A stretch of DNA of 64,000 nucleotides from Coniochaeta sp. PMI_546. Taxonomy: Eukaryota > Ascomycota > Sordariomycetes > Coniochaetales > Coniochaetaceae. Of this stretch, positions 1-64,000 are shown in pieces; position 1 is the first letter of the stretch; the number at the start of each line of letters is the position of its first letter. Both the position numbers and the translations under genes were made by a program. Below the pieces are notes generated by a model. It was not told the DNA's origin. It saw only the letters and a list, made by a program, of their open reading frames with translations, and did no database searches. The stretch lies in NCBI GenBank assembly GCA_021432605.1, contig MU271149.1, positions 2,108,001 to 2,172,000 on the forward strand, read 5' to 3'.

Positions 1-2244
1 CTAAACGTATCGTATTAGTTTACTAGTATAATACGACCGTTTGTATAATATATTCCCTATTAGTTTATTAGAACCTTAGAACCTAAAGGTAAGAAAATAT
101 CTTAAAAACTATCTCTAAATACCTATACTAAAGGATAATAATTAATAGGTAATAGAAAAGGTTAAGGATAAATACCGATTCTAAAGTAAAATATTATTTT
201 ACGTAAAATAGGAAGGCTAGCCTTTAGAATATAATTAATAGGTTAACGAGACGGATATATAAATTCCGAAAACAATTATAGATTTTAGAAAACGGATTAT
301 TAAGATAAAAGTCTTATTATAGATAAAAATCTTATTATAAATAGAAGTCTTATTATAAAAGGTAGAAATATAAGACGAAACGGTAAAGGAATAAGTTTTA
401 GACGTTTATATACCGAAAAAAAAACGGGGAAGACTTCGAATAAATTAAAAAGTAAATTAGAAAGTAATCTGATTTTAAAAACCTAAAAAGAACGGATAAA
501 TCGTTACCTTAATTACTCGTAAACGAAATACTAATAGGAATAGTATAAAAATATTAGTATATCGAACAAAAGATCCTTTACGAAATATTAAATTATTAAT
601 AAAACTCCGCGAAGAAAATATAAATAGAAAAGTATTTAATCTTTAAAAACGCCCCGAAAATACCTAAGAAACCAAATTATATTATCCCGAGACCTTTTTT
701 ATTATCTAAAACCGATATAACGGTTTGTTAATAATCTTAACCGGGTAATAATAAAAAAACTCGACCCGTAAATCTTCTAAACCGAACTAAACTATTACCC
801 GATCTTTCGTTTTGTTTATATCCGTTACGAAATAATCTTTATTAACGTATAAAACCGGATACCCCGTTTCGTTAAGAAATAAACGTAAATTTCTATTCTT
901 TTTAGCCAAAAGTATCCGATTATTATAATATTATTAATACTAATAAATTCGTTTTTAAAATTATACCGATTAACTTATAAATTAGAACGAAAGAAAAAAA
1001 AGAAAAACTTACCGAACTAAAATAATCGTTTTTATTAAACGGTTTTAAAATATTTTAAGATTACGAATAAATTTAGATAATATCGATTAAATTCCGTATT
1101 AGATTAATAACCGCGTTAACGATTAACGTATGAATTTCCCGTAAGAAAAATATATAACTTTCGTTATCGATTTTTTAAAAACTTCGAATTTATTAAAAGA
1201 TATTTCGAATATCCTCCTAATCTCTTTATATATTAAAGGGAATTTATAAACCGTTAATAAAACGATACTAAATTAAATCTAAAACGGGTAAAAAATAAAC
1301 CTAAATATAAGTTAAATTATTTGAAAAATAACGACGATATAACCGAAAAAAAAATTTATCTTAAAAATATTCCGGGTTCGGTAACGTATTACGAAAACGT
1401 TTTAAATCATTAATAATATACTAAACGTATAAATAAAATAAATACGGATTAGGATTAATATAAGTTTATTTCGTAAACGGGCGTATTTTAACCCGTATTA
1501 TAAAACGCGACGGAATAAATACGTTTTCTATTTCCTCGTTAGTAATTAAACCCTTATCTTTTTAAGAAAAACGAATAAACGTCCGAAAGAACGGAAAAAG
1601 GAACGAATTAAAATTAGTAAATATAATAATACGTAACCGAAATAATATAAAGGTATAAGAAAAATAGATTAAAATTAAATTTTAAAAAAAAAGAAAGTAT
1701 AAGCGAAAGTAAAAACTTATTAGTCGAATAAGTTTAAAAAAGAGAAATAGAAAAAGTTAATTTTAATATAACGACGTTATTTTTATATAAAGATAATAAA
1801 TCCGTACGTAAATATAAAACGGTAGAAAATCGACCGCCGTTTTCGTCGCCGTTTTTATTATTATTTTTATCGTTACCGGTAAAATAAAATATTAGAAATA
1901 CGTAATAAGAACCGTCTTATAACCGAAGATAATTATTATAGAAAGGGAAATAATTATAACGAAGTTTATAAAACGAAAGTAAGATTCTCGTAAACGGTAT
2001 CGTTTAACTTAAACCGTTTCGGTATTAAGGTATACCCGATTCGTATTTAATTTTAAACCCCGCTTTTAATTAGTTTAAAAGGGAATCGTAAATACCCTAA
2101 TCTAGAATTCCTTTTCCCTTTTCTTTTTAAGAATTAGTTTATATAATAAAAGGTTTTATAAATCAGATCAAATTAGATTTACCTATATTATATAATTATA
2201 TTACGTATTTTCTTACCTAACTTTAATTAAGGATTCCTTTTATA
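1..2244 (+). mobile_element. F3b: 3' part of a fossil LTR3-family Gypsy element, cut by the window edge
   Basis: This stretch is the inverted counterpart of 4286-6512 at nearly every position, so it is the 3' end (pol tail, 3' non-coding part and 3' LTR) of a second LTR3-family Ty3/Gypsy element, here on the + strand. The rest lies left of the window. It is heavily RIP-like and carries many breaks. The 3' LTR is 1955-2244. Confidence 0.8.
1955..2244 (+). repeat. LTR3 copy, 3' LTR of F3b
   Basis: This LTR is 290 bp, begins tataacga (ancestrally tgtaacga) and ends ttttata (ancestrally ttttaca). It aligns with 4286-4576 on the opposite strand and with the two separated halves at 38529-38745 and 30176-30255. 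Copies differ almost entirely by C/T and G/A changes. Confidence 0.85.
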
Positions 2245-4285
2245 AATATCTTTCGATAAACGATCGATACCGATATAAATAATACCGAAAATCGTTTTTA
2301 AACGAACGAAATCGTTATACTAACGAGAATTAACGGTCGGAATAAAGTCGGGTCGATAAAAATAGGATATAATCGATTTATTAGAATATCGAATTGAATA
2401 CGAATCGTTTCGGTATCGGTACGAATAAACCCGATAACGGTACGAAGTTTATTAATATAAACGATATAATAATCGAATTCGGTACGAAATTTAGTAATAT
2501 CGGTACGAATAACGGTAATTTATATAATATTCGTATCAATAGTATTACGAAACTGGGCGAAACCGGTACGAATAACGTTAGTTTATATAATATTCGTTTC
2601 GATAACGTTATAAAATTAAACGATATCGTTATGAAAAACGGTAAGATCGTTTATAACCGGAACGGACGGCGAAACCGGAACGATAAAATTACGTTAAAAA
2701 AAAAGACGGAATAGTAATAGAATTACGAATTATTTTACCGGAACGAATAATTTACGTACGTATAACGAAATACGTATTATAAAACTAAAACCGTAATTAA
2801 TACGGAATCGGAACGAAAAACGTCGCGAATAGATCGATATACTAATTAATTATTTAGATCGTTTAGATAACGAAAGAAAACCGATTATATAACGAAAAAT
2901 AAGTTTTTATCGTCGGGGATTTACGAAAGTTAAACGAAATCGGAACGAAACCGGATAGAAAGAAGATTTACCGCGTTATATATAACGATCGAATATTTTA
3001 TTTTAATAAACGTATAACGGTCGTAACGAAAAAAAATCGAATTTAAAACAAATTAGTAAGAAATCGAACGAAAACGTTCCGGGGACGTACCGACGTATTA
3101 AAATCTTAAATATATTTAAAACCGGTTTTAACGTAAAATAAATAAAAGTTATTAAGATATCGGGACGAATCCGATACGGGAAGTATTAGAAAAAGAAGAA
3201 ATTAATATATCGTTACGGCGATATCAAAACGTAAACTTATTAATAAAAATTATATAAAGAACTACGACTTTAAAACGAAACGGATACGATTTCCGACGAA
3301 ATTAAAACGATAAAAATACGAGGGTAGAAAACTATTAGGAAAAAAAAAAATTAATAAGTTATCGAAACGAAATCGAAACGGTTATAATAAACCCCGATAA
3401 AAACTAAGATAAAAAGTACAAATAAAGTAATTCATAAAGCCGGCTTGCGATTTAACCGGAAATCCGGGCGAAAACGAGCCGAAATTATAAACCGAAATTA
3501 TATAACGTAACTTTAGAAATTATATAACGAAAGTACGAAGGAAAATAAATAAATTATACATTAAATTAAAATACGGAATTAAAAAAATATAAATGTTTAA
3601 CTTATAAACGCGCGTAAGGTTTAGAACTATATAAAAACGTAAAGAAAAGAAAGTATACGTACAAATAGAATTAATTAATAGAAAAGAAAAGAAAGAAAGA
3701 ATTACAAAAGTTTAAATTTAATAATTAAATAAATATAAACCGCCCGGGGAAAATACGTATTTTAATACGATTTAATATGTTTATTAACGCGAAAAAAGAA
3801 CGAAAAAAACGCGAAAAAAAAAGTCGGTAAAAAACCGAAACGATAAAAAGGAAATTAACGCGAAATCAGGGCGAAAAGGGGAAATCGACGCGAAACCGGT
3901 ACGATAAATACTAATTAAAATATTTCTTTTAAAAACTAAATATATTCGGGTCGACGCCGACTAAAAATCGACCCGGTAAGAAAACAGATAATAAAAAGAT
4001 AAGTGTAACGATCCCAAGACGTAGGTTTGTAACAATAAGGAAATAGAACGATAACGTTACGAAAAGAAATATAAAAAACGAAGTAAAAGAAAATATAATA
4101 CGTAAACGGGACGAAAAGAAGACGATATCGAAATAGAAATTACTAAACGTCCCCGGGAAATAACCGAACCGGGGATAAGGCGAAACCGAAAGATTTAGTT
4201 TTTTATTTACCGTAAATTAGGAAAAGATCCCGAATTAAGTATTCGACGTTAAAAAGTTAGATTTAAGTAAATATTAAAAGTTTTA
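2245..4285. other. RIP-like spacer between two tail-to-tail LTR3 elements; no gene seen
   Basis: About 2 kb of AT-rich, CpG-retaining DNA lies between the facing LTR3 copies. It matches nothing else in the window. A 106-codon open frame at 2394-2714 is low in complexity (repeated Gly-Thr-Asn and Leu-Tyr-Asn-Ile-Arg units) and looks like a product of biased mutation, not a gene. The spacer also holds the 31-bp LTR1 scar at 4004-4034. It may be heavily mutated host DNA or an unrecognised repeat. Confidence 0.5.
4004..4034 (-). repeat. 31-bp LTR1 scar with intact target-site duplication
   Basis: The first 17-18 bases match the inverted 3' end of LTR1 (tgtaacgatcccaagacg). The last 13 match its inverted 5' end (taggtttgtaaca), closest to the subtype carried by element D. 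It is flanked on both sides by ataag (3999-4003 and 4035-4039), the 5-bp duplication size used by this family. It therefore looks like a former insertion reduced to the two tips of one LTR. Unlike its surroundings it keeps TG...CA ends. Confidence 0.8.
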
Positions 4286-4576
4286 TATAAAAAGAGTCTT
4301 TAATTAAAACCAAGTAAGAGAATACGTAATATAGTTATATAATATAAGTAAATCTAATCTAATCTAATCTATAAGGCCTTATATTATACAAACTAATTTT
4401 TAAAGGGAGGAAAAGAAAGGAATTTTAAGATTAAGGTATCTAAAACTCCCTTTTAAGTTAATTAGAAACGGGGTTTAGAATTAAGTACGAATCGGGTATA
4501 TTTTAATACCGAAACGGCTTAAGTTAAGCGATACCGTTTACGGGAATCTTACTTTCGTTTTATAAACCTCGTTATA
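4286..4576 (-). repeat. LTR3 copy, 3' LTR of F3a
   Basis: This is a 291-bp LTR on the minus strand and the inverted partner of 1955-2244. It closes the 3' end of element F3a, whose body follows to the right. The outer flank tttta (4281-4285) nearly matches the ttttt next to the 5' LTR of F3a at 38746-38750, but one mismatch in such a simple sequence is weak support for a TSD. Confidence 0.85.
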
Positions 4577-7500
4577 ATTATTTCCCTTTCCGTAATAATT
4601 ATTTTCGGTTACGGAACGGTTTTTATTACGTATTTTTAATAGTTTATTTTACCGGTAACGATAAAGGCGGTAATAAAAACGGCGACGAAAACGGCGGTCG
4701 ATTTTCTACCGTTTCGTATTTACGTACGGATTTATTATCCTTATATAAAAATAACGTCGTTACGTTAAAATTAACTTTTTCCGTTTCTTTTCCCTAAGTT
4801 TATTCGACTAGTAAACTTCTATTTTCGTTTATACTTTTTTTTTTAAAAAATTTAATCTTAATCTATTTTTTTTATACCTTTATATTATTTCCGCCGTATA
4901 TTATTATATTTACTAATCCTAATTTGTTTTTTTTCCCGTTTTTTCGGACGTTTATTCGTTTTTCCGAAAAAAGTAAAGGTTTAACTACCGACGAAAAGAT
5001 AAAAAACGTATTTATTCCGTCGCGTTTTATAATACGCGTTAAAATACGCCCGTTCGCGAAATAAACTTATATTAGCTTTAATCCGTATTTATCTTACTTA
5101 CGTATTTAGTATATTATTAATAATTTGGAACGTTTTCGTAATACGTTACCGAACCCGGAATACTTTTAGGATAAACTTTTTTTTTGGTTATATCGTCGTT
5201 ATTTTTCAAATAATTTAACTTATACTTAAGTTTATTTTCTATCCGTTTCGGATCTAATTTAATATCGTTTTACTAACGGTTTATAAATTCCTTTTGGTAT
5301 ATAAAAAGATTAAGAAGATATTCGAAATATCTTTTAATAAATTTGAAACTTTTAGAAAATCGATAACGAAAATTATATATTCTTTTTACGAAGAATTCGT
5401 ACGTTAATCGTTAATATAATCGTTAATCTAATACGGAATTTAATCGACGTTATTTAGGTTTATTTATAATCTTAGAATATTTTAAAAATATCTAATAAAA
5501 ACGATTATTTTAGCTTAATAAGTTTTTTTTCCTTTTCCCCCGTTCTAATTTACGAATTAATCGGTATAATTTTAAAAGCGATTCTATTAATATTAATAAT
5601 ATTATAATAATCAGATATTTCTAATTAAAAAGAATAAAAGTTTACGTTTGTTTTTTTAATAAAACGGGGTATCCGGTTTTATACGTTAGTAAAGATTATT
5701 TCGTAACGGATATAAACGGAACGAAAGATTAGGTAATAGTTTAATTCGGTTTGGAAAACTTACGGGTCGAGCTTTTTTATTATTACCCGGTTAAAATTAT
5801 TAATAAACCGTTATATCGGCTTTAGATAATAAAAAAAGTCTCGGGATAATATAATCTAATTTTTTAAATGTTTTCGAAACGTTTTTAAAGGCTAAATACC
5901 TTTTTATTTATATTTTCTTCGCGGAGTTTTACTAATAATTTAATATTTCGTAAAGGATCTTTTATTCGATATATTAATATCCTTATATTATTTTTATTAG
6001 TATTTCGCTTACGAGTAATTAAGGTAACGATCTATTTATTCCTTTTAAGTTTTTGAAATTAGATTACTTTCTAACTTATTTTTTAATTTATTCGAAGTTT
6101 TCCCCGTTTTCTTTTCGGTATATAAACGTCTAAAACTTATTCTTTTACCGTTTCGTTTTATACTTTTATTCTTTATAATAGGACTTTTATCTATAGTAAG
6201 ACTTTTATCCTAATAATCCGTTTTCTAAAATCTATAATTGTTTTCGGAGTTTGTATATCCGTTTCGCTAACTTATTAATTATATTCTAAAAGTTAACTTT
6301 CCTATTTTATATAAAATTATATTTTACTTTAGAATTGGCGTTTATCCTTAACCTCTTTTACTACTTATTGATTATTATTTTCTAATATAAGTATTTAGAG
6401 ATGGTTTTTAAGATATTTTCTTACCTTTAGGTTCTAAAGTTCTAATAGATTAATAGGGAATATATTATATAAACGGTTATATTATATTAGTAAATTAATA
6501 CGATACGTTTAAGAACCGATTATTATAAGGATTCTAAAGGGTCCGATAAATTTAAGGGCTAATTTCTTATTTGGTATTTTTAGCTTTAAATTTTTAGTTA
6601 AAAAGATTATTATTAGGTTACCTTTTTTAAAAGTCTTAAAGGTATATTTTGCGTTATAATATTTCGTTTATCGTTCGATAACGACGAGCTAACGTTCTTA
6701 TAACTCGTTCTTTAACGTAATAAGTTTTTCTAATCTATTTATAATTATTAATACCCCCTTTTGATTAAGATCGTTTTCGGTCCGGAAATAAAAATCCGGT
6801 AAGAAGTTAAATAATATTTGATTAGGATTTATTCCTAATATAATATTTTGTACGTTATTATAAACGAATTACGCGGATAATAATAAGTTTGGCTAGATTA
6901 ACTATTAGGAATCGATAAAGGATCGGAAATAGTTTTTTAATATTTGGTTAGCTTTCTTTATTTAATTATTTATTTGGGGGTAGAACGTTATTAATAATCG
7001 TTTCTTAATTTTGCTATAATAATAAAGGTTTATTTAAAACTAATTCGTAAATACGGTATCTCGGTCTAAAACTATTCTTTTTAAAGGGCCGTATCGTAAT
7101 TTTACTTTTATATAAAATAGTTTTACTAGTTCGACTAATATAATAATTATACTAGTTAGTAAAAAGATAGTATATTTAATAAAACGGTCGACGATTATTA
7201 AGATCGCGTTTATTATTTTACCCTTATATCAAATTAAACGTAATCTAATAATAAAATCTATTAAGATTTTTTGGAAAAGGTATACGGGAATCGGTAATAA
7301 TTCCAACTTATTATAAGGTTTGTATTTTCATAGTACGGCTCCCTAATATATTCTATAATTAACGACGTATTCTTTTATATCTATATAAAAACTTATCTAA
7401 TAGTATTTTCGTTAGAAAAGTTTTATAATACGGGCGATACTAAAATATCCCGTTTCCGTTCCGTTATAATATAAACGTAAGAGTTCTTATTTTAGACTTT

Positions 7501-10483
7501 TAGACCTTAGGATATAAAATCGGTTTTTAAACCGTATTATCCCGGTTATATCAATTGTCTAAGTTAATTCGAATCTAATCTTAGGACCTTATAACGATTC
7601 GGCTTTAATACGTTAGGTTTCTTAATCTATCTATTATAATTTAGTAATAAGGTCTTTTAGATCTTTAGATATACCCGATTCTAAAGCTTGTTTACGGGTA
7701 TTCGTATTAAATACCGTAGCTTTCGGTATATATTATTCTATAAGGAGGTTTTATAACGCCCGATATTCGCGTAACGTTTAATCTTAAAACGTTTTTAAAC
7801 TATTTAAGTCTTCTAAAACGTTTATATTTATATTATTTTCCAACGATTCTTCTATATCGTCTTTAGAAATATTTAAGTTATTAAAGTCGTTATAACCCGG
7901 TATTAATTAAGCCTTATCACGGGTTAGGTTTCAGAATATAAGAACCTAAACTATTTGTTAATCTAACTTTTATTAAAATAGATATATTAGTTTTGTTTAT
8001 AAACTAACCGCGTTTTTATAATTAAGCTATCTCGACGGTATATCGGTTAGGTTTGATTTATCTAAACGATATTTGATTACGAATTCGAATAGTACGAAAT
8101 ATATATATTACCTCATCTAATATTTATTAAGTTTTAGTTATTTTATAAAGGTTTAGAAATTAATATAATCCGATAATATTTCGATTACGAATCAGTTCCC
8201 TTTTAAGTAATACTTCTAATATTTAAACGATTCGACGATTACGAACAATATTTTATCCGGGGTATTATAAATTAGTTTTAATCCGGTAAACTTATAAAAC
8301 TAAAACGTTACTAGATACTATTTACTATTATCGTCTTATTACAAAACGATATTAGATATAATATAATTAGAAACGTTAATCTTTAACCGTATATATTATT
8401 TAAGATCGAAATACCGGAAAAAAAACGTTAATTAGAAAGCTATTTTAAAAACCTTAAATACCTAATATTCTTTAACGCCGAAATTAACTTTACCTAGTTT
8501 CCTTTTATTTTTATTCCTTTCAAAAAGGGAAATAAGTAATATAACTACGCCGGAATATCCTTTAATAAATCGGCGATAAAAATTATAGAATCCGAAGAAG
8601 ATTTAAACGTCGTAGAAACTAATAGGCTCCGGCTATAAAACGATAATATCTATACGATTAGGGTTTATAAAAATATTTTTGGCGGATATAATATAACCGA
8701 GAAATTCGATTTGATTTTAGAAAAAGATATACTTATTAAACTTAACGTATAATTCCGCGGTTCGGAAACGATTTAATATTTGGCCGATATAATTAAAATA
8801 CGTTTTTCGGTCTTTCGAAAAGATAAAAATATCGTCGAAATACGCGATATAAAAATCGTCGAGTAAGTTTCGTAACGTTAGGTAGATATAATTCTAAAAC
8901 GTTACCGGAACGTTAGTTAAACCGAAAAGTATAATAAAGAACTCGTAATAACCGTATCGAATACGGAACGTTATTTTCTATTCGTCTCCTTTTTTAATAC
9001 GGATCCGGTAATAAATATCTTTAATATCGATCTTAATAAAGAATTAGGCGTTAAAAACGCGGTTAAAGATCTTTAAAATAAACGGTAAAGGGTATTGGTT
9101 ACGAATCGTAACCTTATTAAAACCGCGATAATCTATATAAAATCGTAAGGAACTATCTTTTTTAAAGATAAATAATATTAATACGTTAACTACGGATTTA
9201 GAATACCGAATACGGTTATTTATTAAATTCTCGTTTAGAAATTTATATAGTTAAACGAATTCTTATTAAAAGAAAGGATATATTAGTCTATAAAATAGTT
9301 CTTAATTGTCGAATAAATCGATCGCGTAATTTATTTCTTTAGTACGCGGGAAGATATTCGTATTAGAAACTTCAAATATATCTTTTTACGGCGATAATTC
9401 GGAAAGGAAACTTTTTAATCCCGAATCGGGATTATCTTATTTTTGTTTTTCGTCTTTTAATAAAAATAATTCGGGAATATACTATATAGAATATATTTTC
9501 GCGATATTACGAATAATACGTTTGAAATTCCGTTTAGAAACTATTTAGAACGTATTCTTATCGAATTCGAACTATTATTTTCTTTTCTAAAAGGATATAT
9601 AAATATAAAAATCTTATATAATAGTTATCGAGAAGACGACAAAGTTACTTTCTAATCTAAAATCGCGATTAACCCCGATATAAAACCGTATTATCTTTTT
9701 AACGGTACCGTATAAATCCGTATACGTATAAAAATATTCTAAACGCTATAAATAAAGACTTTTAATTAACTTATTACCTTAAAAGGGGGTATTATTAATT
9801 CTCCTCGTCGAAAACTATATTATATTACGAATACGGTATTAATTACGTTTATTTCCGTATTAGTATTGAAATCTACGAATATATTGGTTACGGGTTAAGA
9901 TAAAATACGGATAGGAATATAAAATCGGTAGGTAATATTTACTAATAGTTTAACGGAATAGGGCGTAGAATTTACCTATCTATCCTAGTTTTTAAATATA
10001 TTAATATATCGTTAGGGTTTAAATTACGTTAATTTCGATTTTAGTTTCTCCCTCGTTTACGTCTTTTTAAAAAAGCTTTACGGGAATAAATTATTAACCC
10101 GAAAGAAATATTCGGTTTATTCGGGTAATCTAAAGTATAATAAAACGTACTATCGTAAATATAATAACGATTTTACTAACCGTTCTTACCGATAGGATTA
10201 CCCCTGTTTGAAAGCTAATCTTAACTATAGTATTTATTACTCTTTTTTCCCCGTTAAAAGGCCCCGCGTTTACGGTTGTTTCTACGCGTACGGATATTCC
10301 TTTAGTTTCTACCTCTCGTATTATTACCCCGGTATAATCTTTTACTAGTTTAGGCCCGTTTCTCGATAAATCTTCCGCTGAGATTATCTCTATTTCTCTT
10401 ACGTTTAAAACCCGATATAAAGTTTAAGGTAAATCGAGCCGTTAACGTTATTATAACGTTTCGGGTCTAAAGTATAACCGTAA
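4286..10483 (-). mobile_element. F3a: main body of a fossil LTR3-family Ty3/Gypsy element
   Basis: Read on the minus strand, this part shows the Gypsy pol order. Reverse transcriptase lies at about 9250-8650, with the catalytic Asp-Asp motif near 8840, RNase H at about 8450-7950 and the integrase core at about 7230-6900. The pol tail and 3' LTR follow. Its 5' end is elsewhere: gag and half of the 5' LTR are at 30176-31151 on the other strand, and the other LTR half is at 38529-38745, owing to nested insertions and an inversion. It is among the most heavily RIP-mutated elements here, with dozens of breaks, consistent with being the oldest layer. Confidence 0.8.
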
Positions 10484-10527
10484 TATAACGATCCCAAGAC
10501 GGGCTAAGGATCAGAAGGTGAGTTCTA

Positions 10528-10918
10528 TATTACAGACCAACGGTTACGAAGGGAACCCCGCCAATCGATAAGGAACAGATATATAGGGTATACCGTATTA
10601 CATGGGCTAGGGACCCCGGGTTACGTAACTGATAGGAGGAATAGTTTCATAACAGATATATTAGGATATGGGTGATAGTTTCCTATCAACCATATCACCA
10701 TAATCTCTACAAGTATATAAGAAAGAGTCTCTCTAAACTCCGTTACAAATAGTTCTTAATCACCTAATAATCAATCTAAATATTTAATCGAGGTTATTAT
10801 TAAGTAAGATACTTATCTTAACGATACCAAAGTAAAGACTACTTGTTATACCTTAACTTACTTGCCCTAAGTAATAGAACTCACCTTCTGATCCTTAGCC
10901 CGTCTTGGGATCGTTATA
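10528..10918 (+). repeat. LTR1, 5' LTR of A
   Basis: This LTR is 391 bp and starts tattacagacc (ancestral TG start) at the end of the ttcta duplication. It ends ggatcgttata just before the presumed primer-binding stretch. It is the least RIP-altered LTR1 of the A/B/C subtype in the window. Confidence 0.9.
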
Positions 10919-13900
10919 TTTTGATCACTCTTATTCGATAAGTTAACCCTATACCAAATAGCTAACAATTATATCGACCAAAGGAACCGTTATAACTATA
11001 TCCAAGGAAAAGCTTACTTAATAAGTTACTAAGCTCGGAGTTGAACTAGAAAAGTTAAAGAACGAATATAAAGAACTAAAGTCCAAATCGGCGGAACCTA
11101 AGAACGACCCTAAGACTACGGAACGAACGGCTAAGATCAAAGCCCCGCGGCCGGAACCTTACGACGGGAACCGCGAAGGGTTATAAGCTTTTATCACCCA
11201 GACTAATACGTACCTTTCGATTAACAAGACGGTTTTCGTTTACGAGTACGAAAGGGTAATATACGTAATAGGAATACTAAGGGGAAGAGTTACGGAATAG
11301 TACGAACTAACGTTACGCGATTAGATAAACAATATTACTAACGATCGCAAACCCGAAACTAGAATACTATTTAACAATCTCGACAAATTCTAGGAAAAAC
11401 TCCGCGAGACGTTCGGCAACCCCGACGAGACGCGAACGGCCGAACGGCAATTAATAAACTTAAGGCAAAAAGGGTCGGCGGGAACCTATACGGCCGAATT
11501 CAAACGCCTTTTTACGAAACTCGACTTAAGGGAAACGGTTCTTATAATTCAGTTCTACAAAAGATTTCGTAATAACGTTAAGAACGAACTCAACAAGACC
11601 GATAGGCCTAAGACTTTCTATAAGTACGTTATATAGGCTATCCTGATCGACAATCGATTATATAAACGACAGTTGGAAAAGAAACGAGGAAGAGTTACGT
11701 AAGGACGGTCTAACAATAATAATACCGCGAACACTAACTAGAAAAGGTCTACTACCTATAATAATTACTCTAGACCAATAAAACTAGATGCTATTCGGAA
11801 AGATAATTCCAAGAAAAACAAGAAGTATTTTAATTACGGTAAGCAAGGATACTTCGCTAACAAATGTCGATAACCTAAAAAAGCTTGGAAACTAGTCCCC
11901 GAAAGTAAGGCTTAAACGACTACGAGGGATAGAAAATCCCGCGTTATCGTAATAATACGTAGAGAATAATAACATAAAGTATTTCTTAGACTACCGGGAG
12001 AAGAAATCGACTTGGTAATAATATTAGGTTATAATATTACGGACGTAACGTATCTAGTCAACTTATTAGACCGAGAATAAGACGAAATCGAGGAAGAACA
12101 AATACCTTTATATAGAGATTACGAATCAATATATATTAATTCGGTCTATTATAACCAGATTTCGTAGAATTCGTACGTTTTCTACCGTTACGCTTAGTAC
12201 ATATAGGAAAAACTGGATTACAAATAGATACTAGTACGAATACCAATAACCAGACCGATACCTTACCCTTATAGACCTAGAGATATCGAAAGATACGAGG
12301 AAATACATAAGAACGGATAATACCTATTATTAACGCCGCCCGGAACTATATAATCATAACTCAACCCGACGGGATAAGAATTCCTAATAACAACGGAACT
12401 TAGACGAAGAGTCGAGGGTAAGAACTAAATATAAGCTATTTACCTACCCGAAAACTCGGTAAGACAAACGGGACGACTAGGATATTCGGTATTAGAAATC
12501 GTAACGTAAGCTACGACGGGAAGAGAATCGACCGAAGAGTTCTAAGCACGATAATACCGTATTAGTACGCAAATCGATACGTACTTAGCGAGTTGCCGGG
12601 GCTATAAGTTACAAGTACAAAAGAAGGTCGAAGAGTTAGTATAAGGAACGGACCAAATAGACAAACGCTTGGATAGACTACTAGGCCCCGAACCGGAAAT
12701 AAAAAAAGAAGAGAACGGGGAACCGTTAAAACCTTCTTCAAAGGCTAAAGACAAACTTAAATATTACGGTATTTCGTTCCGAAGATTAGAAAAACGATCA
12801 AAAAACGATAAACGTCGACTATAAAAAGACTATATCGACGTAATATAGAAAGATCCTTATATACGACCGAGGGAGTTGAATACTTACGAATTACGATTAA
12901 TATATAAGGAAACAATACCTAGGTAATAATAGATAACGGAATACAAGGAAACTATATCTCGCCAAATCTCGTTAATATATTACGATTACCTTAGAAAAAA
13001 AGGGACGAGCCCTACCGACTTAAAACTATTGATAAAAGCCTTATCGATTATAAACAAGGACTAGTAGATATAAAGATTACGTCCTTTCAAGTTACTATCC
13101 AAAGTCATAATCAAAAGATAACGTTCGATATTACGGAGATCTTATCGTACGGTATAGTATTAAGGATACCTTAGTTACGAACGAATAATCCCCGAGTTAA
13201 TTGGAAAACAGGCCAACTTCAATAGGATACGTTAAAAAGAGAGTTAGCCTTTATAGAGAACGGACTTTACGAAGAAAAGCCTATACGTAACTTTAGAAGA
13301 GCTCTAATAATTTACGAAACGATTATAGAAACTCAGTTTATATCGACGCGAACGATTCCGAAGGAATACTATCGATATAACAAACTATTCAAACCCGAAC
13401 TTGAGATAAGACTACCTGAATATAACCGTTAGGATTACGAGATCAATCTTTAGCTAGGTAAGGAGCCCGGATTTTACAAGATTTACCCTCTCAACGACTT
13501 ATAGTTATAGGCGTTAAGAGAATATATTGATAAAAATCTAAAGAAAAGTTATATTCGACCGTTACAATTACTAGTAAGATACCCTATCCTATTCGTACCT
13601 AAGAAAAACGGGAAGTTACGTCTCGTTATAAACTACCGATAGTTTAATAATATTATTATCAAAGATCGAAGACTACTACCTTTTATATCCGAATTAAGAA
13701 ATCGGCTATATAAGGCCCGATAGTTTACTACCCTAGACCTCAAGGGAATATATAACCTAATACGAGTTAAGGAAGGAGATAAGTAGAAGACGGTATAGCG
13801 ATCTAGGTTAGGATAATACGAATACTATATTATACCTTTCGGGCTCGCTAACGTACCGGCTTCTTTCTAGAGAATAATCAATTACGTACTTCGAAAATAG

Positions 13901-16900
13901 TTAGACGATTTCGTCGTCGTATATTTCGATAATATCTTAATCTACTCGGAAGACCTCGAGTAATATAAGAAACACGTTTATCTCGTCTTATAAATATTAT
14001 AAGATACGAATTTATTAGTCGAACCCGAGAAGTACGAATTTTACTAGCAAAAAATGAAATTTCTCGGTTACGTTATATTATTAGGTTAGTTCGAAATAAA
14101 CCTAGATAAGCTAAAGGTTATTAAGGAGTAGCCCGTACTAGAAACGGTTACGGGAATACGAACCTTTTTAAGGATTACCAACTTCTATCGGAAGTTTATC
14201 AAGGATTATAGCAAGATCGCAATACCCCTTACCAACCTTACCAAGAAAGATTTAAGGTTCGAATAAACCTTAAGGGAAGAAGAAGCGTTCTAAGAACTTA
14301 AGAAAAAGATCCTAAGCCAGCTAGTATTAATTACTACGGATCCCGAAAAACCTTACGAAATAGAAACCGATACGTTAAAATTCGTATTCGGAGGCCAGTT
14401 AGGATAGAGGGATAAACAAGAGAGATTGTACCCAATAGCATTCTTCTCGAAAAAGTTAAGTAGACTAGAACTCAACTATAATATACTAGATAAGGAGCTA
14501 ATAATTATTATTAAAGCGTTTAAGGAGTAGAAATACTACCTTATAAGAGTAAGACATAAGGTAAAAGTCCTAATAGATTATAAGAATCTTATTACGTTTA
14601 CTTTTACGAAAAAACTTAACAAACGACAAATCAAATAATATAAGTTCCTTACCGATTTCGACTTCGAAATTGTATATAGGAAAAGGAATAAAAATAGTAG
14701 AACGGACGTTTTTAGTCGACGAGAAAATCTAAAACCGGAAAAAGAAATACGTTCGGCGAATTTCCTTAGGACCAATCAATAAGGGAATCTTGAACTCGAT
14801 ACGTAGATCGGAATAATATAGAACGTAGAACCCGAAGAATAGTAGGCGGAAAAGATTAAGGAATACCGGAAGAAGGAGACTAGGGAAAACGTTACCTTTA
14901 TACTCCTATTATATTACGGCTTACCCCAGTTCCGAAACAAAGTATACGTACCTAACGAACTACGGAAAGAATTAGTAAAAGAGTTCTACGAACATCTATT
15001 ATATAAATACCAAGGAGTCTATAAGATTAAAAAACGCGTACGGCGGACTTACGACTTTCTAGGATTAGATAAAACGGTTAGATAAGTAATCGGCGAATAC
15101 GATAAGTATAACAAAGTTAAGTTAAATAGATATAAGCTATACGGGCTATTGTAACCTATATAACTACCAGAGAAACCATAGGAAATAGTTACGATAGACT
15201 TTATCGTCAAACTACCAATATCGAAGGAACCTATAACGGGGGTCACTTACGATAATATATAAGTAGTTATAAACAAATTCTCCAAATACGCGTACTTTAT
15301 ACCGTATAAAGAAGTAAATATAACGGAAGATATAACCTACGCCTTTTTAAAGGTAATAGTAAGCTAGTATAGACTACCTAAATAGCTTATTACCGATAGA
15401 AACAAACTATTTACCTCGAAGTTCTAGATAACGTTAATACGACAAGTTAGAATCAAATACAAATTATCGATATCGTTTTACCCGTAGACGGATAGGCAAA
15501 CAGAACGAACGAACCAGACCTTTGAACAATATCTAAAGATATATATCAATAAGAAACAAGATGATTAGGTTAGGTAACTACTAATAGTATAATAGGCTTA
15601 CAACAATATACCTAGCGAAACGCTAAACGGGTACTTACCGTTCTTTATCAGTTACGGTTATAAACCTACTATAAGGGAAATATTGGGAGACGGATTAATA
15701 CCGTCGGATCCGGAGCTACTATAAGTAAGATATACCGCGGAACAAATAAAACTATTCTATAAGAGACTTCGCGGATATATAAAACTACTTAACCTACGAA
15801 TAATACGATACGCAAACTAGAAAAGGTTAAAAAGACTAACCTTACGGGAAGAAGACAAAATCTACCTCGTATAACGAAATATCAAGATAAAACGACCAAA
15901 CGACAAACTAGATTAGAAGAAAATCGGACCGTTTAAGATCAAGAAAAAATTGTCCGATTTGAACTATAAACTCTAGCTACTAACGAATATACGTATTTAC
16001 CTAGTATTTTATATCTCGCTTCTCGAACCGGTACCTAAGAACGCGAAGTTAGTAATAGATATTGAAGTTAAACTAACGTAAGAATACGAAGTAGAAAAGA
16101 TCCTTAGGTATAAAAAGGAAGGAAACGTAAACTTTTACTACGTCAAATAGAAGAACTATAACGATTCGGAAAACACGTAGGAACCGGAAGCTTACCTTAC
16201 GAACTATCAGCAATTGCTATAGGAATTCCGTACTATAATAGTATTATTACCCTAAGAATCGAAGGGGATAATACTACGTCGCCGTAAACTACGTCCTAAC
16301 CTAAAATAAAGTCGTCGTCAAAGGAAAAGGACGTAACGGAAGGCAGACGATTCTCGACAACTCTCGTTACCTCGCGATCGGCTTCCTCTTTCTCGACCCG
16401 TTCCAATTCTTCTATATTCGTTATACCTCTACGGATAGTACGTATCATTTTCTCAAACTATATTTTCTTTTGTTTACGAAGACGTTCGATTTTCGCGTTT
16501 ATAATCCTTCGTTCCTTTTCAAGCTTCTCGAAGGCGAGTTCGTATTCGTAAAACTACTTTCCAATACGTTCTAGGTTCCTAATTGAGAATTCCTATACGT
16601 TATAGTACGATAGTATATCGCGGATATAACGAACGTAACGATTAGGATTAGAAGGGGAGATTTCGTAAGTAATAAGGCCCTTTTCCTCGTAGTTTGAATA
16701 CGAAAGTATTTCGATATAGTCGGAATCCAAGAAAACTTAGAAGAGTTTGTTCTTACGAATAGTCGAAGCTTTCGGCTATTTTGTTTGCTTTTATATACTA
16801 CGGTTAGATATGATAACGATAAAGAAGGGGAAACCTTCGGACGCAATTTATATGGGCTATTGGTACTATTTATAAAGAGTATTAGGCCTTAGGGACAATA

Positions 16901-16922
16901 GCCAAAAGGAAGAGGGGGATAA

Positions 16923-17313
16923 TATTATAAACTAACGGTTACGAAGGGAACCCTACTAATCGATAAGGAATAAACATATAAGGTATACCGTATTATATAA
17001 GCTAGGGACCCCGGGTTACGTAACTAATAAGAGGAATAGTTTTATAACAGATATATCAAGATATAGGTAATAGTTTCCTATCAACTATATCATTACAATC
17101 TCTATAAGTATATAAGAAAGAGTCTCTCTAGACTCCGCTATAGATAATTCTTGATTACCTAATAATTAATCTAAATATTCAATCGAGGTTATTATTAAAT
17201 AAGACACTTGTCTTAACGATACCAAAGTAAAGACTATTTGTTATACCTTAACTTACTTACCCTAAGTAACAAAACTTACCTTCTGATCCTTAGCCCGTCT
17301 TAGGATCGTTACA
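16923..17313 (+). repeat. LTR1, 3' LTR of A
   Basis: This LTR is 391 bp, preceded by the purine-rich run ending aagaggggga, and ends ggatcgttaca. It differs from the 5' LTR mainly by transitions. The ttcta duplication follows directly, and then the interrupted LTR of B resumes. Confidence 0.9.
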
Positions 17314-17318
17314 TTCTA

Positions 17319-17665
17319 TTACTTAAAGTAAGTAAGTTAAGGTATAATAAGTAATCTTTATTCTAATATCGTTAAGATAAGTATCTTACTTAATAATAAC
17401 CTCGATTGAATATTTAGATTGATTACTAAGTAATCAAAAATTATCTATAACGGAATCTAGAAAGACTCCTTCTTATATACTAATAGAGATTGTAATAATA
17501 TAGTTGATAGGAAACTATCGCCTATATCCTAATATATCTACTATAAAACTATTTCTCCTATTAGTTACGTAACCCGGGGTTCCTAACTTATATAATACGA
17601 TACGCCTTATATATCTGTTCCTTATCGATTAACGGGGTTCCTTTCGTAACCGTAAGTCTATAATA
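17319..17665 (-). repeat. LTR1, 3' LTR of B (larger part; remainder 10484-10527)
   Basis: The two pieces, 44 bp and 347 bp, sum to 391 bp once the 5-bp duplication ttcta is counted once. That is exactly the family length. This is the direct proof that A inserted into this LTR. Confidence 0.9.
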
Positions 17666-20600
17666 TTATCCTCTTCCTCTTTTTGGCTATTATCCCTAAG
17701 GCCTAATACTCCTTATAAATAATACTAATAGCCTATATAAGTTACGTCCGAAGGTTTCCCCTTTTTTATCGTTATTATATCTAACCGTAATATATAAAAA
17801 TAAACAAAATAACCGAAAACTTCGACCGTTCGTAAGAATAAACTCTTCCAAATCTTCCTAGATTCCGACTATATCGAAATACCTTCGTATTCAAACTACG
17901 AGGAAAAAGGCCTTATTACCTACGAGGTTTCCCTTTCTAATCCTAATCGTTACGTTCGTTATATCCGCGATATACTATCGTATTATAACGTATAGGAATT
18001 CTTAGTTAGGAACTTAGAACGTATTAGAAAACAGTTTTACAAATACGAACTCGCTTTCGAAAAGCTCGAAAAGGAACGAAAGATTATAGATACGAAAATC
18101 GAACGTCTCCGTAAATAAAAGAAAATATAGTTTGAGAAAATAATACGCGTTATCCGTAGAAATATAACGAATATAGAAGAATTAGAACGGGTCGAGAAAG
18201 AAGAAACCGATCGCGAGGTAACGAGAGTTATCGAGAACCGTCCGCCTTCCGCTACGTCCTTTTCCTTTGACGACGACTTTATTTTAGGCTAGGACGTAGT
18301 TTACGGCGACGTAATATTATCCCTTTCGATTCTTAAGGCAATAATACTATTATAATACGGAACTCCTATAGTAATTATTAATAGTTCGTAAGATAAGTTT
18401 CCGGTTCTTACGTATTTTCCGAATCGTCGTAGTTCTTTTATTTGACGTAATAAAAGTCTATGTCTCCCTCTTTTTTATACCTAAAGATCTTTTCTATTTC
18501 GTATTCCTACGTTAGTTTAACTTTAATATCCGTTACCAACTTCGCGTTCTTAAATACCGGTTCGAAAAGCGAGATATAAAATACTAGGTAAATACGTATA
18601 TTCGTTAGTAACTAGAGTTTATAATTCAAATTAGATAACTTTTTCTTAATCTTAAACGGTCCGATTTTCTTCTAATCTAATTTGTCGTTTGGTCGTTTTG
18701 TTTTAATATTTCGTCGTACGAGGTAGATTTTGTTTCCTTTTTATAAGGTTAGTCCCTTTAACCTTTTTTAGTTTACGTATCGTATTATTCGTAAGTTAAG
18801 TAGTTCTATATATCCGCGAAATCTTTTATAGAATAGTTTTATTTATTCTACGGTATATCTTACTTGTAATAGTTCCGGTTCCGACGGTATTAGTCCGTCT
18901 CCTAGTATTTCCCTTATAATAGGTTTATAACCGTAATTGATAAAGAACGGTAAATACCCGTTTAACGTTTCGCTAGGTATATTATTATAAGCCTATTATA
19001 CTATTAGTAGCTACCTGACCTAATCATTTTGTTTTTTATTGATATATATCTTTAGATATTGTTTAAAGGTTTGGTTCGTTCGTTCTATTTATCTATCCGT
19101 TTATAAGTAGAACGATATCGATAACTTATATTTGATTCCGATTTGTCGTATTAATATTATCTAAAATTTTGAAATAAACAACTTGTTTCTATCGGTAACA
19201 AGCTATTTAGATAGTTTATATTAGCTTACTACTACTTTCAAAAAGGTATAGGCTATATCTTCCGTTATATTTATTTCCTTATACGGTATAAAGTATACGT
19301 ATTTAGAGAATTTATTTATAACTACCTATATACTATCGTAAACGATCCTAGTTATAAGTTCTTTCGATATTAGTAGTTTGACGATAAAGTCTATCGTAAC
19401 TATTTCCTATAGTTTTTCTAGTAGTTATATAAGTTATAATAGTCCGTATAACTTATATTTGTTTGACTTGGCTTTATTATACTTATCGTATTCGCCGACT
19501 ACCTATCTAACTACTTTATCTAGTTTTAGAAAGTCGTAAGTCCGCCGTACACGTTCCTTAGTCTTATAAACTCCTTGGTATTTATATAATAGATATTCGT
19601 AGAACTCTTTTACTAGTTCTTTCCGTAGTTCGTTAGGTACGTATACCTTATTTCGGAACTAGGGTAAGCTATAGTATAATAAGAGTATAAAAGTAACGTC
19701 TTCCTTAATTTCCTTCTTCCGGTACTCTTTAATCTTTTCCGCCTATTGTTCTTCGGGTTCTACGTTTTATATTATTCCGATTTGTATATCGAGTTTAAGG
19801 TTTCCTTATTAGTTAGTCTTAAGGAAGTTTGCCGAACGTATTTCCTTTCCTAGTTTTAGATTTTCTCGTCGATTAAGAACGTCCGCTTTACTATTTTCGC
19901 TTCCCTTTTTATATATAATTTCGAAATCGAAATCGGTAAAGAACTTATACTATCTAATTTATCGTTTGTTAAATTCTTTCGTAGAAGTAAACGTAATAAG
20001 GTTTTTATAATCTATTAGGATTTTTACCTTATATCTTACCTTTATAAGATAATATTTCTATTCTTTAAATGTTTCAATAATAGCTATCAGTTCTTTATCT
20101 AGTATATTATAATTGAGTTCTAGTCTATTTAGCTTTTTCGAGAAGAATACTATTAGGTATAATCTTCCTTGTTTATCCCTTTGTCCTAATTAGCTTCCGA
20201 ATACGAATTCCGACGTATCGGTTTCTATTTCGTAAGGTTTCTCGGGGTCCGTAATAACTAATACTAGCTAGCTTAAGATCTTCCCTTTAAGTTCTTAGAA
20301 CGCCTTTTCCTCTTTCGAAATCTATTCGAACTTTAAATCTTTCTTAGTAAAGTTAGTAAGGGGTATTACGATCTTACTATAGTCTTTGATAAACTTCCGA
20401 TAGAAATTAATAATCTTTAGAAAGGTTCGTATTCCCGTAACCGTTTTTAACGCGGGCTATTCCTTAATAGCCTTTAGTTTATCTAGGTCTATCTCAAACT
20501 AGTTTAGTAATATAACGTAACCGAGAAATTTTACTTTTTATTAGTAAAATTTATATTTCTCGGGTTCGACTAATAAATTCGCGTCTTATAATACCTATAA

Positions 20601-23600
20601 GACGAAATAAACGTATTTCTTATATTATTCGAAATCTTCCGAATAGATTAAGATATTATTAAAGTACGCGACGACAAAGTCGTCTAATTACCTTCGAAGT
20701 ACGTAATTGATTATCTTTTAGAAAGAAGCCGGTACGTTAACGAGCCCGAAAGATATAATATAATATTCGTATTATCCTAGCCTAGATCGTTATACCGTCT
20801 TCTATTTATCTCCTTCCTTAACTCGTATTAGGTTATATACTCCTTTAAGGTCTAAGGTAATAAACTATCGGGCCTTATATAACCGATCTCTTAGTTCGGA
20901 TATAAGAAATAGTAATCTTCGATCTTTAATAGTAATATTATTAAACTATCGGTAGTTTATAACGAGACGTAATTTCCCGTTCTTTTTAGGTATAAATAAG
21001 ATAGGGTATCCTATTAGTAATTATAATAGTCGAATATAACCTTTTTTTAGATTTTTATTAACATATTCTCTTAACGCTTACAATTGTAAATCGTTAAGAG
21101 GGTAAATCTTATAAAATCCGGGTTCCTTACTTAGTTAAAGATTGATCTCGTAATCCTAACGATTATATTCAAATAATCCTATCTTAAACTCGGGTTTGAA
21201 TAGTTTGTTATATCGATAATATTCTTTCGGAATCGCTCGCGTCGATATAAATTAAGTTTCTATAATCGTTTCGTAGATTATTAGAACTTTTCTAAAGTTA
21301 CGTATAAGCTTTTCCTCGTAAAGTCCGCTTTCTATAAAAGCTAACTCTTTTCTTAACGTATCCTATTAAAGTTAGCCTGTTTTCTAATTGACTCGGGGAT
21401 TATTCGTTTGTAATTAAGGTATCCTTAATATTATACCGTACGATAAGATCTCCGTAATATCGAACGTTATCTCTTGATTATAACTTTAGATAGTAACTTA
21501 AAAGGGCGTAGTTTCTATATCTACCAATCCTTATTTATAATCGATAAGGTTTCTATTAATAGTTCTAAATCAGTAAGGTTCGTCCTTTTTCTTCTAAGGC
21601 AATCGTAATATATTAACGAGATTTGGCGAGATATAATTTCCTTATATTCCGCTATCTATTATTACCTAGGTATTATTTCCTTATATATTAATCGTAACTC
21701 GTAAGTATTTAACTCTTTCGGTCGTATATAAGGATCTTTCTATATTACGTCGATATAATCTTTTTATAGTCGACGTTTGTCGTTTTTTAACCGTTTCTCT
21801 AATCTTCGGAACGAAATACCGTAATATTTAGGTTTGTCTTTAGCCTTTGAAGAAGGTTTTAACGGTTTCCCGTTCTCCTTCTCTTTTACTTCCGGTTCGG
21901 GGCTTAATAATCTATCCAAACGTTTATTTATTTAGTCCGTTTCTTATACTAACTCTTCGACCTTCTTTTATATTTGTAACTTATAACCCCGGTAACTCGT
22001 CAAATACGTATTAACTTACGCGTTAATATAGTATTATCGTACTTAGAATTCCTCGGTCGATTTTTCTCCCGTCGTAACTTACGTTACGATTTCTAATACC
22101 GAGTATTTTAATCGTCCCGTACGTCTTACCGAGTTCTCGGGTAGGTAAGTAGTTTGTATTTGGTTCCTACTTTCGATTCTTCGTCTAGGTTCCGTTACTA
22201 TTAGGAATTCCTATCCCGTTAGGTTAAATTGTAATTATATAGTTCCGGGCGGCGTTAGTAATAAGTACTATCCGTTCCTATATACTTCCTCGTATCTTTC
22301 GATATCTTTAGGTTTATAAAGGTAAGGTATCGGTTTGGTTATTAGTATTCGTATTGGTATCTATTTATAATCTAGTTTTCCTTATATATACCAAATATAA
22401 CGGTAAAAAACGTACGAATTCTACGAAATCTAGTTATAATAGACCGAGTTAATATAAACCGATTCGTAGTTTCTATATAAAGGTATTTGTTCTTCTTCGA
22501 TTTCGTCCTATTCTCGATCTAATAAGCTAACTAAATACGTTACGTCCGTAATATTATAACTTAATATTATTACCAAAATCGACTTCTTTTCCCGGTAATC
22601 TAAGAAGTACTTTATATTATTATTTTCTACGTATTATTACGATAGCGCGGGATTTTCTATCCTTTATTACCGCCTAAGTTTTATTTTCGGGGACTAGCTT
22701 CTAAGTTTTCTTAGGTTATCGATATTTATTAGCGAAGTATCCTTACTTACCGTAATTAAAGTACTTTTTGTTTTTCTTAGAATTATCCTTCCGGGTAACG
22801 TCCAGTTCTATTAGTCTAAAGTAACTATTATAGGCGGTAGACTTTTTCTAACTAATATTCGCGGTATTATTATTATTAAACCGTCCTTACGTAACTCTTC
22901 CTCGTTTCTTTTCTAACTATCGTTTATATAATCGATTATCGATTAAGATAGCTTATATAATATACTTATAAAGAATCTTAAGCCTATCGGTCTTATTAAA
23001 TTCGTCCTTAACGTTATTACGAAGTCCTCCGTAAAACTAAATTATAAGAGCCGTTTTTCCTAAATCGAGTTTCGTAGAAAAGCGTTTGAACTCGGCCGTA
23101 TAGGTTCCCGCCGATCCTTTTTACTTTAGGTTTATCAATTACCGTTCGGCCGTTCGCGTCTTATCGGGATTACCGAACGTTTCGCGGAGTTTTTCCTAAA
23201 ACTTATCGAAATTATTAAATAATATCCTAGTCTTAGGTTTACGTTCGTTAGCCGTATTATCTAACTAGTCGCGTAACGTTAGTTTATATTATTCTATAAC
23301 TTTACCCTTTAGTAGACCTACTATATATAATATTCTTTCGTATTCGTAAACGAAAACCGCCTTGTTAATTATAAGATACGTATTAGCCTAGGTAATAAAG
23401 GCTTATAATCCTTCGCGGTTCTTATCGTAAGGTTCCGGCCGCGGGGTTTTAATCTTAACTACTCGTTCCGTAATCTTAAAATCGTTCTTAAGCTCCGCCG
23501 TTTTGGATTTCAGTTTTTCGTATTCGTTTTTCAACTTTTCCAATTTAGTTCCGAACTTGGTAACCTACTAAACGAGTTCTTCCTTAGACGTTATCGTAAC

Positions 23601-23670
23601 GGTTCTTTTTATCGATATAATTGTTAGTTACTTGGTATAAGGTTAACTTACCGAATAAGAATAATCAAAA

Positions 23671-24061
23671 TATAACAATCCTAAGACGGGCTAAGGATTA
23701 GAAGGTAAGTTCTATTATTTAGGGTAAATAAGTTAAAATATAACAAGTAGTCTTTACTCTAGTATCGTTAAGATAAGTGTTTTACTTAATAATAACCTCG
23801 ATTAAATATTTAGATTGATTATTAGGTAATCAAGAATTATTTATAACGGAATCTAAAGAGATTCCTTCTTATATACTAGTAGAGATTATAGTAATATAGT
23901 TGATAGGAAACTATCGCTTATATCCTAATATATCTGTTATAAAACTATTTCTCCTATCAATTACGTAACCCGGGGTTCCTAACTTATATAATACGATACG
24001 TCTTATATGTCTGTTCCTTATCGATTGGCGGGGTTCCTTTCGTAACCGTAGGTCTATAACA
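23671..24061 (-). repeat. LTR1, 5' LTR of B
   Basis: This LTR is 391 bp, minus strand, with + strand ends tataacaatcc and ggtctataaca. The flanking atttc (24062-24066) is the reverse complement of gaaat at 37493-37497 beside element C. Confidence 0.9.
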
Positions 24062-27000
24062 ATTTCTTAATAACCAATTAAAAAAGTTCAAATTAATATT
24101 TCAAAAAAGGTTTAGAATTACGATATTTCCTACGGATAACGAAATGGACTAATAGCGTTCGACGTTATCTAACGGTATAAGAAAAAGGATAAGAAGGATA
24201 TAAAGTATTTCAATTGTTAAAAGAAAAGGTATTTCGTTCGAAAGTATTAAGAACCCCGAAAACTAAAAGAAAGAATTACGAACCGGTAAATTAATACTAT
24301 CGGCCGAAACGGTTACGAAACTATAAGCCCCGTACTAACCGTTATTAGGACCGAGGTCCGATAGATTATAACCGGACGAGTTAGCTTCGTCGGGATTATT
24401 TAATAAGGATCGTACGACGATACGACGTTTAAAAAGGAAACCTTATAAGACGATAACGATAATACGTTAGCCGAATATTAGGTAAACGCGATAGAAATCG
24501 AACCTAAGGAAGTTATCGTAAAAACCTATAAAGATTAACGAAAAACCGTATTACGGACTTTAGAAAAAAAGTATTCTTCTTTCGAAAAAGAGGTAACTTT
24601 CAAAACGGAAAAAGGGGATTACGATTAGACCTTAATATTCCTAAGAAATCTAATACGTATTCGTTATTAGCTTACGATTCGAGATAACGTAATAATTATT
24701 TACGGTAAAGCCGTTGAAAACTCTAAGATCGGGATATTCCCGGAAGATTGGAAATAACCGGAAAACCGAAATAACGATTATTACGATATGAATTTAGATA
24801 AAAAATATTATTATTCGATCTATTAGGCGTCGTATATCTACGACGAGTATTTCGAATACTTAATACCTAAAGTTAAGAACAATTTCTTTCCGCGACGATA
24901 GAAGGACGATATTATTTATAACCCTTACCGTTAGGAAGAGTTAAAGTTATAGAAAATAGTCGGAAAACATATCCGTTATAAAGCGGCTATATTGATTAGG
25001 GATCCTAAATACCCCCGGGTATATAAAAAGGGATTGTTTTAAAACTATAAAGAACCCAAATATAAGTAATATCGGGCTAATAAAATATCGTAATAATACG
25101 AATATATAATAGATAAAAAGCGAAAAGAAGAGAGGTTCCTCGTTACCCTATTACTAGAACGAAGATACCGGACCCCCGTTAGATAAAAGATAACGACCTA
25201 GGTAAGATTTAGTAAATAAACGTACGAACGGTAACCTACGTTATAAGATTAGGCCGGAAAGATACGAGGATTCAAAAAACTCTTTAAAGAATAGATAACG
25301 AGATTATTAAAAACGTAATAGTCGGGGATTATTAACGAATTATTAGACGAACTTTCCCCAAAACCGGAAAAATCGATTACGACGTTAATAACCGATTAAA
25401 AGTTCGTTAAAATCTTAGAAAGATATAAAAGGAATAATAACCCTATATAGTATATCGGTTAAGTATTAAAGAATAGTCGATAAGTACGAGAATAACGAAG
25501 AAAGAAAACATTCTAGAAGACGGAATCGTTTAACTTAGGAAACTACGAATATAATACTAAAGATTTAGAAAAGGTTTAACGGGAGTTTATTAAATAATAA
25601 CGACAAAGGTTAAAAAACGAAAAGGACCGCTTATAAAGGGATTATAACCAGATTTAACTAACAAGTCTTTAACGATTATTAGAAAACCAAATAATAATAA
25701 CCACTTGATAGTATTAGTTATATTAGGAGATTACTTATTTTATACGATAATCGATAGTAAAACGTAAGGGAGTTTTATTTCGGAAAAGATTATTTAAAAG
25801 TTCGACTTACGAATATAGTTATTAGAATACCCTTATATATTTAGTAACTTTGAAGGAGAACGAGTTATATATAATAACGGATAGGTACGAAAGGAAACCC
25901 GGCTTATTAAGATAACCTATTTTAGTTAAACAAGGACGATCTCGTTAAACGTTATTCGTATTACGGAATATAAATTAATATTAGATATTACGTAGCTTAG
26001 AAAATAGAACCTACGTATCGATTAGGATACTAGCTAGTTATATTAGGATAACCGGATATAGGATTCCAAACGATAACGAGGTAATTATAAGAAAAGAAAT
26101 CCGACTTTTTAAAAGTATTCGGAAGAAATACTTATAAACGCGATAAGATCGATCTAAGAGGAAGTTATATACGTTATAGAATTAAGAATACCGGAAGAAT
26201 ACCGGAAATACTAACGACTATTCGAAGAACAATCGGGAAAAGAAGTTTTACTTTAATATAACGAGTAGGATTATAAAATACCTTTCGAAGAAAGATAATA
26301 ACTTAAATTTTATAAGATCTACCTTTTAAATAAGTTATAAAGATAGGTATTTAAAGAGTATATCTAGGATATATTCCAAAAGGGATATATACGACTATCT
26401 ACGTTACTAATAAGATACCTTATCCTATTCGTTTTAAAAAAGAACGGGAAATTACGCCTATATATCGATTACCGGTATCTTAATAATATTATTATTAAGA
26501 ACCGGTACCTTTTTCTACTAATTTCGGAAATTAGGGACCGATTATATAGAATAAAATAGTTTATTACGTTCGATTTACGGGGAACGTATAACTTTATTAG
26601 AATAAAAGAAAACGAAGAATAGAAAATAGTATTCCGAACGTAAAAAGGATATTTCGAATATTTCGTTATACTATTTAGGCTTACTAACGCCCCGGCTACT
26701 TTTTAGACTATAATTAATTACGTATTACGACCGTTTATCGATATATTCGTAATAATCTACTTCGATAATATTCTTATCTATTTAAAGACGTTTGAAGAAT
26801 ATAAAGAATACGTTTACTAAGTATTATAAAAGCTTCAAGACGTACGATTACTAATCGATCCGGAAAAATATAAGTTTTATACTAAGGAAACGGACTTCCT
26901 AAGGTTTACGATCGAATTAGGAAAGATACGTATATAAGAATCGAAAATCGCGGTAATTAAGGATTAGCTACGACTTACGAACGTTAAGGAAGTTAAAGAC

Positions 27001-30000
27001 TTCTTAGGATTTATTAACTTCTACCGAAAGTTTCTAAAAAGGTATAGCTAGATAATTACCCCCCTTACGGACCTGACGAAAGGAAATAAAGAATTCCAAT
27101 AGAACCCGAAAATAGAAACGGCGTTCTAAGAAATCAAGGAGGCGGTTAACAAACGATTAATTACCGCGTTCCTAGACCCCGAAAAACCTTACGAGGTCGA
27201 AACCGATATATCGGATTATATATTCGGAAGATAGATAGGATAACGAGATTCCGAAAAACGGTTATACCCTATAATATTCTTTTCGAAAAAGTTCAATAGA
27301 TTAGAACTCAATTACTAGATCTACGATAAAAAACTAATAACGATTATTAAGGCTTTTAAGGAATAGAAACCGTATTTTAACGGAACGATATATTAGATAA
27401 AGGTCTATACGGACTATAAGAATCTAATATACTTTACGATTATAAAAGAACTTAATAAACGATAGATTAGATAAATAAAATTCTTATCGGAATTCAACTT
27501 TCGGATTATCTACCGAAAAGGAAACGAAAACGGCCGAATAAACGCGTTAAACCGAAGACCGGATTATAAATAAAACGAGCTACTAATCTACCAAACAATC
27601 TTTAAAATTAACTCGAACGAAAACCTCGAATAAGTAAAACAATAGCTTAACGTCTTATTTACCGTTTACCTTAATAGAAAATAGGAAAACGAAATCAAAA
27701 ATGCTAATTAAGCTTACTAATTGAATATAAGGAATAGAAAAATATTCGTACTAGAATTTCTCTAGAAAGATTTGATTAAGGAATATTACGCGTACTTAAT
27801 ATACGGATATATAAGAATCGCGAAGATAATACAAAAAATCTAACGAACTTACGACTTTAACAAACTTAAGGAACGTATTACGGAAATCGTCGGCTAATAT
27901 TAGGAATATAACTAGAATAAGGTAGTAAAGTATAAACCGTACGGAAAGCTAAGGCCTTTACCGGTATTAGAAAAAGCTTAGGGATATATCGCGTTTGATT
28001 ATATCGTCAAGTTACCTCTATCAAAAAAACCAATAATAGGAATACGATACGATAATATCTTCGTTATTATCGATAAACTAACTAAATATAAATACTTTGT
28101 ATTATATATAGAAGCCAATACGGCTAAAGACTTCGCGTATACGTTCTTAAAATACATCGTTAATAATTACGGATTACCTGCCGAAATAGTTTCTAACCGA
28201 AAAATAACGTTTACTAGTAACTTTTGGAAAGCACTTATAATAAGATTAGGAATAAAGTACTCTTTATCGACCGCCTATTACTTATAAACAGATAGGCAAA
28301 CCGAAAGATTGAATTAGGTCTTAGAATAATACTTACGATATTACGTAAATTACAAATAAGATAATTAGGTAGAATTCCTACTTTTAATATAATTCGCGTA
28401 TAATAACGCGAAGTAAAATAGTATCGGATACTTACCTTTCTTTATAAATTACGGCTTCGAACTAGAGATTAATTAGATACCTTACTAATCTCGGGAAGTA
28501 TCTAAAGCCTTTATAACGGCTAAGGAACTTAAAGAGTTATATAATAAGTTACGAAAAAACTTAGAACTCGTAAAAGAAATAATAGTAAGATATTATAACG
28601 AAAGAAGGTTAAAAAGACTAACCTTTAAAAAGAGAGATAAGGTCTATTTACTTAGGAAAAATATTAAGACTAAACGATCAAACGATAAGTTAGATTATAA
28701 AAAACTTAAACCCTTCGAAATTAAAGAAATAATATCGGATACTAATTATAAATTTCGTTTACTAAAGATAATAAGAATTTACCCGGTATTTTACGTATTA
28801 CTATTAGAACTAGTAATAGTTAGTATTAAATTCTAAGAATTGGTCGAAGTAAAATCTATAGAACTAGAATACGAGGTTGAAATAATCTTCGACTTTAGGA
28901 AAAGGGGATATTAGATAAAATACTTGATCAAATAGAAAGGTTATAATAACTCGGAGAATATATAAGAACTAACTAGGAACTTAACGAATTATTAGTAGTT
29001 ATATAAACAATATTACTAATAGTACCCTAGCCCGTTCCTAACGAACTATTACCAAAAACGGCGTTCTAATTAACTACGCCAAAAGTACCAAAAGATTATA
29101 CGTTAATTACCGCGTTAGATTCCTAACGATTTGTTTCGTCTAAATCGTTAAGATTCTATAGACCTTAGGAAACTATAAAAGCTTTTCGGGATACTAACGA
29201 ACGTTTTTACTATCGAAAACGTTCGAGACGTAATAGAAATTTATCTAATTCTCGTTACGTTTAAAAGAATCGTTCGCGACGTTCGCGAAAGAGATTTTTA
29301 ACGTCGGACTTTTCCCGGTTTAAGCGACGAGATTCTTAGATAATACGGGAAACTACTTTTATTAGTATACGACGAAGTTTTCTTCGAACTATCGAACTTA
29401 CGAAAGGAAACCGAAACCTTTAAACCGTCGTAAGATCGACCGCGACGAATATATTCGCTATATCGTATTATACTTTTTAACATTCTATATTTTATCCCTC
29501 GAGAATAATAAAATAAATAAGGTATGATTTCGAAACTTAACTCGTCGATTATAACGGCTAGACGATAACGTTATTTAGTTTTCTTTGACTTTTCTTTAGA
29601 AGATTTTTCTACGCGATTAGATATTATATCAATATTACGGGAAATAATAAAAGAGGAAGATTAGCGACTTACCTTAACATAAGCGCTAACGTTATTTTAT
29701 AATTTATCCTAGCCTTCGGGACGAAGATTTAGAAAAGGGATATCGTATTACGAACCGTACCTATTAGGCTAACGGGACGCGGAACGGAATAACTATTACG
29801 GGGTAACGGTTATCTAATCATAAGGGGATTACTAGGCGACTAGGTATATAGGGTAATAAGCTATTATAAAGGATTACTTGGATTACGGTAAGCTAGTTCG
29901 CCTTAGATTACTAACTATAGCAAAAAGGATTATTACGAGAAAAGTAATCTACGAAAGAATATCTTATATTTAAATAGTCCTTACTATTAGATAATTACGA

Positions 30001-30175
30001 ATTGCTTTTATAACGATTAATATATAATTCTCTACGTTTAATTACCTACCCCTTTTTGAAATAATAATCTACCTTTTGGCTAGATACGATCTTACTATAA
30101 TTTACCGTACGTACCTAACTGATTGTCAATAGACCCCAAATATCGGTTAGTATTTAAGAATATTAATTCGTTATA
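24062..30175 (+). mobile_element. E: 3' portion of a fossil LTR2-family Gypsy chromovirus
   Basis: On the + strand it holds the later gag (about 24230-25640), reverse transcriptase about 26330-26900, integrase about 27990-28430, a chromodomain about 28830-29000 and the 3' LTR 29746-30175. Its 5' LTR and first gag portion lie on the minus strand at 37493-38528. The split is explained by an LTR1 insertion (TSD gaaat) followed by inversion. E sits inside the 5' LTR of F3a (TSD agatc at 30176-30180 and, inverted, 38529-38533). It has dozens of breaks. Confidence 0.85.
29746..30175 (+). repeat. LTR2, 3' LTR of E
   Basis: This LTR is 430 bp. It starts tattacgaacc after a purine tract and ends ttcgttata. 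It is the same length as 38099-38528 and one base shorter than 39863-40293. Confidence 0.9.
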
Positions 30176-31151
30176 AGATCAGATTAGATTTACTTATATT
30201 ATATAATTATATTACGTATTCTTTTATTTAGTTTTAATTAAAGATTTCTTTTATATTTCTAATTCTTCTTTTTAATTAAGCTATTTAAGAAATACGATAA
30301 CGGGCCGAAACGGTATCCGCCCGACCCGTAATAAGATAGTTCGCGGTAAATAACCGATTCGGAGCCGAAGATCTAGTTAGAATAACTTTCGTACCCCGGT
30401 ATTAAACGACGACGAATTATAAAATAATAACGAAATTAACGTTTTATTAACGAGACCTTTAAAATACGGTAGAAAGATAGCCGATCCGGCTTTTCCCGCC
30501 GTTATAATTATTTCGATCGTTCTAAATTTAATACCCGAAATTATAATTAAAGAATTCGGGCGCGCCGAAAAAAAACGTAAAACCTTTAAAACTTACGTTA
30601 AGGTTTAAAAGGAAATTCGAAGGTTTTAACGATCGATTTATAAACGAAACGATTTAAATTCCGACTTTTTTCGTAACGTTAAAATTAAAATTAAAAATAT
30701 CCCCGAATTAAAGTTTAATTATACCGTTTAATAATATTAGGATTAGTTCCGCGCGTTTAAACGGGGATTTAAAAAAGTAAAATGTAAATATTATACCGAA
30801 AAGAGCCGTATCTTTAAAACTATTAATTAGTTATAACCTAATTATTAATCCCGATAAGATCGTTACGTTTAAAACTAATAGTATTTAAACGAAGACTTTA
30901 ACGATACCGATTAAGAAACGTTCGAGGAATAGATTATTATTCTATTATAAAATTATAAAAATCTCGAAACCGAGATAATATAAGTTTTAAACGACGTTAA
31001 ATAACTACCGAATTAAATATTATAAGTTTTCGACGTTTATCTCGATTTTCTCGAAAATAACTTTTCCTAATAAAATAAAATATAACAAACTAAGCTTTTT
31101 TACGTTACATTTTAATCTAATTTACGTATTTATATTAAAAAAACTATTACG
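30176..31151 (+). mobile_element. F3a: 5' LTR remnant and gag start, in inverted segment
   Basis: The first 80 bp (30176-30255) complete the LTR3 sequence whose other half is 38529-38745: 217 + 80 - 5 = 292 bp. The rest is the leader and beginning of gag of F3a, sense strand +. It ends at ttacg (31147-31151), which matches in inverted form the cgtaa at 10479-10483 where the F3a body resumes on the minus strand. It is strongly RIP-like with many breaks. Confidence 0.75.
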
Positions 31152-31542
31152 TGTTATAAACCTACGGTTACGAAGAGAACCCTGCCAATCGATAAAGAAC
31201 AGATATATAAGGCGTATCGTACTATATAAGTTAGGAACCCCGGGTCACGTAACTGATAGGAGAAATAGTTTTATAACAAATATATCAAGATATAAGCGAT
31301 AGTTTCCTATTAACTATATTACTATAATCTCTACTAATATATAAGAAGGAATCTCTCTAGATTCCGTTATAGATAGTTCTTAATTACCTAATAATCAATC
31401 TAAGTATTCAATCGAGGTTATTATTAAGTAAGATACTTATCTTAACGATACTAGAGTAAAAACTATTTGTTATACCTTAACTTACTTACCTTAAGTAATA
31501 GAACTTACCTTCTAATCTTTAGCCTGTCTTAGGATCGTTATA
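31152..31542 (+). repeat. LTR1, 5' LTR of C
   Basis: This LTR is 391 bp, begins tgttataaacc (TG retained) and ends ggatcgttata. It is of the same subtype as the LTRs of A and B. Confidence 0.9.
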
Positions 31543-34500
31543 TTTTGATTACTCCTATTCGGTAAGTTAACCTTATACTAAATAGCTAACAATTATATCG
31601 ACAAAAGGAACCGTTACGATAACGTCTAAGGAAGAACTCGTTTAGTAAGTTACTAAGCTCGGAACTAAACTAGAAAAGTTAAAAAACGAATACGAAGAAC
31701 TAAAATCCAAAACGGCGGAGCCTAAGAACGACTTTAAGACTACGGAACGAATAGCTAAGATCAAAGCCCTACGGCCGGAACCTTACGATAAGAACCGCGA
31801 AGGATTATAAACCTTTATTACCTAGGCTAATACGTATCTTATAATTAATAAGGCGGTTTTCGTTTACGAATACGAAAGAGTATTATATATAATAAGTCTA
31901 TTAAAAGGTAGAGTTATAAAATAGTATAAACTAACGTTACGCGACTAGTTAGATAATACGGCTAACGAACGCAAACTTGAGACTAAGATACTATTTAATA
32001 ACCTCGATAAGTTCTAAGAAAAACTCCGCGAAACGTTCGGTAATCCCGATAAGACGCGAACGGCCGAACGGTAATTAATAAACCTAAGGTAGAAAAGATC
32101 GGCGGGAACTTATACGGCCGAATTCAAACGCTTTTTTACGAAATTCGATTTAAGGGAAACGGCTCTTATAATTTAGTTTTACGGAAGACTTCGTAATAAC
32201 GTTAAAGACAAACTTAGTAAGACCGATAGGCCTAAGACTCTTTATAAATACGTTATATAAGCTATCCTAATCGATAATCGATTATATAAACGATAGTTAG
32301 AAAAGAAACGAAAAAGAATTACGTAAGGACGGTCTAATAATAGTAATATCGCGAATACTAGTTAGAAAAAGTCTACCACCTATAGTAATTATTCTAAACT
32401 AATAGAACTAAACGTTACCCGGAAGGATAACTCCAAGAAAAATAAGAAATACTTTAACTACGGTAAGTAAAGATATTTCGCTAACAAATATCGATAACCT
32501 AAGAAAACCTAAAAGCTAGTCCCCGAAAATAAGGCTTAGGCGGTAATAAGGGATAGAGAATCCCGCGCTATCGTAATAATACGTAGAAAATAACAATATA
32601 AGGTATTTCTTAAACTATTAGGAAAAGAAATCGACTTAATAGTAATATTAGGTTATAATATTACGGACGTAACGTATCTAGTTAACCTATTAGATCGAGA
32701 ATAAGACGAAATCGAAGAGGAATAAATACCCTTGTATAAAGACTACGAGTCGGTTTATATTAATTCGGTTTATTATAATTAGATTTCGTAGAATTCATAC
32801 GTTTTCTACCGTTATATTTGGTATATATAAGGAAAACTAGATTACAAATAGATACTAGTACGAATACTAATAACTAAACCGATACCTTACCCTTATAAAC
32901 CTAGAGATATCGAAAGATACGAGGAAGTATATAGGAACGGATAGTATTTATTACTAACGCCGCCCGGAACTATATAATTACAATTTAACCTAACGGGATA
33001 GGAATTCTTAATAATAACGGAACCTAGACGAAAAATCGAAGGTAAGAACTAAATATAAATTATTTACCTACCCGAAAACTCGGTAAGACGTACGGGACGA
33101 TTAGGATATTCGGTATTAGAAATCGTAACGTAAGTTATAACGGGAGAAAAATCGACCGAGGAGTTCTAGGTACGATAATACCGTATTAACGCGTAAGTTA
33201 ATACGTACTTAACGAATTGCCGGGGTTATAAGTTATAAGTATAAAGGAAGGTCGAAGAGTTAATATAAGAAACGGACCAAATAGACAAACGTTTAGATAG
33301 ACTATTAGGCCCCGAGCCGGAAGTAGAAGAGAAAAAGAACGGAGAACCGTTAGAATTTTCCTTAAAGGCCAAAGACAAACTTAAATACTACGGTATTTCG
33401 TTCCGAAGATTAGAAAAACGGTTAAAAAACGACAAACGTCGACTATAAAGGGATTATATCGACGTAATATAAAAAGATCCCTATATACGACCGAGGGAAT
33501 TGAATACTTACGAGTTACGATTAATATATAAGAAAGTAATACCTAAGTAATAATAAATAGCGGAATATAAGGAAATTATATCTCGCCAAATCTCGTTAAT
33601 ATATTACGATTACCTTAGAAGAAAAAGGACGAGCCTTACCGATTTAGAACTATTAATAGAAGCTTTATCGATTATAAATAAGGACTAGTAAATATAAAGA
33701 CTACGCCCTTTCAAGTTACTATCTAAGGCTATAATTAAGAGATAACGTTCGATATTACGGAGATCTTATCGTACGGTATAATATTAAAGATACCTTAGCT
33801 ACGAACGAATAATCCCCGAGTCAATTAGAAAATAGGCTAATTTTAATAAGATACGCTAAGAAAAGAGTTAGCTTTTATAGAAAACGGACCTTACGAGGAA
33901 AAGCTTATATATAACTTTAAAAGAGCTTTGATAATCTACGAAACGATTATAGAGATTTAGTTTATATCGACGCGAACGATTCCGAAGGAATACTATCGAT
34001 ATAACAAATTATTTAAGCCCGAGTTTAAGATAAAATTATTTGAATATAATCGTTAGGATTACGAGATTAATCTTTAGTTAGGTAAGGAACCCGGATTTTA
34101 TAAGATTTACCCTTTTAACGACTTATAATTATAAGCGTTAAAAGAATATATTAATAAAAATCTAAAGAAAGGTTATATTCGACTATTACAATTATTAGTA
34201 GGATACCCTATCTTATTTATATTTAAAAAGAACGGGAAATTACGTTTCGTTATAAATTACCGATAGCTTAATAATATTATTATCAAAGATCGAGGACTAT
34301 TACCTCTTATATCCGAACTAAGAAATCGGTTATATAAGGCCCGATAGTTTATTACCTTAGACTTCAAAAGAGTATATAACCTAATACGAGTTAAGGAAAG
34401 AGATAAGTAGAAGACGGTATAACGATTTAGGTTAGGATAATACGAATATTATATTATACCCTTCGGGCTCGTTAATATATTGGTTTCTTTCTAGAAAATA

Positions 34501-37101
34501 ATCAATTACGTATTTCGAAAGTAATTGGACGATTTTATCGTCGCGTACTTCGATAATATCTTAATCTATTCGGAAGACTTCGAACAATATAAGAAATACG
34601 TCTACCTCGTCTTATAGGTATTATAAGACGCGAATTTATTAGTCGAACCCGAGAAGTACGAATTTTACTAGTAAAAAGTAAAATTTCTCGGTTACGTTAT
34701 ATTATTAGGTTAGTTCGAGATAGACCTAAACAAGCTAAAGGCTATTAAAAAATAGCTCGTATTAGAAACGGTTACGGGAATACGAGCTTTTTTGGGGATT
34801 ACTAACTTCTATCGGAAGTTTATTAAAGATTATAACAAGATTGTAATACCCCTTACTAACCTTATTAAGAAAGACTTAAGGTTCGAATAGACTTCGAAGG
34901 AAGAAAAGGCGTTCTAAGAACTTAAGGGGAGGATCTTAAGCTAACTAGTATTAGTTATTACGGACCCCGAGAAACCTTACGAAATAGAAACCGATACGTC
35001 GGAATTCGTATTCGGAAACTAGTTAGGATAAAAGGATAAATAAGGAAGATTATACCTAATAGTATTCTTCTCGAAGAAGCTAAGTAGATTAGAATTCAAT
35101 TATAATATACTAGATAAAAAGCTAATAGCTATTATTAAAATATTCAAAGAATAGAAATATTATCTTATAAGGGTAAGATATAAGGTAAAAGTCCTAATAG
35201 ATTACAAAAACCTTATTACGTTTACTTTTACGAAAGAACTTAATAAACGACAAATTAGATAGTATAAGTTCCTTACCGATTTCGATTTCGAAATTATATA
35301 TAAGAAGGGAAACGAAAATAGTAGAACGGACGTTCTTAATCGACGAGAAGATTTGAAACTAAGAAAGGAAATACGTTCGGTAAACTTCTTTAGGACTAAC
35401 TAATAAGGAAACCTTAAACTCGATATATAGATCGGAATAATATAGAACGTAAAACCCGAAGAATAATAGGCGGAAAAGATTAAGGAATACCGGAAGAAGG
35501 AGATTAAGGAAGACGTTACCTTTATACTCTTATTATATTACGGCTTACCCTAATTCCGAAATAAAGTATACGTACCTAACGAATTGCGGAAGGAACTAAT
35601 AAAAGAGTTCTACGAATATTTATTATATAGATACTAAGGAGTTTATAAGACTAAAAAACGCGTACGGTAAACTTACGACTTTCTAAGATTGGATAAAGTA
35701 GTCAGATAGGTAGTCGGCGAATACGATAAGTATAACAAAGCCAAGTCAAATAGATATAAGCTATACGGACTATTATAACCTATATAACTACTAGAGAAAC
35801 TATAGGAAATAGTTACGATAGACTTTATCGTCAAACTACTAATATCGAAGGAACCTATAATTAGGATCGCTTACGATAGTATATAAGTAGTTATAAACAA
35901 ATTTTCCAAATACGCGTATTTCATACCATATAAAGAAGTAAGTATAGCGGAAGATATAGCCTATATCTTTTTAAAGGTAATAGTAAGCTAATATAAACTA
36001 CCCAAATAGCTTATTACCGATAGAAATAAGTTGTTTACCTTAAAGTTCTAGATAATACTAATACGACAAATCGGAATCAAATATAAGTTATCGATATCGT
36101 TTTACCTATAGACGGATAGACAAATAGAACGAACGAACTAGACCCTTAAATAATATCTAAGGATATATATTAATGAAAAGTAAAATAATTAGGTTAAGTA
36201 GTTATTAGTAGTATAATAGACCTATAATAATATACTTAGCGAAACGTTAAACGGGTACTTACCGTTCTTTGTTAATTACGGTTATAAGCCTACTATAAGG
36301 GAAATATTAGGAGACGGACTAATACTATCGGAACCGGAATTATTACAAGTAAGATATACCGCAGAATAAATAAAGTTACTTTATAAGAAATTTCGCGGAT
36401 ATATAAAACTATTTAACTTACGAATAGTACGATACGTAAATTAGAAAAGGTTAAAAGGACTAACTTTATAAAAAGGAGACAAAATCTACCTCGTACGACG
36501 AAATATCAAAACAAAACGATTAAGTACGGTTCTCGACAACTCTCGTTACCTCGCGATCGGCTTCCTCTTTTTCGACCCGTTCCAATTCTTTTATACTCGT
36601 TATACTTTTACGGATAACACGTATTATTTTCTCAAATTACATTTTCTTTTATTTACGAAAACGTTCGATTTTCGTATCTATAATCCTTCGTTCTTTTTCG
36701 AACTTCTCGAAAGCGAATTCGTATTCGTAAAACTGTTTTCCAATACGTTCTAGGTTCCTAACTGAGAATTCCTATACGTTATAGTACGATAATATATCGC
36801 GGATATAACGAACGTAACGATTAGGATTGGAAGGGGAAACCTCGTAAGTAATAAGGCCTTTTTCCTTATAGTTTGAATACGAAGGTATTTCGATATAGTC
36901 GGAATCCAAGAGGACTTAAAAGAGTTTGTTCTTACGAACGGTCGAGGCTTTCGGCTATTTTGTTTGCTTTTATATATTACGGTTAGATATGATAACGATA
37001 AAGAAAGGGAAACCTTCGGACGCAATTTATATAGGCTATTAGTACTATTTATAAGGAATATTAGGCCTTAAGGATAATAGCTAGAAGGAAGAGGGGGATA
37101 A

Positions 37102-37492
37102 TATTATAGACTTACGGTTACGAAAAGAACCCCGTTAATCGATAAGGAATAGATATATAGGGCGTATCGTATTATATAGGTTAGGAACCCCGGGTTACGT
37201 AACTAATAAGAGAAATAGTTTTATAGTAGATATATTAGGATATAGACGATAGTTTCCTATTAACTATATTACTACAATCTTTACTAGTATATAGGAAGGA
37301 GTTTCTCTAGATTCCGTTACAGATAGTTCTTAATTACCTAGTAATCAATCTAAATATTCAATCGAGGTTATTATTGAATAAGATACTTGTCTTAACGATA
37401 TTAGAATAAAGACTACTTGTTATACCTTAACTTACTTACCCTAAATAACAGAACTTACCTTCTGATCCTTAGCCCGTCTTGGGATCGTTATA
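37102..37492 (+). repeat. LTR1, 3' LTR of C
   Basis: This LTR is 391 bp, preceded by a purine tract ending gaggggga, and ends gggatcgttata. The flanking gaaat (37493-37497) is the diagnostic duplication shared with the right side of B. Confidence 0.9.
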
Positions 37493-38528
37493 GAAATCTT
37501 TATAATTCCCTTCCTTTCTATACGTCGTTTATATAAACGATTATCGATTCTTACGGTTATCTCGACGTAAATAGATAGTTCGTCTAGTCGATCTTCTTTA
37601 ACTAATTCGTCTTTAACGTCTTTTTTGAATTTTTAATAAAATTACGTTATAAGAAGTTTATCTTCCTATTCTAACTTAGAAGAGATTTGCCTAAATTATA
37701 AGGCGTAATTCGAAACTAACCCTTTCTATCGGAAGGTTTATAATTTACGTTTAGCTATCCTTTCCTCGTCTAAGGTACCGAAAATCTTTTTTAGGGTATC
37801 GGCGAAACTTAAGAAAAATCCGAAGATCTTATTAATCTCGTCGTCGCGATCCGACTCCCCGTTCTCAAAATAATCCCGTAAGGTTAGTTCAAACTAATTA
37901 AGCGCGTCGTTTTTCAAAAGGTAGGTAACGTAAAAGACCTTACGTTCCTTATCCGGAAAATCGTATATATTATAACGGAAGTAGGCCCTAAACTAGGTAA
38001 AGAAACCTTAAAAGGTCTTTAGATTCCTATCGTAAGCCTAAGGCGGGGATACCTTAAGACGGCCGCCTTTCCTAACCTATTATTAAGAACGATTAACGTA
38101 TAACGAATCAATACTCTTAAATACTAACCGATACTTAGGGTTTATTAACAATTAGTTAGGTACGTACGGTAAGTTATAATAAGATCGTATCTAACTAAAA
38201 GGTAGATTACTATTTCAAAAAAGGGTAAGTAATTAAACGTAAAAAACTATATATTAATCGTTATAGAAGTAATTCGTAACTATTTAGCAATAAAGATTGT
38301 TTAAATATAAGATATTCCTTCGTAGATTATTTCTCTCGTAATAATCCTTTTTGTTATAATTAGTAATCTAGGGCGAACTAGCTTACCGTAATCCAAATAA
38401 TCCTTTATAATAACTTACTACCTTATATACCTAGTCGCTTGGTAATCCCTTTGTAATTAGATAACCGTTACCCCGTAATGGTTATTCCGTTCCGCGTCCC
38501 GTTGGCCTAATAGGTACGGTTCGTAACA
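37493..38528 (-). mobile_element. E: 5' LTR and gag start
   Basis: On the minus strand this is the beginning of element E: 5' LTR2 at 38528-38099 followed by about 600 bp of leader and gag. It stops at the gaaat duplication where an LTR1 element had inserted. The remainder of E is 24062-30175 on the opposite strand. Confidence 0.8.
38099..38528 (-). repeat. LTR2, 5' LTR of E
   Basis: This LTR is 430 bp. Its + strand ends are tataacgaatc and ggttcgtaaca. The next bases are gatct (38529-38533), the inverted form of agatc found after the 3' LTR at 30176-30180. Confidence 0.9.
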
Positions 38529-38745
38529 GATCTAATCTATAAGGCTTTATATTATATAAACTAATTCTTAAAAAAAAGGAAAGGAAAGGAATTCTAAAAT
38601 CGGGGTATCTAAAATTCCTTTTTAAACTAATTAGAAACGGGGTTTAGAATTAGGTACGAATCGGGTACGCCTTAATACCGAAACGGCTTAAACTAAGCGA
38701 TACCGTTTACGGGAATCTTACCCTCGTTCTATAAACCTCGTTATA
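38529..38745 (-). repeat. LTR3, first part of the 5' LTR of F3a
   Basis: These 217 bp match the outer part of LTR3 and are cut by the insertion of E at gatct. The remaining 80 bp are at 30176-30255 in the opposite orientation. The outer end is cctcgttata, followed by ttttt. Confidence 0.85.
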
Positions 38746-38844
38746 TTTTTACCTAATTCGAAACGGTTTCGTTTCGAATATGGTTTCCTTTCGGAACGAA
38801 CGAAGATATATAATATAATCTTAATTACCGTTTACTAGTAATAA
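38746..38844. other. Short AT-rich spacer, no gene
   Basis: About 100 bp between the outer end of F3a and the truncated copy E2. It contains a small palindrome around cgaaacggtttcgtttcg. I see nothing else in it. Confidence 0.4.
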
Positions 38845-40293
38845 TAATAATATCGGATACTAATTATAAACTTTATTTATTAAAGATAATAAGAATTTAC
38901 CTAGTATTTTATATATTATTATTAAAACTAATAATAAATAGTACTAAATTCTAAGAGTTAGTCGAAATAGAATTTATAAAACTAAAATACGAAGTTGAAA
39001 TAATCTTCGATTTTAAGAAAAAGAAATATTAGACGGAATACTTAATTAAATAAAAAGATTATAATGATTCGGAAAATATATAAAAACTAATTAGGAACCT
39101 AACGAATTATTAATAACTATATAAGTAATATTACTAATAATACCTTAGCCTATTTCTAACGAGTTATCGTTAAAAATAACGTTTTAGTTAATTACGTTAA
39201 AAATATTAAAAAATTATATATCGATTACCGTTTCGGATTCCTAACGATCCGTTTCGTTTAAATCGTTGAGATTTTATAAATCTTAAAAAACTATAAAAGC
39301 CTTTCGGGATATTAACAAACGTTTTTACCGTCGAAAACGTTTAAAACGTAATAAAGATTTATTTAACTTTCGTTACGTTTGGAAGAATCGTTTACGATAT
39401 TCGCGAAAGAAACCTTTAACGTCGGATTTTTCCCGGTTTAAACGATAAAATTCTTAGATAATATACGAGATTACCTTTATTAGTATACGATAAAGTTCTT
39501 TTTAAATTGTTAGATTTATAAAAAGAAACCAAAACCTTTAAATTATCGTAAGATCGACCGCGATATATATATTCGTTATATTATATTATACCTTTTAATA
39601 TTTTATATTTTATCTTTCGAAAATGATAAAATAAATAAAGTATAATTTCGAAACCTAATTCGTTAATTATAATAATTAGCGGTTAACGTTATTTAGTTTT
39701 CTTTAACTTTTCTTTAGAAGAACTTTTTACGCGATTAGATATCGTATTAATATTACGGGATATAAAAAAAAAGAAAATTAACGATTTACTTTAACGTAAA
39801 CGTTAACGTTATTTTATAATCTACTTTAGTTTTCGAGACGAAGATTTAAAAGAAAGATATCGTATTACGAACCGTACTTATTAGATTAATAAGATACGGA
39901 ACGGAATAACTATTATAAAATAACGGTTATCTAATTATAAAAGGATTACTAAATAACTAAGTATATAAGTAATCAGCTATTAATAAAAGATTACTTGGAT
40001 TACGGTAAGCTAACTCGTTTTAGATTATTAATTATAACTAAAAGGATTATTACGAAAAAAGTAATTTACGAAAGAATATCTTATATTTAAATAGTCTTTA
40101 TTATTAGATAATTACGAATTATTTTTATAACGATTAATATATAGTTCTTTATATTTAATTATCTATCTCTTTTTAAAGTAATAATCTACCTTTTAGCTAG
40201 ATACGATCTTATTATAACTTATCGTACGTACCTAACTAATTGTTAATAAACCCCTAAGTATCGGTTAATACTTAAGAGTATTAATTCGTTATA
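38845..40293 (+). mobile_element. E2: truncated 3' fragment of a second LTR2-family element
   Basis: It is homologous to 28725-30175 of element E (end of pol, chromodomain region and 3' LTR 39863-40293) and starts abruptly inside pol. It is heavily RIP-like and non-functional. Confidence 0.8.
39863..40293 (+). repeat. LTR2, 3' LTR of E2
   Basis: This LTR is 431 bp, starts tattacgaacc and ends ttcgttata. It is the third LTR2 copy in the window. Only 35 bp separate it from element D. Confidence 0.85.
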
Positions 40294-40328
40294 CGTAATA
40301 GTAGCAAACTTTAATCTCTAAGGTATAG

Positions 40329-40719
40329 TATTACAAACCTACAAGTGATAGAGGACACCCCGCCAATAGATAAAGAACATGTATACGAGGCTTATCGTAC
40401 TATATGGGTAAGGGACCTCGGGTTACGTAACTGATCATTATAATCGTAATGATTAAGGAGGATTACGGTCGGTACGATTATAACTATCGCTATAATTACT
40501 ATAATCTCTATTAATATATAAGAAAGAGTCTTTTTAGGCTCCGTTACAGATAGTTCTTGATTACCTAGTAATCAATCTAAGTATTCAATCGAGGTTATTA
40601 TTAAGTAAGATATTTATCTTAACGATATTAGAATAAAGACTACTTGTTATACCTTAACTTACTTACCCTAAGTAATAGAACTCACCTTCTAATCCTTAGC
40701 CCGCCTTAGGATCGTTATA
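40329..40719 (+). repeat. LTR1 (D subtype), 5' LTR of D
   Basis: This LTR is 391 bp. Its outer parts match LTR1 of A/B/C. A central block of roughly 100 bp after the shared ggttacgtaactgat is unrelated in sequence but almost equal in length. Confidence 0.9.
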
Positions 40720-43700
40720 TTTTGATCACTCCTATTCGGTAAGTTAACCTTATACCAAGTAGCTAATAATTATATCGACCAAAGGAACCGTTATAATTAT
40801 ATCTAAAGAAAAGCTTGTTTAGTAGGTTATTAAGCTCGGAACTGAATTGGAAAAGTTGAAAAACGAATATAAAGAACTAAAATCCAAATCGGCGGAACCT
40901 AAAAACGACCTTAAGACTACGGAACGAACGGCCAAAATTAAGGCCCCGCGGCCGGAATCCTACGACGGGAACCGCGAAGGGTTATAAGCTTTTATTACCC
41001 AGACTAATACGTACCTCTCGATCAACAAGGCGATTTTCGCTTACGAATACGAAAGGATAGTATACGTAATAGGAATACTAAAGGGAAGAACTACGGAATA
41101 GTACGAACTAACGTTACGCGATTGGATAGATAATATTACTAACGATCGCAAACCCGAAACTAGAATACTATTTAACAATTTCGACAAATTTTAGGAGAAA
41201 CTCCGCGAGACGTTCGGCAATCTTAATAAGACGCGAGCGGCCGAACGATAGCTAATAAACCTAAGGTAAAAGGGATCGGCGGGAACTTATACGGCCGAGT
41301 TCAAACGCCTTTTTACGAAACTCGATTTAGGAGAAACGGCTCTTATAATTCAGTTCTACGGAAGACTTCGTAATAACGTTAAGGACGAACTTAGTAAGAC
41401 TGATAGGCCCAAAACTCTTTATAAGTACGTTATATAAGCTATCTTAATCGATAATCGATTATATAAACGATAGTTAGAAAAGAAACGAGGAGGAATTACG
41501 TAAAGACGATTTAATAATAATAATACCGCGAACACTAGCCAAAAGAGGTCTACCGCCTATAGTAATCATTCTAGACCAATAGAACTAGACGCTACCCGGA
41601 AAGACAATTCTAAGAAAAACAAGAAGTATTTTAACTATAACAAACAAGGATATTTCGCTAACAAATATCGATAACCTAAGAAAGCTTAAAAGCTAGTCCC
41701 CGAAAACAAGGTTCAAACGATAATAAGGGATAGAAAATCCCGCGTTATCGTAATAATACGTAAAGAATAATAATATAAAGTATTTCTTAGATTACCGGGA
41801 AAAGAAGTCGACTTGGTAGTAGTATTAGGATACGATATTACAAACGTAACGTATCTAGTTAACCTATTAGATCGAAAATAAGACGAAATCGAAGAGGAAT
41901 AAACATTTTTATATAAAGATTACGAGTCGGTTTATATTAACTCGGTCTATTATAACTAGATTTCGTAGAATTCGTATATTTTCTACCGTTATATTTGGTA
42001 TATATGGGAAAAACTAGATTACAAATAGATATTAGTACGAATGCTAATAACTAGACCGATACCTTACCCTTATAGACCTAGAGATATCGAAGGATACGAG
42101 GAAGTATATAGGAACGGATAGTACCTATTACTAATACCGCCCGGAACCATATAATTATAACTTAACCTAACGGGATAGGAGTTCCTGATAACAACGGAAC
42201 CTAGACGGAAAGTCGAAGGTAGGAACCAAATATAAATTACTTACCTACCTAAGAACTCGGTAAGACAAACGGGACGATTAGGATACTCGGTATCAAAAAT
42301 CGTAACGTAAACTACGACGGGAAGAAAATCGACCGAAGAGTTCTAAGTACGATAATACCGTATTAACGCGTAAGTTAATACGTATTTAGCGAGTTGCCGG
42401 GGCTATAAGTTACAAATATAAAGGAAAGTCGAAGAATAGGTATAAAAAACGGACCAAATAGATAAACGCTTGGATAGACTACTAGGCCCCGAGCCGGAAA
42501 TAGAAAAGGGAGAGAACGGGGAACCGTTAGAACCTTCCTCAAGGGCTAAGGACAAACCTAAATACTACGGTATTTCGCTCCGAAGATCAGAGAAACGGTC
42601 AAAAAACGATAAACGTCGATTATAAAAAGACTATATCGACGTAATATAGAAAGATCCCTATATACGACCGTAGGAATTAAATACTTACGAGTTACGATTA
42701 ACATATAAGGAAGTAATACCTAGGTAATAATAGATAGCGGAATATAAGGAAATTATATCTCGCCGAATCTCGTTAATATATTACGATTGCCCTAAAAAAA
42801 AAAAGACGAGCCCTACCGACTTAGAACTATTAATAGAAGCCTTATCGATTATAAATAAGGACTAGTAAATATAAAGACTACGCCCCTTTAAATTATTATC
42901 CAAAGCTATAATTAAGAAATAACGTTCGACATTACGGAAATCTCGTCGTACGGTATAATACTAAGGATACCTTAGTTACGAACGAATAATCCCCGAATTA
43001 ACTAGAGAATAGGCCAACTTCAGTAGGATACGCCAAGAAGAGAGTTAGCCTCTATAGAAAGCGGACCTTACGAGGAAAAGCTTATACGCAACTTTAGAAG
43101 AGCTCTAATAATCTACGAAACGATCATAGAAACTTAATTTATATCGACGCGAACGATTCCGGAAGAATACTATCGATATAACAAACTATTCAAGCCTAAG
43201 CTTAAGATAAGACTACCTAAATATAATCGTTAGGATTACGAGATCAATCTTTAGCTAGGTAAGGAGCCCGGATTTCATAAGATTTACCTTTTTAACGACT
43301 TATAACTATAGGCGTTAAAAGAATATATTAATAAAAATCTAAAAAAAGGTTATATTCGACTATTATAATTACTAGTAGGATACCTTATCTTATTCGTACC
43401 TAAGAAAAACGGGAAGTTACGTCTCGTTATAGACTATCGATAGCTTAATAATATCACTATCAAAGATCGAGGACTATTACCTCTTATATCCGAACTAAGA
43501 GATCGGTTATATAAAACCCGATAGTTTATTACCCTAGATCTTAAAGGAATATATAACTTGATACGAATTAAGGAAAGAGATAAGTAGAAGACGGTATAGC
43601 GATCTAGGCTAGGATAATACGAATATTATATTATACCTTTCGGGCTCGTTAACGTACTAACTTCTTTCCAAAGGATGATTAATTACGTACTTCGAAAGTA

Positions 43701-46698
43701 GTTAGACGACTTCGTCGTCGCGTACCTCGATAATATCTTAATCTATTCGGAAAACCTCGAGTAATATAAGAAATATATCTACTTCGTCTTATAAGTATTA
43801 TAAGACGCGAATTTATTAGTCGAACCCGAAAAATATAAATTTTATTAGCAAAAAGTAAAATTTCTCGGTTACGTTATATTACTAGGCTAGTTCGAGATAG
43901 ACTTAGACAAGCTAAAAGCTATCAAAGAATAACCTATACCAGAAACGGTTATAGGAATACGAACCTTTCTAAAGATTACCAACTTCTATCGGAAATTTAT
44001 CAAGGACTATAGTAAAATCGCGATACCCTTTACCAACCTTATTAAGAAAGACCTAAGGTTCGAATAGACTTCGAAGGAAGAAGAGGCGTTCTAAAAACTT
44101 AAGAGGAAGATCTTGAGCCAATTAATATTAGTTATTACGGATCCTAAAAAACCTTACGAAATAGAAACCGATACGTCGGAATTCGTATTCGGAAGCTAAT
44201 TAGGATAAAGGGATAAATAAGGGAAATTATACCTAATAGTATTCTTTTCGAAAAAGCTAAGTAGACTAGAACTCAATTATAGTATACTAGATAAGGAACT
44301 GATAGCTATTATTAAAGCGTTTAAAGAATAGAAACATTACATTATAGGAATAAGATATAAAATAAAGGTCCTAACGGATTATAAGAATCTTACTACGTTT
44401 ATTTTTACGAAAGAACTTAACAAACGACAAATTAGATAGTATAAATTCCTTACCGATTTCGATTTCGAAATTGTATATAAAAAGAGAAACGAAAATGGTA
44501 AAACGGACGTTCTTAGTCGACGAGAAGATCTAAAACTAGGAAAGGAAATACGTTCGGCAAACTTTCTTAAGACTAACTAATAAGGAAACCTTGAACTCGA
44601 TATATAGATCGGAGTAATATAAAACGTAAAACCCGAGGAACAATAGGCGGAAAGGATTAAGGAATACCGAAAAAAGGAGACCGGGGAAGACGTTACCTTT
44701 ATACTTCTATCGTATTACGGTTTACTATAGTTTCGGAACAAGGTATACGTACTAGACGAACTACGGAAAGAACTAGTAAAAGAATTCTACGAATATCTAT
44801 TATATAGATACTAAGGAGTCTATAAGACTAAAGAACGTATACGGCGGACCTACGACTTTCTAAGACTAGATAAAGTAGTCGGATAGGTAGTCGGCGAATA
44901 CGATAAATATAACAAAGCTAAGTTAAGTAGATACAAACTATACGGGCTATTATAACCTATATAATTACTAGAAAAACTATAGGAAATAGTTACGATAGAC
45001 TTTATCGTTAAACTACCAATATCGAAAGAACCCGTAATAGGGATTACTTACGATAATATATAAATAGTTATAGATAAATTCTCCAAATACGCGTACTTTA
45101 TACCGTATAAGGAAACGAATATAACGGAAGATATAGCCTACGCCTTTTTAAGGGTAGTAATAAGCCAATATAGACTACTTAAATAACTTGTTACCGATAA
45201 AGATAAGTTATTTATCTTAAAGTTCTAGATAATACTAATACGACAAATCGGAATCAAATATAAGTTATCGATATCGTTTTACCCGTAGACGGATAGGCAA
45301 ATAGAACGAATAAACTAGACCCTTAAATAATATCTAAGGATATATATTAACGAAAAACAAGATGATTAGGTTAGGTGGCTACTAATAGTATAATAGGCCT
45401 ATAATAGTATACCAAGCGAAACGCTAAACGGGTACTTACCGTTCTTTATCAATTACGGTTATAAGCCTATAATAAGGGAAATATTAGAAAGTAGACCAAT
45501 ACCGTTAGATCCAAAGCTATTATAAACGAAATATACCGCGGAACAAATAAAGCTACTTTATAAGAGATTTCGCGGATATATAAAACTACTTAGCCTACAA
45601 ATAGTACGATATATAAACCGAAAAAGATTGAAAGGACTAACCTTATAAGAGGGAGATAAAGTCTACCTTATACGACGAAATATCAAAACAAAACGACCAA
45701 ACGACAAATTAGACTAGAAGAAAATCGGACTATTCAAGATCAAGAAAAAGTTATCTGATTTGAACTATAAACTCTAGTTACTAACGAATATACGTATTTA
45801 CCTAGTATTTCATATCTCGCTTTTCGAACTAATACCTAAGAACGCGAAGTTAGTAATAGATATTAAAGTTAAACCAACGTAGGAATACGAAATAGAAAAG
45901 ATCTTTAGGTACAAAAGGGAAGGAAACGTAGATTTCTATTACGTCAAATAGAAGAATTACGACGATTCGGAAAATACGTAGGAACCGGAAACTTACCTTA
46001 CGAACTATTAGTAGTTACTATAGGAATTCCGTATTATAATAGTATTATTACCCTTAGAGTCGAAAAGGATAGTATTACGTCGCCGTAGACTACGTCCTAA
46101 CCTAAAATAAAATCGTCGTCAAAGGAAAAAGACGTGGCGGAAGGCGGACGATTCTCGGCGACTTTCGTTACCTCGCGATCGGCTTCTTCTTTCTCGACCC
46201 GTTCCAATTCTTCTATATTCGTTATACCTCTACGGACAATACGTATTATTTTCTCAAACTATATTTTCTTCTAAACGCGAAGACGTTAAACCTTGGCTTC
46301 GGCCTATTCAACTTCTTCCTCTAGCTTATAGAATTGTTCCCCGATTTTTATAAGTTCTTCGTTAGAAAGACCTTAGACGTCGTACCGCGAGCGACCCGAA
46401 CGAACGTATTCCGTATATCGGGAGGAATCCTTTTCGGAAACTTGATAAGATACGAGACCGCGTTTCTCGTAATTCGAACACGAAGGTATCTCGACGGCGT
46501 TAGAAAAGATAGCTACTAATAGGGCGATACGGCGGTCGTTTAAGGATTTGGAAGATTTCTTTTGCTTCTATATATTACGGTCAAATATAATAACGATAAA
46601 AAAGGGGAAACCTTCGGATATAACTTATATAGGCTATTGGTATTACTTATAAGAAGTACTAGGCCTTAAGGATAATGGCTAAAGGAAAAGGGGGATAA

Positions 46699-47089
46699 TA
46701 TTATAAACCTATAGGTAATAAAGGATACCCCGCTAATAGATAAAGAACATATATACGAGGCTTATCGTACTATATAGGTAAGGGACCTCGGGTTACGTAA
46801 CTGATTATTATAATCGTAATAATTAGGGAAGATTACGGTCGGTACGATCATAACTATCGCTATGATTACCATAGTCTTTATTAGTATATAGGAAGGAGTC
46901 TTTTTAGGCTCCGCTATAGATAGTTCTTAATTACCTAGTAATCAATCTAAGTATTCAATCGAAGTTATTATTAAGTAAGATACTTATCTTAACGATACCA
47001 AAGTAAAGACTACTTGTTATACCTTAACTTACTTACCCTAAGTAACAGAACTCACCTTCTGATCCTTAGCCCGCCTTGGGATCGTTACA
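46699..47089 (+). repeat. LTR1 (D subtype), 3' LTR of D
   Basis: This LTR is 391 bp, follows a purine tract ending aaaaggggga, and ends gggatcgttaca. It differs from the 5' copy mainly by transitions. Confidence 0.9.
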
Positions 47090-47094
47090 TATAG

Positions 47095-48087
47095 ATTAAA
47101 AATTAAATATAAGCCTCGGTAATAAATACGGTAATAGCTAATATAATAAGCTAGTAACTTATAATAAGCCCTTAAAGATCTTTTATTTTTTAGTTTATAA
47201 ACAACGAGTGATTTATAACCGTCTAGCCTTATAAGGCCTTATATAAAATCATACCTAAATTTTTAAATATTTTTAAATATCTTAACCTTAACAACATAAT
47301 ATAATATATAAGTTGTTAAAAAGGTAATTTATATTATTATTAATATTAAATATTTTTTTATTTTTAAAACTATTTAGATTTCGTTAAAATAACCCTTATA
47401 TATAAAAACGGCTTTAACCTTATACCGGTATTCGAGTTGAAAAGTCCTAACCTAGTCTACGTATTTCTATTAGGGTTAGGGTTTCAAAAAATATACTCGG
47501 CGATTTCTTATAAAAAGGCGATCTTCCGAGTATATTTTTTATATCAATAGACTTATTAGAAGTCTACGTAATAGGTCTTAACTTTTAATTTTATATATAT
47601 TTTTATGAAAAAAGTAAGCTTATAACGCGATTTTTTTTAACGAATATTAAGTATAAGAAAATAAAAAGTATACTATTAGAACCGACTTAAAAAGCTGAGT
47701 TTTACTATATATATTATATATCAATAGGCCTTATATTTAAAAAGTTAATCTTTAAAAAATATATTTATTTATTTATTTTACATATTTTTAGCCTTTATTC
47801 TTATACTCTTATAACTTAAACTTATTAAGTACTAATATTGAAATTAGCTTTTTTTTCTAATATTTATAATACTATTTATATAATTATAAGTATTTAATTA
47901 AAAATAGTATTAATTATTATATTACTTTTTATTATAAGTAAAACACTTATTTATATCTTATTATATAAAATAGTAAAAATTATATAAATAATACTATTAA
48001 ATAAAGCTACTGTTTAAGTATATAAAAGATGTTTTTTTATTTTTATATTATATATATACTATTGATATTAAAATAATAAATAAGTAT
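47095..48087. other. AT-rich non-coding DNA between the transposon island and the genic part
   Basis: About 1 kb of A/T runs with few CpG. It is unlike the CpG-retaining RIP texture to its left. No open frame or family resemblance is seen. It contains the hairpin at 47486-47540 and two telomere-like units at 47470-47481. Confidence 0.5.
47486..47540. repeat. Perfect 15-bp inverted repeat (hairpin), possible MITE-like palindrome
   Basis: Arms aaaaaatatactcgg (47486-47500) and ccgagtatatttttt (47526-47540) are perfectly complementary around a 25-bp loop. Outward from them, about 35 further bases on each side (from about 47453 and to about 47574) pair imperfectly. This makes a palindrome of roughly 120 bp. 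No terminal duplication was identified. Confidence 0.6.
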
Positions 48088-49372
48088 GAGGCCAGAGGTA
48101 AAATTGCACTCGTTGTTCCTAGACCACTTCGTGTGTTCTTTTATGTGGTGGGTTTTGATTGGGTGCAGCCGGTGGTGGAGTAGAACACCTCGAAGTGTGG
48201 CTGGGCCTCTGAGACTAGGCAAACTTTGCTTTTGAACCTCAAGCGACCGCTGCTACTTACGGCCCTTCTGCCGACGATTCCGGTCTGCTTTGGCCATGGC
48301 CAAGAGGACGCATTACTTGTTTCGTAAGGTATTTGGTTCACTTAGGGATCAATGGCGTCGGGTAGGAGCTTATTATTTCTTGCTTGTAGTCAAGGTGTAT
48401 CGGCTTGCTCTTTGTTAAGGAGGTTGACACACCATCCCGCTCGACGCGAGAGAGGTAGGGCGGAAGCAGCCGAGGCCCGACGAAGCGTGGATTAGTATAA
48501 GGAGATCTCTAGGTGTATCTAAAAACCCCTCAGGAACATCACCAGCTTAAGGAATTGATAGCGCAGAAGCAGATCAGGTTCCTGAGTTATTTGAGGATCC
48601 TCGGGCCAGAACTTGAGTCTGTTCTCGGGTCAGTTCATTTTTCTTGATATAGGCGGTGATAACGCTAACGAAAACATCCTAGCCGACTTGGCCACGGGAC
48701 TTGGCTCTTTAAGCTGGATGCAGAGTAGTTAGCGAATGGACGATAGGCGATAAGCTTAGTCCATGCTTAACAGCTAGTTAGCGATAGAGGACAAGGTTAG
48801 TAGTCAGTGCTTGAGAGCAAATGAGACGTACAGTGAGGGTACCGATGAATAAGTGAAATTTTACCCCTTCTGTGGTAAACATATCAAAGTAAATCTTTCT
48901 GCTCAGAAGCACATAGAACAGACTCCTGAGGATGAATCTCATTCGCGGTATATGGGCCTCCATTAGAGCATCCGACTTACCACGTGTATACGGTGGACAA
49001 GGTCAGCTCGTAGGTTACATATCAGGGAGTGTTTGGCATACATCCGCAACGATGAATACTATTTGCTGCTTCACTTACCTAACAAAGATAAAGAGACCAG
49101 GCGACATGTGGCTTGCCCAGATGCTGTGGGACCACACAAGACGCTAACCCGCGGAAGTCGGCGACTTCACGCCAATGACGGTCTGGCGCTGGCGCCGGTG
49201 TCCACCACGCCACCGAAACATATCGTGTCCACAGATACGCAGTGATTGACGGACGACCTCAGACACGCGACAGCGACGACACATTTAAGTTAAGCCGTCC
49301 CCATAGTGCACATCAATGAGTTGAAACATACAAACTCACATTGCACCAACTCTGTCCGCCATAGACCACACG
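48088..49372. other. Start of GC-balanced DNA; purine-permease upstream region, no recognised gene
   Basis: Composition switches sharply at about 48,088. Short open frames occur here but none resembles a known protein or has convincing splice structure. An AGATAA motif at 49086-49091 fits the GATA-factor consensus HGATAR used by AreA for nitrogen genes, but it is too short to be more than suggestive. I found no TCGG-N6-CCGA site for UaY. Confidence 0.4.
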
Positions 49373-51431
49373 ATGGATGAGGATCAGCTCCCTGCCCAGA
49401 TTGTGCCTGGGCATGCTCCAAAACGCTCTTTTGGCGAGAGGTTAAACGGCGTCAAGAATGCCTTCACCACAAAGCATGGATTGCTAGGGGACTACGACTA
49501 TGCATTCCTCTTCAAGCCGAACCTACCCTTCATGAAGAAAACAGATCAGGCATCGCCTTTCTTTGGACTCAATGACAGGATGCCTGTGCTACTCGCCTTG
49601 CTACTGGGCTTTCAACACGCCCTGGCTATGTTGGCTGGTATCATCACCCCGCCGATCATCCTTAGTGGAAGTGGCGGCGTCAACCTACTGCCAGAGCAGA
49701 CGCAATATTTGGTCTCGACTGCTCTGATCGTCTCCGGTGTCCTGTCGATGGTTCAAATCACGAGATTTCATATCTATAAGACGCCGTATGTTCTTGCCAG
49801 TCCAACATGAGGAGAAACCACAGACTAACATCGCGTGCCGTATTGAGATACTACATCGGCACTGGACTCATCTCGGTCGTCGGCATATCGTTCTCTATCA
49901 TCCCAGTTGCTTCCGGAGCCATCTCCCAGATGTATGCCAATGGATACTGCCCATCTGCGGCGGACGGCACACCGCTCCCGTGTCCCGATGGCTACGGTGC
50001 CATTATTGGCACTGCTGCCGTTTGCGCGTTTCTTGAAATTCTTCTGTCCTTCACACCGCCCAAGGTGATGCTTCGGATTTTCCCGCCGATTGTTACCGGT
50101 GAGTATCTACATGTTCTTTGTACGCCAGGCACGCGCTAATTATAACCCGAGGACCGACTGTCATGTTGATTGGCATCGCCTTGATCAAGTCGGGATTCCA
50201 AAACTGGAGTGGAGGGTCGGGCTTATGTTCTGCTACTGAACCGCTGCCGTTTTTCGCGAGTTGCCCCGATATCACCGCGCCTCATGCTCTTCCTTGGGGG
50301 TCGCCTGAGTACCTTGGTAAGTTGTTGGCCTTCGTATATGAAGAGGTTGGGCACTGGGCCTTGATGCTGACGCTGACAGGTCTTGGCTTCTCCGTTTTCC
50401 TCACAATCATCTTGTGCGAGCGTTTCGGTTCGCCCATTATGAAGTCCACTAGCGTCGTTATCGGTCTGCTGGTGGGATGCATTATCGGTGCTGCTTGTGG
50501 CTACTTCGATCGCTCGGGTATCGATGCAGCCCCGGCCGTCTCTTTCATCTGGGTCCGCACCTTCAAGCTTACCGTATACGGCCCCCTGGTGCTACCCATG
50601 CTCGCCGTCTTCTTCATCACCACCTGTGAGGCGATTGGCGATGTCACTGCCACTTGCGATGTGTCGAGGCTAGAGGTAGAGGGTAGGCTTTATGAGAGCA
50701 GGATCCAGGGTGGTGTTCTTGCGGACGGGCTGAACGGTATCCTGGCGGCACTAATGACAATAACGCCCATGACCACATTTGCGCAGAACAACGGCGTGAT
50801 CGCCTTAACGCGCTGTGCAAACCGAAAGGCGGGATATTGCTGCTGGTACGTCCACACCACCCCATATAAGAGAGAGAAAAGGCGCATTTTTCACTGTTTT
50901 CATGATGTTTCTAACCTGCCTTACAGTATGTTCCTTATCATCATGGGCGTATTTTCAAAGTTCGCCGCGGCTCTGGTGTCTATCCCGTCAGCTATCATTG
51001 GAGGGATGACGACATTTCTCTTCTGCTCTGTCGCCGTTTCTGGTATTGCTATCATCACGAAGGGAGTCCATTTCAATCGCCGTAATCGGTTTATCCTGAC
51101 TGCGGGCCTCGCTCTTGGTTACGGCGCTACCCTGGTGCCGAACTATTTCGACCATGTCTTCTCGTATTCTGGGGACAACAAGGCTCTTCAGGGGTTCCTC
51201 GATGCCATTGTCTTGATCATGGAGACTGGGTTTGCCGTGACAGCGGTAGTATGTATGATTCTGAACCTCGTTTTAGATCTTGAGATCCAGGACGCAGACG
51301 ACGCAGGCCCGGAGACATCAGAAGTGGTGGGCCAGGACTCGGAACACATTCTTGAAAAGCAGAAAGGTGCGAGCACAGGCGATGGTGACGAGGTCCAGCC
51401 TGCCCTGAAAGAAAAGACACGCCTCGAGTAG
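49373..51431 (+). CDS. uapA/uapC: UapA/UapC-type purine permease (nucleobase-ascorbate transporter family)
   Basis: Predicted H+ symporter for uric acid/xanthine in the plasma membrane, feeding purine catabolism for nitrogen. Exons 49373-49785, 49848-50098, 50152-50316, 50380-50845 and 50927-51431 give 599 aa, close to the roughly 570-580 aa of A. nidulans UapA and UapC. Introns are 62, 53, 63 and 81 bp, with GT-AG ends and CTAAC/CTGAC-like branch sites. The last two are multiples of three without stops and were placed by family comparison. Visible motifs: FFGLNDRMP; Gln81-His82 in TM1; EAIGDVTATCD with Glu360 and Asp364; Asp392; and the NAT signature QNNGVIALTR with Gln412-Asn413. These correspond to UapA Glu356, Asp360, Asp388, Gln408 and Asn409, so xanthine/urate-type specificity is likely. 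UapA versus UapC cannot be settled. It is the first intact gene beyond the transposon island. Confidence 0.93.
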
Positions 51432-53483
51432 ATCGAGTATATATAGACATCGACGTTTGTTTCCGTCATTGTATCAGCAATCTTAAGAGAGTCAATGTTA
51501 GCGACATTTGAACAACTTGCTCTGCCGCAAATGTATACTTATTCTCGAATGTTGAAACAAAAGATGGAACTATAACTGGGCTGGCCGTCTTCGCACAATA
51601 CAGGAGACGTTCGCCTGCCTGAATGTCGGGCCTTTCGTTGATTCAAGGCATCGTGTTCTGATGCTACACTAGCTTCGGCAGAGACTCGAGAGGTTACCCT
51701 TCAGAATCACGGGGCCGTGATCTCACCGAGGGCAAGGGACCTGCCTTGCATAAGGTTAGACTTGATATGGGTCTATGGGTGTCCCGCAAGTATCTGATGT
51801 TGTTGTTGTGATTTATTAATGTTTCCTCCGATGACTGGAAGTTCAAAAGACGGAGGAGAGTGGAGGCAGGATGTGAACTTCTATGGTTAAGAAACGTCAA
51901 ACTCCGTTCACAGGACTCAATATACGGTGTGTCCCAGTCCAAATCAAACCTGACATCGGAGAAGATGGAGCGGAGCACGTATTATCACCGAGCCTTCCAG
52001 TTCAAACTCCGCTTTTTAGGCATTGGATACTGGACTTATTCATACGCTCAACGACTTCCCATCTAGACCTATTCGTACTTGACTGTAATCCTTCAGACAC
52101 CTGGAGTAGTCTGCACAAGGTAATGGTGCGACGATATCTCCACGGTCTCTGGACTCAAGATGCAACATTGTATTTCCGGGGTTTGCAGGCTCGACCGTCT
52201 ACATGCTAGTGACGTCTCCATTAAGGGACTCCTCCCGAGCCTTTAATTAATCTTCCCGACAACCCTATTAATTCCCTATTCACGCGTAATAGCGAACTTG
52301 TGATGTACTGACGTTTAATTCGCAGAATTCAAGGAGACGGGATTCGGGAAACGGCTCGAGCTTATCGCAAATCCTGTATTGAAATATAGTTCCAGGACAG
52401 ACTGGGTCCGACGAGGCCTGGGAGAATGGACAATGAACGTTCCTCCGCCACATCGAGGCCCTTGTTTGCGCATCTTCGTCATATGATCTCGGCTGTCAAG
52501 AACCTAACCTAGGCTCCTCCCCCCAATGCGGCCCGATAAATATATTCTTTCTCGGGCTCGAAAGAGCTGCTAATGGAAGTACGCGAGACTGGGACGGTCT
52601 TTAAAGAGGTAGAGAGGTCTTAGGTTGCCAAATCAGCAGCCGAAGAACGAGCTGTCCTTGGAAAGGTATTTGTTATACATGGTATAATCAATAGAACGGA
52701 TTAATTCGACTCTATCTGGTCCAGGTATTTTTCGAGGGAACCCGTTTAACGGAAACAGAGACCTGACCAGTAGACACTTACCTAAGTCTAAGGAATTAGG
52801 AGGATCATTAAAATTCTCTCTATGTTTAAATCATCTAAGAAGAGAAATGTGTAAACAGTGGACAGCGAAGACGCCGTTTTATAGTCGCGATAAAGGACTT
52901 GGACCTACCTAGTTATACTACAAAGATTCTAGATCCTACATCCTCCTCCAGGCTGCCGGACTTTCCTCATTCCTGATATATCCTAGGGGGGCGGATTTAG
53001 ATCAAAGTAGTGAGGGAATTGCGATCCCGATTCTGCTGATGGTTAAGTCTACCATCCTCCAAGTCCTGGCGAAGTGTTTCTTCCGAGAGAATGACCCTTG
53101 CTTAAGGCTACAATACAATATAGTGTATGAACTAGACTACTCTACTACTCTTAGCTCCTTTGCACAAGATTATAGGGGCTCGAAGTCGACTTTTAGGAAA
53201 TGTCGTATAACAACTTCCGGAGCAACGCTCTCATTGATCTAGGCATACCTTGAGGTTCGCCTCTTGCCCACTTGCCGGGAGCCAATATCTCGCTAAATTT
53301 GACATACAAACGATGCAAGTCTTGTAAGAGTGAAGTGGCACGACTTATGGGGTGACAAGCAAGGATCAGCTCTTCGTTCACAGTAGACAAATGAGAATAT
53401 GTAATGTGCACGTGTGACATCGCCACACGTTACGAAGACAAAAATATCAAACTTCGTACAGCTATCTATGCTACAAAAGGATC
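51432..53483. other. Intergenic region between purine permease and qutA; nothing recognised
   Basis: About 2 kb containing the 3' flanks of both neighbours. Open frames of up to about 108 codons (for example 51883-52209) show no family resemblance and no consistent exon structure. The 52240-53240 part is somewhat richer in A/T, but I see no repeat ends. Confidence 0.4.
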
Positions 53484-55874
53484 CTAGAATCTCGCGAAGT
53501 CGATGGACATAACCTCGCTCAAGTCGCAGCCAGGGGCAAATCCCAAGTTTACCATAAACTGTGGATCGGTTTCGATGCGGTCAGCATAGTCTATTGACGC
53601 GAGGTCGTCGAGGAGTGCATCATAATCTGTTGACCCTACACTCAAGCTCGGCTGAGCTGATATGTGGTATTGTGGTCTTGAATTTGCAGCAGTATGTGTC
53701 GTCATCGTACTTCCTATGTCGCTTGCTGCATCTTGTGCCGTGTCGCGCGTCATGATAGCGACCCCAGGACTGAGAAGTCCCGGTAGGTTGCCGTACGAGG
53801 GAAATATGTAAGGGCTGTTGAGGTCATGCCTGCCTTGGCTTGAAGATGGCGACTCCCCAGGAAGGATGGGATTGGCGTATGAAGGCGTAGGTCTCGAGAA
53901 CGAGAACGATGAGCCGATTAACGGCAGCACTATGTTCTGACGGTGTTCGACTTCGTTCATATCTTTGTAGGTAGAGGTCGGAAATTGAAGCCCACGGGTC
54001 TGGAGGCTGGGCGGATGTAAGCCTTGCTTTGTGTCCCATATTGACGCATGGCTCTCCTGGAGAGCGGCAATGCGCACCTTTTCCTGTTGGTCGAGGCCCG
54101 CGAACTCTGGATGATTCGCCCAAGAGATGAGACACGCAGAAACAAACGGTGGCAAAGCACAAGTGCCAAACCGAGTTTGGTATTGCTCAATGACGTTCAT
54201 AATCAGCCGCGCATTAGAGCTGGATATGGTGTCTACCACACCTGTAGCCCACAGGTAAACAATCTTAAGCAGATATGGTGAAGGAACATGTGCAGACTCT
54301 AAATCGGCAGAGAGTATGTATGTTCCAAATGGCGCTTCAAGGTTGATGGCTTGTTGGAGTTGCAGCTTTCCAATTGTCGATCCAGGGCCATGTTCCTCCC
54401 TCGCTCTTTTCTTGGCTATGTTTCGGCTGATAACCTTGAAGATTTCGTATAGTTGGTTGAATGTAGTCAGACAATAGGCCGGGTTGCGAGATATACGCGA
54501 GTTGTCGCTTCCCTGGCCAAAACCTTCGCAAGCAGCCCACGGCTGCCATTCGTCAAGGTCGTTCACGGAGATATTCATAGCCTCTACCATGTCTTCAGCT
54601 GTCAAATGTGGGGGTTTGCGGTACTGTTGGGACACCATGGTGTCCATAATAAAACAAGCAATGAAAACAGAGCGGAGCCTCTGCTGCTGCTTTTCGTGTT
54701 CAAGCCTGTCTTCTGAACTGATGCCAAGGAATATGCGAACAGCCTTCCCTATCAGTAGCCATGACGAGGCTAGGTTTCTCCTTCCCAAATTCACGAGGCT
54801 CAATAAAATGAGGGCGCGCGTATGGTGAATCTGGAAGGTCTCGTCATCAGCTGGGACCATACTTCTGGCGATGTTGTATATCTGGTGAGGGGTCATGCTT
54901 CCTGGACTGTCACTCTGGGCCGCCTCGGAGGGCCTCGAGCTAGCAACATCTTGGTATGATGCCAAAGCCAGGGCACTCCACAATTCTGCGTGGGTTCCAG
55001 TGGATGGATTGCCGGGAGAGAGCTCGAGGCCCTGTTCGGAGGAATATAAATAGGAGGCTTGAAACATCTCCTGCTTCTCGAGTATTGGGAGCCAACAATG
55101 AGTGTAGGAGAAGTAAATATCCATAAGCCGCCAGTGGTTCGATGGGAGCTTTAGACTTGAAGGACGAAATGACATGGCATTGAGATGCGGATCAAGAGAA
55201 GAAGAAGCTGCCTTGCTGGCACCCGCTTCGTCGAGTATAGGGTACCGTCCTTCTGAATGGGCAGACTGAAAGACCCTGCTTGAGCCGTCTGGTCCGAGGG
55301 ACGGACCAGAGGACCTGTCGGCCTCTCCGTCAGTATCGCTGGCGTCACCAGGACTGAGTGACTTGTCGCTGTGATGGGGAATAGACTCTCCCCCAGAGAG
55401 TATGCGGTCGATATCTTTGTGAACCCGGCTCCTCCTCCACTTCTGATGCAAACGGTTAGCCGCAGCAGATTCGCTGCCCGTCAGAAGACGCTGGCCTTGT
55501 CCGCCTTCATGGGCTAGCAGAGAGCTTAAAGCATCTTCGCTGCCAGCAACTTTCTCAAAAACCCAGGCGAGTGCTAGTTCGAGGGTACGGATATATCCAG
55601 TTTGAACACCTCGTTTCTTCGGGTTGGCCTGGTAGGTACAGGGCCTGTTTTGTGACACGCAGGGAAAACAGAGAGGCTGGATGCCGTCACATTTCTCTCG
55701 TGCAGCACGGCACTGATCGCAAGCACGCGAAACTCTCTGTCGTTTCACCACAGTCCGGCCTCGTGGTTCGCCCAAACCTTCCCGGCCTTGCTCCTTGTCG
55801 GCAGATGGGACGGCGGAGTCTGCTGTCTTCCGCTTTGAGGACATGACTTGGGATGATTCGTCTCCGCCGGCCAC
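53484..55874 (-). CDS. qutA: QutA/QA-1F-type Zn2Cys6 transcriptional activator of quinate utilisation
   Basis: A single-exon gene of 796 aa (A. nidulans QutA about 825, N. crassa QA-1F about 816). The Zn2Cys6 cluster is complete: Cys52, 55, 62, 69, 72 and 79 with spacing C-x2-C-x6-C-x6-C-x2-C-x6-C, preceded by the basic KRQRVSRACDQCRAAREKCD. The following KKRGVQTGYIRTLELALAWV is characteristic of the QutA/QA-1F family. A fungal-specific transcription factor middle region begins near residue 235 (LPSNHWRLMDIYFSYTHCWLP). The C-terminus is acidic and hydrophobic (about 750-796), fitting an activation or repressor-contact region. It is nuclear and activates the regulon when quinate is present. 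It is divergent from qutR, with a perfect QutA site in the shared promoter suggesting autoregulation. Met11 is an alternative start. Confidence 0.93.
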   Translation of the reverse strand: MAGGDESSQVMSSKRKTADSAVPSADKEQGREGLGEPRGRTVVKRQRVSRACDQCRAAREKCDGIQPLCFPCVSQNRPCTYQANPKKRGVQTGYIRTLELALAWVFEKVAGSEDALSSLLAHEGGQGQRLLTGSESAAANRLHQKWRRSRVHKDIDRILSGGESIPHHSDKSLSPGDASDTDGEADRSSGPSLGPDGSSRVFQSAHSEGRYPILDEAGASKAASSSLDPHLNAMSFRPSSLKLPSNHWRLMDIYFSYTHCWLPILEKQEMFQASYLYSSEQGLELSPGNPSTGTHAELWSALALASYQDVASSRPSEAAQSDSPGSMTPHQIYNIARSMVPADDETFQIHHTRALILLSLVNLGRRNLASSWLLIGKAVRIFLGISSEDRLEHEKQQQRLRSVFIACFIMDTMVSQQYRKPPHLTAEDMVEAMNISVNDLDEWQPWAACEGFGQGSDNSRISRNPAYCLTTFNQLYEIFKVISRNIAKKRAREEHGPGSTIGKLQLQQAINLEAPFGTYILSADLESAHVPSPYLLKIVYLWATGVVDTISSSNARLIMNVIEQYQTRFGTCALPPFVSACLISWANHPEFAGLDQQEKVRIAALQESHASIWDTKQGLHPPSLQTRGLQFPTSTYKDMNEVEHRQNIVLPLIGSSFSFSRPTPSYANPILPGESPSSSQGRHDLNSPYIFPSYGNLPGLLSPGVAIMTRDTAQDAASDIGSTMTTHTAANSRPQYHISAQPSLSVGSTDYDALLDDLASIDYADRIETDPQFMVNLGFAPGCDLSEVMSIDFARF

Positions 55875-56534
55875 GCATAGAACACAGCGGTTCGTATGAA
55901 TGCGGTCATGATTTATCTATCCATTCCTCAACGGAAGTACACTGTTGAGCCGTCAATGGACCGGTCGATAGCAAAGGGGAGTTTGAGAGTATGCCGCAGA
56001 GATGGATCGTTGTTTTACGTCGGGCTTTATGACGGAATTGAGTCGTGATGTCGTCGCGTCAGCCGTTCAAGTTTTGGCAGATCGGCCCGCAACAATGCTT
56101 CTTTGCAGTGTGTGCCTTCCCCAGACATTGAGCAGACCTTCCACATTTGCAAAGTGCGGGGTAACTAGAGTCTCGGGCTCAAGGGGTTGATCCTTGGCGG
56201 ATAAGCACTTATCCAGAGCCACAATCATTCATGCTGGGACTAGAACTGTGGACGTGGACACGAGGTATGATATACCCCGCGCGGTAGAATGCCAGATGGC
56301 CTAGACGGTAAACTTCGTGGTCACCACGCCACAACTTTTTTGGTCCTTTCAAGATGCACGACAAATCTGGCATTCGCAAGCAAACGCCTCGTTTATTCTA
56401 TAGTTAATCCGACAAACTATCGAGCGTTGGAATGGCTGTCCCATATCGAGGATCTTCCCGTCGAGATTGAGTATTCAGTTTCGTGCCGTCGTGCTGGTCA
56501 ACGTGGTGATAACCCCCGCGCGCTATCTGTCGCG
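55875..56534. promoter_or_regulatory. Shared divergent promoter of qutA and qutR
   Basis: This 660-bp region lies between the start codons of the two regulators. It contains one perfect 16-bp QutA/QA-1F palindrome (56199-56214) and two GCGGGG-type CreA motifs (56156-56161 on the + strand, 56275-56280 on the minus strand). It also has the partial palindrome ggtatgatatacc at about 56264-56276. An upstream ATG at 56289 opens a frame continuous with qutR exon 1. I judge it to be 5' leader, because the extra 82 residues look non-coding. Confidence 0.6.
56199..56214. promoter_or_regulatory. Perfect QutA/QA-1F binding site
   Basis: The sequence ggataagcacttatcc fits every position of the QA activator consensus GGRTAARYRYTTATCC. 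It lies 325 bp from the qutA start and 321 bp from the proposed qutR start, so it could serve both. Confidence 0.85.
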
Positions 56535-59282
56535 ATGGCATCATCTGCCGCCGGAGTCAAGCGGTCCTTCATGACCATGGCGCTTGATATGGATGCACAG
56601 ACAAGTCTGCAGGCGACTCCGGAGTCGTCGTCTTCGGAGAGTGACCGTCGTGCTCCCCCGCGAATCCGCCAGGCTTCGTCCAACTCTGGAAAGTGTTCGT
56701 CTTTCCATGATACTTGGTTCGGCTTCCTGCCAATAGCGTTACAGCTCTAACTACTTGCAGGCTCGCCCTTTCCAACCTTTTCTTTGCCCCTGGCATCGGC
56801 CGCCCCAGTAGCGTCACGGCTGTTTGACCATGATGTATCAGTGGTATTGACGGGGATCCGGGGGGCCGGCAAATCTACACTGGCCGTCATCGCCTCAACC
56901 GCCATGAAGCGCAGAGTCGTCGATGCGGAAAGTGTCTTCCATGAGATGACCGGCCTCTCCAGCCCGGCCTACAAGAAGACTCATGGCATATTGGAATACC
57001 GCATGCGCCAGGCTGCCATCCTAAAGGACATCATTACACACCACTCGAGAAACACCATCATCGTCTGTTCCTGGACCGAGAAGAACATACAGACTATGTT
57101 GAGGGATCTCAGCTTGGTCAACCCTGTCATATATGTTGTACGTGATGCTAGGGCCATCCAGCAACACCTCAAGATCTGGAATGATACCAAAATCAGCGAG
57201 TTGGTTGATGCCAGTGCCTCAGTCTTTCGCTCCTGTACTCAGTTCGAGTTTTTCAACGTGTCGGAGGATTTGCCCAGAACAGCAAGCATGAATCCTCCGC
57301 CAGTATCAGCGGCAGGGCAGCCTGAACGGAGGTCTCCGGCTCCTTACCTGACCCTGAAGCGAGCCGAGCGCCACTTTCTCAAGTTCTTATCTCTCATTCT
57401 TCCGAGAGGCGCTATGCCATTCATTGAGTCCGCCTTCCCTCTCGCTTGTGTCCCTGCCGAGGAACGTCGCTTTACCTACGCCATTTCTTTACCCCTTTCG
57501 ACTCTTCTCTCGACAGACCTTGAGATAGAGGAACTTACAGTCGGTGCGGATGCAATAGAATTAGTCGTGGACGATCTTACGATAAGCAGCGAGTCGGGAC
57601 GTCGTGGCCAGTTGAGTTCTCGTATCGCCAGTGTTGTCAGTAGGGTCATGGGCGAAATCCGAAGAAACACGGTCATTCCAATCATCTACCACGTCCTTTT
57701 CCCGGAAGAAGCTCTGTCCGATGAACTTCTAAGAGAGGCATACCTGTCCTACTTCGTACATGGTCTTCGTTTGGCTCCCGAATACATTACGGTTGACCTG
57801 CGTCTCGACCGTGCCACTTTATCGCAGCTATGTACGCTGAAGGGTCCATCGAAAGTCATAGGAAATCTCCAATGGGTGAAGGATGACCCTCCTTCATGGA
57901 GTGATCCGGTATGGTCCCGTTACTATCAGAAAGCCCAGGAGACGGGATGCGGTCTTGCAAGACTGACAAGAGACGCATCCGAGATGATGGACAATTTCGA
58001 AGTTTCACGAATACATACTGCAGCCGACGCTAAACATGGTCAAAGGATACCACTGATCGCTTACAACACTGGAAGACTGGGGAGGAATTCAGCCTGCTTC
58101 AATCAGATATTGACGTCGGTATTGCCTCACGGCTGGCCTGACAACACGGACGGCCACACTGCCTCTTGGATATCACAACCATCTATCACCGCTCTACAGG
58201 CAACACAGGCACTGCACTCGTCATTCGTTCTAGACCCTTTGAGACTTTATGTTTTCGGAGCAAACGTCGACTACAGCCTCTCCCCAGCAATGCATAACGC
58301 GGCCCTCAAGGCTTGCGGGATTCCTCATCGGTACATGCCTCATTCAACCAACTCCATCGCGAGTCTGCAGGAGCTCGTGTATGATCCACAATTCGCCGGA
58401 GCGTCCATCGGTCTTCCCTTCAAGGTCGAGGTAATCAGCCTGACACACTCTCTCAGTCAGCATGCGAAAGCTATCGGCGCCGTGAACACGCTCATTCCCG
58501 TTCGGCGCCTCAATAAAGATGGGAGTATCCCTGACGATGCTCTGCTATTCAATCACATGAACGGAGCAGGTCCAATTAAAGCCCTGTACGGAGAAAACAC
58601 GGATTGGATCGGCATAAGAGCGTGCATACGCCGCGGGCTCTCTCCAGCAAATGCCGTACGAGGTAGTAGCTGTGGCCTCGTCATTGGCTCTGGAGGCATG
58701 GGAAGGGCTGCCGTGTATTCGATGCTACAACTGGGCGTCGGGAACATCGTCATCTTCAATCGTACAGTTGCTAACGCGGAAAAGCTAGTTCTTCATTTCA
58801 CAACGCTTCTCGCGAGAAACGACCTGCCACTGCTGAGTCGTGGCTCCAATGGCGACACCAGGTTCCATATAATTCGGTCGAGAGACGAGCCATGGCCTGC
58901 CAGTTTCCGCAGCCCCACCATGATTGTTTCTTGCATCCCGACTCATAGCATCGGGGATAGTCCTGCTCCCGATTTTACGGTCCCGTCATCGTGGCTAGAC
59001 AGTCCAACGGGGGGTGTCGTTGTTGAGCTAGCCTACAAAACTCTTACCACGCCTCTTCTCGACCAGGTGCGGCGGGAAGCTCACAAGGGCTGGGTTGCCA
59101 TGGACGGGTTAGACCTGTTGCCAGAGCAAGGCTTCGCACAGTTCGAGCTCTTCACCGGGCGACGAGCCCCACGAAGACTAATGAGGCGCGAAGTTTTCCG
59201 ATCTTACCCTGACGAAAAGGGACATTCGAACTTGGCTGAGTTGCAACCTCGATTGAGAGAGATAATTGAACAGGAACCATGA
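56535..59282 (+). CDS. qutR: QutR/QA-1S-type quinate repressor (AROM-derived three-domain regulator)
   Basis: It represses the quinate regulon by acting on QutA; quinate-pathway metabolites relieve it. Proposed exons 56535-56694 and 56761-59282 give 893 aa (QutR 929, QA-1S 918). Domains follow the last three of the AROM protein. The shikimate-kinase-like part has the P-loop GIRGAGKST at 85-93. The type I dehydroquinase-like part is about 266-486. The shikimate-dehydrogenase-like part is about 540-893 with [22 protein letters not shown] and GSGGMGRAA. In the dehydroquinase-like part the usual catalytic His region reads VIGNLQW and the Schiff-base Lys position appears as Arg (GLARLT), consistent with a regulator. 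The intron is uncertain: the acceptor (ctaactacttgcag, 56747-56760) is excellent, while the only good in-phase donor, GTTCGT at 56695, is non-standard. It gives a 66-bp intron. Confidence 0.88.
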
Positions 59283-60089
59283 ACCATGAAGGAAGGGCGA
59301 CATGCCATGGTTTTGGTTCTGAATCGGAAACCGCTTCTAGACCTGAGACATGGCCCAAATATTCTATATGCGCTGTCAAATAGGGAACTCTATGGTTGAT
59401 AATTGTGTAAAGAATTGCGCCCATGACTGCCCTGACATCGATGCACATCGACACCAACAAGCGTACTTCCCTCCTCTAGGAAGATGCCATCAGTTAGCCT
59501 TTGGTAGGCCTGCTTCTTGGATGGATGTATCTCTCCCATCGGGACTTCCGCGGCAGTTACCGGTTAAGTGTTCTTCCACGCTTGTCCCTGGAAAACTCTT
59601 ACGAGCTGCTAGCGCTTCATCATCGAACATTGTGGGGTGGACAAAGTGTATTGTGCGGGGAAGCTGGTAAGTGTGAGGTTCCAGGAGCGATCCCATTTGT
59701 TCGAAGTCGACGCCATTTTTGGCTTGGTATCCAATCGACGAGACGACCCTTCGGTTCAACATTCTTCATGTTGGGTGTGGAATTGTCTTTTCGAACGTGC
59801 ACACAGCCTTCCCCAGACCATTCCCCGTGGAGAAGAAGGGGCTCTTTGATTACGCTGACCCTTGTGATGTTGGCCCCCAGGTCTGGGGTACTCACTAGTA
59901 CAAGCTCCGCGTCCTGCTTCTACATCAGTTCGGTGACATATATCAATAGACTCTGTCCCCGTCAAATTTTACATGAGAACCACATATTCCTGACTCTCAT
60001 CGCCGGATATCGAAGGGTCTGTGGGCTCTTCTACTGAGCATTGATACTCATCTTGCCTCGTCTCCTCGTCCACCACAGAACACGCCAAC
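59283..60089. other. qutR-qutD intergenic region, qutD promoter
   Basis: About 800 bp with no convincing gene. Open frames on both strands have no family resemblance. A degenerate QutA-like site (ggttaagtgttcttcc, 59562-59577) keeps the left half-site and central RYRY but has three mismatches to the consensus. Its role is doubtful. Confidence 0.4.
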
Positions 60090-61706
60090 ATGACACTTCT
60101 TTCACTCAAGGAAGATAGGCCCACGCCCAAGGCCGTATACAACTGGCGAGTCTACACCTGCGCCGCCGTAGCCTCATTTGCCTCCTGCATGATCGGTTAT
60201 GACTCTGCCTTCATCGGAACCACTCTGGCCCTGCCCTCCTTCACCAAAGAGTTTCACTTCGCCTCTTATTCTCCTGAAGCACTTGCCTTATTGCAGGCCA
60301 ACATTGTCTCCGTCTACCAAGCTGGAGCTTTCTTTGGCAGTCTCTTTGCCTACGTCTCTAGCTACTTCCTCGGACGCCGGAAGTCCCTCTTTATTTTTGT
60401 CACGATATTTATGATTGGAGCGGGCATCATGCTTGCAGCGAATAGCGACCGTGGAATCGGACCCATTATCGGCGGTCGAGTTCTAGCTGGCATCGGCGTC
60501 GGCGGTGCGTCAAACATGGTACCTATCTACATTTCTGAGCTTGCGCCTCCGGCTGTCCGCGGACGACTGGTCGGAATTTACGAGCTTGGCTGGCAGATCG
60601 GAGGCCTTGTCGGCTTCTGGATAAACTACGGTGTCAACACCACCTTGGAACCAAGCCGGAAGCAGTGGCTTATCCCATTTGCAGTCCAGCTCATCCCAGG
60701 AGGGCTGCTGCTTATTGGAACCATCTGGCTGAGAGAATCTCCCCGATGGCTCTTCGCCAAGGGCAGGCGCGAAGAAGCAATGTCTGTCCTCTGCTGGATG
60801 CGCAACCTCGAACCCACAGACATCTACATCGTCGAGGAAGTCCAGTTCATTGACGAGGATCTCGAGAGGTACCGCACTGATGTTGGAGCCGGCTTCTGGA
60901 AACCCTTCAAATCCCTTCGACATTCCCGAGTCCAGTGGCGGTTCTTCCTTGGAGGCATGCTCTTCCTGCTCCAGAATGGCTCCGGCATCAACGCAATCAA
61001 CTATTACTCACCGACCGTGTTCAAGAGTATAGGGATCACAGGCACGAATACTGGTTTCCTCACAACTGGCATCTTCGGTGTCGTCAAGACGTCTCTCACA
61101 ATCGTGTGGCTCCTTTACCTGGTCGATCTCGTGGGCCGACGGAGAATGCTCTTCGTCGGCGCCATCGGCGGCTCTCTATGCATGTGGTTCATTGGCGCCT
61201 ACATCAAGATCGCCCGTCCGACCGGAACCGGTCAGATGTCCTCGGGAGGCATCGCGGCCATCTTCTTCTTTTACCTGTGGACTGCATTCTATACTCCGTC
61301 CTGGAATGGCACTCCCTGGGTCATCAATTCGGAGATGTTTGACCAGAACACCCGCTCACTTGGCCAAGCGTCCGCAGCAGCCAACAACTGGTTCTGGAAC
61401 TTCATCATCTCCCGTTTCACCCCGCAGATGTTCCTCAAGATGTCCTACGGCGTGTACTTCTTCTTCGCCTCTCTCATGATTCTCTCCGTCTTCTTTGTAT
61501 TTTTCTGCATCCCGGAGACCAAGTCCATCCCTCTGGAGCATATGGATCGTCTTTTTGCTGTCAAGCCGGTGCGGAAGGCGAATAAGGTCATCATGGAGCA
61601 GCTGCGGCGGGAGGATGAAGAGTTTAGGCACAACGTGCAAGGGTTGAGTCTTGAAGCGGATGAAAAGTCGAACGTCCAACAGCTTGAGCGAACAGAGAGT
61701 GCTTAA
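60090..61706 (+). CDS. qutD: Quinate permease, MFS sugar-porter family
   Basis: Imports quinate across the plasma membrane, probably with protons. It is a single exon of 538 aa, almost the length of A. nidulans QutD (533) and N. crassa Qa-y. About 12 membrane segments are visible. Sugar-porter motifs: ASCMIGYDSAFIGTTLALPS in TM1; FLGRRKS in loop 2-3; GRVLAGIGVGGASNMVPIYI with ELAPPAVRGRLVG; RESPRWLF after TM6; QNGSGINAINYYSPTVF in TM7; DLVGRRRML; and PETKSIPLE after TM12. These match the quinate branch of the family. It lies downstream of and parallel to qutR and tail to tail with qutB. Family identity is secure; quinate as substrate is inferred from sequence resemblance and cluster membership. 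Confidence 0.93.
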   Translation: MTLLSLKEDRPTPKAVYNWRVYTCAAVASFASCMIGYDSAFIGTTLALPSFTKEFHFASYSPEALALLQANIVSVYQAGAFFGSLFAYVSSYFLGRRKSLFIFVTIFMIGAGIMLAANSDRGIGPIIGGRVLAGIGVGGASNMVPIYISELAPPAVRGRLVGIYELGWQIGGLVGFWINYGVNTTLEPSRKQWLIPFAVQLIPGGLLLIGTIWLRESPRWLFAKGRREEAMSVLCWMRNLEPTDIYIVEEVQFIDEDLERYRTDVGAGFWKPFKSLRHSRVQWRFFLGGMLFLLQNGSGINAINYYSPTVFKSIGITGTNTGFLTTGIFGVVKTSLTIVWLLYLVDLVGRRRMLFVGAIGGSLCMWFIGAYIKIARPTGTGQMSSGGIAAIFFFYLWTAFYTPSWNGTPWVINSEMFDQNTRSLGQASAAANNWFWNFIISRFTPQMFLKMSYGVYFFFASLMILSVFFVFFCIPETKSIPLEHMDRLFAVKPVRKANKVIMEQLRREDEEFRHNVQGLSLEADEKSNVQQLERTESA

Positions 61707-62171
61707 GTATCAGATGGTCAGGGATAACCGGCAGGTTGGACACCTTCATGTTTCTCTATTCTTACTGTATAGAAGCAAGTCATCTTCAATAGCATTAGTG
61801 GAATCTATGCAATCCAAGTATTTTCGCATGACAGCCACATTTCCGGTTTCACTGACGTGAAATCTACGTTGGAGCCAGGTAATACAGTCATCTAGCTCTG
61901 ATGTGCATATCTAGTAAACTCACAACAGAAGTTGACTACCTGTAGAAGTCCATAGGGGGCTTGTCGTGTTTCATGTGACAAGGAGACAACGGGGCGAATA
62001 TAGCATGGCATTGAACTGAGGATGAGCAAAAGTAAGAGTACGTTCGATACGGTATATACATGTTGCACCCGCCGTGTGCGTGGGGCAGGAACCCAAAGGC
62101 GATATAGGAGATAGCAAGACCTCGCTTCAAGGTTGTGATACGTCATATGCTCGCTATATCCAATGTTTCTC
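61707..62171. other. Convergent 3' intergenic region of qutD and qutB
   Basis: 465 bp between two stop codons. It presumably holds both transcript ends. One QutA half-site-like ggataa occurs near 61723. No gene or repeat is seen. Confidence 0.4.
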
Positions 62172-63247
62172 TCATACTTGTGAATGCTGCGCCAGCTTCG
62201 CTGCAATCACCTGGCGGATTCTTTCCCTTGGCAGCTCCCATGCTTCCCTTCCCGTCCAGTGCCTATCTTGCTCGATACCCTGGTATATTAGGGCCTCGGT
62301 GCCTAGTATGACTTGCCACCCGCGCGACTCAGCCAGAGCACCCAATTGGGTGAATGGTGTGGGATTATAGCACATCTCCAACATAGCGCCTTTCCGCTCT
62401 TTGCCCAAGAACGTTTCTACCACAGCGCGGGTGAGCCTCTCGGCCTCAGTCTTTGGAGCGAAGTCGGGCACGCAGGCTACTATGGCCCCGGGAGAGTCCA
62501 AAGCTTCAGCTTGCTCGACTGTTTCCACGTGCCGGAGGCCCTGGCCATAGCCTCGTTGCGTGCATTCTGTGATAACAGCGTCGACCTCGGTCTTATCCCG
62601 GTTGACCAGATATATGTCTGTAGCTTTCAGCCACTTTCGCAGTGCATAGACGGCAGATCGAGCGGCTCCTCCGCCGCCGATGACGAGGGCCGGTCTGTTC
62701 TCGAACACAACAGCAGGATTGTCAACATTTTGAAGAAAAGAATCACGGACGCCGATCACATCCGTGTTCGCGCCGCAGTAAATACGACGCCCATCCGGGG
62801 AGTTTCGAAAGAAGATTGTGTTGCAAGCGCCGACATCGCGGCACTCATCAGTCAGTTCATCTAAATGCTGTAGGATAGAAACTTTGTGAGGCATGGTCAC
62901 GGAAGCGCCTGCACACAATTTGTTAGCCGAGCCGAAGATCATGGAGGGTTTGACCATTCATATGCGGAATTATGCGTACCGTAACACTTGGGATGTTGTA
63001 TTAAACTCAGAAAGAGGTCCATGTCTGTGGAGTCAAGGCGCATCTGCTCCCATCGGAGACCGAGTTCTTGATATACCACATCGTGCAGCAGAGGCGACAT
63101 GGAGGCAGCAAGCTTCTGGCCAAAAAGATAGCCATGTCGGTCCAGGCGGCTGACCTTTTCGGGGAATGGGATGTCAGCCTGGAGTGATGGCCTGCTGCTG
63201 CTGGTGGCAGTAGCTGTGGCAGTGGTGGTCGTCGTGGTGGTAGACAT
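62172..63247 (-). CDS. qutB: Quinate (shikimate) dehydrogenase, catabolic
   Basis: Oxidises quinate to 3-dehydroquinate (and shikimate to 3-dehydroshikimate), the first catabolic step, in the cytosol. Exons 63247-62980 and 62908-62172 with a 71-bp intron (donor GTACGC, branch GCTAAC, acceptor TGCAG) give 334 aa; A. nidulans QutB is 329. Motifs: SMSP at 49-52 and TMPHK with catalytic Lys98; GACNT (Asn119); GANTD with Asp139; the dinucleotide-binding GGGGAARSA at 167-175; and VNRD with Asp194. An acidic residue there rather than Thr/Arg suggests NAD over NADP (inference). The N-terminus is a Thr/Ala run encoded by a simple repeat and precedes the catalytic fold. The split codon Gly90 joins KCYG to ASVTMPH exactly as expected. 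It is convergent with qutD. Confidence 0.93.
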
Positions 63248-63255
63248 TTTGTATG

Positions 63256-63279
63256 ACGATATATATATGATATAATGGG
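63256..63279 (-). promoter_or_regulatory. TATA-like element of qutB
   Basis: An alternating T/A stretch (atatatatatgatataat on the + strand) lies 10-30 bp upstream of the qutB start codon. It is close to the ATG for a core promoter, so either the leader is very short or the true TATA box is elsewhere. Confidence 0.35.
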
Positions 63280-64000
63280 ACGGAGCTCGGGGTCCGGTGG
63301 CTTGGAATCCAATATATCTCCTTGTACGTGGCTAGAGAATACCTTCAAGTTGTCGAGAACAGTGTCGGCGAGGATAAAAGGGTAGCTCAAGGACCTCACG
63401 ACTTTCAGCTCGTCTTTCTATATAATCCTGGGTCGGTGATCGCCAGTCCAGCCATACTCGCACAGAAACTGCGACAGATATGACCGTTGATAAAGGAATT
63501 GCAATAACGGAATTGCACTTAGGCACTCTGGACTAGGTCTCCGCTCTGAGGCAGGCAGGCTGTCAAGTTGTACCGGGGTGCCCACCTTGCTGGAAAAGAG
63601 GACATCCTGCGATCGCAGAGCACAGCTACCGCCTTTCTGTCTGTAGTCCGAACTTACTGTGTAATTCGGAGAGACGGATGTGGAGCGACTCCGCTGTGGG
63701 TTCGGGTGGCTTTGTGGGGGCCACCCATGGGGTATTGGTTGAATGTTTATCCCTGCATGCTGTGAAGGCACGGTAGCATCCACCATCTGACACTTACTAC
63801 ACGTGTACACGCGTGTTTGTACATCCGGACGACATGTGTCACGGACACTTCCATACCTGTAGGTGAACCTGGAACCTGGTGAAGTACCTTCGAAAACTCA
63901 ATTTGCGTCTTCTGTCCCCTGACCAATACGGGCAGTCAGGCACCTGGTCGAAACTGATTGCAAACATTGACCGTAGGATGATGTCACTAATCGCCGCCCT
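63280..64000. other. qutB upstream region to window end; no recognised gene
   Basis: The promoter region of qutB and beyond. A ggataa half-site (near 63372) is present but no full QutA palindrome. Open frames here lack family resemblance. The next gene, possibly the rest of the qut cluster, must start beyond the window. Confidence 0.4.

Follow-up and report, generated by a model that had tools for sequence, protein, structure and literature searches.

Exchanged target-site duplications and nested elements point to an inversion by recombination between LTR retrotransposons in an AT-rich fungal repeat block

Background

In an AT-rich block of the Coniochaeta sp. PMI_546 genome, two LTR retrotransposons in opposite orientation are each bordered by a pair of short target-site copies that do not agree with one another. 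A preliminary description of the locus explained this by two insertions of related elements and subsequent homologous recombination between them, by which everything in between would have been turned around. The question that the locus raises is whether such an inversion took place, and whether it can be recognised from one genome. Our analysis indicates that the segment 24062-31151 has very probably been flipped by homologous recombination between inverted LTR retrotransposons lying on one chromosome, within a block that carries RIP-like mutation.

Results

The window, that is, the whole stretch of DNA that was analysed, comprises 64,000 bases with 36% G+C and does not contain any N. Positions 1 to about 48000 form an AT-rich block filled with retrotransposons (21-39% G+C per kb), and from 48001 onward G+C is 45-55% and genes are found, including one for a fungal-type transcription factor. 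A short inverted repeat (47861-48003, 75%) lies at the sharp boundary between the block and the gene-bearing DNA. Beyond it are a gene of the Xanthine/uracil permease family (49385-51431, in two open stretches with perhaps an intron between them) and, according to Pfam, a region (56751-62957) encoding a protein that combines domains of shikimate kinase, dehydroquinase and shikimate dehydrogenase, together with a transporter of the sugar type and a protein resembling shikimate dehydrogenase, a gene set that we take to resemble the fungal quinate cluster.

Self-comparison of the window rendered four copies of one LTR retrotransposon family, here called B1 (+), B2 (-), C (+) and D (+). B1 occupies 10528-17313 (LTRs 10528-10918 and 16923-17313) and is nested in the 3' LTR of B2, the end of which, as delimited by comparison with the 3' LTR end of C, lies at 10484-10527 (-); the remainder of B2 extends over 17314-24061 (-), with its 5' LTR at 23671-24061. 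C is found at 31152-37492 (LTRs 31152-31542 and 37102-37492), and D, outside the inverted segment, at 40329-47089. In two of the four copies the 5-bp duplications agree: TATAG flanks D at 40324-40328 and 47090-47094, and TTCTA flanks B1 at 10523-10527 and 17314-17318, within the 3' LTR of B2. Since B1 sits inside that LTR between the TTCTA copies, the element of 10484-24061, which had been taken for a single one, is a composite, of which B2 alone is the inverted partner of C. B1 and B2 together make up a 13.5-kb inverted repeat with arms 87% identical, which arose by insertion of one copy, in opposite orientation, into the LTR of the other. B1 may have entered B2 before or after the inversion, so that no order is assigned to that event, and the insertion of D is independent.

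Judged by transversions, no two copies of the family are closer than B2 and C. They are 90.5% identical and differ by 599 transitions and no transversions over 6,302 aligned sites, whereas the number of transversions is 20 between B1 and either of them and 149-150 between D and either of them. The lack of transversions implies that there was little or no difference between B2 and C until RIP-type mutation, consisting of transitions only, set in. Counted per 300 columns, they diverge by 7-12%, with little variation over the length of the element, and the longest stretch without a difference measures 73 bp. Among the family copies in general, transitions far outnumber transversions, CpA and CpT contexts are both common, as read from the present next base, and stop codons are mostly TAA or TAG. 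C is devoid of about 445 bp of internal sequence (445 aligned columns in the comparison with B1) that is present in both B1 and B2.

B2 and C are the two copies with mismatched duplications. At the outer end of B2 lies CGTAA (10479-10483) and at its inner end ATTTC (24062-24066); C has TTACG at its inner end (31147-31151) and GAAAT at its outer end (37493-37497), all of them given on the plus strand and each abutting an LTR end. Read-out of the sequence thus confirmed the four 5-mers described previously, as well as their pattern, in which the flanks disagree within B2 and within C and are reciprocal reverse complements across the two elements, CGTAA pairing with TTACG and ATTTC with GAAAT. 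In two million random pairs of 5-mers from 1-47089, a reverse-complement match had a probability of 0.0029; two such matches at once would have one of about 8.6e-6, a figure that assumes independence and refers to a pattern picked post hoc. When the flip of 24062-31151 is undone, B2 comes to lie between two copies of CGTAA and C between two copies of GAAAT.

The same operation reunites a second element, F. The 3' portion of its internal region (24067-29745, +) includes a reverse transcriptase (RT, ca. 26434-26910) and an RNase H (ca. 27109-27495), for which a Pfam scan of the piece 24067-27603 in frame 0 gave RVT_1 (1.7e-15), RT_RNaseH_2 (4.9e-21) and RT_RNaseH (6.3e-21). It is followed by the 3' LTR (29746-30175, +; 29747-30175 in the difference counts) and by AGATC at 30176-30180. 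The 5' LTR is found at 38099-38528 (-), bordered by the duplication at 38529-38533 (AGATC on the minus strand), and next to it a 5' internal part (37498-38098, -), gag-like by eye, is cut off by C. In element orientation both LTRs are thus flanked by AGATC, and they now lie on opposite strands about 8 kb apart. They differ from each other by 45 transitions and no transversions, and each differs by 8 transversions from another LTR of the F family (39863-40293); the latter is the 3' end of a truncated F-family copy (38846-40293) situated directly outside element E, described below. With the flip undone, F becomes a single element broken only by C, with a matched duplication. The four family copies B1, B2, C and D show, in a comparison at the DNA level only, 67-68% identity to the RT/RNase H region of F over about 1.2 kb.

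Pfam detected no gag domain in the F 5' piece (200 aa) or in an F frame-1 piece (600 aa), and a single scan of viral contigs for protein relatives of the F 5' part rendered 26 stretches that fit the pattern, with none confirmed.

The third line of evidence comes from E, whose 5' LTR was split by the insertion of F. The 3' part of its internal region (4577-10478, -) includes RT (ca. 8687-9166) and RNase H (ca. 8135-8404), with Pfam matches to RVT_1 (1.8e-18) and RT_RNaseH (1.3e-6) in a scan restricted to 10477-7976, and 4577-6511 of it is homologous to 2-1954. One end of E carries an LTR at 4286-4576 (-), termed G2, an unbroken version of the LTR that F split (its end was set by eye, and one extra base, to 4285, was included in the difference counts). 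G1 (1955-2244, +), the LTR of another copy of the E family, is likewise intact across the F target site. The split LTR has its 5' half at 38745-38529 (-), abutting the F 5' LTR, and its 3' half at 30176-30256 (+), adjoining the F 3' LTR, the first five bases of the latter half being the F duplication and its end having been set by eye. When the flip is undone, F is removed as an insertion and AGATC is counted once, the two halves fuse without a gap, and the fused LTR aligns to both G1 and G2 with no gap at the join. Compared with G2 it shows 34 transitions and no transversions, compared with G1 43 transitions and 2 transversions. The gaps in the alignment with G2 (9 columns, 2 openings) fall partly in a T/C-rich run about 40 bases away from the fusion point and partly in flanking sequence retained at the end of the fused copy. 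The E pol reads leftward from 10478, as judged by the RT, and 4576-4286 was therefore taken as the 3' LTR and the fused LTR as the 5' one. The outermost duplication of E (AAAAA vs TAAAA, four of five positions by eye) was not counted as support.

The two E-family copies in 1-6511 lie with their apparent 3' ends tail to tail, separated by an unassigned AT-rich stretch of 2 kb (2254-4276); a 63-bp tandem repeat of about two copies is present at 2483-2604.

From its position after the E LTR, 30257-31146 (+) is the putative 5' internal region of E. A translation of this piece (322 aa, one frame of 30181-31146) had no Pfam match, including none to a gag domain; among the blastn matches listed it had no strong second copy in the window, and translations of it and of 2254-4276 gave self matches only, at an E value of 0.01. 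F reads to the right from 24067 and E to the left from 10478, so that, as the sequence stands, both lose their 5' ends at B2. Close to the internal join of E (at B2) and that of F (at C) no single frame stood out in the phase of stop codons, and no homologue spanning either join was found; in view of the missing gag domain and the ambiguous stop-codon phase, neither internal join is claimed on coding grounds. By their LTRs, the order of RT followed by RNase H and a 5-bp duplication (4/5 in the case of E), E and F are both predicted to be Ty3/gypsy elements.

A switch in similarity between B2 and C had been proposed as a mark of the crossover. Three changepoint statistics applied along the B2-C alignment revealed no clear switch and did not locate a crossover: for strand bias the changepoint lay at alignment column 1554 with P=0.026, against P values of 0.43 and 0.37 for the remaining two. 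Site patterns in the LTRs of B2 and C do not favour the pre-inversion grouping either. Of 20 informative columns, only 2 group the LTRs in that manner, 4 group them by present element and 14 by position (5' vs 3' LTRs). The positional excess had P=0.0006 by label shuffling; under strand- and context-specific rates the positional count had P=0.28 and its lead over the other groupings P=0.0115. In all five other pairs of the family, positional columns were at least as many as cross columns (34 vs 21 in sum), with significance in no pair.

Discussion

The swapped duplications, the pair of F LTRs with their AGATC and the gap-free E LTR join are all read directly from the window. Elements of the same family, B2 (-) and C (+), lie in opposite orientation at both breakpoints of 24062-31151, and the F LTRs with AGATC and the E LTR join are contiguous solely in the uninverted order. 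The earlier proposal of two insertions followed by recombination is thus supported by the duplications, by F being made whole and by the continuity of the E LTR. It had also pointed to two elements split and flipped at the breakpoints, and such elements are seen, even if those designated E and F3a at that time may differ from E and F as defined here. As for the mechanism, we infer a homologous crossover, of which B2 and C would be the products.

The history probably ran as follows. E would have been the first to insert in what is now the AT-rich, RIP-like block. F would then have entered the 5' LTR of E, and a family copy X would have entered E itself, in either order; a further copy, Y, would have inserted into F, in the orientation opposite to that of X. 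As the last step of the nest, homologous recombination between X and Y on the same chromosome would have inverted the ca. 7.1 kb between their inner ends. This would have given rise to two recombinant elements, B2 and C, whose target-site duplications are exchanged, and would have broken F and E into pieces of opposite orientation.

The chief risk that remains is an error of assembly, in which the segment between the similar inverted repeats was placed backwards; in the real genome the duplications would then match, and F and E would be intact. Such an error predicts an identical pattern, and long reads that are noisy and do not reach across the 6-kb repeats could mix up copies that are 90% alike. 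However, the differences between B2 and C at 599 of 6,302 sites, with no identical run beyond 73 bp, mean that accurate reads or k-mers longer than 73 bp separate the two, and the window is free of N; given this 10% divergence, we regard a misassembly as unlikely.

Two further explanations appear far less probable still. One is that the duplications of B2 and C have mutated or were absent, and that F and E were broken at these points by coincidental deletions. Heavy transition mutation could indeed change duplications, but the two reciprocal 5-mer matches, the paired F LTRs with their AGATC and the rejoined E LTR all single out one and the same segment. It is about as improbable that some other process caused the flip, such as the end joining of breaks within B2 and C, or that the segment turned over repeatedly. 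The sequence reflects the net state alone, and no crossover point could be placed in it; still, when the B2 LTR end beyond B1 is left out, the alignment of B2 with B1 has just 2 gap openings and 40 gap columns, approximately the length of that omitted end, and the sole large gap, of 445 columns, is internal to C.

The positional grouping of LTR sites is suggestive of an exchange of sequence between B2 and C after the onset of mutation, since fresh insertions have identical LTRs. That this exchange took place once RIP-type mutation had begun is put forward only tentatively, as a suggestive possibility. If true, recombination still took place between copies that were already mutated, and the inversion may itself be younger than the mutation. 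The locus offers a place in which to test whether point-mutated repeats still recombine. More generally, a past inversion can be argued from nested transposons in a single sequence, with no need of a second genome, and the dating of LTRs and the annotation of elements can go wrong across such flips.

Inversions mediated by recombination between retrotransposons are documented for L1 and Alu elements of human and chimpanzee and, according to the available part of PMC2603318, leave chimeric elements with mismatched target-site duplications. As in those cases, an inverted pair of elements is found here at both breakpoints, the duplications no longer match and the ancestral state is read from them; the chimerism established there would apply to B2 and C by inference (PMC2603318). 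Unlike those inversions, the one described here involves LTR retrotransposons with 5-bp duplications in an AT-rich, RIP-like block, and its nested elements provide extra joins by which the inversion can be tested from a single genome (PMC2603318). Among fungi, gene conversion or ectopic recombination has been proposed for copies of the Podospora LTR retrotransposon crapaud, of which 7 out of 150 full copies have disparate ends (PMC10787394, available part). Common to both cases is exchange among copies of an LTR retrotransposon against a background of RIP, while an inversion with exchanged duplications, as seen here, is not described for crapaud in that part of PMC10787394. The phenomenon is thus already known, and the locus represents a new, well-documented instance of it with unusually good internal evidence.
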